Of a DNA stretch of 64,000 nucleotides, positions 1-64,000 are shown piece after piece. Numbering within the stretch: the first letter of the stretch is position 1; every line of letters starts with the position of its first letter. Both the position numbers and the translations under genes were made by a program. The notes under the pieces were generated by a model that worked only from the letters and a program-made list of their open reading frames with translations, did no database searches and was not told the DNA's origin. Origin of the DNA: Cymodocea nodosa (Eukaryota > Streptophyta > Magnoliopsida > Alismatales > Cymodoceaceae); contig CM072339.1 in NCBI GenBank assembly GCA_036874045.1, forward strand, positions 11,291,501-11,355,500, written 5' to 3'.

Positions 1-285
1 TTAGCTATAGTACTCTGTTGAGTTATAGTTAACTCAATGAGATAAGTTCATTAACTTATCTTAGACTCAATGGAGTAAGTTTATTGAGTTAAGCATAACT
101 CAACGGACCTCTCGTAAAGTTATAACTAATAAAAATACATATAATAATAATTTTTACTTCGGTCAAGACCAAAGAATTTCCGGTCTAACCGACTCTTAAT
201 TTTTCAACATTTTAGAATTTCGGTCAAACCGTTATATTCATTGGTTGAACCGAAATTAAATACTTTTTTTTTAGATGATTTCTTA
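1..285 (-). promoter_or_regulatory. Athila integrase-ORF3 spacer with dyads, copy A
   Basis: No coding potential. Positions 14-117 hold several half-sites related to TCGTTGAGTTA and its reverse complement, for example CTGTTGAGTTA, 4 bp, TAACTCAATGA at 14-39. Positions 170-260 hold CGGTC/CGGTT..ACCG palindrome-like motifs. The same two-part spacer follows integrase in copies D (38809-39406) and B (44664-45375), where ORF3 comes next. Confidence 0.7.
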
Positions 286-1640
286 CTAAGTAAAGCTTGA
301 GTAGTCCTCTACTCTTACTTTTTCTATAATTCCAAAGGAACTTTTTGGAATCTTTAGAATAGGTCTAAGTCTTTGTCCATTTACTTTAAATATATTCTGA
401 TTTTTAGGATTTTCAATTTCAATAGCTCCATAGGAATAAATATTTTGAATTATGTAAGGTCTTGCTCATTTAGATCTTAATTTTCCTAGATGGTTATGGA
501 GTCTAGTCATGTAAAGATATACTTCTTGTCCTATTTCAAAAGTTTTTGGAATAATTTTCTTGTCACGCTAGAACTTCATTTTTTCTTTTTCTCTTATAGT
601 TTTTGCATAAGCTTCATTCCTATATTCTTCTAATTCAATCAATTACATTTTTCTATTTTCAATAGCTTGATTTAAATTAGTGTTCAGAGTTTTTAATGCC
701 CAATAAGCTTTATGTTCAATTTTAGTTGGTAAATGACAACTTTTTTCATATACTAGCCTAAAAGGTGACATACCTAAGCTTGTCTTATAAGCAGTTCTAT
801 AAGCCCAAAGTGCATCTATTAATCTATTAGCCCAAAGTGCATCTATTAATCTATTAGCCCAATCTGTTCTAGTAGGATTTACTACTTTTTCTAAGATTAA
901 CTTAATTTGTTTATTTGCACTTTCTACTTGTCCACTTGTTTGTGGATGATATGATGTTGCAATTTTGTGATTTACTCCATATTTATTCATTAAGGCTTTG
1001 AAACTTCTATTATAGAAATGAGTTCCTCTATCACTGATAATAGCTTATTCCAAATCTGGCAATTATAGTAGTTCTTATAAAATGTATTACCACTTTGTTG
1101 TCATTAGTTTTTGTAGGAATAACTTCTATCCATTTAGATACATAATCCACCCCCAATAATATATAATTAAATTGATTAGACATAGGAAATGGACCCATAA
1201 AATCTATTCCCTATACATCAAATATTTCAATCTCAACAATAGGGTTCAGAGGCATCATATTCCTCTTTGATTTTCTTCCTATTTGTTGACATTTTAAACA
1301 ACTTAAGTAGTATTTATGAGTATCTTTGAATAGTGTTCGCTAGTAAAATCTACATTGCAAAATTTTGGCAGTAGTTTTCCTTGAACCAAAATGTCCTCCA
1401 CATGCTTGGTCATGGTAGAAAGACAATATGCTCTAATATTCAGTTTTTGGAACACACCTTAAAACCAGATTAGGACATTTCTTAAATAAGTATGGGTCTT
1501 CCCAATAGTAATATTTTACTCTTGAAAAGAACAATTTCTTATCCTGTCTATTCCAATCCTTAGGTGTTATACCAGTAACTAAGTAATTAACTATGTCTGC
1601 ATACCAAGGCTGTGTGTTGATGCTCATTAACTGTTCATCA
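286..1640 (-). pseudogene. Athila integrase, broken (copy A)
   Basis: Minus-strand remains of integrase. The best-preserved piece (990-643) covers the [10 protein letters not shown]...NK stretch around the last catalytic Glu and the region after it. The C-terminal region ends in VEDYSSFT with a TAG stop at 286-288. The N-terminal zinc-binding part lies near 1300-1450. Stops and frameshifts interrupt the core. A 27-bp unit is duplicated in tandem at 804-830 and 831-857, repeating the RLIDALWA peptide; copies B and D have it once. The enzyme would insert cDNA into chromosomal DNA, but this copy is dead. Confidence 0.85.
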
Positions 1641-1642
1641 AG

Positions 1643-1998
1643 AAAATTATCCTAAATTTCAATATTTGATTTTTCTATTTGTAATCTTGATAAATGATCT
1701 GCTACTACATTCTCACAACCTTTTTTATCTTTAATTTCTAGATCAAATTCTTGTAATAATAATATCCATCGGATCAATCTAGGTTTAGTCTCTTTCTTTG
1801 CTATTAGGTATTTTAAAGCTGAATGATCCATGTACACTATCACTTTAGCTCCAATCAGATATGATCTAAACTTTTCTAAGGCAAACACAATAACTAATAG
1901 CTCTTTTTCAGTAGTTGCATAATTAACTTGAGCATCATTTAAAGTTTTGCTTGCATAATGAATCATTCTAGGAGATTTTTCTATCTTTTGTCACAACA
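1643..1998 (-). pseudogene. Athila RNase H, truncated (copy A)
   Basis: Encodes the RNase H middle and C-terminal part ([20 protein letters not shown], then [11 protein letters not shown] and DHLSRL). Compared with copy B at 42927-43300, about 45 bp carrying the CDASDFA segment are missing at the RT/RNase H boundary. That segment holds the first catalytic Asp, so the domain is inactive independently of its stops. The family role is degradation of the RNA strand of the RNA-DNA hybrid during reverse transcription. Confidence 0.85.
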
Positions 1999-3010
1999 CT
2001 ACTCAAATGGATGGCTCCAATCAGGTGCTTGTATTATAGGAGTTGAAATTAAGCTAGTCTTAAGCTTGAAAAATGCTTCTTTGCAATTTTTATCAAAGTT
2101 GAATGGGACATCTTTTAATAGATTAGTTAAAGGTCTAGCTATTTTGCTAAAATCTTTAATAAATCTTCTATAAAAGCCTGCATGTCCTAGAAATGATCTA
2201 ATATCTTTTACTGATTTAGGTTTTGGTAGATTAGAAATTACTTCTATTTTAGCTTCATCTACTTCCAACCCTTTCTTTGAAACAACATGTCCCAAGACTA
2301 TTCTTTGTTTAACCATAAAGTGACATTTTTCCTAATTTAGAACCAGATTTTTTTCCACACAGTGTTTTAATACTTGGTCTAAATTATTTAAACACACTTC
2401 ATATGAAGTTCTATAAACAGTAAAATCATCCAGAAATATTTCTAAAAATTCTCTAGTCATTCTAGTGAATATGTCCTGCATACACCTTTGAAAGGTGGCT
2501 AGCGCATTGCATAATCCGAATGGCATTCTCTTAAAAGCATAAGTTCCATTAGGACAAGTGAAAGTTGTTTTCTCTTGATCCTCTAATGCTACTGGAACTT
2601 GGTTATATCCTGAATACTTGTCTAGGAAACAAAAATATTTTTGCCCTACTAATTTCTCTAGCATTTGATCTATAAAAGGTAAGGGAAAATGATCTTTCCT
2701 AGTCACACCATTTAGCTTTCTATAGTCTATACACACTCTCTAGCCTGATTGAATTCTAGTAGGTATCAAGTCCTAACTTTCATTCCTAATAACTGTTAAT
2801 CCTGATTTCTTGGGAACTACATGGATTAGACTAACCCATGAGCTATTAGAAATTGGATAAATTATATCATTATCTAACTATTTCACTATTTCCTTTCTGA
2901 CTACTTCTTTAAGGTTTGGATTTAATCTCCTCTTAGGAATTCTAACTGGTTTAGCATTCTCTTCTAAATATATGTAGTGAGGGAATAAAGTTACACTTAA
3001 CCCTTTTATA
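1999..3010 (-). pseudogene. Athila reverse transcriptase, broken (copy A)
   Basis: Fingers and palm are recognisable: VCIDYRKLNGVTRKDHFPLPF, FCFLDKYSGYNQV, MPFGLCNA and the active-site block FLDDFTVY, followed by the thumb/connection motifs KDIRSFLGHAGFYRRFIKDFS and KNCKEAFFKLK. The two Asp residues of the DD motif are kept. In-frame stops occur upstream (near 2740-2880) and between 2316 and 2332. Canonical GLCNAPATF reads GLCNALATF here. Confidence 0.9.
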
Positions 3011-3114
3011 TCGGTCATAGTTTATCCTATTGCTTCTTTATAAGTTTTTACTACATCTTTTAATTTAGAAATTTGATCCTCTTTTAAATCTGAAGCAATA
3101 ATGATTGGACATGT

Positions 3115-3942
3115 TCATTTTTCTTCTAGAAATATATAGGTTAATTCAGGAGGTAAAGGTTTTAAATCTAAATGTTGACCATCAGAAGCTAGAGCTTCTA
3201 ATTGAACATTCTCATCTTCTATATAAATCTCTTCTTGATCTCCTTCTACATTTATGCTTTCACTTACTTCTAAAGTTTTAGAATTTAGTTGCCTATTTAA
3301 TTCTTCTTGAATCACATCATCTAGCATATGTCCTTCATCCTCTAAAAAGTCTATAGTATGTAAGGACATTTCTAACTCCTCAAACTTTTCTGGTTTGAAA
3401 ATGTTTAATTGAGTATCCTCATTACCATATGCTAACTTCATCACTCTAGTTTTACAATTTATAACAACCCTTGATGTTGCTAAGAATGGTCTATCCAAAA
3501 TTAAAGATGTATCATGATTTTGATGCTTAATTTGTTGGGAATCCAAAATCACAATATCAATAGGATATATAAAATTCTTGATTTTAGTTAGGACATCCTT
3601 TATTTTTCTTCTAAGGTATCTTATACTTCTATCAGCTAATTGAATAACAATCCTAGTAGGAATTAAGCCTTCTAATCCTAAGGATGCAAATATATTACTT
3701 GGCATAACATTTATACCTACACCTAGGTCTATTAAGGTTCTTTCTAGGATGGTATTTCCTATGGTGCATGATATAATAGGAATTCCTAGATCAGATAACT
3801 TTTTAGGAATTTGTAGCAAAAATAGGGAACTACTTTGCTCAGCTAAAAAGACTTTCCTTAAAACTTTTCGCTCTCTTTTCTTAGTACACCAATCCTTAAA
3901 AAATTTAGCACAATGTGGCATTTTCTGTAATAAATCTAACAA
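3115..3942 (-). pseudogene. Athila aspartic protease region (copy A)
   Basis: A 275-codon open stretch holding the retropepsin-like protease: IPIISCTIGN, then LIDLGVGINVMPSNIF, where DLG occupies the place of the usual DTG/DSG, then IQLADRSIRYL, and LILDRPFLATSRVVINC with the ILGRPFL motif changed to ILDRPFL. It continues the zinc-knuckle/linker ORF and is followed by an acidic segment before RT. The protease matures the polyprotein. The Gly-to-Asp change in the flap-distal motif and the lack of a continuous frame argue against function. Confidence 0.85.
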
Positions 3943-4947
3943 AGGTATGTTAACTTGTACTTTTTCATAAATTTCTCTAATTTTTTCTTATTTCTCAGGA
4001 AATGTTTGTTGTAATCTTTCAGGATATGGTGCTAATGATTGTAATTTACAAGATTCTTTGTCTTTGATTTCATTTGGTTGATCAATTTTAGTCTCATTTT
4101 CATATTCAGTTTTGTCTTCATTGATTTCTAAGTTTTCAGATATTACATTTTCATTATCATTTTGAATTTTGTTCTTATCCACCTTCATATTACTTTCTTT
4201 TTGAATTCTTGGTGGTATATCAGTTCCAAATCTTAATGTTATACATACATCTTCCAAATTTTCATTACTTTCATGATGTTCTTGTTTTTCATTTTCATAG
4301 TTATGATCTTCAACTGTTTTTAGTTTTAAATTACATTCTTTAAATTCTATTGCATTGGTATTTTCTTTTGTCTGTATATCTTGCAAATTATGCAAATCTG
4401 TAACATTAAAGTTTTCATTTGTGTTTTCCTATTGCATAACTTGTAATTTCATTGTAAATTCATCCAATGTTTTTAGTTTTCATTCCAAATCATCTAATCT
4501 CATTGCATTCAATTTTTGATCAATTTTCATTATGGTTTTTTTAGTTTCGTAGATGATATCAATTTTAGGTTCAGAATATTTTTCTCTATAGTTTAATTGG
4601 TTAACTTCTTGTTGCTGACACATGTATTGTTCTAGTTTGTCCATGTTCTACTATAAGCTATGCTCCAGTCTGTCATACCTATCCCAAACTTCCTTGTCTC
4701 TCAACATATTACACATTCTAAACTAACCATCAATTGGGTAAACTATAGCATTTTCATACTCAACTCTATTATATTGAATATAATTCATTTGTTGTTCATG
4801 TGATCTAACCATCTGCAATCGTCTTAGTTTCAAACAATTAAAGATGTCGTGACCTTCCAAATTGTAGAATTCACATATGCTAACTACAGGTTTTAGAAAT
4901 CTTTGAGTATAAGCATATGCCATATTCTCAATTATAAAATAAAACAC
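3943..4947 (-). pseudogene. Athila zinc-knuckle/linker ORF (copy A)
   Basis: The ORF starts only about 60 bp from the PBS and has no capsid-type gag domain. Its N-terminus holds a CX2CX4HX4C zinc knuckle in which the second Cys is Tyr (CEFYNLEGHDIFNC; copies B and D have CEFC). A long charged linker follows, with Lys/Glu/Asn-rich probable coiled coil, then ITLRFGTDIPP (usually ITLRSG) and LAPYPERLQQTFPEK, the usual run-in to the Athila protease. Stops fall near 4720 and 4430. In related elements this material forms the C-terminal part of Gag. Confidence 0.8.
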
Positions 4948-5008
4948 ACAACACTCCTTCTGATATTAAAACAAAGCAACACTCACAGTTGCTTAGCTTT
5001 AATAATCT

Positions 5009-5025
5009 CCTTGGCAATGGCACTA
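5009..5025 (-). other. Primer-binding site, tRNA-Asp type (degenerate)
   Basis: The minus strand reads TAGTGCCATTGCCAAGG, against TGGCGCCGTTGCCGGGG expected for the complement of the plant tRNA-Asp 3' end. Five positions differ, all transitions. It sits 7 bp inside the LTR end. Confidence 0.75.
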
Positions 5026-5032
5026 GAAAACT

Positions 5033-7124
5033 TGTATTGGCTTGTTAACTTCTGTTTTTATGCTTATATCAACAATTACTTTTAGAAGTAAACAAACAAT
5101 CTTTTACACAAATTAGATATTAAGTTTAATTTGTATTTTAACTGCAAGTGCATAGTGTATATTGTATTTGTGTACAAGTACAGGTTGATCCCATAGAGAG
5201 ATTGAGTAAGAATTGTGTACTGTTTTGATTTTTATATTAGAGTTTATATGTGTTTAGTTAAGCACTGCGTTGAGTTACAGTTAATACAACAGACTTAGTT
5301 CATGGAGTTATGGCTAACTCAGCGGACTAACCTCGTGGACTTAAGTTAACTCCACGAGTCTACATTGTCAGTTGAATATTGCTATTTATAAAGGAATTCG
5401 GTCAACCATTGGGCGGTTCCACAAAATGTAAATAACATCAATTAAGCTCTTTAATGTTAGTTAATATTAGATTTATCATTAAGCAACACTAACATTTAGA
5501 TATTTCAAACAGTAACGATTAAAATCTTTAAGTATCTGGAACGAATCAATTTCAATAGACAATAAAACTATTTTCTATTTTCTGAATCAAACAAACGTAA
5601 AACATTCACAATACTAGCAATGATAACATTAATCACGATACAAAACAAACAATACAACACTTTAATACTAAATGTAAACACAGATAATTGGTTGTTTCTG
5701 GTATTTTTGTTTTGATATGTTCTTGAAGATGAGTGAAATGTGAAATGTAAAAATCTCTATCGATAGTAAAAACTTTCATCACTACATGCGACGTGATTAC
5801 ACCACTGAAAACTTAATCACTTACAATCTTGCCTCCTCTCCCTATAGAATCGCGAATCAAGAATTGTAAGATGACCACCTCTTTAGCATACTAGCATCAA
5901 CCTGAAACCAAGGCTAGAAGGTTTACGATCTCTTGAGATATGAGTCAATGCTTAGTGAAAATGGCTTCCCTTCCTATGACGCGATCACTCCTCACAGTAG
6001 TTGTCAATCACCGTGTTTGGCTCAGAATTGACCTGACATCAGGAAAGTATCCTCATAGACCTTGATGGTTGGTGATTTTGGTGGTGGTGTGGAGCTTTAG
6101 GGAACTTCCAATGCTTCCTATAGTTAGCGCAGTTCTCCACCTCTACACACACCCTTTCTTCGTCTTTCTCCTCTTCTTTTATATTTCTTTTTGTAGTAAC
6201 TACTTCTACTTAGATGATCAGTTTGATTTCCTTCATTCATATCAATGATGGTGATTTCTTCTTCATTCCATGAGAGAATTCTTGCGTGATACGTGTAATC
6301 GTGGTTTTCCTTCGTATTGTATCATCTTGTAACTCTTCTAGTTCTTGTAAGTCTTTGTTTTAGTCAAACACTTATCATTTAAGTCTTGTAAAAACTCAAA
6401 CATTTATCTATAACTCTTCGAGTTTTTGCACCTACAAAACACGTGACTGAACATAGAAAACTTATCTATTCGTTAGTCATTTTATAAAACTCGAATAGTT
6501 ATCTATCTAAGCATATAAAAAGTCGAACAATTATCTAACTCTTCAATTTTCATTACCAAACAAACATGGAAAACACGTGACAAATTAAAACATTAAAAAC
6601 ACACGTTCAGTTAACTTAACTATACGAGTTTTTAACATAACTCTTCAACTAAAATGAAACGTTAACTATTTGAAAGTTTACTTTTCCTATTTCTGCATAA
6701 CACTAACACAATGTATTACTTCCATGTATATTCAAGTAACTCAATGCATATAATTATGCTAACTTAACGAGTTATACATGTGCAATTCACGTGATATACT
6801 AAAGCATTTAAATTCAACACAAGTACTCTAGGAAATAATAAAATATTCTTTAAGCATTAAAAACATAACTGTCTGGTATATGCAATATAACTCTCCGAAA
6901 TAACAGAAAATTTGGATACCCAGGAATTTCAAAGCTTGTAACTTACCGACAGTTTAGAAATGTACTTAATTAATGCTAATTCCTTGAAATTATGTAGATT
7001 CCTTCATTAAAGCATATAACAGTGCAATTATAATATAATGGCTTAATTCTTATATGATAAGCTAAATATTATGCAATTAACCATCATTTAATCATTAATA
7101 TTATGCACTTTTTCATTCTAAATA
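5033..7124 (-). repeat. Athila copy A 5' LTR (about 2.09 kb)
   Basis: It starts at 7124 with a degenerate TATTTAGAATG (copy B: TGTTTAGAATG) and ends at 5033 with CCAATACA before the PBS. It is homologous end to end with the copy B LTR (22908-24978) and, over its outer parts, with the shorter LTRs of copy D. Its U3 is a mosaic: 6699-6795 matches the family-3 copia LTR, and about 6340-6670 matches the family-1 copia LTR. Half-sites of the TCG-N3-AGTTA type and CACGTG G-boxes are frequent. Positions 5259-5366 carry the Athila GTTGAGTTA cluster. Confidence 0.9.
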
Positions 7125-7409
7125 AGTTACGACCAGAAAGCTTAGTTCGATTGGTTGGTTCTTGCTTTGACTTTAAAGCAAGTGTTTGTAAGTCTTAAAA
7201 GATTAGTGAAGCCCAAATATCTCTTGGGGGTGGACTAGTCATTGGTGGAGAACCACCTAAAAAATCTCTATGTGCATTATATTCTTTTATCGTGTGCTTG
7301 CTGATTTAAATTATAATTTAGTCATTCATTGTTAAACTCTTGAAATTGATTTTAAGAAACTAAATATTACCATTCACCCCCCCCTTTGGTAAGCCATTTG
7401 GTCCTAACA
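7125..7409 (+). repeat. Family-2 copia LTR, 3' end only
   Basis: Homologous to 49500-49771, the 3' part of the family-2 LTR: GGTTCTTGCTTTGAC, AAGCAAGTGT, CTTGGGGGTG, the run of C near 7378-7384, and the terminal CCTAACA at 7403-7409. Its 5' part is missing at the Athila A boundary, so Athila A probably inserted into it. Whether it belonged to a solo LTR or a whole element cannot be decided here. Confidence 0.8.
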
Positions 7410-8160
7410 GTTCCATTTCTCTTTTCTACACTTTTGTCATTCTCCCACGTCCTCTTCCATGTCCTAACATTGTCGTTTAATCTTTGCTGTTCACTATAGA
7501 ACTTAGTGGAAGTAAAGATTGTGAAACTAGGGTTTTACCAAGGTAGAAATGCGACAAGTTATCAGTAAAACATTTATAACTCTTCAAGTTTATAAATTGA
7601 TAAACAGATTCAATCATTGAAATCATAAATATAAGATCCATTACTGATAAATAACTCGAATGCTTACAATAAGTATATGAGTTTTACAACCTATAAAGGT
7701 AGAAGACTTAACGTAACTATTCGTTTGAAGAAAATAACTACTAGCTAAGTAAAAATGAGAAACTCAAAGACTTATGATAACTATTCAAGTTTTATGAGTA
7801 GTGAAGCACATAACTATATGACAAACTAGAATAGTTACTATTATATTTTAATCTTTTATAAAAAGATAATAATACTATATTAATTGTTCGAGTTTCATGG
7901 ACGGATATGTTGACAAGTTGAAGACTTAGGCATAACTGTTCGAGTTTCTTATAAGGATAAAATATAATAATGTAAATCAGAAACTCAAAGAGAACTCTAA
8001 CTATTCGAGTTTGTAGAAAAATAAAACATAACAATACAAAAACTCAAATGGTTATTTATCTATATGCGAGATAAAATAGAAGATATCAAGTGAAATGCAT
8101 AATTGTATGTTAAACTAATTGAATGAGTCTAACTTTTTATCAATCTAAGTCTTTTTCCTT
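7410..8160 (-). mobile_element. Copia C2 remnant: pre-ORF3 region joined to gag
   Basis: The reverse complement matches C1 from about 16140 to 16620, the region just before and including the first codons of the copia ORF3. Near 7438-7475 it has the same start, MLGHGRGRGRM, and the same in-frame TAG a few codons later. At its right end, 8146-8160 encodes KEKDL, continuing the C2 gag that resumes at 20696. C2 is therefore a deletion derivative in which gag is joined directly to the pre-ORF3 region. It contains several TCGAAT/TCGAAC..AGTTA half-sites. Confidence 0.75.
8156..8160. repeat. Target-site duplication of C1 (left)
   Basis: TCCTT directly left of the C1 LTR. The identical TCCTT is at 20696-20700 directly right of it. 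When C1 and one TSD copy are removed, the C2 gag frame closes (KKFK + EKDL), which confirms the insertion. Confidence 0.95.
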
Positions 8161-9339
8161 TGTTAGGTATTTAATTTTGATGATGTATGCTTTATTAACG
8201 TATTTAAATAAGTCTACATAATATTCTCTAAGTATAATAGTTAACAGATTATCGAAAAATTTCATTTTTATGTCGGATAAATTAAACATTTCCGAAGAGC
8301 TAGATTTGCAATAGTTAAACTTTCGGATAGTTAACATTTCATTTTTGTCGAATACTTTATGTTAAAAACTCGTATAGTTAAGTTATCCACACGTTTGTTT
8401 TTAATGTGCGTTGGTAATGAAAAATCGAATAGTTAGATAACTGTTCGAGTTTTTATACGCATGGATAGATAACCGTTTGAGTTTTGTAAAAGGACTAACG
8501 AACAGATAAGTTTCCTTGTTTTGTCACGTGTTTTGTAGGTGCAAGAACTTGAAGAGTTAAAGGATAAGTGTTCGAGTTTTCACAGGAGTTAAAGGATAAA
8601 TGTTCGGCTAAATCGAAGACTTAGAAGATATTCTACAAGACTCCAACAAGATGAAGTTTCGGTGAATCTACGAGTGGAGATCGTGGAAACTCAAAATGTT
8701 AGTAAAGAAAGTGGAAATTTAAATAGAAAGTAATTTGGATTAAAGAGAAAATTAGTACGTGGATTATGGATTATGGATTGTGGATCAAGTGGATGAACAT
8801 GCTGAATGTGAAAAACAACAGAGTTCGACTACTAATAGAGAGTACAAGCTACATTACAACAGAGGATCCCAATCTCAAAAACGAAGTCTGAATATTCAAT
8901 CTGGATCCCCAACTGAAAAGTTAAGTTTGAATATTCATATTCTGAAAAGTTCTCCAACATTAGAAGAAGTTTGAAATTCCAAGCAATTTTAGAAAAGGAG
9001 CTGCAAATGCAAGAAGTCTGGAAATTCGACAACTAGAGAAGAAGAGATACAAAAGCTGAGCAAAGAGAAAGAAAAGAGCTGCGTGCATAAAGATCAGGTT
9101 TTATACAATTCAAAATTAGTTTTGAAAAAGAGCTTTGTTTTCCTATTTGAATTATATATCAAAAATTACTGTATCAAAATCGTCAAGAAGAGAATTGAGC
9201 TGAAAAGATATTGTAAATTCTGTCTTGAAATAAAAGAATAGAATTTCATTTAAGAGTGTTTTGTGCTCTTGTTTTATCCGCTAGTTTAATTACTAAAGAC
9301 ATAATTCACCCCCCCTCTTGTGATACAGACGATCCTACA
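8161..9339 (+). repeat. C1 5' LTR (family 1)
   Basis: Starts TGTTAGGTATTT and ends GATCCTACA; 1179 bp. It is nearly identical to the 3' LTR at 19497-20695 apart from small indels, such as about 18 bp missing after the CACGTTTGTTTTTAATG region near 8392-8410. It holds a dyad at 8425-8448 (TCGAATAGTTA, 2 bp, TAACTGTTCGA), a further TCGTATAGTTA-like site near 8370 and a CACGTG at 8525. The U5 end has the CACCCCCCCTCTTG pyrimidine run common to these copia LTRs. Confidence 0.95.
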
Positions 9340-9341
9340 AC

Positions 9342-9353
9342 TGGTATCAGAGC
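9342..9353 (+). other. C1 primer-binding site (initiator tRNA-Met)
   Basis: TGGTATCAGAGC, two bases after the LTR end, is the standard plant copia PBS with no mismatch over 12 bases. Confidence 0.95.
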
Positions 9354-9443
9354 ATTTTAAACTGTTTAAAGCATTCGAAAGCCTTCATTTCTCTATTTAG
9401 GAATTGGTTTTTCCTATCATTTACTTCGAATCATCTATTTAAA

Positions 9444-11456
9444 ATGGATAATTCTGAAATCTTAGTTATGGCTGAAGGACAAACCACTAATCGTCCTCCT
9501 ATGTTTGAAGGTAGCAATTATAGCTACTGGAAATATAGGATGAAAGTATTTTTTCAGTCAATCGATTTCAAATTATGGCATATAATTAGCAATCCTATAG
9601 TGTTAGTTACGACTCCATATGATACTTGGACTTTTGATGAAAAGGAGTGAATGACACTGAATGCTAAAGGATTAAAAATCTTATTTTGTGCTTTATCTCA
9701 TGATCAATTTAATAAAGTTTCTGCATATCAAACTGCATATGAGATATGGCATGCATTAGAAGTTGCCAACGAAGGTACTAATCAGGTCAAGGAATCTAAG
9801 ATCAATATGTTAGTACATAAATATGAGCTTTTTAAAATGCATGAAAATGAATGTATCTCTGACATGTTTTCTCGTTTTCTTGAGATTATAAATTCATTAA
9901 AATCTTTAGGCAAGAAATTCGAGGAAAGAGACTTGGTAAGAAAGATCCTTAGATCTTTAACTAAAATTTGGGCTCAAAAGACAACATCTATTGAAGAGTC
10001 TAAAGACTTAAATACATATACTCTCGATGATCTCATAGGAAATCTAACAGCCTATGAAGTACAACATTTAGATCCAAAAGGGAAAAATCCTAGAAGGGAT
10101 CTGGTTTTTGAGGTTGATAAAGTCTTAGAAGTCACTAGTGATTCTAACGATGATTTATTGTTGTTGACTAGAAAATTTAGAAATCTGTTGAAGAAACGTA
10201 GGAACTTTAGGTCAGCAAAGACATCTGGAGATATGGAGAAGAAGTCATTCACGAAAGACAAAAGTATATGCTACAAGTGCAACAGGCCGGGTCACTTTCA
10301 AATTGATTGTCCTCTCAACAAAGATAAGAACAATTTGAGGAGGAATTTCAGGAATAAGAAATTCAGAAAGAGAAGGGCGCTTAAAGTGACATGGGATGAC
10401 TCTTCAGCTTTACAAAGTGAAGAAACAAAGGATTCAACATCAGACAATGAATCCTCATCAACATCAGATGCAGAAGAAAATCTGGCAAATGTATACTTTA
10501 TGGCAAAATCCAGTGAGGTATTCTTTGATCAAAATGCTAATTTTGATAGTTTTGATGGATTACTTGTTGAATACAATAGACTGGCCAGAAAATATAAGAA
10601 AGTCAAAATAGAAAGAAAGGACACTAGGAAAATGCTAGATGAATCTGAAAATAAGATTGATTTTCTGAACTCTACGGTGAATAAATTTAAAGAAGAAAAT
10701 CAAAGGCATGCACAGGAAATTTTAAAGTTCACTGCTATAGAAAGAAAATTGCATGCTGATTGTGAAAATTTAATTGTTGATAAGAAGAAAATGATCTGTG
10801 AAATTGAAAAACTAGAACTGACTATTACTGATTTAAATTCAGAAATTGATGTGTTAAAGATTAAAGTCTGCGATCAAAAGGCTATATTAAGTAAATGGAA
10901 TAATAGTCAAACTTTAACAAATGAACTCAATAGTAAAATATCAAATGTAGAAAAACATGGTATTGGTTTACATGATGCATCTTCTGAAAATTATATATTG
11001 CACGATGGTACTGCTAAAAATAATGTCTTTATTTCCAGTACTAAGAATAGTAAGAGAAAAACTATTCCGTGTGTAATCAAAAAGGAAGAAAAATATGTGC
11101 AAATTAATGAAATGCAGCATATAAATGATAGCACACGATGCAAGAATTTCAAAAGAAATCTTTAGAAGAATCAAGCTAAGACATTTGAGAATTTTAATAT
11201 TCTTGATCAATTTTCTTCATATTTAAAGAATATCGGATATTGGAAATCAAATAATGTCAAAAATGAAAATTTCAACTTTGGTTTGCATGGAGATAAATGT
11301 TCTGATAATTATAACACTAAGAGAAAGAAACACAAAAATAATTATCAGAAAATAGATAAGTTGAAGTCTAAAAATATGGATTATTTTGATATGACTCTCT
11401 CTAAAATTCTTGGACCCACTCAAAAATGGGTTCCAAGAGATAAAATCTCTTTTTGA
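9444..11456 (+). pseudogene. C1 copia Gag, broken by nonsense changes
   Basis: Gag forms the nucleocapsid that packages the element RNA. One frame runs from MDNSEILVMAEG (start chosen 90 bp after the PBS) to a TGA at 11454. The N-terminus has NRPPMFEGSNYSYWKYRM, the typical SIRE/UBN2-like start, then an alpha-helical gag core (INMLVHKYELFKMHENE..MFSRF), an intact CX2CX4HX4C knuckle (CYKCNRPGHFQIDC, near 10270) and a long coiled coil after about residue 300. Stops: TGA at 9648-9650, where copy C2 still has CGA, and TAG at 11163-11165. No frameshift is seen inside gag. Confidence 0.9.
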
Positions 11457-11467
11457 CTGTTTTGTAG

Positions 11468-12638
11468 GTACACAAATCAAAATGGATAATGGATAGTGGA
11501 GCATCCAGCCACATGACTGGAGATATATGATTACTTACAGAAATAACAAAGACCAAGAATGGACAAGTTACCTTTGGAAATAAAAGCAAAACAAATATCC
11601 TTGGGTCTGGCAAGGTTCAGGTAACTGAGAAATGTTTTATAAATGATATCTTATTAGTTGAAAACTTAGGTTTTAATTTATTGAGTGTTCCTGTTTTAAT
11701 GAAGATTTACAGAATAATTTTTAAAAAGATTCCTGTAAAATTATGGACATGACTACAAACAAAATTTTATTCACTGCATACAAGAAAGGATCTATTTGTA
11801 TTCTAAATTTGTCTTCTGATATTATTAAAGACAATGCTTGCTTAATTGCAAAATCGGATGAAGTCATTTTATGGCATAGAAGGTTAGGACACTCAAACTT
11901 AAAATTATTACAAAAGCTGTCTAAAAAGAATCTAGTTAGAGGTTTACCTAGTATTAAGTACTCGTAAGAGTTTATGTGTGATGCATGTCAACTAGGTAAA
12001 TTACATAAAACATCCTTTAAAAGCTTAAATGAAATAACAAGCAAAAGAGTATTAGAACTAGTGCATATGGATTTATTTGGACCTACTAGAACAACCAGTC
12101 TAGGAGGTAAACATTATGCTTTTGTACTAGTTGATGACTATTCTGATTTACTTGGGTCTATTTTCTAGCTAATAAAACTGAAGTTTTTGAAATATTTAAG
12201 ATATTCTGTAATAAAGTTCAAAATGAGCAAAATGTTAAAATTCAAAAACTTAGGAGTGATCATGGTACAAAATTTGATAATGATCAAATGGACACCTTTT
12301 GTGAAGAATTAGGCATAGATCATAAGTACTCATTTCCAAGAGCTCCTTCACAAAATGGGATAGTAGAACGTAAAAACAGATCACTTTAGGAAATGTCTAG
12401 AACCATGTTAAATGAGAATAAGTTACCCCTTTTTCTCTAGGCAGAAGCAGTTCATACAGCATGCTATGTTATAAATAGAGTACATCTAAGACCAATTTTA
12501 GATAAAACTCCTTATGAGATATGGTATAACAGGGTTCCCAAAATAAGTTATTTAAAACCCTTTGGCTGTAAGTGTTTTATTTTAAACACTAAGGAACGAA
12601 GAGACAAATTTAAAGCCAAATCAGATGAAGGGATTTTT
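11468..12638 (+). pseudogene. C1 copia protease and integrase, broken
   Basis: The protease active site is MDSGASSHMTG near 11489-11520. The pre-integrase domain shows LWHRRLGH (near 11870) and CDACQLGK (near 11976), both zinc-binding. The integrase core has HMDLFGP with the first Asp, VLVDDYS with the second, and GIVERKN with the Glu. Frame changes occur near 11740 and 12150, and stops replace Gln or Trp codons (for example RSL*EM near 12388 and FL*AEA near 12438). The integrase C-terminal region continues in frame into the RT ORF. Confidence 0.85.
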
Positions 12639-14564
12639 GTGGGTTATTCCATTAGAAGTAAAGCATATAGAGTTTATAATAAATCAACAAAAACCATTCA
12701 GGAAACCCTGCATGTGAAATTTTATGAAAATTCTCATTTGGATTTAAGACATGTTGAAAACTTTGATTCAGAAATTCTCCCAGAAATAGTACTAAATGAT
12801 GTTGACAGAGAAATTGATAGATTATCTGACGAAATAAGAAATCTAAGTTTGAATGATGAAAATTTAGAAGAAAATAATGTCATACCTATAGAAAATATGG
12901 AACAACATAGAAATTGGCGTTATGCTTCATCTCATCCTATTGATCAGATAATAGGCGATCCTAATCAAGGAGTTAGGACTAGGTCATCAATAGTCAACAT
13001 TTGTGGTGCTTATTCATTTGTTTCTTTACTAGAACCTAAGATAATTGAAGATGCCTTAGAAGATGAATTTTGGTATTTAGCTATGCAAGATGAGCTAAAT
13101 CAATTTATAAGAAATGAGGTATGGGATCTAGTTCCACCACCTGAAAATCAATCCATAATAGGAACAAGGTGGGTATTTAGAAACAAAGTAGATCAAGATG
13201 GACATATAGTTAAAAATAAAGCTAGATTAGTTGCTCAAGGTTACAAGCAAGAGGAAGGAATTGACTATGATGAAACATTTGCTCCTGTTGCTAGACTAGA
13301 ATCAATACGAATTTTGTTAGCATATGCTTGTTATATGGATTTCAAATTATATCAAATGGATGTTAAGACTGCTTTTTTAAATGGATATATAAAAGAAGAA
13401 GTGTATGTAAAACAACCTCTAGGTTTTGAAGATTTAAAACATCCCAAGTATGTTTACAAGCTTAAGAAGGCACTATATGGCCTTAAACAAGCTCCTAGGT
13501 CATGCTATGAAAGATTATCTAAATTTCTTATGGAAAAAGGGTATTCTATGGGAAAGGCAGATTACACTCTTTTTATCAAGAAGATCGAAAAAGATATATT
13601 AGTAGTTCAAATCTATGTAGATGACATCATATTTGGAGCAACAAATGATAAATTAGTTGAGTCCTTTTCGAAAGACATGACTAATCAATTTGAAATGAGT
13701 ATGATGGGAGAACTATCAATTTTCCTAGGCTTACAAATTAAGCAATTAGATCAGGGTACTTTTATTTCACAAGAAAAATATACTCAAGATTTATTAAAGA
13801 GGTTTGGTTTAGACAACACTAAAACAAAGAATACACCAATGAGTACTATCACCAAGTTGGATAAAGATGACTCTGGAAAAACTGTAGATGTAGAACAATA
13901 TAGAAGTATGATTGGTTCATTACTCTATTTTACAACTAGCCGACCAGATATTATGTTTAGTGCGTGTACTTGTGCTAGATATCAATCAAATTCTAAGGAA
14001 TCACACCTACTTGCTGTTAAACGAATTTTTAAATATCTATTAGGAACCATCAATTTCGGACTGTTTTACTTTAAACACAGTTCTTTAAACTTAGTAGGTT
14101 ATAGTGATGCTGATTTCGTAGGATGTATGTCTGAAAGAAAAAGCACCAGTGGCACTTGTCAATTATTAGGAAATTCTTTAGTGTCATGGTTTAGCAAAAA
14201 ATAAAATTGTGTAGCATTATCTACAACTGAAGCTGAATATATAGCTGCTGCACTTTGCTGTGCTCAAATCCTATGGATCAGACAAATCTTAAAAGATTTT
14301 AATTTAGACTATGAACCAATTAAGATTTTCTGTGATGGTAGTTCTGCAATAAGTTTATCTAAAAATCTGGTCTTACATTCACGAGCAAAACATATAGAAG
14401 TTCGACATCATTTTCTAAGGGATAATGTTATAAAAGGAAAAATCGTATTAAATTTTGTTCCTACCATAGAACAATTAGCAAATCTATTTACAAAACCCTT
14501 AGATGAAAATACATTCTCAAAATTATGATTAGAACTTGGTATCTGTAGGTTATCTGATATTTAA
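12639..14564 (+). pseudogene. C1 copia reverse transcriptase and RNase H
   Basis: The frame is open from 12639 to 14204 and then continues past three stops to 14564. It starts with the integrase [19 protein letters not shown] tail and a variable linker, then [47 protein letters not shown] and an intact catalytic YVDDIIFG near 13614. RNase [32 protein letters not shown] and SRAKHIEVRHHFLRD. The stop at 14202-14204 is TAA for a conserved Gln codon; TGA follows at 14526. The W of APRSWYE is Cys here. Confidence 0.9.
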
Positions 14565-16567
14565 TGGTCCTGTTCATTGTATTTTGGTTTGTTATAAGGT
14601 AGTTTTAGAATTTAATGTCTTTATTATTAAAAAAAAAAACAAAACAAAACAACATATCTATTTTCGAATTATAGTTTTCTAGTAGTTAAGAATTTATGAA
14701 ATTCTGATTTTTATTGAAGTCAATTTATTTAAGAAAAATTCAGAAAAGATTACTTAAGGAAAAGTTAAATTGATTCAATGTGAGTGCCAACTATATTTTT
14801 GTTACTTATGTATATGCTATTACAGAGATTTTAACAGGAAAATACATAGAAAGTATGTACTTTTTATTAAAGGAAAGTTATTAACATTCTGTTAGAAAAA
14901 TTAAGTCTTGCGGTTGCTTCTAATTTAATTTACTATCTTGTTTTATTTTTATTTATTTTTTGTCTGTAATTACTTGAGTAATTAAGTCCGTTGGGGGATC
15001 TTAAACCAACTGGTTTGGGATGTGCTGACTGAAAACTCATTTTGCAAGTAATTCAAATTATATTTAAAAAAAATAAAAAAATTACCTGTTCTCACTTGTC
15101 ATTGAGTAACTGGTTATCTTTCACCTAAGCAAGGGATTATGATCACATAAAAAGATGATATTGTGGGAGGTAATACATAAAATATATATATATGAATATA
15201 AAAAAAAGAAGAAGGGGGCAATGTACTCAAGCTTAATTTATCTATCAAGGTGTTATAACAATCCTAACATAATCTGTGCATATAATCCTTGTTATTTTTG
15301 TTATTATCTACTCTTTACACATAATGTACGATATTTATTTGTCTTAAGTTGTGTACTCATTATTGAAATCTTTTAAGTTTCTGTAGGTATATCTCTATGA
15401 ATTATCTTCTGTAAACTGAATAAGATAAAAGCCAGAAAGTCTAAATTGTTAACTCTACTACTTATTTCTGTATTTCATTCAAATTAAAAAAAAAAAAAAA
15501 AAACAGAGAGACTCAAATCTATTTAAGGCTTAGCATCATCTTTAAGTAAACTATTTGACCTTTTTAAGCCAACTCTACTTAGGGCTTGGCAACCCAAATT
15601 AAGTACGCCATAGATTCTTTACACTACATTTATGTAGGGGGAGCAATTTCTTGTATAATAATTCATAACTTTTGAACTATTATATATTTTCATGAAAGAA
15701 TCTGCATAATTTCAGGAAATATACCTTAATTAAGTACATTTCTAAACTGTCGGTGACTTGCAGGTATTTTAATTCTTAACTATCCAAATTTTCTATTGTT
15801 TCGACAAGTTATATTACAAGTATCGGACAATTGTGTTTTAAAACGTTCAACAGACTATTTTATTATTTCCTGAAGTACACGTGTCGAAACCATAATGCAT
15901 GACTTAAGTGGATTTTTGGTAAGTTATCTGTAACTCTTTGAAATGCATCTGGGCATCGGAAAGTTAGATTTGTAACTGTCCGAAACATCTCTTTATTATA
16001 AAACTGCTTAAGTACACATGTCATGATCTGGACAATTGACTTAAGTTATCTTTCGGAAGGTTATCTGTAACTCTCTGAAATGCACCTAAGCATCGGATAG
16101 TTAGGTTTATAAGTCTCCGAAACTTTCTGAACACCTTAAGTTCAAATTGTGCATGTGTTGAATTTCACTGCTTTATAATGTCTCAATCGAAACTCGAATA
16201 GTTATGTTTAAATCTTCGAGTTTTCACACCTATTCCTTCGAGAAACTCGAACAGTTATGATAAGTCTTCGAGTTTTCTCACTTTTTCACTTAGCCTGAAG
16301 TTATTTTCTTTATATGAAAAATTACGCTAAGTATTCTGCAATTGTTGGTTATAAAACTTGTATAGTTATTGCAAGCACTCGAATTTTTTATCGATAACGA
16401 ATCTTATATTTATGATTTCAATGATTGAATCCGTTTATCCATTTCTAAACTCGGGGAGTTATGAATGTTTTCCTAACAACCTTTCGTGTTTCTACCTTGG
16501 TAATACCCTAGCTTCACAATCTTTCCTTCCACTAAGTTCTATAGTGCAAAGCAAAGATTAATCAACA
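14565..16567 (+). other. C1 post-pol noncoding block with Athila-LTR-like segment
   Basis: No gene is supported here. It holds A/T homopolymers (A runs near 14630 and 15487-15503). From about 15690 to 16000 it is clearly homologous to the Athila U3 of copy B (about 23030-23290): TGAAAGAATCTGCATAATTT, GTACATTTCTAAACTGTCGG, TTTTATTATTTCCTGAAG and TGCATGACTTAAGTGGATTT. From about 16140 the sequence is shared with the C2 remnant and carries family-1 half-sites directly before ORF3. Confidence 0.8.
16194..16271 (+). promoter_or_regulatory. Paired dyads before C1 ORF3
   Basis: TCGAATAGTTA (16194-16204) faces TAAATCTTCGA (16209-16219), and TCGAACAGTTA (16247-16257) faces TAAGTCTTCGA (16261-16271). 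They are the same type of head-to-head half-site pairs as in the C1 LTR at 8425-8448 and 19788-19811, lying 300-370 bp upstream of the ORF3 start. A promoter role is inference. Confidence 0.5.
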
Positions 16568-19171
16568 ATGTTAGGACATGGAAGAGGACGTGGTAGAATG
16601 ACCAAAGTGTAGAAAAGAGAGCTAGAACTTTAGAAAATGCAGAATGAAATCAACTATATTTACTTCAGGTACACTTTTTCAAACAAAGTACTACACGAAA
16701 TCAGAAAAGCTGTTCAAGATGAGAAAAATTTCTATTGGAAATTTATTCGAAATTATGCTGAAACACAGTTTAGACTAAAACAGATAGAACTTTCCGCATT
16801 GCATTTATGGAAAAGAAATTTACAACCTAACCCTGCTGTTGTAAGTTCTAGACATGTACTAGAGACATCGGTATAGTCTATCACTTATTATGGAAAGAAG
16901 TGGGGACCAATGATCGAAAATGCAAACAGGGAATTACAATCCTTGTATTCCCAACATTATTTTCCCCTAGCTGTTTTAGATGATATTAAATAGTATATCA
17001 ATGAACAGAAAACTGCCATTAGCAAAATGGGCCTTCGAAGTGAAGGACAAAGAGTTTATCAACTCAAAATGGTAGAGGTGGAGAGCTTAAAACTCTAGAT
17101 TCCATTATTATCACCTAGGCATCTTGGTGAAGGACCATCAAGACAACAGGTGCCTTTAACAAGAGAAATTAAGACAATTTTAGAACCTCTTGAACAACCT
17201 GAAACACTGTAGACATATAGTTAGACAAAGAAAAAGACAATTGAATATTTTGGACTAACTGCAAGTGTACAAGGAATATTGCAGCAAAACGAAGAATCAG
17301 TGAAAAATGGAAAACTATGCTCCATTGCAGAAGTTGGACAAACATTTTTGTCAGGAATCCTAGTAGATGTGACAAATATTGGCTTACAAGCATATACTCT
17401 AAGGTATTGTGTCACATTAGTGCATAATGTATCTTTTAATACAATGGACAGTTTTTCACACAATGCTGCAAGCACACATTCTTTTCCTACGAAAAGTGAG
17501 AATGTAGGAAAGTTTGATGATATATATATAGATGATATCAAATTTGATGATATTATTGATGACATAGACACTGAGGCTATGAATTTTGAAGATATTTCTT
17601 CTAAAGAGGAATGCACAGATATTCTTCCTCTTATTGTATCTCGAACAGAGACTTTTGAATTTTGATACAGTTGCTTATACTACACTTTATATGTATGGTT
17701 ATGTCTGTTACAATATATCGTATACTTGTTGATAAATGTATATAATCAACAACATACACAGTTACAAATAGAATATGATACTACCAATGTCTCACATATA
17801 CAAATTTTAGAAATATAGGATGATTCTATTCCATAAACAGATATAGAACATTCTTTCATACAGAGACAATTGTATAGATCACATATAGATATACAGGTTG
17901 TTGATATACAGATTGTTACAGAGACTGTTGCTACTGAAATGTTTCCAGAAAAACAAACAAAAGAAATTCAGTAGATTATTGATACGACAATAACAGATAT
18001 TTCAGACATTTATACTAGTTTTGATAGAAATTCCCCCAGTTCTGAAAGATCTGACAATATAGATGCTGCTGATAATATTGAAACAAGTCCCAGATCAGAA
18101 CATCATGACAGGAAAATACCTAATCCTGAGCAAAGTTTAGATGCAAATACACTATTATGGTTCAGAAATAATTCCTGTTATGACAAATTTCAGACATATA
18201 AAACTTTTACAGTTTTATATTCAAGACCAGTTAAGTTTGAAGGGATGGCACACATACGTGAACTGTTTGAATTTCAAGGCTTGTTGACTCTACTTCCACC
18301 ACAGCCAGGCCATCTTGCTATACCCGAACTTCTCAGTTGTTTTTACTCAAACTTAATAGTGGAAGAAGGTATTCTTGTTTCTAATATACAAGAAAATGAC
18401 ATATATTTAACTCCAGATTTACTTCATCAGGTACTTGGTCTGAAAAATGAAGGAGTTAAATTATCAGAAAGAAAACAGGTTTATCGATTGGGATGGGACA
18501 TTACAAGTTTAGCCAAAGATCCAACTGCCAACAAACCATTGACATTACTAAATGACTTAAATGGCCAAGCACGTTTTATTGCAAAAATATTGCATGCTAC
18601 ATTGTTTCAGAGGTTTGGTCATGGGGCAAAAGTTAGTAGATATTGTCTTTATACTACATACGCATTAATCAACCATATACAGGTGAACTGGTATGATATT
18701 TTTGTTTCTCATATCTTACATTTGCAGAGTAAATTATTTTATGGTGATACAATTTTGAGAATTGTGGCAAGTCAAACAGATATTACACCTTGGCCATAGA
18801 AAAGATTAAAGTCACGATCTTTCTCTGCAAAGGAACTCCAAAAATACCAAGCAGTAGATACACCTATCCTTAGACAACAACAACAACAGGTTCGGCAAAC
18901 ACAGCAACAATCCACAGAATTTACAGAAACACAGCAACATACAGATATACAACAAGATATACATACAGATATACAATAGGGTATACACAGAGAAATACAT
19001 ACAGGTATAGATACAGACATACATACTGAATTTTTACAACAACCATCACAAGTTTCTCAAAATGATTTAGATCAGGCATTACTTGATTAGATAAACAGAG
19101 TTAGTACAGATATTGCAAAGAAAATTTCAGATACCCTGATTGATATTTTTCGAAGACAAAGAGGCTTGTGA
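16568..19171 (+). pseudogene. C1 ORF3, accessory protein shared with Athila
   Basis: One reading frame of 868 codons with about a dozen in-frame stops and no visible frameshift. The start MLGHGRGRGRM is conserved in the C2 remnant. The middle is acidic and repetitive (DDI units near 17515-17570). The C-terminal third starts with YSRPVKFEGM, then IRELFEFQGLL, PELLSCFYSNL, LTPDLLHQVLGLKNEG, LNGQARFIAKIL and KLFYGD. These match position by position the Athila ORF3 of copies B and D. The tail is Gln/Thr-rich with D-I-H-T repeats. Post-pol ORFs in SIRE and Athila elements are often called env-like, and the CFYSNL region resembles the domain called putative plant transposon protein; I see no clear signal peptide or membrane anchor, so function is unknown. 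Confidence 0.8.
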
Positions 19172-19482
19172 TTATACAAATTATGTATTACATGATTTAT
19201 TTTTTGTAATTTGTAACCAAAACCATTACGTAAACTGTTTACTGATTTTAATGTTACGTGATTATTTTTCAGAGTTTATGAATTAAGCAGTTTTTGCTTA
19301 ATCCATAAATCCTATGTATGGTTGACATTATCGTTTTGATTAATATATACTTAGTAAGATATCCTTCCTTACATTTATAAAACTTAACTTCCTAAAGGGG
19401 AAGAAAATAGTTTGTTTACTTTTTTATAATGCCAAAAAGGGAGAGATATAAATTATGTGACTTATTAGGTTTTGACATCATC
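19172..19482 (+). other. C1 3' noncoding region
   Basis: No ORF. AT-rich, with the phrase TTTTGACATCATCAAAAAG just before the PPT, which resembles the equivalent TTGTCATTATCAAAAAG before the family-2 PPT. Confidence 0.6.
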
Positions 19483-19496
19483 AAAAAGGGGGAGAT
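19483..19496 (+). other. C1 polypurine tract
   Basis: AAAAAGGGGGAGAT directly abutting the TGTTAGG of the 3' LTR; primes plus-strand DNA synthesis. Confidence 0.9.
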
Positions 19497-20695
19497 TGTT
19501 AGGTATTTAATTTTGATGGTGTATGCTTTATTAACGTATTTAAATAAGTCTACATAATATTCTCTAAGTATAATAGTTAACAGATTATCGGAAAGTTTCA
19601 TTTTTATGTCAGATAAATTAAAGATTTTTGAAGAGCTAGATTTGCAATAGTTAAACTTTCGGATAGTTAACGTTTCATTTTTGTCGAATACTTTATGTTA
19701 AAAACTCGTATAGTTAAGTTATCTGCACGTGCGTTTTTAATGTTTTAAGTTGTCACGTGTTTTCCATGTGCGTTCGGTAATGAAAAATCGAATAGTTAGA
19801 TAACTGTTCGAGTTTTTATACGCATGGATAGATAACTGTTCGAGTTTTGTAAAAGGACTAACAAACAGATAAGTTTCCTTGTTTAGTCATGTATTTTGCT
19901 GGTGCAAGAACTCGAAGAATTAAAGGATAAGTGTTTGTGTTTTGACAGGAGTTAAAGGATAAATGTTCGGCTAAATCGAAGACTTAGAAGATATTCTACA
20001 AGACTCCAGGAAGATGAAGTTTCGATGAATCTACAAGTGGAGATCGTGGAAACTCAAAATGTTAGTGAAGAAAGTAGAAATTTAAATAGAAAGTAATTTG
20101 GATTAAAGAGAAAATTAGTACGTGGATTATGGATTGTGGATCAAGTGGATGAACATGCTGAACGTGAAAGACAACAAAGTTCCACTACTAATAGAGAGTA
20201 CGAGCTACATTACAATAGAGGATCCCAATCTAAAAAACCAAGTCTGAATATTCAATCTGGATCCCTAACTGAAAAGTTAAGTTTGAATATTCATATTCTG
20301 AAAAGTTCTTCAACATCAGAAGAAGTTTGAAATTCCAAGCAATTTTAGAAAAGGAGCTGCAAACGCAAGAAGTCTAGAAATTCGACAACTAGAGAAGAAG
20401 AGATATAGAAGCTGAGCAAAGAGAAAGAAAAGAGCTATGTGCATAAAGATCAGGTTTTATACAATTCAAAATTAGTTTTAAAAAAGAGCTTTGTTTTCCT
20501 ATTTGAATTGTATATCAAAAATTACTGTATCAAAACTGTCAAGAAGGGAATTAAGCTGAAAAGATATTGTAAATTCCTTCTTGAAATAAAAGAATAGAAT
20601 TTCATTTACGAGTGTTTTATGCTCTTGTTTTATCTGCTAGTTTAATTACTAAAGACACAATTCAGCCCCCCTCTTATGATACAGACGATCATACA
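19497..20695 (+). repeat. C1 3' LTR (family 1)
   Basis: 1199 bp, TGTTAGG...GATCATACA. Dyad TCGAATAGTTA (19788-19798), 2 bp, TAACTGTTCGA (19801-19811 region). CACGTG occurs at 19754-19759. Segment 19660-19986 is the block found inside the Athila A and B LTRs. The terminal CCTACA of the 5' LTR reads CATACA here. Confidence 0.95.
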
Positions 20696-21177
20696 TCCTT
20701 AAATTTCTTGCCTAAAGATTTTAATGAATTTAGAATCTCAAGAAAATGAGAAAATATATCAGAGATACATTCATTTTCATGCATTTTAAAAAACTCATAT
20801 TTATGTACTAACATATTAATCTTAGATTCATTGACCTGGTTAGTACTTTCGTTGGCAACTTCTAATGCATGTCATAACTCATATGCAATTTGATATGCAG
20901 AAACTTTGTCAAATTGATCATGAGATAAAGCATAGAATAAGATGTTTAAACCTTTAGCATTTAGTGTCATTCGCTCCTTTTCATCAAAAGTCCAAGTATC
21001 ATATGGAGTCGTAACTAACACTATAGGATTGCTAATTACATGCCATAATTTGAAATCAATTGACTGAAAGAATACTTTTATCCTATATTTCCAGTAGCTG
21101 TAATTACTACCTTCAAACATAGGAGGACGATTAGTGGTTTGTCCTTTAGTCATAACTAAAATCTCAGTATTATCCAT
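20696..21177 (-). pseudogene. C2 copia gag, N-terminal part
   Basis: Reads from 21177 downward: MDNTEILVMTKGQ, NRPPMFEGSNYSYWKYR, DTWTFDEKERMTLNAKG, then one TGA for Trp (W*HALE), a second open piece and the break at 20696 where C1 inserted. It continues for five codons at 8160-8146. It keeps the CGA (Arg) codon that is TGA in C1, which dates that C1 stop as a later C-to-T change. Confidence 0.85.
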
Positions 21178-21250
21178 TTTAAATAGATGATCCTAAATAA
21201 ATGACAGAAAAAACTGATTCCTAAATAGAGAAATGAAAGCTCTTAATTAT

Positions 21251-21262
21251 GCTTTGATACTA
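21251..21262 (-). other. C2 primer-binding site
   Basis: Minus strand TAGTATCAAAGC, two mismatches to the initiator-Met PBS TGGTATCAGAGC, two bases from the LTR end. Confidence 0.8.
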
Positions 21263-21264
21263 GT

Positions 21265-22483
21265 TGTAGGATCGTTGTATAATAAGAGGGGGATGAATTG
21301 TGTCTTTAGTAATTAATATTACCAACAGATAAAACAAGAGCACAAAACACTCATAAAAATTCTATTCTTTATAAACTTTAAAGAATGAATTTACAATTTC
21401 TTTTCAACTAAATTCCCTTTGGTTTTGATACGATAAAGTTCGATATACAATTCAAATAGGAAATGAAGTCCTTATTCTACGCTAATTTTGAATTGTATAA
21501 AACCTGATATTTATGCATGTAGTTCCTTTTCCTTCTTTTTGCTCAACTTCTGTATCTCTTTCTTCTCTAGTTGTCGAATTTCCAGACTTCTTGAGTTTGC
21601 AGTTCCTTTTCTAAAATTGCTTGGAATTCTGAACTTCTTTTGATGTTGGAGAATTTTTCTAGATATGAATATGAGTGAATATTCAGACTTGATATTTGAG
21701 ATTGGGATGATCGTAATGCAGCTCGTACTCTCTATTTATAATAGTTGAACTATGACTTCACATTCAGCATATTCATCCACTTAATCCATAATTCATAATC
21801 CACATACTGATTTTGAATTCAAATTTTTTCACGATTTCCACTATCTTTGTGAATTTCCACTATGTCCACTTTCTACTTTGAATTTCCACTTTCTCCACTA
21901 TCATTTTGAATTTTCACGATCTCATATCGTAGATCCACCGAAACTTCATCTTCCTAGAGATTTGTAGAATATCTTCTAAGTCTTTGTTTTAGTCGAACAC
22001 TTATCCTTTAAGTCTTGTAAAAACTCGAACACTTATCTATAACTCTTTGAGTTCTTGCACCTGCAAAATACATGACTGAACAAAGAAAGTTTATCTATTC
22101 GTTAGTCATTTTATAAAACTCATAATTACTTCGTTTTAGTCGAACAGTTATCTATCCATGCGTATAAAAACTCAAACAGTTATCTAACTCTTCGATTTTC
22201 ATTACCAAACGCACATGGAAAACACGTGAAAACTTAAAACATTAAAAACACACATGTAGATAACTTAACTATATGAGTTTTTAACTTAACTTTTTGACTA
22301 AATCGAAACATTAACTATCCGAAAGTTTAACTATTTGTAAAATCTAACTATCCGAAAATATTAAATGAAACTTTTCGATAAGCCATCAACATTTAATTAC
22401 GAGACTATTATACTTAGAAATATTATTTAGACTTATTTAGAAACTTTAATAAAGCATTCATCATCAAAACAAAATTCCTAACA
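21265..22483 (-). repeat. C2 5' LTR (family 1)
   Basis: 1219 bp on the minus strand, TGTTAGGAATTTTG at 22483 down to GATCCTACA at 21265. Clearly homologous to the C1 LTRs but more diverged and with indels, in keeping with an older insertion. It carries CACGTG near 22224 and several TAACT-N3-CGA-type half-sites. Its partner 3' LTR is not in the window. Confidence 0.9.
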
Positions 22484-22907
22484 TATGGGCAATGTTCAAA
22501 TAACTCCTACTTGTGTTATTTCGAATGTATTGTACGTAGAAAACCTAGGATTTAATTTGCTAAGTATTATAAAACTAATTGATAATGGATACTATGTATT
22601 GTTTGAAGATAATGTATGCAAAATTATTGATAAAATTATAGATGAACTTAAGTTTATTGCTAAAAGAAAAGGTTCTGTATGTATTTTATCTTTACCTTTT
22701 GGTGTAGTTGATTTAAATTCATATTTGCTAGTTGAAACTAGTGATGCATATCTTTGGCATAGAAGGTTCGGGTATATAAATATAAAACTATTACATAAAT
22801 TATCTAGATAAAACTTAGTGAGAGGTTTACCAAAGATTAAATACTCAAAGAATTTCATGTGTGATGCATGTGAGTTGGGTAAATGTTTGGGCATAAATGT
22901 TGCACAT
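22484..22907 (+). pseudogene. Copia protease-tail/pre-integrase fragment
   Basis: Encodes VISNVLYVENLGFNLLSI, AYLWHRRFGYINIKLLHKL (GH changed to GY), a TAG in place of a sense codon, NLVRGLPKIKY and CDACELGK, the zinc-binding pre-integrase domain. The similarity ends near 22885. It is the remnant of a copia element into which C2 (on the left) and Athila B (on the right) inserted. Most like the family-1 and family-3 relatives. Confidence 0.8.
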
Positions 22908-24978
22908 TGTTTAGAATGAAAAAGTGCATAATATTAAGGGTTAAATGATGGTTAATTGCATAATATTTAGCTTATCATATAAGAATTAAGCCATTATGTT
23001 ATAATTACACTGTTATATGCTTTAATGAAAGAATCTACATAATTTCAAGGAATTAACATTAATTTAGTACATTTCTGATCTGTGGGTGAATTGCAAGTGG
23101 TGAAATTCTTAAGTATCTGAATTTTCTGTTATTTTGGAGAGTTATATTGTATGTACCGGATAGTTATGTTTTTAACGATAGAAGAATATTTTATTATTTC
23201 CTAGATTACACGTGTTGAAACATTAATGCATGACTTAAGTGGATTTTTGGTAAGTTATCTGCTAATTATCTGAAATGCATCTGGGCATCGGATAGTTAAC
23301 GTTTCCTTTCTGTCGAAGAGTTATGTTAAAAACTCATATAGTTAAGTTATTTGCACGTGTGTTTTTAATGTTTTAAGTTGTCACGTGTTTTCCATGTGCA
23401 TTCGGTAATGAAAATCAAAGAGTTAGATAACTGTTTGAGTTTTTATATGCATGGATAGATAACTATTCGAGTTTTTATATGCATGGATAGATAACTATTC
23501 GAGTTTTATAAAATGACTAACGAATAGATAAGTTTTCAATGTTCAGTCACGTGTTTGCAGGTGTAAAAATGCGAAGAGTTACAGATAAGTGTTTGAGTTT
23601 TTATAAGACTTAAAGGATAAGTGTTCGACTAAAATGAAGACTAATATGCCATTGTAGTAGTTGCAAAAATAGGACAGTTGAAGGGAAACCACGATCACAC
23701 ATATCATGCAAAAATTCACTTGTGGAATGACAAAGAAATCACTATCGTTAATATGAATGAAGAAAATCCAACCGATCATCTAAGCAGAAGCAGTTACTAT
23801 AGAAAGAAATATAAAAGAATAGGAGAAAGACAATGAAAGTGTGTGTGTAGAGGTAGAGGACCGCGCTAACTACAAGCAGCATCGGAAGTTCCTTGAAGCT
23901 CCAAACCACCACCAAAATCACCAACCATCGGAGGTCTGTGAGGATACTTTCCTGATGTCGGGTCGATTCCAAGCCAAACACGGTGCCTGACAACCACTGT
24001 GAGGAGTGATTGCGTCGTGAGATGGGAAGCCATTTTCACTAAGCACTGACTCATATCTTAGGAGATTATAAAGCTTCTAGCCTTGGTTTTGGGTTGATGC
24101 CAATATGCTGAAGAGGAGATCATCTTACAATTCTGGACTTACGATTCTATAGGGAGAGGAGGCAGGATTGTAAGTGATTAAGTTTTCAGTGGTGTAATCG
24201 CGTCACATGTAGTGACGGAAGTTTTTACTATCGATAGAGATTTTTACATTTCACCTTTCATCCATCTTCAAGAACATATCAAAACAAAATTACCAAAAAC
24301 AACAAATTATCTGTGTTTACATTTAGTATTAAAGTATTGTATTGTTTGTTTTGTATCATGATTAATGTTACCATTGTCAGTATTGTGAGTGTTTTATGTT
24401 TGTTTGATTCAGAAAATAGAAAATAGTTTTACAGTTTACTGAAATTGATTCATTCCAAATACTTAAAGATTTTAATGGTTATTGTTTGAAATATCTGAAT
24501 GTTAGTGTTGCTTAATGATAAATCTAATATTAACTAACATTAAAGAGCTTAATTGATGTTATTTACAATCTGTGGAACTACCCAATGGTTGGCCGAATTC
24601 CTTTGTAATTAACAATTATTCAACTAAAAGAATAGGCTCATGGAGTTAACTTAAGTCCACGAGGTTAGTCCATTGAGTTAGCCATAACTCTATGAACTTG
24701 GTCCGTTGTGTTAACTGTAACTCAACAGAGTACTTACTTAACACATAAATTCCAATATAAAAATCGAAACAGTACACAATGCTTACTCAATCTCTATGGG
24801 ATCGACCTGTACTTGCACACAAATACAATATACACTATGCACTTGTAGTTAAAACACAAACTGGAATTAATATCTAATTTGTGTGAAATGTTGTTTGTTT
24901 ACTTCTAAAAGTAATTATTGATATAGGCATAAAGACAAATTAAACAAGTTTAAAAACAGAAGTTAACAATCGCAAACA
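22908..24978 (+). repeat. Athila copy B 5' LTR
   Basis: Starts TGTTTAGAATG, ends CGCAAACA; 2071 bp. The U3 block 23288-23643 is closely homologous to the family-1 copia LTR, and in this copy a 32-bp unit (GTTTTTATATGCATGG...) is duplicated near 23435-23498. Positions 24638-24733 hold the Athila GTTGAGTTA/TAACTCCACGAG cluster. The region 23860-24240 is the U5-proximal part also found in A and D (TATAGGGAGAGGAGGCAG). Confidence 0.92.
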
Positions 24979-24985
24979 AGTTTTC

Positions 24986-25002
24986 TAGCACCGATGCTGG
25001 GG
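24986..25002 (+). other. Athila B primer-binding site (tRNA-Asp type)
   Basis: TAGCACCGATGCTGGGG, 7 bp after the LTR end; four differences from TGGCGCCGTTGCCGGGG. Confidence 0.75.
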
Positions 25003-25084
25003 ATTGAGAAGCTAAGCAATTGTGAGTACTGTTTTGTTTAAATAGCAAGAGGAGTGTTGTGTGTTTTATTCTATAATTGAGAAT

Positions 25085-27660
25085 ATGACATATGCTTATG
25101 CTCAAAGATTTCTGAAACCTGTAGTTAGCATATGTGAATTCTGCAATTTGGAAGGTCACGATATCTCTGATTGTTTGAAACTAAGATGATTGCAGATGGT
25201 TAGATCACATGAATAAAAAATGAATTATCTTCAATATAATAGAGCTGAGTATGAGAATCCTATAGTTTACCCAACTGATGGTCAATTTAGAATGTGTAAT
25301 ATGTTGAGAGACAAGGAAGTGTGGGTGTTGAGTATTTTGTTTTGATGATGTGTGCTAAATGAAAGTAATTATATTTGCTCAATTACTATTGCTTGTGAAA
25401 AGAAATTAAAAACATCAATTAATACAAAAAAACTTACTGATATAAATACTTGTCTATATTGGATCTGAAATTATACTAAGTTAAATAACTAGTCGTTTCG
25501 TTGCATTAATTTCTCATTTAACTAAACGTTAAGTTAATGTATGTTTTTATTGAAAAACATGATATGTTTTAAAGTTATATTTTCTATATCATGAACAGTG
25601 CACGTTTAGATAACTCGTTAGAGTGTTATTTGTATAGAGATCACGTGACAACTTGTTAAGTTAGAGGCTTGAAGGTTAAAATAGGTCACGTGAGAACTCG
25701 TTAAGTTAGAGAGTAAAAGAAGAGACGAACTCGTTACGTTAGTATTGTACACGTGGTGAATTAAAGGTTACAAATGTTATATTGTATCATGTGAGTTGCA
25801 CATGTTTAACTCATTAAGTTAACATAACTAAATGTGTTGAGTTGCTATATTGAACACTAAGGCAACACGTTAGGTTAGCATTATAAACTTAAGTTGTTAT
25901 TTTTGCACGTGGTAAAATTCTTATTATAAAAACATTTGTTTATTACTGGTTTGTTGAGTTATCTATAACACAACAAAGTTAGTTCATTAAGTTATCGTAA
26001 CACCATGAAGCTGGTTCATTGAGTTAGCGTAACACCATGGACTTAGTTCGTTGAGTTAGCTACAGTACTTATCATGTGAGTTGTCATATGAGAAACTCGT
26101 TAAGTTAGAAACATTAAGTTATATATGTACTTGTTTTACTCGTTTAGTTAACAATAAAGTAACAACTACTTATTACACTTGATGAAAATTTTTGGACGAG
26201 AAAGCTTATTTTGCAAGAAATTTTTTAGGGATCCAGGATTGATGATTAAAGAAAATTTGAAATGTAAACATGAGTTAGAACGTGTGTATCTTGATAAAGG
26301 AAAAAAAGAAGACATGAAGAAGTGAAAAACTGGTAGTGATTAAACGTGAAAGATATGCATGAAATGAAGATATAGTATAAAAGGCATAGAATTTTCGTTG
26401 ATGAGTTATCCCTGCACACCAAATGAAAAATATTTTTAGGGATCAAAAACACCTTTCGGGGACAAGCTCTCGGGTGGAAGAAAATTCAGTGAAGCAGAAA
26501 AAGGTAAGATTTATGTCATTGAAGATCTGAAGTATTAGAAGAAAGCAAATTCAATGAAGTAGAGAAAGTCAGATATTCGTCACTAAAGAATTGTTGAAGA
26601 AGAAAAAGATGAAGAAGAAGAAAGATCTCAAATAGGGAGAAATGTTTTAAATTTCGTAAATTAGTTTTCTCTATTTGTAGTTATGAAATTGTATTGATGA
26701 AACATGGTATCGATATATAATTGCATCTACAATTTCTAAGGAGAATTGAATTGTATATTGTAATTGAAACCATGAATAAAAATGATTTTATGAAAACAGT
26801 GTCTTGACTTGTTTTTGAGTTTTGAAGTTTCAATTATAATCAAAAATGTTGAAAAATACAATTCACCCCCCTCTTGTGTAGCCATACAATCCTATAATGG
26901 GATAGGTATGACAGACTAGAGCGTAGCTTAGAGGAAAACATGAATAAACTGGAACAATATATGTGTCAACAACAAGAAGTCAACCAATTAAACTATAGAC
27001 AAGAATATTCAGAACCTAAAATTGATATCATTTATGAAACTAAAAAAATCATAATGAAAATTGATCAAAAATTGAATACAATGAGATTAGATGATCTGGA
27101 AAGAAAATTAAAAGTATTGGATGAATATACAATGAAATTACAAGTTATGCAATAGGAAAACACAAATGAAAACTTTAATGTTATAGTGCATAATTTGCAA
27201 GACATACAAACAAAAGAAAATACCAATGCAATAGAATTTAAAGAATGCAATTTAAGACTAAAAATAGCTGAAGATCATAAGCACGAAAATGAAATACAAG
27301 AACATCATGGAAGTAATGAAAATCTGGAAGATATATGTATAACATTAAGATCTGGAACTGATATACCACCAAGAACTCAAAAAGAAAATAATATGAAGGT
27401 GAATAAGAACAAAAATCAAAATGATAATGAAAATGTAATATTTGAAAATGTAGAAATCAATGAAGAAAAATCTGAATCTGAAAATGATACTAAAAATGAT
27501 CAAACAAATGAAATGAAAGAAAAAGAATCTTTTAAATTACAATCATTAGCACCCTATCCTGAAAGATTACAACAAACATTTCCTAAAAAATAAGAAAAAA
27601 TTAGAGAAATTTTTGAAAAAGTACAAGTTAACATTCCTTTGTTAGACTTATTATAGAAAA
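25085..27660 (+). pseudogene. Athila B zinc-knuckle/linker ORF, split by a solo LTR
   Basis: The start MTYAYAQRFLKPV is 82 bp from the PBS. An intact knuckle, CEFCNLEGHDISDC, lies near 25136-25177. A TGA follows at about 25187. The ORF is interrupted by a solo LTR at 25326-26896 and resumes with YDRLE.., a probable coiled coil (26940-27155), HNLQDIQTKEN, ITLRSGTDIPPRTQ (canonical Athila ITLRSG) and LAPYPERLQQTF. No capsid domain occurs here; that domain lies downstream at 58262-59430. Confidence 0.85.
25326..26896 (+). repeat. Solo LTR of copia family 3
   Basis: TGTTGAGTATTTT...CCTATA, 1571 bp, homologous along its length to 61049-62661. No internal sequence is present. Flanks GTGGG (25321-25325) and ATGGG (26897-26901) form a TSD with one mismatch; copy A has GAAGTTTGGGATAGG unbroken at this place. 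It formed by recombination between two LTRs. Half-sites TCGTTAAGTTA/TCGTTGAGTTA and CACGTG are frequent. Confidence 0.93.
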
Positions 27661-28465
27661 TGCCACCTTATGGTAAATTTCTTAAGGATTGGTGTACTAA
27701 GAAAAGAGAACGAAAAGTTTTAAGGAAAGTCTTTTTAGCTGAGCAAAGTAGTTCCCTATTTCTACCACAAATTCCTAAAAAGTTATTTGATCTTGGAATT
27801 CCTTTATATCATGCACCATAGGAAATACCATCCTAGAAAGAACCCTAATAGACCTAGGTGCAAGTATAAATGTTATGCCGAGTGATATATTTGCACCCTT
27901 AGGATTACAAGACTTAATTCCTACTAGGACTGTTATTCAATTAGCTGACAGAAGTATAAGATACCTTAGAGGAAAAATAGAGGATATCTTAATTAAAATC
28001 AAAAACTTCATATATCCTATTGATATTGTAATATTGGATTCCCAACAAATTAAGCATGAAAATCGTGATACATCTTTAATCTTGGGAAGACCATTCTTAG
28101 CAACATCAGGGGCTGTTATAAATTGTAAAACTAGAGTAATGAAGTTAGCATATGGTAATTAGGATACTCAATTAAACATTTTCAAATTAGAAAAGTTTGA
28201 GGAGTTAGAAATGTCCTTACATACTATAGACTTTTTAGAGGATGAAGGAGATATGCTAGATGATGTGATTCAAGAAGAACTAAATAGGCAACTCAATGCT
28301 GAAAATTTAGAAGAAAGTGAAAGCATAAATATAGAAGGAGATCAGGAAGAGAGTAATATAGAAAATGATGATGTTCAATTAGGAGCTCTAGCTTCTGATG
28401 GGTAATATTTAGAATTAAAACCTTTACCTCCTGAATTAACCTATATATTTCTAGAAGAAAAATGA
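27661..28465 (+). pseudogene. Athila B protease region
   Basis: Corresponds to 3942-3115 of copy A: KDWCTKKRERKVLRKVFLAEQ, a one-base loss near 27805 that breaks the frame before the active site, then MPSDIFAPLG, IQLADRSIRYLRGKIEDI, LILGRPFLATSGAVINC (intact ILGRPFL) and the acidic linker to 28465. TAG/TAA stops occur near 28160 and 28404. Confidence 0.85.
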
Positions 28466-29554
28466 ACATGTCCAATCATTATTGCTTTAGATTTAAAAGA
28501 GGATCAAATTGCTAAATTAAAAGATATAGTAAAAACTTATGAAGAAGCAATAGGATGGACTATGACTGATATAAAAGGGTTAAGTGTAACTTTATGCTGT
28601 CATCACATATATTTAGAAGAAAATGCTAAACCAGTTATAATTCTTGAGAGGAGATTAAATCCAAACCTTAAAGAAGTAGTTAGGAAGGAAATAGTGAAAT
28701 GGTTAGTTAATGACATAATTTATCTGATTTCTGATAGCTCATGGGTTAGTCCAATACATGTAGTTCCTAAGAAATTAGGATTAACAGTTATTAGGAATGA
28801 AAGTCGGGACTTGATACCTACTAGAATTCAATCAGGCTGGAGAGTGTGTATAGACTATAAAAAGCTGAATGGTGTGACTAGGAAAGATCATTTTCCCTTA
28901 CCTTTTATAGATCAAATGTTAGAGAAATTAGTAGGGCAAGAATATTTTTGTTTCCTAGATGGGTATTTAGGATAACTAAGTTCCAGTAGCATTAGAGGAT
29001 CAAGAGAAAACAACTTTCACCTATCCTAATGGAACTTATGCTTTTAAGAGAATGTCATTGGGATTATGCAATGCACCAGCCACCATTTAAAGGTGTATGT
29101 AGGGCATATTCACTAGATTGACTAAAGATTTCTTAGAAATATTTATAGATGATTTTACTGTATATGGAACTTCATATGAACTGTGTTTAAACAATTTAAA
29201 CCAAATATTAAAACGTTGTGTGGAAAAAAGTCTAGTTCTAAATTGGGAAATATGTCACTTCATGGTTAAATAAGGAATAGTCTTGGGACATATTGTTTCA
29301 AAGAAAGGGTTGGAAGTAGATAAAGCTAAAATAGAAGTAATTTCTAATCTACCAGAACCTAAATCATTAAAAGATATTAGATCATTTTTAGGACATGCTG
29401 GATTTTATAGAAGATTTATTAAAGACTTTAGCAAAATAGCTAGACTTTTAACTAATCTGTTAAAAGATGTCCCATTCAACTTTGATAAAAAGTGCAAAGA
29501 AGCATTTTTCAAACTTAAAACTAGCTTAATTTCAACTCCTATAATATAAGCACC
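28466..29554 (+). pseudogene. Athila B reverse transcriptase, 5' part
   Basis: IIALDLKEDQIAKLKD, WVSPIHVVPKK, VCIDYKKLNGVTRKDHFPLP, FCFLDGYLG, then a frameshift near 28975, and IFIDDFTVYG with both catalytic Asp kept (near 29140). KDIRSFLGHAGFYRRFIKDF follows. A TAA replaces Gln at 29547-29549, and element D inserted a few bases later; the domain continues at 42921. Confidence 0.88.
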
Positions 29555-31289
29555 TATTTGGGTTTTCCCAGCACTACACTAGAAAAACTTGGATTTGTTA
29601 CTTCTATTTTTATTTAGTTAATTTATCTTTATGCCTATTCTTTCTTTTAGAAGTAAATAAACAACCTTTAATACAATTTAGATATTAATTCCAATTTGTA
29701 CTTTAACTGCAAGTGCATAGTGTCTATTGTATCAGTGTGCAAGTACAGGTCGATCCCACAGGGAATTGCTAACGAAATTGAGAACTGTTTGCTTGTTAAA
29801 AATCAAATTTATATATTCAATAAGCTCTCCATTGAATTACAGCTAACTCAACGGACTAACCTCGTGGACTTAAGTTAACTCTACGAGCCTGTCTTTTCTT
29901 TTTATTACTGCTATTTACAGAGGAATTCAAACAACCATTGGGTGATTCCATAGATTGTAAATAACATCAATTAAGCTCTTTAATGTTAGTTAACATTGGA
30001 TTTATCATGGAGCAATACTAACATTCAGATAATTCAAATAGTAACCATTAAAATCTTTAAGTCTTTTGAACGAACCAATTTCAGTAAACTATAAAACTAA
30101 AATAAACAAAAAAAAAATCAAAACACTAACAAAGATAACATTAATCACGATACAACACAAACAATACAACACTTAAACACAACATACAAACATAGATAAA
30201 TTGTTTTTGGTATTTTTGTTTTAATATGAACATGGAAATGGGCGACAGGTGAAATGTAAAGTAATCTCACTTGACAGTAAATACTTCCGACACTACTTGC
30301 AACGCGATTACACCACTGAAAATTAAACCACTTACAATTCTGTCTCCTCTCTCTATAGAATCGCAAGTCCAGAATTGCAAGATGATCTCCTCTTCAGCAT
30401 TCAGGCATCAACTCGAAGCCAAGGCTAAAAGCTTTACGATCTCTTGAAATATGAGTCAGCGCTTAGTGAAAATGGCTTTCCTTCCCGCGACGCGATCACT
30501 CCTCATAATGGTTGTTAGGCACTGTGTTTGGCTCGGAATCGACTCAACATCAGGCAAGTATCCTCATAGACCTCCGATGGTTGGTAATTATGGTGTGGTA
30601 CTTTAGAGAATTGCGTTGCCGTTCCTCCTCTGCACACACTATCCGTCCATCGATCACACCCTCTTCTTTTTTTCTTCTTTTCTTTTCTATTTCTTCAATA
30701 GTAACTGCTTCTGTTTGAATGGTCAGTTGGATTTCCTTCATTCATATCAATGGCGATGTTTTCTTCTCCCTGCACGATTGAATTCCTACGTGATACGTGC
30801 AAACATGGTTTTTCTCTTCCAACTGTCTGTTCCTGCAACCGCTATAGTGGCATATTAGAAAATATAAAGAAATAAGCTGCTAACATAATGCGTTACCATA
30901 GTGTAATATTCATGTAACTCAATGCGTATAGTTATGCTAACTTAACGAGTTAAACATGTGCATCTCACGTGATATTCTAAAGCATTTAAATTCAACACGT
31001 GCATAAATTTAACTATCTGATGCTTAGGTGCATTTCGGATACTTATAAACTTAACTATCTGATGCTCAGATGAATTTCGAATACTTAAGAATTTCACAGC
31101 CTGCAACTTACCGACAGTTCATAAATGTACTAAATTAACATTAATTCTCCCAAATTAAACAAATTCTTCAATTAAAGCATATAACAATGCAATTATAACA
31201 TAATGGCTTAATTCTTATATGATAAGCTAAATATTATGCAATTAACCATCATTTAACCGTTAATAATATGCACTTTTTCATTCTAAACA
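29555..31289 (-). repeat. Athila D 3' LTR
   Basis: 1735 bp; 5' end TGTTTAGAATG at 31289, 3' end CCCAAATA at 29555 (the CA terminus changed to TA). About 62 bp shorter than the 5' LTR: it lacks the 34-36 bp unit with TCGTTGAGTTA found at 41428-41463 and a GATGGT-rich stretch near 42205-42226. Block 30880-30975 matches the family-3 copia LTR. Confidence 0.93.
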
Positions 31290-31301
31290 CTTCCCCCATA
31301 C
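31290..31301 (-). other. Athila D polypurine tract
   Basis: Minus strand GTATGGGGGAAG directly before the LTR TGTTTAG. Confidence 0.85.
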
Positions 31302-33055
31302 CTAAATTTTGCTAGTCTCTTAGCAAACTAAGATCTAATTAATTGGTCTTTAAAAGTGCTAGAATTAATTCTTCCCCTTTTTTTTTTCTTCTGTTTAGCA
31401 TAAAAATATATTCTATATGTTTCAATAATCAACCTGCAAATATACTTAGAATATATGTAAATTACATACCAATTATATCTTCATCATATAGGTGTTAATA
31501 ATATTATCGTTTGTTCTTCTTTTCATCATCTGTCATCCTGAATTTTCCAATAAGATTTCTAGAAGAAATTTCAACAACATACGAATCAGAGTACAATCCA
31601 ATTCAATCTGTTTAAGACAAGTAGAATAAAGAATTGTATCTCCATTAAACAACTTTAAAAGTCAATTCCAGATTCATATTTCAGCAATTCTAGATAACAG
31701 AAAATATACTCGATTCATAAGATATCTGTATTTCACAAAACACTTGTATCTTTTCAAAACAGTATATGTATATCTATATATATATATTTTTTGGTACTTT
31801 AAAAGTTAATTTGACAAGCTTGAATCATACAAGAGCTTTCTAATGTACCCATGTAACGAGCTTTCAATCAACAATCCCAGATCTAATCAGGATCTTAGGT
31901 TGCCAGATTTTAAGAGTCCTTTTTCAAGTCAACAATCCTTACATACCTATCTGCTCAAGTACAAAAGGCTCGTGATCAAACAAGTCAATAAACTCTCAAA
32001 ATTTTCCTTCTTTTTTTTTTTTTTTTTTCAAACTACAACTATAAAACAAAACATTAATCACATACTATATATGTATGTATTTCATTAATGCAGATGTAGT
32101 AAAACGCCAATCTCATATAGTCCTGCTTCTATCAGTTATTGAAAATATGAATCCATAACAATAAGCTCATACTTTTTCTGTAGTTTAACAAGATCTACAC
32201 ATAAATCATTCTACAAGTTCAATCAGTCAAATTAAATGTATCTTTAATCATATGTGTTTCATTTAATCTAGAATTCACATCTCAGCTCTTTCAGAACTTC
32301 AGATAATTTATTGATTTTTTTCATTAAGCATTCTGATTTCATTTTAAAATCGTGAAACTGTTAAACTCATGAAATTCAGAAAAACATAAGATACTATATC
32401 TAGATTTACATAAATAGTAAATTCAATAGCATCTCATATAGCCTTCTAAATATAACATTCAAGCAGTTTATAAAAATTTTATAGTCTCATTTATCGGATA
32501 GTTACAGCAAGTTCATAAAAATTTTCAATTTCCTCAAAACTTTGCAGTACCATTTTAATTTCTTTAATTAACAAACTTACATGGCTGTTACTTCAATTAC
32601 CTCCCCCCATACCAACATTTTGCATTGTCCTCAATGTAAAAAGATTTCACAATAAGTACAGTAATTGTAGCAGGCATGAATACAATTTTGCTTGATTTAA
32701 AATTGAGGATGAGTAATTAGTTACATACCTTGTTTCATTTGTATCTCCTTCTGCATATTCTGATTTTTGATTTTGAAAAACTTTTCATTCACAAATAAAA
32801 GCAAAATATAAAACAAAATAACATTTAACAAATATTAATAAATCAGTGTCTTGTGTGGAACCCAAACTCCTATGCCTTTGGTGGTTCACAAGCAAGCTAG
32901 TTGGTTTCCCAGAACAGATACCAACAAACTGGATTGATATTTTGTTTTTTTTTTCTTTTATAAAATAAAAATGAAAACTATAAAAAAATTTCTCTTTTTC
33001 TTTTTTTAACAATAAATTCAGAATACACACAACATTAAACACACAAAATCACAAC
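31302..33055 (-). other. Athila D 3' noncoding region
   Basis: No gene. It contains the motif CATTGAGGACAATGC (minus strand, 32622-32636) followed by GGTATGGGGGGAGG (32600-32613), a pair commonly seen in the 3' region of Athila/Tat elements; the second may be a relic or alternative PPT. A T18 run lies near 32011-32028 and a TA run near 31775. Positions 32768-33055 are homologous to 60804-61048 of copy B, just after its F-box gene. Confidence 0.75.
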
Positions 33056-34194
33056 TTAAGAACATGATTGAAAAGTAGAAACAAATGGAATAAATGTATC
33101 AGTCCAAGCAAACTTTTTAGGCATAGTTCTTCTTGCTATTAATTCTGTTATAATGCAGTTCTTGTTCCTTCTTAATTTGTAAGCATGTAATATATTATAA
33201 ATTCCAAATACGAGTGTATTACCATTAATGATATGTAATGTAGAAAGGGATCCTTTTTGGTTCCAAGGTAATGTAGTAGTTTCTATTTCTACATCTATTT
33301 CAATATACTCCTCTTCCCACTTCCATTCATTTATGTCTTCCATAATCCATATTTGAAATTTCATCAGTTCATCCCACCATCTTATCAGACATAAAGTAGG
33401 ATCATCTTCTTCATTATACCACATTCCTATTTGAATTCATTAAATTCTGCAGATGGTGGTTTAGCTATTTCACTCGATATAAGTAAAATTTTTATATATT
33501 CATCATAACTGTCTAAGCTCACTATGTATAAATTAAATCCATATGCTAATGATATCTCCATGACTAGATATATATATCCATCAAGTATGACATGTGTTTG
33601 GTTAATTAATGATTTCTGTCCTAGATATATCATAATATTTTCATTCCAAGATCTGTTTAGAAAATTATACACACTTAAGCGTAAATCTTCACCCCAATTT
33701 CCTGTAGGTCTCCAATAATATAATTTTTCAAGAATTGCAAAATTTTTATCAAAAAATATTAAAGTTGACCCACAATTTACAGTTGGTGTTTCAAATTTAT
33801 TAGGTCTTCCTATATTCCATTCTTCTCCTGTTATAGGATTTCTTATCAAAATATCAAGTAACAATAAACTTGCATACCTTGGTCTCGTCTTGTATATGAT
33901 TAATCCTTCATCTATCCCCATATTATGATTTATTTCTTCTAATGCATTGGGTAGAATTCCAGTAGTTTCTTCCATAGCCAGATATTCATGGGTATTTGAA
34001 CTATGATTAAATGATCTCCATATGAATCCATCTCTAATCTTAGTCATTTTTGCAGCTTGTAGTCTCTGAAAATATTTTTCTTCAATACAGTCTTTAATTT
34101 CCTTTGATACACAACACAGCCTGCATAGATCTTTAGCTGACAAGTTACTTATTACTTCCCTTAGTGCATCCAACGGTAATTGCATCAATTCCAT
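33056..34194 (-). pseudogene. Retrotransposon-borne F-box protein gene (copy D)
   Basis: A 255-codon ORF from MELMQLPLDALREVI (34194) to 33427 is followed, after one lost base near 33430, by 122 codons to 33056. The F-box spans residues 5-45 (LPLDALREVISNLSAKDL..CCVSKEIKD). The rest resembles an F-box-associated domain: ILIRNPITGEEWNIGRPN, LSVYNFLNRSW, HVILDGYIYLV, IVSLDSYDEY and LCLIRWWDELMKFQIWIMED. F-box proteins link substrates to Skp1-Cullin ubiquitin ligases. A canonical 3' splice site (TTTTTGTTTGTGTTTTACAG) ends 9 bp before the ATG. Apart from the frameshift it has no stop. It lies between gag and the 3' noncoding region. Confidence 0.85.
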
Positions 34195-34257
34195 TTGTCG
34201 ATTCTGTAAAACACAAACAAAAATTTAGCAAAGACAAAAATTAACATGATATTGCAC

Positions 34258-34325
34258 ACCCTCGTGGAGTTAAGGCATAACTCAACGGACTAAGTTCATT
34301 GAGTTAAAAATTAACTCTACGATAC
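34258..34325 (-). promoter_or_regulatory. Dyads before the F-box gene (copy D)
   Basis: TCGTGGAGTTA (34262-34272), 5 bp, TAACTCAACGG (34278-34288); then TCATTGAGTTA, 5 bp, TAACTCTACGA (about 34298-34323). Same type as in the LTR. It lies in the 178-bp gap between the end of gag and the F-box ATG. Confidence 0.55.
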
Positions 34326-34372
34326 TAAAAAAAACATATACACATACAGATAGTTGCTTCAAATATGCTGCT

Positions 34373-35560
34373 TCATTCAACTGCCCTCCCAAAAGAGGTA
34401 TCAATTTCATTAACCGTTCTATTGGTAGGATTAGGTATAGCTTGTATTGGAAATCCTCCAGTAGGTCTAACTTCCATTAGTTCCTTCTGTCTAAGTGATA
34501 TATTTCTATTCTGATTTTGAATTGTAGCATTTCCAAATATAAATTCTAGACGATTGTTAACTTGTTGGATTATCTTTTCTAATTTCTCTATTCTAGCTCC
34601 TTGTTCAATTAATACTTCATAACTTATGTTCTTCTCATTTATATTTTCTCCTCCTTGGAAATTGTTGTTTCTACAAGATAAATTCGAGTGATTTCTCCCA
34701 TTAGGATGATAAGAATTTCCCAAGTTATCTCTCTAGTTTCTAGCATAAATAATATCTAAGTCATTTATGTTTGCATTCTTTTTTGCTAACTTTTGATTTA
34801 ATGATAACTCTTCTATTTTCTTTGTTAATTCATTTAATTTCACCTCAAGCATAGTATTGGAATGTATATCATGCATTCCTCTTGGCAATTTTCTTTTATC
34901 TACAATAGCTTCAGCCAAATTTTCCCACTATGCAGTTCTTTTTGCAAAATTCTCTAAATATGCCCATGCTTCTTCACTACATAATTTTAAAAATCCATTT
35001 TGACAAGTAGATTCTAATAAAGATTTCGTTGAAACATCTATGCCTTCATAAATTATACCTATTAGTTGTGCTCTACTCATTGCATGATGTGGACATTGAG
35101 TTAGTAAATCTTTAAATCTTTCAAAATATTTCCAAAATGATTCACCCTGTTTTTGGCTACACGTTAATATTTCTTTCTTCTTTTTAATTGTTTAATGTAT
35201 TGGATAATATTTTTCCAGAAAAATAGAGCAAAATTCAGCTCATGTAGAAATTGAATCAGGCGACAGAGTATATAACCATCTCTTAGCTGTGTCTTTTAAA
35301 GAAAAAGGGATATATCTAAGTTTAATAGCATCTATACTCATGTTTGGCATTTTCATCATTTGACAAACTTCGTTAAATTCTTTACGGAAATAATAGGCAT
35401 CCTCTATTTCTAATCCATGAAAATGTGGTAATTGACTAATATAATTAGATTTCAATTCAAACATATCTCCCTCAAAGTTTGACAATCGAATACATGAAGG
35501 TTCATCAAATAATTCAGGATGCAAAATCTCTCCTAATGGTTTTTCTACTAGAGCAGCCAT
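34373..35560 (-). pseudogene. Athila capsid-type gag, displaced downstream (copy D)
   Basis: Starts MAALVEKPLGEILHPELFDEP. The retrotransposon gag core reads FELKSNYISQLPHFHG, YFRKEFNEVCQMMK, IPFSLKDTAKRWLYTLSPDSIST, then FLEKYYP, ESFWKYFERFKDLLTQCPHH and EEAWAYLENFAKR. The C-terminus has NSYHPNGRNHSNLSCRNNN, matching the usual Athila Gag C-terminus, and a coiled coil (IEKLEKIIQQVNNRLE). There is no zinc knuckle; that motif sits in the ORF next to the PBS. Stops TAA/TAG occur near 35190, 34928 and 34728. Finding it after ORF3 rather than after the PBS is unusual. Confidence 0.85.
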
Positions 35561-36666
35561 CTCTATGTTCTCTTTTAAAGAAATGTTAGCTACACCCTAA
35601 AGAATTTTGTTAAAGTTCAATTCAGAAAATTTTTCAGTACTCCTCTGCAATGAAAATTCCTAGGCAGGTGTTCTTACTAATCGTTTAGTGCTTAGAGAAT
35701 GAGTCCATGTGCTCATAAATAAATAGTAGAAGATTAATTACATACCACTCTGAAGCTTTCCATTCTATAAATATTTGTTGTTGGATGAAGTTGAATCAGC
35801 TGCTTCTCCTTCTAGTTCCTCCAAAGCATTCTCCTTTCTTTTAAAAGTATTGGTAACTCGTAAATAACATTCTATTTTATATATATACTGCGCATCCATA
35901 AAGAGAATAAATCTCGTTGCAAGAACGTGGCTTGCAACATGCATCGTGGTTCCTGTTTATATGGGTACGTGTACCACTACTAATCTCAAATTTTGGTAAC
36001 CGCTAAACCGACGAAGTTTCGTTCTTGGTTAAAAGAATAACCGTTCTGCTTAATCCACGAACTAACTTCATTGAGTTACAGAAAACTCAACAGAATACAG
36101 TCAGTTACTATTGCTAACTCCACGGACTAACTTCGTTGAGTTACAGATAACTCAACGAAGTAACTTTATATTATATTACTAACCTCGTGGAGTTACGGTT
36201 AACTCAAGGAACTTACTTTATTGAGTTAACACTTAGTAACATCTAAGTTTTACTCTCGTAAGTTCCTCTCTATTCTTCTTCTTCTTTTTTTTCATTCTAC
36301 TAACTGTAATAAAGTTAAATCTATGTCATTAATGCATCATTCTAATTAAAATACGTTTAAATCTGAGCATTATATAAAGATTTAACTTGCAGGTCATTTG
36401 ATGTTATGCAGAATTTATATTTTACCTTATAACATGTAGAAATTTTTAAGTAGATATCCTGTCATTTAACAAATTGTAAATCTATTACATATTCATTCAT
36501 AAAGTTTCACAATAACATAATATTCAATAAATTTCATTCATTTCACATCCAAAACACGTATGAAAATTGCATCTGAAAAATGTACATTCATTAATATGAA
36601 TCAATTACATTAAAAGTACATCATACAATTTTATACAATTTTACACAAGTAGATGAACAATACAAT
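35561..36666 (-). promoter_or_regulatory. ORF3-gag spacer with dyads and TATA-like box (copy D)
   Basis: Noncoding. Dyad TCGTTGAGTTA, 4 bp, TAACTCAACGA at 36133-36158, with further half-sites at 36055-36245. TATA-like TATATATATAAAA lies at about 35875-35887 (minus strand), 315 bp before the gag ATG. The layout is the same in copy B at 57116-58261. Confidence 0.55.
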
Positions 36667-38808
36667 TTAATCTCTATGCCTAAGTTCATCTACTTCCTTC
36701 TAGAGTTTTTCTAATTGAAGCTCTAATTGATTAATCCTCTTTACTACTCTTGTAATTCCTCTAGAAGGTACAGCTAGTTCTGTAGCTACAAAATTTCTAT
36801 ATTCTTTCACTGAAATGGTTCTTGATCTGATCCTTTTTGATGTCCATTTAGTGAAATCGATACAGTCCACCATCAGCAGTGGAATCAAATCTCCATAAAA
36901 TAATTTCTTCTTCACTATTTTCAGTTTGGAGATAAAAACTGCAAATCAATTTATTTGGATCTTATTTACAACTGCATATGTGACCTATTTGACAAATTGA
37001 CTTAATTCTATGTCATGGCTCTGTCATTGATAAACATTCTTAATCAGAATGTTAGCTACCATGTGTGCTTTACCATTTAAATGCTTCAATCTGTTTAATA
37101 ATGGCACATTAGGATTGATAGCTAAACAATCCTTAATTTGCTGTTCAGTCCATTCAACTATAGTTGTATCTTCCAAAATTTTTGTTCCTTCATTCTTTAA
37201 ACCAAAAATGTTGTGGAGAAGCTCTGGTGTTATCTGTACATCAGCTTCCTCCATGTTTGAAATTAATCCTCCTTCTCTTTCTCTCAAATTTGCATAGAAA
37301 TAGGGTACTAAATTCACATATACTGCATGCCCTCTTTCTTGAGATATAAATTGCAGTAGACCTTGGAATTCAAATAATTCTTTGATTTCTTGCATTCCAT
37401 CCCAATTTACTGGTCTACTGTAAATAATGTCGTAACCCCTTATTTCTTGATATTTGGTATAAGTTTCCTAACTACAAAAATGTACTTCATTCAAAATTGT
37501 TGTTTCAATCAGGTTAGGAAGGTGACTTTGTTGCTCTAGAGGGGTTTGCTCTTCCTCTTCCTCTTCTATAGGCTGCATTTGAATATTTTCTACAGATTCC
37601 TGAATTTCTATTTCTGTTTGTGGTGGTGAGCCAGTAGAACTCTCCACTCTGTCTTGAATTCTCTCCATAAATTGCTGAAGAGTTTCTTGTTCTTCAGTGG
37701 AATCTATGAAATTATTTTTGTCCAAATGGCTTATTTCAGCCTCTTCATTTTCTGCTCTTTCTTTTTCCTCCTGACTACCAATCTGTTCTGTTACTATTCT
37801 TTCTAATTCTGTAACAGATTGGGATGGAGTCATGGGCAATTCAGTTTCTGCCCTAATTTCTGTTTCTTCTTGTATAGGCTGTAGACTAATTTCAGCCTAA
37901 TTTTCTTCTTTTCTTTACTCCTCCTGCTCCTCCTTAGAATCGAATAGCAGGTTAATAAAAATCTTCTCCACAGGCCCTATAAAAATTGGTTCTTCCTCTT
38001 CATCTTTTGAAATTAAATCTACAAAAATAGGCTCTACAGTCCTTCGAGCCACAGGTACTAGCTCTTCTTATTTAACTTTTCCTATAGTTACTGGTCTCAA
38101 AGGACCAGCTTCATCTCCTTTTGCAGCATGTTTGGCAGCAGTTCTAGCAGTAGCTTTGTGATGTTGTTCCAATTTGATTTTATATTAGGCTTTCAACTTT
38201 TCTGTGGCCCTCTTTTTGTAAAGTGCATCAAACACTAGGTGTGCTTTGGCCACTACCAAATCTTCTAATTCTCCTTGGTTCTTCCCAACTTGAACCAATT
38301 CTGCAAATTCTCTTATCTCTTCTTCAATCGAAGGCCCCATCATTTCTATTCGTGCCAATGGCTTAAGTGGTGAAACTGAAGGTTCAGGTTGCTGCTCCTT
38401 AGGAACAGGTCTTTCAGTAGTCAACTCCTCTTGTCCTTCAATTGCCTCTTGTTGTTCCTACCGCCATATTTCCCAACTTCCTCGACCAACAATGCGTTTC
38501 TTAAACGACAATCTAGTTTTACGTTGAATTAGCTCTAGGGCTACTTCATTGTTTGGCCAGATTTTTCTTTCTTTGCTAACTGCAATTTCAGTTGCTACTC
38601 TGATCCATGTCTCCATTATATGGGGTATTTGTATACCACAATCTACTAATATTTTTCTTAATCTAAAAAGTTCAGATTCTACCTTCTGTAACTCTTTTTC
38701 TCTCGTTGTATTTCTGATCTTCTACCTTGTGTGCCATTCTTCAGATTCCTTCAGAAACTGTGCGGTATCCACTACCTCTTCCCAGAATTCAAGCGTCATC
38801 TTCCTCAT
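36667..38808 (-). pseudogene. Athila ORF3 (copy D)
   Basis: Starts MRKMTLEFWEE at 38808 and ends HRD-TAA at 36667. N-terminal part: a helical region with KVESELFRLRKIL and RPNNEVALELIQRK-like basic stretches. Middle: Glu/Gln/Pro-rich low complexity. C-terminal third: IIYSRPVNWDGM, IKELFEFQGLL, NLVPYFYANL, ITPELLHNIFGLKNEG, HLNGKAHMVANIL and KLFYGDLIPLLMV, ending in a coiled coil (INQLELQLEKL). This third is shared with C1 ORF3. Several TAG/TAA stops occur; frame breaks near 37020-36960 are possible. FYANL resembles the plant transposon-protein domain of Athila post-integrase ORFs. No clear signal peptide is seen. Confidence 0.8.
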
Positions 38809-39406
38809 CGTGGAGTTACACAACAACACGGAATCGCTCTGATTTCTACTGTTCTAGATTCTAAATGATTTGCTGGATAATTCCCCCAAAACACTAGGTT
38901 TTAGTTTAAATATGCCCTAAATTTAGGTGGGTAATCAGGTCATTTCCCGAACCAACTATTACTATTATATCCGAGGTCTTAGCTACAATACTCCGTTGAG
39001 TTATAGTTAACTCAACGGAATAAGCTCGTTGACTAACTCAAGACTCAACGGAGTAAACTCATTGAGTTAAGTGTAACTCAATGGACTCCCCGTACAAGCA
39101 AATATAATAATAAAAATATTACAGAGAATAGTTTTTCTATTTTTTTACCAATTTAACCGATACTATGTTTCGGTCAGACCTAAATATTTTTTATTCTTTA
39201 TTTATTTATTTATTTTTCTTTCGATTGAACCGATACTATGTTTCGGTAAAACCAACATTTTTTTTTTTTTTGAAAATTAATATACAATTTTTATGTTCCG
39301 GTCATACCAATGGATCTAGTCGGTTGAACCGCAACGGTTTTTATGTTTTATATATATTTTTAATGTTTTTTTTTATATATATATAAACATAAAAACTGAT
39401 TTCTCA
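38809..39406 (-). promoter_or_regulatory. Integrase-ORF3 spacer (copy D)
   Basis: Dyad CCGTTGAGTTA, 4 bp, TAACTCAACGG at 38993-39018, and further half-sites to 39090. Positions 39148-39340 hold repeated palindrome-like CGGTTGAACCG, CGGTCAGACC and TTTCGGT motifs separated by T-rich runs. No coding potential. Confidence 0.65.
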
Positions 39407-39939
39407 TTAAGTAAAGCTCAAGTAGTCCTCTACTCTAACTTCTTCTATAATTCCAAAGGAGTTTTTTGGTGCTTTTAGAATAGGTTTAAGTCTTTGTCCA
39501 TTTACTTTAAATATATTCTGATTTTTAGGATTTTTAATTTCAATAGCTCCATAAGGATAAACATTTCGAACTATGTAAGATCCTGCCCATCTAGATTTCA
39601 ATTTTCCTAGATGGTTATGGAGTCTAGTCATATAAAGATAGACTTCTTGTCCTATTTCAAAGCTTTTTGGAATAATTTTTCTATCATGCCAAAATTTAAT
39701 TTTTTCTTTTTCTCTTACGGTCTTCGAATAAGCTTCATTTCTAAATTCTTCTAATTCAATTAATTGCATTTTTCTATTTTCAGCAGCTTGATTTAAATTA
39801 GTGTTCAGAGTTTTTAATGCCCAATAAGCTTTATGTTCTATTTCAATAGGTAAATGACAACTTTTTCCATATACTAGCCTAAAAGGTGACATACCTAAGC
39901 TCATTTTATTAGTAGTTATATAAGCCCAAAGTGCATAAA
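39407..39939 (-). pseudogene. Athila integrase C-terminal remnant (copy D)
   Basis: Encodes YALWAY..., [76 protein letters not shown] and VEDYLSFT. The catalytic core is deleted. At about 39940 the frame runs directly into the start of the protease run-in (CTKKRE.EKFL), producing an artificial fused ORF. Confidence 0.88.
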
Positions 39940-41087
39940 AAAACCTTTCTAAGAACTTTTCGCTCTCTTTTCTTAGTACACCAATCCTTAAGAAATTTAG
40001 CACAAGGTGGCATTTTCTACAATAGATCTAACAAAGGAATGTTAACTTGTACTTTTTCAAAAATTTCTCTGATTTTTTCTTGTTTTTCAGGAATTGTTTG
40101 TTGTAATCTTTCAGGATAGGGTGCTAAAGATTTTGATTTCAAAGACTCTTTTTCTTTCAGTTGATTTGTTTGATCATTTTTAGCTTCATTCGCAGATTCA
40201 GATTGTTCTTCAGTGATTTCTAGATTTTTAGCTATTACATTTTCATTATCATTTTGATTTTTACTCTTATCCACCTTCATATCATTTTCATTTTGAGTTC
40301 TTGGTGGTATATCAGTTCCAGATCTTAATGTTACACGTACATCTTCCAGATTTTTGTTACTTTCATGATGTTTTTGTATATCATTTTCATGATTATGATC
40401 TTCAATTGTTTTTAGTTTTAAAGTGCATTCTTTAAATTCTCTTGCATTAGTATTTTCTGTTTGCTGTATATTTTGCAAATTATGTAGGTTTATAACATTA
40501 TAATTTTCATTGTCTTGTTGCATAACTTGTATTTTCATTGCATTTTTGTCTAATGCTTTTAATTTTGTTTCCAGATCATCTAATTTCATTGCATTCAATT
40601 TTTGATCAATTTTCTTTATGTTTTTTTCAGTTTCGTAAATTATATCCTGTTTAGGTTCTGAATATGCTTCCTTATAGTTTAATTGGTTGACTTTTTGTTG
40701 TTGACACATAAAGTATTCCAGTTTGTCTAGATTTTGCTCTATACTATGCTTCAGTCTATCATAGCTATCCCAAACTTCAATGTCTCTCATCATATTACAC
40801 ATTCTATACTAACCATCAATTGGGTAAACTATAGGATTCTCATACTCAGCTCTATTATATTGAGGATAATTCATTTGTTGTTCATGGGATCTAACCATCT
40901 ATAAATGTCTCAATTTCAAACAATTAGAAATGTCGTGTCCTTCAAAATTGCAGAATTCACATATGCTAATTACAGGTTTCAGAAATCTTTGAGCATAAGC
41001 ACATGCCATATTCTCAATTACAAAAGAAAACACACAACTCTGGCTATTAAAATGAAACAGCTCTAACAGTTGCTTATATCTATTCAA
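39940..41087 (-). pseudogene. Athila zinc-knuckle/linker ORF (copy D)
   Basis: Best-preserved copy of the PBS-proximal ORF. Intact knuckle CEFCNFEGHDISNC; stop TAG near 40900; then a 261-codon stretch with long Lys/Glu/Asn-rich probable coiled coil, VTLRSGTDIPPRTQ, and LAPYPERLQQTIPEKQEKI. It ends at KDWCTKKRE, where the internal deletion begins. ATG choice: the first ATG is 13 bp from the PBS, MACAYAQRF is the conserved one. Confidence 0.85.
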
Positions 41088-41099
41088 TTCAATTCAATT

Positions 41100-41116
41100 C
41101 CCCAGCAACGGCGCCA
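41100..41116 (-). other. Athila D primer-binding site (tRNA-Asp)
   Basis: Minus strand TGGCGCCGTTGCTGGGG, one mismatch to the complement of the plant tRNA-Asp 3' end. Confidence 0.92.
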
Positions 41117-41123
41117 TAAAACT

Positions 41124-42920
41124 TGTTTGGGTTTTCCCACCACTACACTAGAAAAACTTGGATTTGTTACTTCTGTTTTTACTTAGTTAATTTATCTTTA
41201 AGCCTATTCTTTCTTTTAGAAGTAAACAAACAACCTTTAATACAATTTAGATATTAATTCCAATTTGTACTTTAACTACAAGTGCATAGTGTCTATTGTA
41301 TCGGTGTGCAAGTACAGGTCGATCCCATAGGGAATTGCTGACGAACTTGAGAACTATTTGCTTGTTAAAAATCAAATTTATATATTCAATAAGCTCTCCG
41401 TTGAATTACAACTAACTCAACGGACTAAGTTCGTTGAGTTATGGATAACTCAATGGACTAACCTCGTGGACTTAAGTTAACTCCACGAGCCTATCTTTTC
41501 TTTTTAATACTGCTATTTACAGAGGAATTCAGACAACCATTGGGCGATTCCACAGATTGTAAATAACATCAATTAAGCTCTTTAATGTTAGTTAACATTG
41601 AATTTATCATAGAGCAATACTAACATTCAGATAATTCAAACAGTAACCATTAAAATCTTTAAGTGTTTTCAACGAACCAATTTCAGTAAACTGTAAAACT
41701 AAAAAAAACAAAAAAAAACAACCACAACACTGACAAAGATAACATTAATCACGATACAACATAAACAATACAACACTCAAATACAACATACAAGCATAGA
41801 TAAATTGTTTTTGGTATTTTTGTTTTAATATGAACATGGAAATGGGCGATAGGTGAAATGTAAAGTAATCTCACTTGATAGTAAATACTTCCGTCACTAC
41901 TTGCAACACGATTACACCACTGAAAATTAAACCACTTACAATTCTGTCTCCTCTCCCTATAGAATCGCGAGTCCAGAATTGCAAGATGATCTCCTCTTCA
42001 GCATTCAGGCATCAACCCGAAGCCAAGGCTAAAAGCTTTACGATCTCTTGAAATATGAGTTGGTGCTTGGTGAAAATGGCTTCCCTTCTCGCGACGCGAT
42101 CACTCCTCACAGTGGTTGTCAGGCACTATGTTTGGTTCGGAATCGACCCAACATCAGGCAAGTATCATCACAAACCTCCGATGGTTGGTGATTATGGTGT
42201 GGTGATGGTAATGATGATGGTTGGTGTGGTACTTCAGAGAATTGCGTCACCGATCCTCCTCTACACACACTATCCGTCCATCGATCACACCCTCTTCTTT
42301 TTTTCTTCTTTTCTTTTATATTTCTTTAGTAGTAACTGCTTCTGTTTGAATGGTCGGTTGGATTTCCTTCATTCATATCAACGGCGATGCTTTCTTCTCC
42401 CTACGCGATTGAATTCCTGCGTGATACGTGCAAACGTAGTTTTTCTCTTCCAACTGTCTGTTCCTGTAACCGCTACAGTGGCATATTAGAAAATATAAAG
42501 AAATAAGTTGCTAACATAACGCGTTACCTTAGTGTAATATTCATGTAACTCAACGCGTATAGTTATGCTAACTTAATGAGTTAAACATGTGCATCTCACA
42601 TGATATTCTAAAGCATTTAAATTCAACACGTGCATAAATTTAACTATCCGATGCTTAGGTGCATTTTGGATACTTATAAACTTAACTATCCGATGCTCAG
42701 ATGCATTTCGGATACTTAAGAATTTCACAGCCTGCAACTTACCGACAGTTCATAAATGTACTAAATTAACATTAATTCTCCCAAATTAAACAAATTCTTC
42801 GATTAAAGTATATAACAATGCAATTATAACATAATGACTTAATTCTTATATGATAAGCTAAATATTATGCAATTAACCATCATTTAACCGTTAATAAAAT
42901 GTAGTTTTTCATTATAAACA
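41124..42920 (-). repeat. Athila D 5' LTR
   Basis: 1797 bp, TGTTTATAATG at 42920 to CCCAAACA at 41124. Contains TCGTTGAGTTA (41431-41441), TAACTCCACGA (41478-41488) and the family-3 copia-like block 42509-42603 (AACGCGTTA, GTTAGCATAACTATACGCG on the minus strand). It lacks the family-1 copia block seen in A and B. Confidence 0.93.
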
Positions 42921-44663
42921 GCACCTAATTGGAGCCATCCATTTGAATTAATGTGTGATGCATCTGATTTTGCTGTAGGAGCAATGCTGGGAAAAAAGAT
43001 AGAAAAATCTCTTAGAGTGATTCATTATGCAAGCAAAACTTTAAATGATGCTCAAGTAAATTATACAACTACTAAAAAGGAACTGTTAGCTGTTGTGTTT
43101 GCTTTAGAAAAGTTTATTTGATTGGAGCTAAAGTGATAGTTTACATGGATCATTCAGCTTTAAAATACCTAATAGCAAAGAAAGAGACTAAAGCTAGATT
43201 GATCCGATGGATATTATTATTACAAGAATTTGATCTAGAAATTAAAGATAAAAAAAGTTGTGAGAATGTAGTAGTAGATCATTTATCAAGATTACAAATA
43301 GAAAAATTAAATAGTGAAATTAAGGATAATTTTCCTAATGAACAATTAATGACCATGAAAACAATGCCTTGGAATGCAAACATAGTTAATTACTTAGTTA
43401 TTGGTTTAACACCTAAGGATTAGAATAGACAGGATAAGAAATTGTTCTTTTCAAGAGTAAAATATTACTATTAGGAAGACCCATACTTATTTAAGAAATG
43501 TCTTGATTTGGTTTTATGGAGGTGTGTTCTAAAAACTGAATATCAGAGCATATTGTCGTTCTGCCATGACCAAGCATGTGGAGGGTATTTTGGTTTAGGG
43601 AAAACTACTGCCAAAATTTTGCAATGCGGATTTTATTGGCCAACACTATTCAAAGATTCTCATAAATATTGCTTCAGTTGTTTAAAATTTCAACAAATAG
43701 GAAGAATATCAAAGAGGAATATGATGCCTCTTAATCCTATTGTTGATGTTGAAATCTTTGATGTGTGGGGAATAGATTTTATGTGTCCATTTCCTATGTC
43801 TAATCAATTTAATTATATATTATTGGGGGTGGATTATGTATCTAAATGGATAGAAGTTATTCTTACAAAAACTAATGACAACAAAGTGGTAATACATTTT
43901 ATAAGAACAAATATAATTGCCAGATTTGGAATAAGCTATTATCAGTGATAGAGGAACTCATTTTTGTAATAGAAGTTTTGAAGCCTTAATGAAGAAATAT
44001 GGAGTAAATCACAAAATTGCAACATCATATCATCCGCAAACAAGTGGACAAGTAGAAAGTGCAAACAAACAAATTAAGTTAATCTTAGAAAAAGTAGTAA
44101 ATCCTACTAGAATAGATTGGGCTAATAGATTAATAGATGCACTTTGGGCTTATAGAACTGCTTATAAGACGAGCTTAGGTATGTCACCTTTTAGGCTAGT
44201 ATATGGAAAAAGTTGTCATTTACTAGTTGAAATTTAACATAAAGCTTATTGGGCATTAAAAACTCTAAACGCTAATTTAAATCAAGCTATTGAAAATAGG
44301 AAAATGCAATTGATTGAATTAGAAGAATTTAGGAATGAAGTTTATTTGAAAATTGTAAGAGAAAAAGAGAAAATGAAGTTCTGGCATGACAAGAAAATTA
44401 TTCCAAAAACCTTAGAAATAGGAGAAGTATATCTTTACATGACTAGACTCCATAACCATCTAGGAAAATTAAGATCTAGGTGGGCAGGACCTTACATAAT
44501 TCAAAATATTTATCCCTATGGAGCTATTGAAATTGAAAATCCTAAAAATCAGAATATATTTAAAGTAAATGGACAAAGACTTAAATCTATTTTGAAAATA
44601 CCAAAAAGTTCTTTTGGAATTATAGAAGAAGTAAGAGTAGAGGACTACTCGAGCTTTACTTAA
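42921..44663 (+). pseudogene. Athila B RNase H and integrase
   Basis: Continues RT across the D insertion: WSHPFELMCDASDFAVGAMLG with the RNase H Asp, [32 protein letters not shown]. Then integrase: CHDQACGGYFG...CGFYWPTLFKD..C..CLKFQ (HHCC), [51 protein letters not shown] and the C-terminal VYLYMTRLHNHLGKLRSRWAGPY, ending VEDYSSFT at 44663. DDE residues are recognisable. Breaks: missing bases near 43115, TAG at 43423 and 43472, frameshift near 43945, TAA near 44236. Confidence 0.88.
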
Positions 44664-45375
44664 TAAGAAATTTTCTAAGTATATATGTAAAAAAAAAACC
44701 TTATTTAAATATAGTCACGGTTCAACTGATTTATCAGTTTTACCGAAACATAAAGAATGAAAAAAATCATTGCGATTCAACCGACAGGATCCATTGGTCT
44801 AATCGAAACATTAAAAACATAAAAAATCTATATATTATATTAAGTAAAAATGTCGATTTTACCGAAGCATAGTATTAGTTCAATCGGTAAGAAAAAAAGA
44901 GAGTAATTAATTTCGGTTCAATCGAGGAATATAACGGTTTGACTAAAAATTCTAAAATGTTAAAAAAATTAAGAGTTGGTTAGACCAAAAATTCTTCGAT
45001 CTTGACCGAAGTAAAAATTATTATTTTAAGTATTTTTATTAGTTATAACTTTACGGGAAGTCCATTGAATTACGCTTAACTCGACGAACTTACTCTGTTG
45101 AGTCTAGGATAAGTTAGCAAATTTACGCCGTTGAGTTATAATTAACTCAACGGAGTACTGTAGTTAAGTCCACAGACTTAGTCCGTGGAGTTAACGGTAA
45201 CTCCATAGAGAGGTAAGTAAGAGAGTGAGAGTTTGCATGAGAAAATAACCTGATTACCCATTTAAACTTAGGGCTTATTTATATTAAAACTTAGAATTTG
45301 AGGGCATTATCTGTAGACTCATTTAGAACATAGAACAATAGAGATCAAAGTGATTCCGTTTTGTTTCGTTACTCC
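44664..45375 (+). promoter_or_regulatory. Integrase-ORF3 spacer (copy B)
   Basis: CGGTT/ACCG palindrome-like motifs at 44714-45013; dyad CCGTTGAGTTA (45128-45138), 4 bp, TAACTCAACGG (45143-45153) and further half-sites 45055-45215. No ORF. Confidence 0.65.
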
Positions 45376-46656
45376 ATGATGACAAAGATGACACTAGAAT
45401 TCTGGGAGGAAGCAGTTGACATGTCAGAATTTCTTAAAGAATCAGAAGAATGACATACGAGGCAGAAGATCAGAAATACAACACAAGAAAAAGAGCTACA
45501 AAAGGTAGAATCTGACTTTTTCTACTGGAGGAAAGTGTTAGTGGATTTAGGCATAAAAATACCTCAAATTATGGAAACGAGAATCAAAGTAGAAACGGAA
45601 GTTGCTGTAAATAGAGAGAGAAAAATCAGACCAAATAACGAAGTTGCCCTAGAATTGATCCAACGTAAGTCCTAACTATGGTTCAAAAGACGCATAGGTA
45701 GATGGGCTCAGTGGGCAATCTGGGAGCAACAAAGGAAAGGAACTAAAGAACATGCAACTGAAGTACAAGAGGAACCGATTACTGAAAGACCTGTCCCTAA
45801 GGAACAGCATCCTGAACCTTCAATTCCACCACCAAGGCCGTTAGAAAGAGCAGCATTTTTGGGGCCTTCCATTGAAGAAGAATTAAGAGAATTTGAAGAA
45901 CTAGTTAGAGTTGGGAAAAACCAAGGAGAACTAGAAGATTTGGCAATAGCTAAAGCACATCTAGTGTTTGATGCACTTTGCAAAAGGAGGGTTGTAGAAA
46001 AGTTGAAGGTCCAATACAAAATTAAAGTTGAACAGCATCAAGAAGCCACTACCATACCTACTACAAGAGGAGCTGAAGTTGGTCTTTTGAGACCAGTAAT
46101 TATAGAAAAAGTTAAATAGGAAGAGCTAGTTCCTGTGGCTCAAAGGCCTGTAGAGCCTATTTTTGTAGATTTAATCTTAGAAAAAGAAGAGGAAGACTAG
46201 GGACAATTAATTAGAAGAAGGAAAGGAAAAGAGATAGTGCTTGAACATCAAGAAGAGATTAAACCTAAGCTAGTAATATCAATAGGACCTATAGAGCCAA
46301 TTTTTGTAAACTTGCTATCCGAATTTGAGGAGAAGCAGGAGCAGCAACAACAAGAGCAAAGAGAAGAAGAAAAACAGGCTGAAACTAATCTACAACCTGT
46401 ACAAATAAAAGAAATAGAAATTAAGGCAGAAGCTGATTTGCCCATGATTCCATCTCAATCTACCACAAAATCAGAAAGAATAGTGACAATATAGATTGGT
46501 AGTCAGGAGGAAGAAGAAAGAATAGAAACTGAACAAGAAGCTGAACAAGTATACATTGAATAAGAAAGGAATGACTCGATAGATTCCACTGAAGAGGGAG
46601 AAACTCTTTAGCAAATTTTAGAGAGGATGCAAGAAAGAAGAGTGGAGAGTTCTATC
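45376..46656 (+). pseudogene. Athila ORF3 5' part (copy B)
   Basis: MMTKMTLEFWEEAV start, then KVESDFFYWRKVLVDLG, RPNNEVALELIQRK, ERPVPKEQHPEPS, GPSIEEELREFEELV, LEDLAIAKAHLVFDAL, and Glu/Gln-rich low complexity to the insertion point of the family-2 element in RVESS. Stops TAA/TAG occur near 45450, 45673, 46117 and 46198; the frame is otherwise kept. The gene resumes at 56124. Confidence 0.82.
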
Positions 46657-46964
46657 TGTTAGGACCCTAGTATTTTGATAATGCAAAACCTATGTGAGGA
46701 AACATATTGTATTTCACAGTTAAGTCAGTGCAACATTAGATCAGAAGGCAGATAGAACAAATTCCATGCAGATGAACAGATGGAGAAGTTTCCAGATAAT
46801 ACTGTCTTAAACTTACAGGAAAATCGGACAGTTATAGGTTTAAGTATCCGAAGAGCAAGTTTAAAGCAACAGCAATACTATCGGATAGTTAGAAGAATAA
46901 ATATCCGATTTTACAAAGCCTTCAAAGAGTTATTTTATTAGATTGTTAAGGGGATTGAATGATC
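46657..46964 (+). repeat. Truncated family-2 LTR start
   Basis: TGTTAGGACCCTAG..., homologous to 48073-48385 and 54824-55135. The similarity stops at GATC (46961-46964), which is also the first four bases of the antisense copia fragment on this strand. Confidence 0.9.
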
Positions 46965-48072
46965 CACTTTTCCCATGATATAGCATTTTTCTATTAAAAA
47001 AGTAGATAATCTTTCATACCATGATCTAGGTGCTTGCTTCAAACCATATAAGGTTTTCTTCAATTTATGCACAAAGTCAGGATTTTTAATATCTTCAAAT
47101 CCAGGTGGTTGTTTTACATAGACTTCTTCATTAATTAAACCATTTAGAAATGCACTCTTTACATCCATTTGATATAATTTAAAATCCATATAACAAGCAT
47201 AGGCCAATAATATTCTAATACTTTCTAACCTAGCCATAGGGGCAAATGTTTCATCATAATCTAGTCCTTCTTCCTATGTATAACCTTGTGCAACTAATCT
47301 AGTTTTGTTCCTTATAACTTGATCAGTTTCGTTAGTTTTGTTTCTAAAGATCCACTTTGTACTTATTATGGACTGCTGGTGGAGAGACTAATTCTCAAAC
47401 ATCATTTCTGATGAATTGATTTAGTTCTTCTTGCATTGCCACTATCCAATTTTCATCAGATAATGCTTCTTCTATATTCTTTGGTTCCACCATAGAAACA
47501 AACATACACATACTATTTAAATTTACTAAAGCTCTAATTTTAACTTCCTCATTAATATTACCAATGACTTGAGTAATGGGATGTGATGAAGAATAACGCC
47601 AATTTCTCTGATTTTCCTCAATATTCTCATCAACATCTGAAGGTCCATCACTTTCATCATTAGTTTGATCATTTAAGTTCATATTTTTGATTTTCTCAGA
47701 TAAATCTTTAATCTCTCTATTAATCTCTAACTCTTTTGGGAGATTGATCATATCATCATTATCAACTTTAGATTGAGATTCTTTAAAAGAATTTTCATTG
47801 AAACTTACATGGAGGGTTTTTTCAATAGTTCTAGAAGTCTTGTTATATACTCTATAGGCTTTACTTCTAGTAGAGTAACCTACAAAAATTCCTTCATCCG
47901 CTTTGGCTTGAAATTTATCCCTTTTATCCTTAGTATTAAAAATAAAACACTATCAACCAAATGGTTTCATATAGGAAATTTTTGGAACCCTATCATACAT
48001 AATCTCAAAAAGAGTTTTATTAACAAGAGGACTTAAGTGACTTTTGTTAATAATATAACAAGTTGTATTGAC
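46965..48072 (-). pseudogene. Antisense copia integrase-tail/RT fragment
   Basis: Read from 48072 downward: integrase C-terminal part ([17 protein letters not shown] near 47885), a linker with [30 protein letters not shown], then RT ([44 protein letters not shown]) to GKVD at 46964. It is closest to family 1 (C1 12480-13560), with stops near 47390. It has no LTRs of its own here. Confidence 0.88.
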
Positions 48073-49771
48073 TGTTAGGATCCTAGTATTTTGATAATGC
48101 AAAACCTATGTGAGGAAACATATTGTATTTCATAGTTAAGTCAGTACAGCATTAGATCAAAAGGCAGATAGAACAAATTCCATGTAGATGAATAGATGAA
48201 GAAGTTTCCAGATAATACTATCTTAAACTTACAGGAAAATCGGACAATTACAGGTCTAAGTATCCGAAGAGCAAGTTTAAAGCAACAGCAATACTATCGG
48301 ACAGTTAGAAGAATAACTATTCGATTTTACAAAGCCTTTAGAGAGTTATTTTATCAGATAGTTAAGGGGATTGAATGATCGGATAGTTAAGGAGTTAATT
48401 ATCCGGAAGCTTAAAGGACTTTTCGGAGAGTTACAGGTATAACTATTCAAAAGTTAAGTCATTCAATAAACCACGTGTAGAAATATAGAACGGATGCTTA
48501 AAGGACTTGTCGGAGAGTTAGATAACTATCTGAGTTTTCTTTTCAGAGAGTTAGACAACCATTCGAGTTTTTCGGTAAGTTACAAGCATAACTTTCCAGA
48601 ACTTAAGTTATTTTATTACGCACGTGCAAAATGGAGATGCCAGTAGTTGAAAGCTTAAAAGGGAAAATCGGAGAGTTAGAAAGATAACTATCCAAAATTT
48701 CAAGAAAGTTTCGGTGAGTTATAGTTTAACTATCCGAAACTTACGTCATTGAATTTCCCACATGCAGAATTCCAAACAAATGCTCAAATGGGTTTTTCAC
48801 AGAGTTAGAAAGATAACTATCCGAAATTTCAAAAGAGTTTCAGTGAGTTACAGTTTAACCATCCGAAACTTAAGTCATTGAATTTCCCACGTGCAGAATT
48901 CCAGAGAGTGGCTCAAATAAGTTTTAGGAGAGTTAGAAAAATAACTATCCGAAATCTTGAAGCATTTCAGTGAGTTACAAGGATAAACTTCCAAAACTTA
49001 AGTCAGCCATTTATGCACGTGCTAAATTAAAGTAATCGAAAAGTTGACAGAGTCAAACTATCCGACAAGTATTTAACTATTCAGAGAGTTGCATAGCTAA
49101 CCATCCAACAGAATAGGAAAATCGATAAGATATCTTGAAACGATTTTTTGAATGGTCACTTGCCATTTTGGGACTTGATCCTAATTAAGTATAGTAGAAT
49201 ACATCCATTGGAGGAAAATATGATCGTTGTACATATCAAGTATATATTCAAAATACAGACAACGGAGATATGATAGAGATATACAGTGAGCTACACTCCA
49301 ATTCCATTGACACTCAAGTCTGCAAACAGTGAAGCTTATTCTAAAGATCTATTGCAGAAAAAACTCTTGCACCAAAACTCTTATTGAAGGTTTAAAGTTG
49401 TTGGTTCGTGGCTTCAACCTGAAAGCTACATACAGTGTTGGTTTGAGATTCGACCTAAAAACTCTAGAGGTTGGTTCACTGAAGTTTTTACCTGAAAACT
49501 TCTGTGTAGTTGGTTCTTGCTTTGACCTGAAAGCAAGTGTGTAAGTGTTGAATCACTTAGTGAAGCCCAAGTGAATCTTGGGGGTGCACTAGCCAAATTG
49601 GTGAACCACCTAAAAATTTTGCTGTGTGCTTCTTATCTCTGTTGATTTGCATTATATTAGTTTCATCTTATTTCATTTCAGTTGAATCATTCGATTCAAC
49701 ATTAAAAGAATTTTAAAACTACACACTTTCACCATTCACCCCCCCCTCTAATGAGCCTATCAATCCTAACA
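48073..49771 (+). repeat. Family-2 LTR, complete
   Basis: TGTTAGGATCC...CCTAACA, 1699 bp. TCGGATAGTTA/TAACTATCCGA-type half-sites occur throughout, with CACGTG near 48471 and 48889. About 400 bp longer than the 3' LTR because of extra internal repeat units. Confidence 0.93.
48661..49030 (+). repeat. 129-bp tandem repeat in the family-2 LTR
   Basis: Three units starting at 48661, 48790 and 48919, each with GAGAGTTAGA, ATAACTATCC(A/G)AAAT, CGGTGAGTTA-like, ACTTAAGTCA and CACGTGCAGAATTCC. The third is shorter and more diverged. The 3' LTR has one unit (near 55240-55360). Confidence 0.8.
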
Positions 49772-49773
49772 TT

Positions 49774-49785
49774 TGGCATTAGAGC
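49774..49785 (+). other. Family-2 primer-binding site
   Basis: TGGCATTAGAGC, two transitions from TGGTATCAGAGC, two bases after the LTR end. Confidence 0.85.
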
Positions 49786-49822
49786 GAGGTTGATCCTTCA
49801 TAAGATTTAACCATCTGGATTT

Positions 49823-51175
49823 ATGGCTCAATTTGCTGAGGGACAAAACATCCACAGACCTCCCCTATTCGATGGCTCCAATTATAACTATTGGAAGAAT
49901 AGAATGGAGTGTTTCCTTAGGAGTTCTGATGTTAAACTCTGGAGGATTGTTATTCTTGGAACTACACTTCCAACCAGTAATGTTATGGACTGGTCTGAGG
50001 AGGATGAGAAAATCATCTAGTTGGATGCTAGAGGGTTGAATGCCATTTATTGTGCACTAACTGCTGATCAATATAATAAAATATCTGCATGTAAATCTGC
50101 TCATGAGGCGTGGAAAATCCTTCAAGTTACTCATGAAGGTACAAGCCAGGTTAAGGATACAAAAATCAGTATTCTTTTAAGAAAACTTGAATTGTTTAAA
50201 ATGAATGATAATGAAAACATAACTGAAATGTTTTCTAGATTTACTAAAATCACTAACAGTCTAAAAGGCTTGGGAAAGGAGTTCTCTTCACGTGAATAGG
50301 TACAGAAGATCCCGAGGAGCTTAACTGTTGAGTGGAAACAGAAGTCCACATCTATTCAAGATTCTAAGGATCATAACAACTATACAGTTGAAGAATTGTT
50401 GGGCAATCTTCTAGCCCACGAAGTTCAGATGAAGGACTGGAAAGAGCAAGAAGGAATTGTTGAAAAGAAAGCTGAAAAGAAAAAGGAAATAGCATTTCCA
50501 TCTACAGAAGAAGTTCCAAGCTCAGATGATGATGAGATCATGTTGTTGGCAAGAAATTTCATGAAGAAAAAGAATAAGCCCAGCTACTCTAAAAGAACTG
50601 TTCCTACATGTTTCAAATGTAAAAGGCAAGGGCACATACAGACCTTCTGTCCATTTCAGACAGAAGAGGATCAAGGAGATAAGAAGAAGAGATTGAAAGA
50701 CAAAAAGAAGATGGCTCTCAAAGCTACGTGGGATGACAGTAGCTCTTCAAGCTATTCTAAAGAAGCTGCAGCAAATGTTTATTTTGCAGCACAAGAGGTA
50801 TGCTCTACTTCCTCTAGTTTAGAAAATGAGCATGATGATCTAGTCATAAATAGTCTTTTATCAACTGTAGATAATTTATATGTGAAGTGTAGAGATTTTA
50901 AGAAAGAAATTAAAAGATTAAATCATTGCTTAGAAAATTCATTTGCTGAATTAGAATCAACTATAGTTCAAAATAGGAATCTAAAATCAAATTTAGATAA
51001 GTATAGTTGTGATAACTGTGAATTAAAAGATGAAAATAAAAATCTATCAACTACTATATCAGATTTGAAAAATACTATATGTAAATTTACTCAAGGACAA
51101 AAAGGATTAAATAAAATAATAGGATCTCAACGATCAAATGGGAATAAATATGGCCTAGGGTATGCTACACCATAG
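49823..51175 (+). pseudogene. Family-2 copia Gag
   Basis: A single frame from MAQFAEGQNIHRPPLFDG with stops at 50018-50020, 50297-50299 and 51173-51175, all TAG, and no frameshift. Gag core LDARGLNAIYCALTADQYN, VKDTKISILLRKLELFKM, TEMFSRF; intact knuckle CFKCKRQGHIQTFC near 50610; Lys-rich basic stretch; coiled coil to the end. The knuckle would bind element RNA. Confidence 0.9.
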
Positions 51176-51353
51176 GAAATACCTTATTATGGTGGAGTGA
51201 TTCGATCTTATAGAGATGACACCACTGTGTTTGCTATCAAACGAAGATCAGGTCATATGTGGCTGCCAAGAGGCAATGGATTTAATGTTTTAAGGACTAA
51301 CTCCATTGGACCCAAGAAGATTTAGGCACCAAAAGCTTTAATTTCAGTATGAT

Positions 51354-52910
51354 TTGCAGGGTGATAAGGAGTTTCAAGCACGTTCAACTAAATGGATTGT
51401 GGACAGTGGATGCTCAAAGCACATGATAGGTAAGAAAAGCTTTCTTGACTCAGTTAAAAACTTAAGTTCAGGATCTGTTAAGTTTGGAAATAATAAAAAG
51501 TGTAAAATAACTGCAATAGGAAATATTACATCTGAAAATGGTATAATTGAGAATGTCTTGCATGTAAATGGATTAAAACAAAATTTGTTAAGAGTAGGAC
51601 AATTATGTGATAAAGGCTATACTGTTTCTTTTAATGCTAAAAACTGCTACATTATTGATCCTGCCACAAATGAAACAAAATTTATTGGTATTAGAAATTG
51701 CTCAATATATACATTAAACTTTCCATGTGAAAATTCTGCAAGCAATTCCTATTTGGTAGCAACTGGTGAAGACGATTGGGTGTGGCATAAAAGACTTGGT
51801 CACATTAGTATGAAGAATATCAGAAAGCTATCCACGGGTGATCTTGTTAGGGGTCTTCCTAAACTCACTTTTAAGAAGGATAGAGTGTGTAGTGAGTGTA
51901 TGCTAGGGAAGTAGAAGAGAACTACTCTTCACAGCAAAAGTGTTGTTTCCACCAAAAGGCCATTAGAACTACTACATCTAGATTTGTTTGGTCCTTCTCA
52001 AGTATCAAGTCTTGAGGGTCGAAAATATACCTTTGTTATTGTTGATGATTTCTCCAGATTAACTTGGGTAATATTTTTGACACATAAAAATGAAACTTGC
52101 AATGAGTTTAGGAATTTTTGCATAAGAGTTTAGAATCAGAAGGAACTAACAGTGAAGAAAATTAGAAGTGATCATGGAGGTGAATTTGAAAACTATGAAT
52201 TTGTAAACCTCTGCAATTCATTTGAAATTTTGCATGAATTCTCTTGTCCTAGAACTCCTGCTCAAAATGGAGTTGTGGAAAGGAAAAATAGGACATTATA
52301 AAAAATGGCTAGAACTATGTTAAGTACCACAGATCTACCTAAATTTCTCTAAGTAGATGCTGTAGGAACAGCTTGTCACATTTCCAACAGAACTCACATT
52401 AGATCCATATTGAATAAGACACCCTTTGAAATTTGGTTCGATAAAACTCCAAATGTTGGCTATTTTAAGACATTTGGATGCAAATGTTTTGTCTTAAATA
52501 CAGGAAATGCTAAAGACAAGTTTGATGCTAAGTCTGAACCTGCCATACTTGTTGGTTACTCCTCGAAAAGCAAAGCTTACAGAGTATATTTTGCTGAAGA
52601 TAGAAGAGTGGAGGAAAGTATAAATGTTCAGTTTGATGAAGATCTGTTCCAGAATTTCAAAAAGCTGAAGATTAATGATGATAGTGAAAATGAATACTTT
52701 GAAGATGATAAAAGCAAGCAGAATACCAATTCACAAGTGTTAGACCAGAATCTCAACCTTAGATATCAGAATCATAATAGTTGGAAGTTTAGATCTAATC
52801 ATCTCGAGGAACAAATTATTGGAAATATATCTAAAGGGGTACAAACCAGAAGCAAAGCACAAGATATCTATAATTTTTGTGCATTTGTGTCAGAAATAGA
52901 GCCAAAATAA
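51354..52910 (+). pseudogene. Family-2 copia protease and integrase
   Basis: Continues to 54431 in one unbroken frame apart from nonsense codons. Protease WIVDSGCSKHMIG (near 51393); pre-integrase WVWHKRLGHIS and CSECMLGK; integrase LLHLDLFGPS, VIVDDFSRLTWV, IRSDHGGEFEN, FSCPRTPAQNGVVERKNRTL, all DDE residues present; TFGCKCFVLN and GYSSKSKAYRVY downstream. Stops at 51912 (TAG), near 52132, 52300, 52350 and at 52908-52910. Confidence 0.9.
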
Positions 52911-54431
52911 GTAGATGAAGCTTGTAAAGATACCTACTGGATAATGGCTATGCAAGAAGAATTAAATCAGTTCTAGAAAAACAATGTGTGGGAACTAATA
53001 GAAAAACCTACAGGAAAATTCATCATTGGAACTAAATGGATTTTCAAAAACAAATTAGATGAAGATGGTAACATTCTCAGAAATAAAGCTCGATTAGTTG
53101 CACAAGGCTACAATCAGCAGGAAGGTGTTGACTATGAAGAAACTTTTGCTCCTGTAGCCAGGATTGAAGCTATTAGAATGTTGCTTGCCTTTGCAAGTAG
53201 TATGAAGATAAGATTGTTTCAAATGGATGTGAAAAGTGCCTTCTTAAATGGAGAAATTCAAGAAGAAGTGTTTGTTAAACAACCTCCTGGATTTGAGGTT
53301 GAACTCAAGCCAGATCATGTCTACAAACTGAGAAAGGCTCTATATGGTTTGAAACAGGCACCTAGAGCTTGGTATGAGAAATTGAAAAGATTTTTAATTG
53401 AAAACAATTTTTCTATAGGCAAAGTGGACAGCACTTTGTTTATCAAAACTTTTGATGTGCACATGTTGATTGTACAGATATATGTTAATGATATAGTCTT
53501 TGGAGCCACTTCAAAAGATCTCTATCATGAATTTCAGAATTTGATGAAAAATAAATTCGAAATGAGCATGATGGGAGAATTGAAGTTTTTCTTGGGATTA
53601 CAGATTCATCAAATGCATAATGGTATCTTTGTTAATCAAGAAAAATACTGCAAAGAGATGTTGAAGAAATTTGGCTATGAAAACATCAAATCCGCAAATA
53701 CTCCAATGAGTTCAAGCATTAAAATGGAAATGGATGATTCAAGTGTTGTAGTGGATCAAAGGCAATATAGAGATATGATTGGATCCTTGTTATACCTTTC
53801 AACCAGTAGGCCAGATATTATGTTCAGTGTATGCTTGTGTGCTAGATTTCAAGCATCACCAAAGGAATCACATTTGAAATCTGTCAAAAGGATTTTCAGA
53901 TATCTACAAAGAACAAAAGATTTCGGATTATTCTACTCAGTTGACAGTAGTTTGACTTTTACAAGCTATAGTGATGCAGATTATGCAGGCAGCAGATCTG
54001 ATAGAAAAAGCACCAGTGGTACTTGTCAACTACTTGGATGTTCTTTAATCTCATGGTTCAGTAGGAAACAAAATTATATAGCTTTATCTACTACTGAAGC
54101 CGAGTATATTGCAGTTGGATTGTGTTGTGCACAAATCCTTTGGATGTAGCAAACTCTAGCAGATTACAGACTGAAAATTTAGAATTCAATCATATTTTGT
54201 GATAACAACAGTGCAATCAGTCTATCTAAGAATATAGTACTTCATTCCAGAGCCAAGCATATCGAGATCAAACATCATTTTCTGAGAGATCATGTGGAGA
54301 AAGGGAACATTTCACTTAAGTTTGTGCCAACAGAAAATCAACTTGCAGATATTTTCACCAAACCTTTAAATGAATCAACTTTTAATCATATTAAACGAAA
54401 TCTAGGAATATTTTCTTTACAAGATCTTTAA
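52911..54431 (+). pseudogene. Family-2 copia reverse transcriptase and RNase H
   Basis: [51 protein letters not shown]; the catalytic motif reads YVNDIVFG instead of YVDD (GAT to AAT near 53485), removing the first essential Asp. RNase H: YSDADYAGSRSDRKSTSG, STTEAEYIA, FCDNNSAISLSKN and the normal end at TAA 54429-54431. Extra stops lie at 52974-52976, 54147-54149 and near 54180; no frameshift. Confidence 0.92.
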
Positions 54432-54810
54432 ATATTTTCATCAAGCTCACCATATGGGAGCTTGTTTTTCTACTAACCTACTCGTGTAGGATACAGTCAA
54501 TATCAGTTTTTACAGAAACTTAGTTTTACAGTCCTCACTTTTCTATAATGACAAAAAGGAGGAGAAGAATTTGGAAATTTGGTCACTTACAATATTTCCA
54601 GCAAGCACTGAAAGAGAATTATTAAAAGAGAAGAAAAACTCAACACACAGATAGGGGGAGATGTTAGCTCAAAGTCAGGGGGAGGAATCCCTTCTCGTTA
54701 GTATAGTATTGATAATTTCCTGTTTTATTTTTCTCTGTGTGACTGATTGTAAAGTAATACACTAGGGAGTGAAATACATGTAAATAGATGTAAAGGTTTT
54801 TGTCATTATC
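54432..54810 (+). other. Family-2 3' noncoding region
   Basis: No ORF. Two purine-rich G runs (AGGGGGAGATGTTAG near 54654, GTCAGGGGGAGG near 54675) resemble the true PPT and could be relics. Confidence 0.6.
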
Positions 54811-54823
54811 AAAAAGGGGAGAT
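54811..54823 (+). other. Family-2 polypurine tract
   Basis: AAAAAGGGGAGAT directly before the TGTTAGG of the 3' LTR. Confidence 0.9.
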
Positions 54824-56123
54824 TGTTAGGACCCTAGTATTTTGATAATACAAAACCTATGTGAGGAAACATATTGTATTTCACAGTTAAGTCAGTGCAG
54901 CATTAGATCAAAAGGCAGATAGAACAGATTCCATGTAGATGAATAGATGGAGAAGTTTCTAGATAATACTGTCTTAAACTTACAGGAAAATCGGATAGTT
55001 ACAGGTTTAAGTATCCGAAGGGCAAGTTTAAAGCAGTAGCAATACTATCGAATAGTTAGAAGAATAACTATCCGATTTTACAAAACCTTTAGAGAGTTAT
55101 TTTATCAAGCAGTTAAGGAGATTGAATGATCGGATAGTTAAGGAGTTAACTATCTAGAAGCTACAAGCATAACTTTCCAGAACTTAAGTCATTTTATTAC
55201 GTACGTGCAAAATGGAGATGCCGGTAGTTGAAAGCTTAAAAGGGAAAATTGGAGAGTTAGATAACTATCCAAAATTTCAAGAGAGTTTCGGTGAGTTACA
55301 ATTTAACTATTCGAAACTTAAGTCATTGAATTTCCCACGTGCAGAATTCCGATTGGATGACAGCTCACATTTAAATATTCTGGAATCCTACCTGGTAGTA
55401 AAGGTTAAGTGATCTTTTAGTGAATTACAGTTATTCTTCAAAGAGTTGCATAGCTAACCATCCGACAGAACAGGAAAATCGGTAAGATATCTTGAAACGA
55501 TTTTCTGAACGGTCGCTTGCCATATTGGGACTTGATCCTAATTAAGTATAGTAGAATACACCCATTGGAGGAAAATATGATCGTTGTACATATCAAGTAT
55601 ATATTCAAAATACAGACAACGGATATACGTGAGACATACACAGTGAGCTACACTAAAAATTCCAATTACACTCAAGTCTGCAAACAGTGAAGAATATTCA
55701 GAAGATCTGTAGAAAAAGCTCTTGCGCCAAAACTCTGATTGAAGGTTTAAAGTTGTTGGTTCGTGGCTTCAACTTGAAAGCTACATACAGTGTTGGTTTG
55801 AGTTTCGACCTGAAAACTCTAGAGGTTGGTTTACTAAAGTTTTTACCTGAAAACTTCTGTGTAGTTGGTTCTTGCTTTGACCTGAAAGCAAGTGTGTAAG
55901 TGTTGAAACACTTAGTGAAGTCCAAGTGAATCTTGGGGGTGGACTAGCCAAATTGGTGAACCACCTAAAATTTTGCTGTGTGTTTCTTATCTCTGTTGAT
56001 TTGCCTTTTATTAGTTTCATCTCATTACATTTTTGTTGAATCATTCGATTCAACATTAAAAGAATTTTAAAACTACACACTTTCACCATTCACCCCCCTC
56101 TAGTGAGCCTATCGATCATAACA
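54824..56123 (+). repeat. Family-2 3' LTR
   Basis: TGTTAGGACCC...CATAACA, 1300 bp. Dyad TCGAATAGTTA (55048-55058), 6 bp, TAACTATCCGA (55065-55075). Lacks two or more of the repeat units found at 48400-49030. Confidence 0.93.
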
Positions 56124-57115
56124 CTATCGGCTCACCACCATAGACAGAAGTAGAAGCAGAAGCAAAAATGCTGGAATCTCTAGAGCATTCCCAGCCAATT
56201 CAAGTTCAACACATGGAAGATGAAATTCAAGAACAAACCCCTCTAGAGCAACAAATTCACATTCCTAACCCGACTTAAGCAACAGTTTTGAATGAAGTAC
56301 ACTTTTGGAGTTAGGAAGCATATAATAAATATCAAGAGATTAGGGATTATGATATCATTTACAGTAGACCAGTAAACTAGGATGGGATGCAAGAAATTAA
56401 GGATTTATTTGAGTTCCAAGGTCTACTGCAATTTATTTCTCAATAGAGAGGGCATGCAATATATGAGAATCTAGTGCCCTGCTCCTATGCAAATTTAAGA
56501 GAAGGAGAAAGTGGATTAATTTCCAACGTGGAGAAAGTTGATGTACAGATAACACCAGAGCTTCTCCACAACATGTTAAGACTGAAGAATGAAGGAATAG
56601 AAATTCTGGAAAGCATAACTGCAATCAAGTGGACAAAATAGATAATAAAGGATTGTTTAGCTATCAATCTTGGTGTACCATTATTAAATAGACTAAAGCA
56701 CTTAAATAGTAAAGCACACATGATAGCTAACACTTTGATTACGAATGTCTACCAACGACAAGGTCATGATATAGAACTGAGTCAATTTGTCAAATGGGCC
56801 ACATATGTAGTTGTGAACAAAATTCAGATTAATTAGTCTGTAGTGTTTATCTCCAAGCTAGGAGTAGTAAAGAAGAAATTATTTTATGGAGATCTGATTC
56901 CACTGCTGATGGTGGATAGTATTGATTTCATGAAATGGGCATCCAAAAGGATAAGATTAAGAACCATTTCAGTGAAAGAATACAAAAATTATGTTGCTAC
57001 TAAGATTATTAAACCTTCTGGAGGTATTACAGGAACTATAGAGAGGATAAATCAATTAGAGCAACAATTAGAAAAACTCCAAAAGGAAGTAGATGAACAT
57101 AGGAAGAAAGGTTAA
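56124..57115 (+). pseudogene. Athila ORF3 3' part (copy B)
   Basis: Resumes with GSPP after the insertion, then Glu/Gln-rich sequence, IIYSRPVN*DGM (TAG for Trp), IKDLFEFQGLL, NLVPCSYANL (FYANL changed), ITPELLHNMLRLKNEG, LNSKAHMIANTL, KLFYGDLIPLLMVDSIDF, SVKEYKNYVATK and a C-terminal coiled coil (INQLEQQLEKLQKEVDEH). It ends RKKG-TAA at 57115. Matches D ORF3 throughout and C1 ORF3 in this part. Confidence 0.82.
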
Positions 57116-58261
57116 ATTGTATTGTTCGTCTACTTGTACTTATATTTGTATGAAAAATATCTGATTGATTGTAATGTAAATTATTCATATAAATGAATGA
57201 ATATTTTTTAGATGTTTTTGCATTCATGTTTAAGAATGATATAATTGATGAACTATATTGAATATTATATAACTATTTAAACAAGATGTAAGACTGTTTA
57301 AAAGATTTATAAATTTTTTGAATGACATGATTAAATGCAAGATAATTGGTTAATGCTGAAAATATCTACATGTTGCAAAGTAAAATGTAAATTTTGCACA
57401 ACAGGAAAGGAACTGCAAGTTAAATATGCATAAAATGTTCAGATTTAAATGAATTTTATTTAGAACACTACATTAATGACATGTATTTAACTTCATTTAA
57501 GTTGAAAAAAAAACTATACAAGAGAGAAAAATATAGAAGTTAATATGAGGAGAGTAAGTTTTAGAAATTTGCTTAGTGTTAAATCAACGGAGTAAGTTCG
57601 TTGAGTTAACCTTAACTCCACAAGGTCAATAATATAATATAAGGTCACTCCGTTGAGTTATCTGTAACTCAACGAAGTTAGTCTGTGGAGTTAGCAACAG
57701 TAATCGAAGCTAGTCCGCTGAGTTCACTGTAATTCAACAAGGTTAGTTTGTGGATTAAGCTGAACGGTTATTCTTTTAGCCATGAACGAAACTTCGTGGG
57801 TTTAGTAGTTACTGACATTTGAAATTAGAAGTGGAACACGTATCCATAAAAATAGGAACCACACTACACGTTACAAGACACATTCTTGTAACGAGATTCA
57901 TTTGCTTTATGGACGTGCATTATAAATAGAGAATAGCATGTTATTTATGAGTTACCAGCACTTTTGAAAGAAAAGGAAATTTGTTGGGGAACTGGGAGGA
58001 GAAGCAGCTTATTCAATTTCATCTATTAACAACTATTTATTGAATATAAAGCTTCAAATTGGTATGTAATTAATCTTCTGCTATTTTACTTTATGTTAAG
58101 AGTTTATGAGCACATGGATTTGTTCTCCTAGCACTAGATGATTAGTAAGAACACCTACACAGGATTATTCAACATAGAGACGTATTGAAAAATTTTCTAA
58201 ATCAGACTTTAACGAAATCCTTAGGGGTGTAGCTAACCTTTCTTTAAAAGAGAACGAAGAT
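57116..58261 (+). promoter_or_regulatory. ORF3-gag spacer with dyads and TATA box (copy B)
   Basis: Noncoding; AT-rich from 57116 to 57560. Dyad CCGTTGAGTTA (57650-57660), 4 bp, TAACTCAACGA (57665-57675), plus half-sites 57583-57765. TATAAATA at 57921-57928 stands 334 bp before the gag ATG. Conserved in copy D at 35561-36666. Promoter activity is inferred, not shown. Confidence 0.55.
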
Positions 58262-59430
58262 ATGGTTGCTCCAATGGAAAAACCATTAGGAGAAATTCTA
58301 TATCCTGAATTAGTTGATGAACCTTCATGTATTCGTTGCCAAACTTTGAGGAAGATAGGTTTGAACTGAAATCTAATTATATTAGTCAATTGCCACATTT
58401 TCATGGATTAGAAAGAGAAGATGCCTATTATTTCCTTAGAGAATTTAATGAAGTTTGTCAAATGATGAAAATGTCGAACATGAGTATTGATGCTATTAAA
58501 CTTAGATATATCTCTTTTGCTTTAAAAGACAGCTAAGAGATGGTTATATACTTTGTCACCTGATTCAATTTCTACAAGGACTGAATTTTGCTCTATTTTT
58601 CTAGAAAAATATTATCGAACACATCAAACGATTAAAAAGAAAAAGGAAATATTAATGTGTAGCCAAAAATAGGGAGAATCATTTTGGAAATATTTTGAAA
58701 GATTTATTGACTCAATGTCCACATCATGTAATGAGTAAAGCACAAATAATAGGTATAATTTATGAAGGCATAGATGTTTCAACAAAATCTTTATTAGAAT
58801 GGATTTTTAAAACTGTGTAGTGAAGAAGCATGGGCATATTTAGAAAACTTTGCAAAAAGAATTGCATAGTGGGAAAACTTGGCTGAAGCTATTACAGATA
58901 AAAGAATATTGCCAAGGGGAATGCATGAAATAGATTCAAGCACTATGCTTGAAGTTAAATTAACTAAATTAATAAAGAAAATAGAAGAGTTATCATTAAA
59001 TTAAAAGCTAGCAGAAAAGAATGCAAACATTAATGACTTAGATATTATTTATGTTAGAAACTAGAAAGATAACTTTGGAAATTCTTATAACCCTAATTGA
59101 AGAAATCACCAGAATCTATCTTGGAGAAACAATAATTTTCAGGGAGGAGAAAATATAAATGACAAAAGTATAAGTTATGAAGCATTAATTGAACAAGGAT
59201 CTAGAATAGAGAAGTTAGAAAAGATAATTCAACAATTAAATAATCGTCTAGATCTTGTATTTGGAAATGCTACCATTTGAAATTAAAATATGAATAGAAA
59301 TATACCCCCTAGACAGAAGGAATCAATAGAAGTTAAACCAACGGGAGGATTGCCAATACAAGTAGTACCTAACCTTGTCAACAGAACTATTAATGAAATT
59401 GATACCTCCTATGGGAGGGAAGTTGAATGA
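58262..59430 (+). pseudogene. Athila capsid-type gag, displaced downstream (copy B)
   Basis: MVAPMEKPLGEILYPELVDEP, FELKSNYISQLPHFHG, YFLREFNEVCQMMK, ISFALKD, then FWKYFERF, CPHHVMSKAQIIG, EEAWAYLENFAKRI, the RNHQNLSWRNNNFQGG tail and a terminal coiled coil. Frameshifts near 58335, 58530 and 58805 and several stops make it more damaged than copy D. The reading before the ATG (EKFSKSDFNEILRGVANLS) is open back to a TAG at 58175 and conserved in D, so a longer N-terminus or a spliced leader exon is possible. Confidence 0.83.
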
Positions 59431-59471
59431 AGTAGTATAACTAAAGTAACTATGTATAATATAGTAAGTAA

Positions 59472-59498
59472 ATATATATATATATATATATATATAAA
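59472..59498. repeat. (AT)n microsatellite
   Basis: About 12 AT units between gag and the F-box dyad; not present at the corresponding place in copy D. Confidence 0.85.
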
Positions 59499-59532
59499 GA
59501 AAAAAATGTAAGTTTAAGTATAGTTAGTAGTA

Positions 59533-59559
59533 TCGTAGAGTTATTACTTAACTCAACGA
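59533..59559 (+). promoter_or_regulatory. Dyad before the F-box gene (copy B)
   Basis: TCGTAGAGTTA, 5 bp, TAACTCAACGA; a second half-site pair follows to 59600 (CCATTGAGTTA, TAACTCCACGA). A 3' splice-site-like TTTTTGTTCATGTTATACAG ends at 59652. Confidence 0.55.
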
Positions 59560-59663
59560 ACTTAGTCCATTGAGTTATGACCTAACTCCACGAGGGTGTG
59601 TAAGTAGCTATGTTAATTTTGTCCCTGTTAAATTTTTGTTCATGTTATACAGAATCACAACTG

Positions 59664-60803
59664 ATGGAATTGATGAAATTACCACTAGATGTACTAAGGG
59701 AAGTACTAAGTAACCTGTCAGCTAAAGATCTGTTCAGATTATGTTGTGTATCAAAGGAAATCAAAGACTATGTTAGAGAAAAATATTTTTATGGACTCCA
59801 AGCTGCAAAAATGACTAAGATTAGAGATGGATTTTTATGGAAGTCATTTAATCGTAGTTCAATCAGCTATGAATATCTGAATATGGAAGAAACTACTGGA
59901 ATTCGACCCAATACATTAGAAGGAATAGATCATATTATGGGGATAGATGAAAGATTAATTATTTACAGAACCAAACCAAGGTATGCAATTCTGTTACTCG
60001 ATATTTTGATTAAAAATTCTATCACAAGAGAACAATGAAATATATGAAGGCCTAATAGATTTGAAGTACCAACTGAAAATTGTGGGTCAGCTTTAACATT
60101 TTCTGATAAAAATTTGACCATTCCTAAAAAATTATATTATTGGAGACCAATTGGAAATTGGGATGAAGATTTATGCTTAAGTGTGTATGATTTTCTGAAT
60201 AGATCTTGGATTGAAAATACTATGATACATTTAGAGCAGAAAGCATTAGTTAACAACATACATATTATACTTGATGGATATATATATCTAGTCACAAATA
60301 TATCAGTTGCATTTAGATCTATTTTATACATAGTAAGCATAGACAGTTATGGTGATGATTTTATAGAAATATTACCTATACCTAGTGATATAGCTAAACC
60401 ACCATCTACAGAATATGATAAAATTCAATTAAGAATGTAGTATAATGAATATGATGATCCTTCTTTATGTTTGATAAGATGGTGGGATGAATTGAGGAAA
60501 TTTCAAATATGGATTATGAAAGACCTAAATGAATGGAAGTGGGAATAGGAATATATTGAAATAGATGTAGAAATAGAAACAGCTATATTATCTTGGAACA
60601 GATGAGGATCCCTTTCTGCATTTCATTTCATTAATGGAAATACACTTATATTTAGTATTGATAACATACTGCAAGTTTACAAGCTAAAAAGGAAAACATA
60701 CTACATTAAAACAGAATTAATAGCAAGAAGAATTATGCCTAAAAAGTTTGCATGGACTGACACGTTTATTCCATTTGTTACTACTTTTCAACCATGTTCT
60801 TAA
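59664..60803 (+). pseudogene. Retrotransposon-borne F-box protein gene (copy B)
   Basis: One reading frame of 379 codons from MELMKLPLDVLREVL to PCS-TAA with five internal stops (60036, 60045, 60438, near 60546 and 60603) and no frameshift. Copy D has W, G, W, E and K at these places. F-box residues 5-45 (LPLDVLREVLSNLSAKDLFRLC); F-box-associated-like remainder: LYYWRPIGNWDEDLCLSVYDFLNRSW, HIILDGYIYLV, LYIVSIDSYGDD, LCLIRWWDELRKFQIWIMKD. The two copies agree over their whole length, so the gene was captured before B and D separated. If made, the protein would act as a substrate adaptor of an SCF ubiquitin ligase. Confidence 0.85.
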
Positions 60804-61048
60804 ACTGTGATTTTGTAATTTTAATGTTGTGTGTATTTTGCATTTATTTTTAGAAAAAAGAAAAAAAAATAAAATATCAATCTAGTTTGTTGGTATCTGT
60901 TCTGGGAAACCAATTAACTTACTTGTGAGCCACCAAAGGCATAGAAGCCTGGGTTCCACACAAGACACTGATTTAACAAGTTATGTTTTATTATTTTGTT
61001 ATATATTCTACTTTTATTTGTGAATGAAAAGTTTTTCAGAATCAAAAG
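60804..61048 (+). other. Athila B 3' noncoding region up to the C3 insertion
   Basis: Homologous to the reverse complement of 32768-33055 (GGTATCTGTTCTGGGAAACC, GTTCCACACAAGACACTGAT). No ORF. Interrupted by C3 after CAGAATCAAAAG. Confidence 0.8.
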
Positions 61049-62661
61049 TGTTGAGTATTTTTGTTTTGATGATGTGTGCTGAATGAAAATAATCATATTT
61101 GCTCAATTACTATCGCTTGTGAAAAGAAATTTAAATCTTCAATTAATACAGAAAAAGCTTACTGATATAAATACTTGTCTGTATTGGATCTGAAGTTAAT
61201 AACTAGTCGTTTTGTTGCATTAATTTCTCATTTAGCTAAACGTTAAGTTAACGTGTGTTTTTATTGAAAAGCATGATATGTTTTAATGTTATATCTTCTG
61301 TATCATGAACAGTGCACGTTTAGACAACTCGTTAAGTTAGAGTTTTGTTTGTATAGAGGTCACGTGAGAACTCGTTAAGTTAGAGGCTTAAAGGTTAAAA
61401 TAGGTCACATGATAATTCGTTAAGTTAGTGAGTAAAAGAAGAGACGAACTCGTTAAGTTAGTGTTATACACGTGGTGAAATTATAAGTTACGAATGTTGT
61501 ATTGTATCACATGAGGTGCATATGTTTAACTCGTTAAGTTAACATAACTAAACGCGTTGAGTTGCTATATTGAACACTAAGGCAACGCGTTAGGTTAGCG
61601 TTATAAACTTAAGTTGTTATTTTTGCACGTGGTAAAATTCTTATTATAAAAACATTTGTTTATTACTGGTTCGTTGAGTTATCATAAAACAATGAAGATG
61701 GTTCGTTGAGTTATCATAACACAACGGAGATGGTTCGTTGAATTAGCATAACACCACGGACTTAGTTCGTTGAGTTAGCTACAGTACTTGTCACGTGAAA
61801 TGGCATATGAGGAACTCGTTAAGTTAGAAATGTTAAGTTATATATATACTTGTGTTACTCGTTTAGTTAACATTAAAGTAACAACTTCTTATTACACTAA
61901 TGAAAAACTTTTGGACGAGAAAGTTTATTTAGCAAGAAATTTTTCAGACATCTAGGACTGATGATTAAAGAAAATTCAAAATATAAATGTGGGTCATAAC
62001 GTGTGTGTTTCGATGAAGGAAAAAGAAAAGACGTGGAGAAGTGGAAAACTGGTGGTTGTTAAATGTGAAGGATATGCATGAAATGAAGATACAATATAAA
62101 AGGCATAGAATTCTCGTTGATCAATTTATCCTTGCACACAAAAAGAAAAATCTTTTCGAGGATCAAACCATCCTTGCACACCAAAAGAAAAATCTTTTTC
62201 AGGGATGAAAAACACCTTCTCGGGGAAAATCTCTCAAGTGGAAGAAAGTTCAGTGAAGCATAAAAAGGTAAGATTTTCGTCACTGAAGATTTGAAGTATT
62301 AGAAGAAAGCAAATTCGGTGAAGCATGAAAAGACAAGATATCCGTCACTAACGAATTGCTGAAGAAGAAAAAGAAGAAGAAGAAAGATCTCAAACAGGGA
62401 GAAAAGTTTTAAATTCCGTAAATTAGTTTTCTCTATTTGTAGTTATGAAATTGTTTAGATGATACATGGTATCGAAATATAATTGCATCTACAATTTATG
62501 AGGAGAATTGAATTGTATATTGTAATTGAAACCTTGAATAAAAATGATTTTATGAAAACAATGTCTCGACTTGTTTTTGAGTTTTAAAGTTTCAATTATA
62601 TTTCAGAAAATATTAAAAATACACAATTCACCCCCCTCTTATGTAGCCATACGATCCTACA
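61049..62661 (+). repeat. C3 5' LTR (family 3)
   Basis: TGTTGAGTATTTTTG...GATCCTACA, 1613 bp. Half-sites TCGTTAAGTTA occur repeatedly (61329, 61374, 61450 regions) and TCGTTGAGTTA (61703-61713) faces TAACACAACGG (61717-61727). CACGTG occurs several times (61362, 61470, 61627, 61793 regions). Block 61505-61600 is shared with the Athila D and A U3. A 34-bp duplication (AAGAAAAATCTTTT...ATCCTTGCACAC) lies near 62130-62200. Confidence 0.93.
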
Positions 62662-62663
62662 AG

Positions 62664-62675
62664 TGGTATCAAAGC
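62664..62675 (+). other. C3 primer-binding site
   Basis: TGGTATCAAAGC, one transition from TGGTATCAGAGC, two bases after the LTR end. Confidence 0.9.
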
Positions 62676-62861
62676 TTTGTTAATAATCTTTGATATAAAA
62701 TCGATACCAACTTATTTAATATCATTGCTTATTCTACCTTCCTTATTTTTAAACAGAAATTAATATCTGAGCATACGTTTAACTCTATTGATTTAAGGCT
62801 CAAGTTGTTTTAAACCTTTTAAACTATTTAAAATCAAATAGGTTGAAAAATCTAAGGTAAA

Positions 62862-64000
62862 ATGGCTACTAGAAATGGTAATTTTTCTTTATATAAAGGC
62901 CAAAATCTTAATCGTCCTCCTTTATTTGATGGAATACATTTTGAATATTGGAAATATAGGATGACTGTTTTTCTTCAAAGTATAGATCATAAGTTGTGGT
63001 TCATGATTTCTAAACCATATACTTCGTTAACTACTCCTTATAATACTTGGACAATTACTGAAAAAGAAAATGAAACTCTAAATGCTAAGGGCTTAAATAT
63101 TTTATTTTGTGCATTGAGTTATGAACAGTTTAGTAAAGTGTCGGCATATAAATCTGCTTATGAGGTGTGACATGCATTAGAAGTTTCACATGAAGGTATT
63201 TCTCAAGTTAAAGAGACAAAAATAAACATGTTGATTCATAAATATGAACTCTTTAAGATGCATGAAGACGAAAATATTTCTGAGATGTTTTCCAGATTTC
63301 TTGATATCATAAACTCATTAAAATGTTTAGGAAAGAATTTTGAACAGAAGGATTTGGTGAGGAAAATTCTCAAATCCCTAAGTTCTAAATGGTCTCAGAA
63401 AGTAACATCAATTGAGGAATCACGAGATTTAAATGTTTATTCTATGAATGAACTTATAGGAAATTTAACAGCTTATGAAGTTCAATTAAATGAATCACTA
63501 AGTCACAACAAACTAAAAATGAAGAAAGAAATAGCCTTCGAAATTAATTCAGATTCTGATATATCTACTGATTCTGACGAGGATTTGATTTTGCTGACTA
63601 GGAAATTCAAGAAAGCATGGAAAGCTAGGAAACAGCTAATGAACAAAATTGATAAACCCTAAACGTCAAAATCACTGAATGACAAGAATTCTTCTTCTAG
63701 AAAGTATGTATGTTACAACTGTAAGAAACCTAGACATCTTTATCCAGACTATCCTATGAGGAAAAATGAAAAGCAAAGTAGGACAAATCAGAAAAACACG
63801 GCTCAGAAAACTCAGAAAAAGTTTTACAAGAAAAAGGCTTTGAAGGTCACTTGGGATGACACGTCTGAAGAGTCTGAATTTGAGGAATCAGCATCAAAAT
63901 CTTCACATTCAAAAGGAGAACAAGAGTTAGAAGACGTTGCTCATGTGTGACTCATGGCAGATGAGTCTGAGGTAATATCTGATCCTGAAAGTCATTCAGA
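62862..64000 (+). pseudogene. C3 copia Gag, partial
   Basis: A single frame from MATRNGNFSLYKGQNLNRPPLFDG to the edge, with stops TGA 63168-63170 (conserved Trp), TAA 63660-63662 and TGA 63948-63950, and no frameshift. Core: ETLNAKGLNILFCALSYEQFSK, INMLIHKYELFKMHEDENISEMFSRF. The knuckle CYNCKKPRHLYPDY has lost its last Cys (to Tyr) and the Gly before His, so it should not bind zinc. A coiled-coil tail presumably follows beyond the window. Confidence 0.88.

Follow-up and report, generated by a model that had tools for sequence, protein, structure and literature searches.

Palindromic motifs in high copy number, the "repeated motifs" (RMs), are a published trait of Sireviruses, where LTRs carry them and further copies precede the extra ORF (Bousios et al. 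2010, PMC2829016). RMs were called Sirevirus-specific and were absent from the classic Ty1 elements compared; their CGG-CCG core has one exception, Tnd-1 (PMC2829016). The maize Sirevirus palindrome CACCGGACNNNGTCCGGTG is described, in parts of PMC10760457, as a secondary structure with small RNAs. In the VANC/VANDAL anti-silencing system, VANC21 reads a 9-bp motif, which is arrayed in non-coding stretches of the transposon family to which VANC21 belongs (Hosaka et al. 2017, PMC5735166). The REM-GDE1/CLSY3-4 system, in the portions of PMC12270911 that deal with it, combines short repeated motifs at plant small-RNA loci with a DNA-binding reader.

The window discussed here, i.e., the whole stretch of DNA analysed, comprises 64,000 nt of one genome. 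It contains 86 exact sites of the form TCG-N3-AGTTA (TCGNNNAGTTA; 52 on the plus and 34 on the minus strand), while 100 dinucleotide shuffles of the window yielded a mean of 1.15 and a maximum of 4. Chance composition is thereby ruled out as the cause. The count against shuffled sequence in the window, one of the checks that the original prediction had proposed, came out far in its favour, and the seven dyads it quoted were found in their places, letter for letter. Compared with 30 shuffles, TCG-N3-AGTTA ranks first of the window's 3-N3-5 words. A gap of 3 bp between TCG and AGTTA is dominant; each remaining gap from 0 to 15 bp accounts for 0-7 sites. The repeating unit is a half-site of 11 bp, TCG-nn-N-A(G/c)TTA; some half-sites stand by themselves, more are paired head to head. 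Fifty exact sites lie within 19.1 kb made up of seven LTR/linker segments, each of which far exceeds its own 300 shuffles. Some of these segments have homologous blocks in common. By their flanks the 86 sites fall into 22 clusters under a loose single-linkage rule. These clusters and the enrichment in seven segments rule out one copied segment as the sole cause; the sharing of blocks is real, though.

The dyads have a characteristic geometry. With up to three mismatches in total and spacers of 0-12 bp, the window holds 105 of them, as compared to 0-4 in 10 shuffles. A spacing preference had been expected and is seen: spacers of 2-6 bp are found in 85 dyads, those of 0, 1 or 7-12 bp in the other 20. 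When an exact half is combined with a partner of at most one mismatch, spacers of 2, 3, 4, 5 and 6 bp occur 6, 7, 6, 8 and 14 times, respectively, and none is found at -10 to 1 or 7 to 33 bp, the tally being made per exact half, so that a dyad with two exact halves is scored twice. Allowing two mismatches in the partner adds a few dyads outside 2-6 bp. No partner with fewer than four mismatches at these spacers exists for 23 of the 86 exact half-sites, and the half-site therefore appears to matter also without a partner. Dyads frequently follow one another at centre-to-centre distances of about 32 bp: in a reduced dyad set, 9 of 33 consecutive steps measure 31-34 bp, with differing linkers; examples are the dyads at 61671/61703/61735 in the copia-3 5' LTR (32-bp steps) and those at 41398/41431/41464 in the 5' LTR of the Ty3 element T4 (33-bp steps). 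Helical phasing of the dyads with up to three mismatches reaches p = 0.0003 if all steps are kept. It is weak (p 0.03-0.24, four variants) once steps of 29-36 bp are dropped, and we therefore limit our claim to the 32-bp step.

Table 1. Features of the window and the half-sites that they contain (dyads counted with up to three mismatches where so stated)
Feature	Position	Strand	Content
Ty3 T1 5' LTR	5017..7126	-	7 exact half-sites
copia-1 (Sirevirus-like) 5' LTR	8160..9339	+	4 exact half-sites (8323-8438); dyad 8425-8448; 3 dyads with <=3 mismatches
copia-1 linker	14521..17100	+	7 exact half-sites (15801-16451), upstream of extra ORF; 7 dyads with <=3 mismatches
copia-1 extra ORF region	17225..18799	+	pieces 17225-17665, 17975-18799
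copia-1 3' LTR	19496..20695	+	5 exact half-sites; dyad 19788-19811
Second, truncated copia-1 copy, LTR	21265..22483	-	4 exact half-sites
Ty3 T2 5' LTR	22906..24983	+	4 exact half-sites
copia-3 solo LTR	25325..26897	+	4 exact half-sites
Ty3 T4 3' LTR	29557..31290	-	2 exact half-sites
Ty3 T4 pol-to-3'LTR region	31291..39396	-	7 exact half-sites; dyads 36133-36158, 38993-39018; F-box ORF 33427-34224; gag-like 34931-35191; extra ORF remains 36844-37629
Ty3 T4 5' LTR	41117..42920	-	4 exact half-sites
Ty3 T2 region downstream of pol	44679..46653	+	1 exact half-site; dyad 45128-45153
copia-2 (Sirevirus-like) 5' LTR	48070..49773	+	11 exact half-sites; 12 dyads with <=3 mismatches
copia-2 3' LTR	54821..56124	+	6 exact half-sites; dyad 55048-55075
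Ty3 T2 pol-to-3'LTR region	56125..59603	+	5 exact half-sites; extra ORF remains 56261-56938
copia-3 (Sirevirus-like) 5' LTR	61048..62663	+	10 exact half-sites; dyads incl. 61703; 5 dyads with <=3 mismatches
G-box CACGTG adjoining a half-site	61361..61366		one of 29

The elements that carry the sites belong to two superfamilies (Table 1). The copia pol has an RVT_2 domain, and the database matches listed (at least 120) are unnamed or generic Ty1 proteins. By their junction signatures, copia-1, -2 and -3 can be classed as Sirevirus-like. The PPT, which was compared for copia-1 and copia-2, the copia-3 junction falling outside the window, reads AGGGGGAG followed by AT/TG in copia-1 (exact at 19487, with an extra copy at 15636) and AAGGGGAG-AT/TG, one base off AGGGGGAG, in copia-2 (54814); the copia-2 linker has extra exact AGGGGGAG copies at 54653 and 54677. 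The PBS junction of copia-1 is CA/ACTGG/TATCAGAGC, with a 5-nt intervening sequence as in Sirevirus, that of copia-3 is CA/AGTGG/TATCAAAGC, and that of copia-2, CA/TTTGG/CATTAGAGC, is a weaker match. The poly-C integrase signal is present in 6 of 6 LTRs as a run of 6-8 C and an adjoining TCT, roughly 30 bp short of the LTR end; the copia-1b LTR and the copia-2 fragment were left out of this tally. The Ty3 elements are marked by RVT_1 (2332-2739, T1) and an integrase zinc-binding domain (43475-43948, T2). We take TGGCGCCGTTGCC to be the tRNA-Asp-type PBS of Athila/Tat-type Ty3 elements; it is found with one mismatch at 41104 (T4) and with three at 5013 (T1), but not within three mismatches in T2.

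LTRs account for 63 of the 86 exact sites, linkers, leaders and 3' regions for 20, an unassigned stretch for 2 and labelled coding sequence (27.4 kb) for 1. That lone site, at 112, lies within 1-272, which aligns with the 3' region 44894-45167. In seven copia LTRs the exact sites begin 129-374 bp in and stop near or before the middle. The original prediction had named enrichment confined to U3 as support, and the 20 sites in linkers and 3' regions do not agree with such confinement. It had also placed three "Athila" dyads (36133, 38993, 45128) in LTRs; they belong to the region between pol and the 3' LTR instead. Sites are also present in Ty3 LTRs (5347-6939, 23288-23492, 29876/30938 and 41431-42683), and the composite site is indeed common to Ty1 and Ty3, as the LTRs of T1, T2 and T4 and the 3' regions of T2 and T4 carry it.

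Since three Ty1 families bear Sirevirus junction signatures, we regard the dyads as Sirevirus repeated motifs. Both are palindromic, high in copy number, rich in CpG as judged by o/e and situated in the upper half of the LTR; the host elements share PPT, PBS spacing and poly-C signal, and copies precede an env-like ORF, here in copia-1 only. The differences are as clear. The arms here measure 11 bp and have a variable 3-bp core and a spacer of 2-6 bp, TCG...CGA is invariant, and the CGG...CCG core is absent from most sites (30 of the 86 exact sites, none of these in copia-3, start with TCGG). Unlike the RMs, half-sites here also occur singly and in Ty3 elements. The view of the original prediction that no named plant element has this form needs correction in that palindromic RMs are published. 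New are the greater length and two-part structure of the half-site, the freedom of its spacing, its occurrence in Ty3 elements, the blocks homologous across superfamilies, the co-enriched G-box and the homologous extra ORF in both.

The maize palindrome (PMC10760457) is likewise clustered in the LTR with a short spacer, but CACCGGACNNNGTCCGGTG has 0 matches in the window. The VANC motifs, in the parts of PMC5735166 concerned with them, are also short, dense, sited in non-coding transposon DNA and variable among related families; they have a single orientation, however, and a transposon-encoded reader, and the VANC21 motif YAGTATTAY is at chance here (5 vs 4.7). The REM/CLSY motifs are other sequences (TTTTGCTTAT 0 and AAGCGGAT 1 on both strands). 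None of REM/CLSY, REM8, VANC21, maize RM, W-box, CHR and heat-shock motifs is enriched in the window, and no match between the site and a known factor emerged. Rfam and tRNA scans gave no matches.

How did two superfamilies come to have a site in common? Block 6322-6680 of the T1 5' LTR is homologous to the copia-1 LTR, and a copia-1-like block in the T2 5' LTR (23288-23642) begins at a half-site; homologous Ty1/Ty3 blocks agree in 85% over 356 bp. The sharing between Sirevirus-like and Ty3 elements is thus due, at least partly, to exchange of U3 blocks carrying the site, not to independent evolution. The gain of sites in such blocks suggests a benefit to the element.

The constant parts of the site, apart from the C and G of TCG, change slowly. 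Between homologous copies, which are related so that the counts are not independent, AGTTA differs in 48 of 770 cells (6%) and the flanks in 18-21%; AGTTA and the T of TCG together change about one third as often as the flanks. The C and G of TCG differ in 67 of 308 cells (22%), which is in line with CpG decay. The middle triplet had been called family-biased, and it is strongly so at bases 1 and 2, weakly at base 3.

A second motif accompanies the half-site. The G-box CACGTG occurs 29 times in the window (2.17 expected); 27 of these copies are in LTRs, and 22 have an exact half-site at most 60 bp away. Among the hexamers of five LTRs it ranks first when the RMs are masked (log10 P -12.8, runner-up -4.2). 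In five RM clusters the CpG o/e ratio ranges over 0.99-1.82, as compared to 0.18-0.82 elsewhere in three copia LTRs and in two gag-pol stretches. The GC content of the copia RM clusters is only 0.32-0.35, and TATA-like words follow downstream in some LTRs, not in all.

We consider it about 60% probable that the sites form an enhancer-like cis-regulatory array of the Sirevirus repeated-motif kind, which docks a sequence-specific DNA-binding protein and activates LTR transcription. This protein is probably a host factor; the common host DNA-binding factor of the original prediction is the best reading of the sequence, though a partly supported one. Most likely, it would be a transcription factor binding as a dimer with flexible arrangement and jointly with G-box factors. 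Docked there, it may raise or protect LTR-driven transcription, and in copia-1 perhaps that of the extra ORF too. If so, members of both superfamilies within a single genome would respond to one factor, the superfamilies would trade regulatory blocks, and co-activation as well as the gain of new control by LTR promoters could be explained. A bipartite half-site common to three Sirevirus-like families and Ty3 elements can be used directly as a probe in pulldown or DAP-seq, and the putative docking site makes a direct search for its DNA-binding protein possible.

Alternatively, the reader might be encoded by the elements themselves, which we think unlikely. An extra ORF protein of copia-1 and Ty3 would bind the sites in a VANC-like manner, the triplet providing family specificity. 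The second ORF piece of copia-1 (17975-18799) is homologous to the ORF remains of T4 and T2; the copia-1 ORF includes a stop-free part of 274 codons. Members of this ORF family (41% at E 7e-37 over 150 columns and 35% at E 7e-49 over 265 columns) lie downstream of pol in all three, which all bear sites. VANC21 is a precedent (PMC5735166), and Retand extra ORFs are predicted to bind DNA (PMC11963269). Yet copia-2, with the densest array and a linker of about 420 bp, has no significant match to the ORF and would need its protein in trans. Moreover, no DNA-binding domain was found in the ORF, its predicted model was worthless (mean pLDDT 31), and the co-enriched G-box points toward host factors. 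Unlikely, too, is a single cis-trans system over Ty1 and Ty3, in which the ORF protein would read TCG-xyz-AGTTA dyads with xyz as family specificity, serve copia-2 in trans, and be swapped along with U3 blocks. Protein searches with the extra ORF and the F-box ORF gave no match at E 1e-3, nor did a plasmid search. In viral contigs, copia-1 pol detected no related locus; two pattern scans returned 12 loci, which we consider chance hits because they show no tblastn match (E 1e-3) to four window proteins and 1 half-site in all.

It is quite doubtful that the dyads act as stem-loops in transcribed LTRs and thereby supply small RNAs, a proposal made for the palindromes of maize Sirevirus. A spacer freedom of 2-6 bp is odd for a rigid protein dimer and would suit hairpin loops too. 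Palindromes with loops of 2-6 nt can fold, and in a folding test that covered four LTRs and a gag stretch some 120-nt segments with exact sites reached z-scores of -2.9 to -3.8; other site-bearing segments, however, had z near 0 or above, and segments without exact sites reached -3.1 and -3.7. Triplets match better than those of permuted partners at all three bases in Ty3 dyads and at base 1 in copia-1, which a hairpin predicts but which would equally be expected from mixed subfamilies or a symmetric dimer; base 3 of copia-1 pairs in 5% of 19 dyads vs 25% in permuted ones. Maize palindromes do coincide with small-RNA excess (PMC10760457). Here, however, stem mismatches in sense direction show no excess of G-U (48 G-U, 55 A-C and 124 others in 935), the unpaired half-sites have no stem partner, and an RNA stem would not require TCG and AGTTA to stay constant from family to family. 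Selection for hairpins, examined through wobble asymmetry, pairing in the triplet, solitary half-sites and folding, is thus poorly supported.

Improbable, too, is a silencing beacon, i.e., a host protein of REM or zinc-finger type that reads the site and recruits silencing: Arabidopsis REM factors bring Pol IV to short motifs, according to sections of PMC12270911, but the published REM motifs are not enriched here, and such sites would be expected to be lost, whereas they are numerous, slow-changing and shared in blocks. That one ancestral palindrome without function spread by tandem duplication and block copying in AT-rich LTRs is hardly credible, since the cross-family blocks and the internal duplications of copia-2 are opposed by the 22 flank clusters, the slow change of AGTTA and the T of TCG, the near absence from coding sequence and the varying spacers and linkers.

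The original prediction noted an overlap of some versions of the site with the MYB core. The overlap exists but is minor: CNGTTR occurs in 9 of the 86 sites and, across the window, 195 times as compared to 170 expected, a slight enrichment.

The half-site TCG-N3-AGTTA is the leading word of its kind in the window. TCGNNNAGTTA occurs 86 times (52 on the plus, 34 on the minus strand), whereas 100 dinucleotide shuffles average 1.15 and never exceed 4. It ranks first among all 3-N3-5 words; other gaps between TCG and AGTTA (0 to 15) yield at most 7 sites each. When gapped and ungapped 8-letter words were ranked together, one segment at a time, the half-site word came 2nd in the LTR of the Ty3 element T1, 4th in the copia-1 linker (a non-coding stretch upstream of the extra ORF) and 9th in the LTRs of copia-2 and copia-3, which together with copia-1 are Sirevirus-like Ty1 families. 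Its rank was 26 in the copia-1 LTR, 35 and 37 in the 3' regions of the Ty3 elements T2 and T4, respectively, and 43 in the T4 LTR. Several of the higher-ranked words are family-specific portions of the half-site itself (CGGATAGT, CGTTAAGT, TAACTCAA); others are unrelated to it, such as AT or A repeats and TGAATATT. Among words with at least 3 copies in a gag-pol control of 12.5 kb the half-site is absent. Its most frequent single changes are TCA (33 vs 5.7), TTG (20 vs 5.8) and ACTTA (18 vs 1.2), followed by CCG (14 vs 0.4) and TAG (13 vs 3.9), and both T of AGTTA are nearly invariant. The first two bases of the triplet depend on the family (p<0.0005), the third at p 0.015 (50 sites, seven segments).

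Exact sites are distributed over LTRs (63 in 17.8 kb), linkers, leaders and 3' regions (20 in 17.7 kb), the stretch 7127-8159 (2 in 1.0 kb) and DNA labelled coding (1 in 27.4 kb). The sole site in DNA so labelled, 112, falls into a stretch (1-272) that is alignable to the 3' region 44894-45167. The change counts are not independent, because each was seeded by a site that is exact in one of the copies, and reciprocal or related pairs are included: between homologous copies in different elements, AGTTA changed in 48/770 cells, the T of TCG in 11/154, its C and G in 67/308, the third triplet base in 44/154 and the flanks in 416/2310 and 478/2310; between the two LTRs of the same element, AGTTA changed in 9/145 and the flanks in 19/435 and 53/435, the half-site thus changing about as much as its flanks.

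The geometry of the head-to-head dyads is restricted. Exact half-sites whose partner has no more than one mismatch were counted 6, 7, 6, 8 and 14 times at spacers of 2, 3, 4, 5 and 6 bp, and not once at spacers from -10 to 1 or from 7 to 33. When the partner may have two mismatches, 50 counts fall on spacers 2-6 and few on others. If three mismatches in total are tolerated, 105 dyads are obtained at spacers 0-12, and 85 of them have spacers of 2-6 bp (Ty3 37, copia-1 copies plus the flank 7127-8159 19, copia-2 20, copia-3 9). The favoured spacer is 6 bp in copia-2, 4 bp in Ty3 and 3 bp in copia-3. For 23 of the 86 exact half-sites the best partner has at least 4 mismatches, which holds for 84% of random positions. 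In a reduced set from eight segments, 9 of 33 consecutive dyad steps of up to 130 bp measure 31-34 bp; they stem from copia-2, copia-3, T1 and both the LTR and the 3' region of T4. In the window, nine such steps have linkers that read ACTAAGT, ACTAACC, AGATGGT, GGTTAGT, ATAAAAAG or GTTTTCTTT. A periodicity of ~10.3 bp is seen with all steps (p 0.0003), but is not robust without the 29-36 bp class (p 0.03-0.24 in four variants).

Selection for RNA hairpins at the dyads is unlikely: the stem mismatches in sense orientation comprise 48 G-U, 55 A-C and 124 others (935 positions), and in copia-1 dyads the third triplet base pairs in 5% versus 25% by permutation, although matching exceeds that of permuted partners at triplet bases 1/2/3 of Ty3 dyads (0.92/0.51/0.70 vs 0.56/0.36/0.53) and at the first of copia-1 dyads (0.79 vs 0.47). 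Some site-bearing windows have folding z-scores of -2.9 to -3.8, others have scores around or above zero; two windows that contain no exact site scored -3.1 and -3.7.

The window (GC 31%) is made up mostly of nested plant LTR retrotransposons, as judged by self-alignments. The element borders are an interpretation of alignments, PBS, PPT and LTR ends: T1 would occupy 1-7126 (minus strand) and copia-1 8160-20695; T2 (plus strand) appears to start at 22906 and to enclose a copia-3 solo LTR, T4 and copia-2; T4 (minus strand, 29557-42920, without part of pol) is probably nested inside T2; and 61048, at the end of the T2 match, is the likely start of a copia-3 copy. Among the 120 matches listed for the copia-1 pol, plant proteins do not exceed 63% over its full length, although one match attains 70% with 67% of the query covered. 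The copia-like stretch 7127-8159 is not attributed to an element; its part 7404-7792 aligns with the copia-1 linker (16243-16633, 84%), and 7154-7275 with the copia-2 LTR (81%).

Coordinates of domains, ORFs and G-box examples
Feature	Position	Strand	Remark
copia-1 gag	9651-11165		Pfam, Ty1/copia
copia-1 RT	12441-14204		Pfam, Ty1/copia
copia-2 Ty1/copia domains	51342-54149		Pfam
copia-3 gag	63171-63662		Pfam, Ty1/copia
Ty3-type RT	2332-2739		Pfam
Integrase zinc-binding domain	43475-43948		Pfam
Extra ORF, copia-1 piece	17975-18799	+	homologous to broken T4, T2 ORFs
Extra ORF, T4, broken	36844-37629	-	homologous to copia-1 piece
Extra ORF, T2, broken	56261-56938	+	homologous to copia-1 piece
CACGTG, LTR examples	61361, 25687, 48472, 23354

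To judge from the alignments, the two superfamilies share the site partly via exchanged blocks. A block of the copia-1 LTR (LTR positions ~155-512) matches the LTRs of T1 and T2 at 71-85% (six pairings, lowest E 5e-113), and the similarity extends outside the half-sites (162/187 between T2 and copia-1b, a truncated second copia-1 copy). The T2 LTR also matches the copia-1 linker (81.5% over 292 columns), and the T4 LTR that of copia-3 (75% over 147); copia-1 and T4 LTRs gave no match at E 1e-4. The block's left junction in T2 coincides with a half-site (23288; copia-1 counterpart 8323), with resemblance to T4 and the copia-1 linker on its left and to the copia-1 LTR on its right. In T1 the similarity begins slightly earlier than the half-site. 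From the single junction in T2 it does not follow that half-sites favour exchange. A precedent within one lineage is given by PMC2410132, which reports recombination between distant Athila families.

The half-sites are accompanied by G-boxes. CACGTG is found 29 times in the window versus 2.17 (maximum 6) in 100 shuffles, a 13-fold excess, with many of the 29 in related LTR copies. LTRs of copia-1, copia-1b, copia-2, copia-3, T1, T2 and T4 hold 27 of them, the copia-1 linker and the copia-2 gag-pol one each, the Ty3 3' regions none; for 22 of the 29, an exact half-site is no more than 60 bp away. With half-sites masked, CACGTG is the top hexamer in five pooled LTRs (12 vs 0.5; copies 1, 4, 3, 3, 1). 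G-boxes serve as binding sites for bZIP and bHLH proteins, and the clusters therefore resemble enhancers that host factors would use.

All three copia families bear Sirevirus junction signatures, as defined in PMC2829016. The copia-1 PPT reads AGGGGGAG-AT/TG; copia-2 has a variant differing by one base, plus extra PPTs. After five intervening bases comes a tRNA-Met PBS, which is weaker in copia-2, and 6/6 LTRs examined have a C6-8 TCT signal close to their end. That paper describes palindromic repeated motifs (RMs) in 13 Sireviruses: they occupy the upper half of the LTR and, in elements with an env-like ORF, also occur mostly upstream of that ORF; no common factor for RMs is apparent from it. 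The window dyads agree with these RMs in position, symmetry and number, and the cluster 15801-16451 lies upstream of the copia-1 extra ORF, an additional ORF downstream of pol. They differ in arm length, variable core and spacer freedom; most sites lack CGG-CCG, half-sites also occur solitarily, and Ty3 elements contain them too. Because of these matches and differences, the dyads would work like RMs, yet miss two published RM points. In the open-licence PMC literature we found no report of TCG-N3-AGTTA or of RMs in Ty3 elements.

The extra ORF of copia-1 matches a T4 piece by 41% over 150 columns (E 7e-37); a window-only search gave 35% over 265 columns (E 7e-49) and no homologue in copia-2. 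The T4 piece hits PF20167 below threshold (E 0.003, 18 bits; Pfam cut-off 45), the copia-1 ORF not at all. According to a plant LTR-element survey (PMC6317226), 3' ORFs of this sort occur in 74% of SIRE elements and form 19 groups with little or no similarity between them. Because such groups barely resemble each other, a homologous extra ORF in Ty1 and Ty3 elements, paralleling their common cis-sites, is notable.

F-box ORFs lie between pol and 3' LTR in T4 (33427-34224, minus strand, Pfam E 5e-10) and T2 (59604-60038, plus strand, Pfam E 2e-11). They are possibly captured host genes; a protein search with the T4 ORF gave no homologue at E 1e-3. Beside this F-box ORF of T4, a Retrotrans_gag match (34931-35191, minus strand, E 1e-8) lies downstream of pol, an odd order that perhaps reflects a second element or a gag fused into the 3' region.
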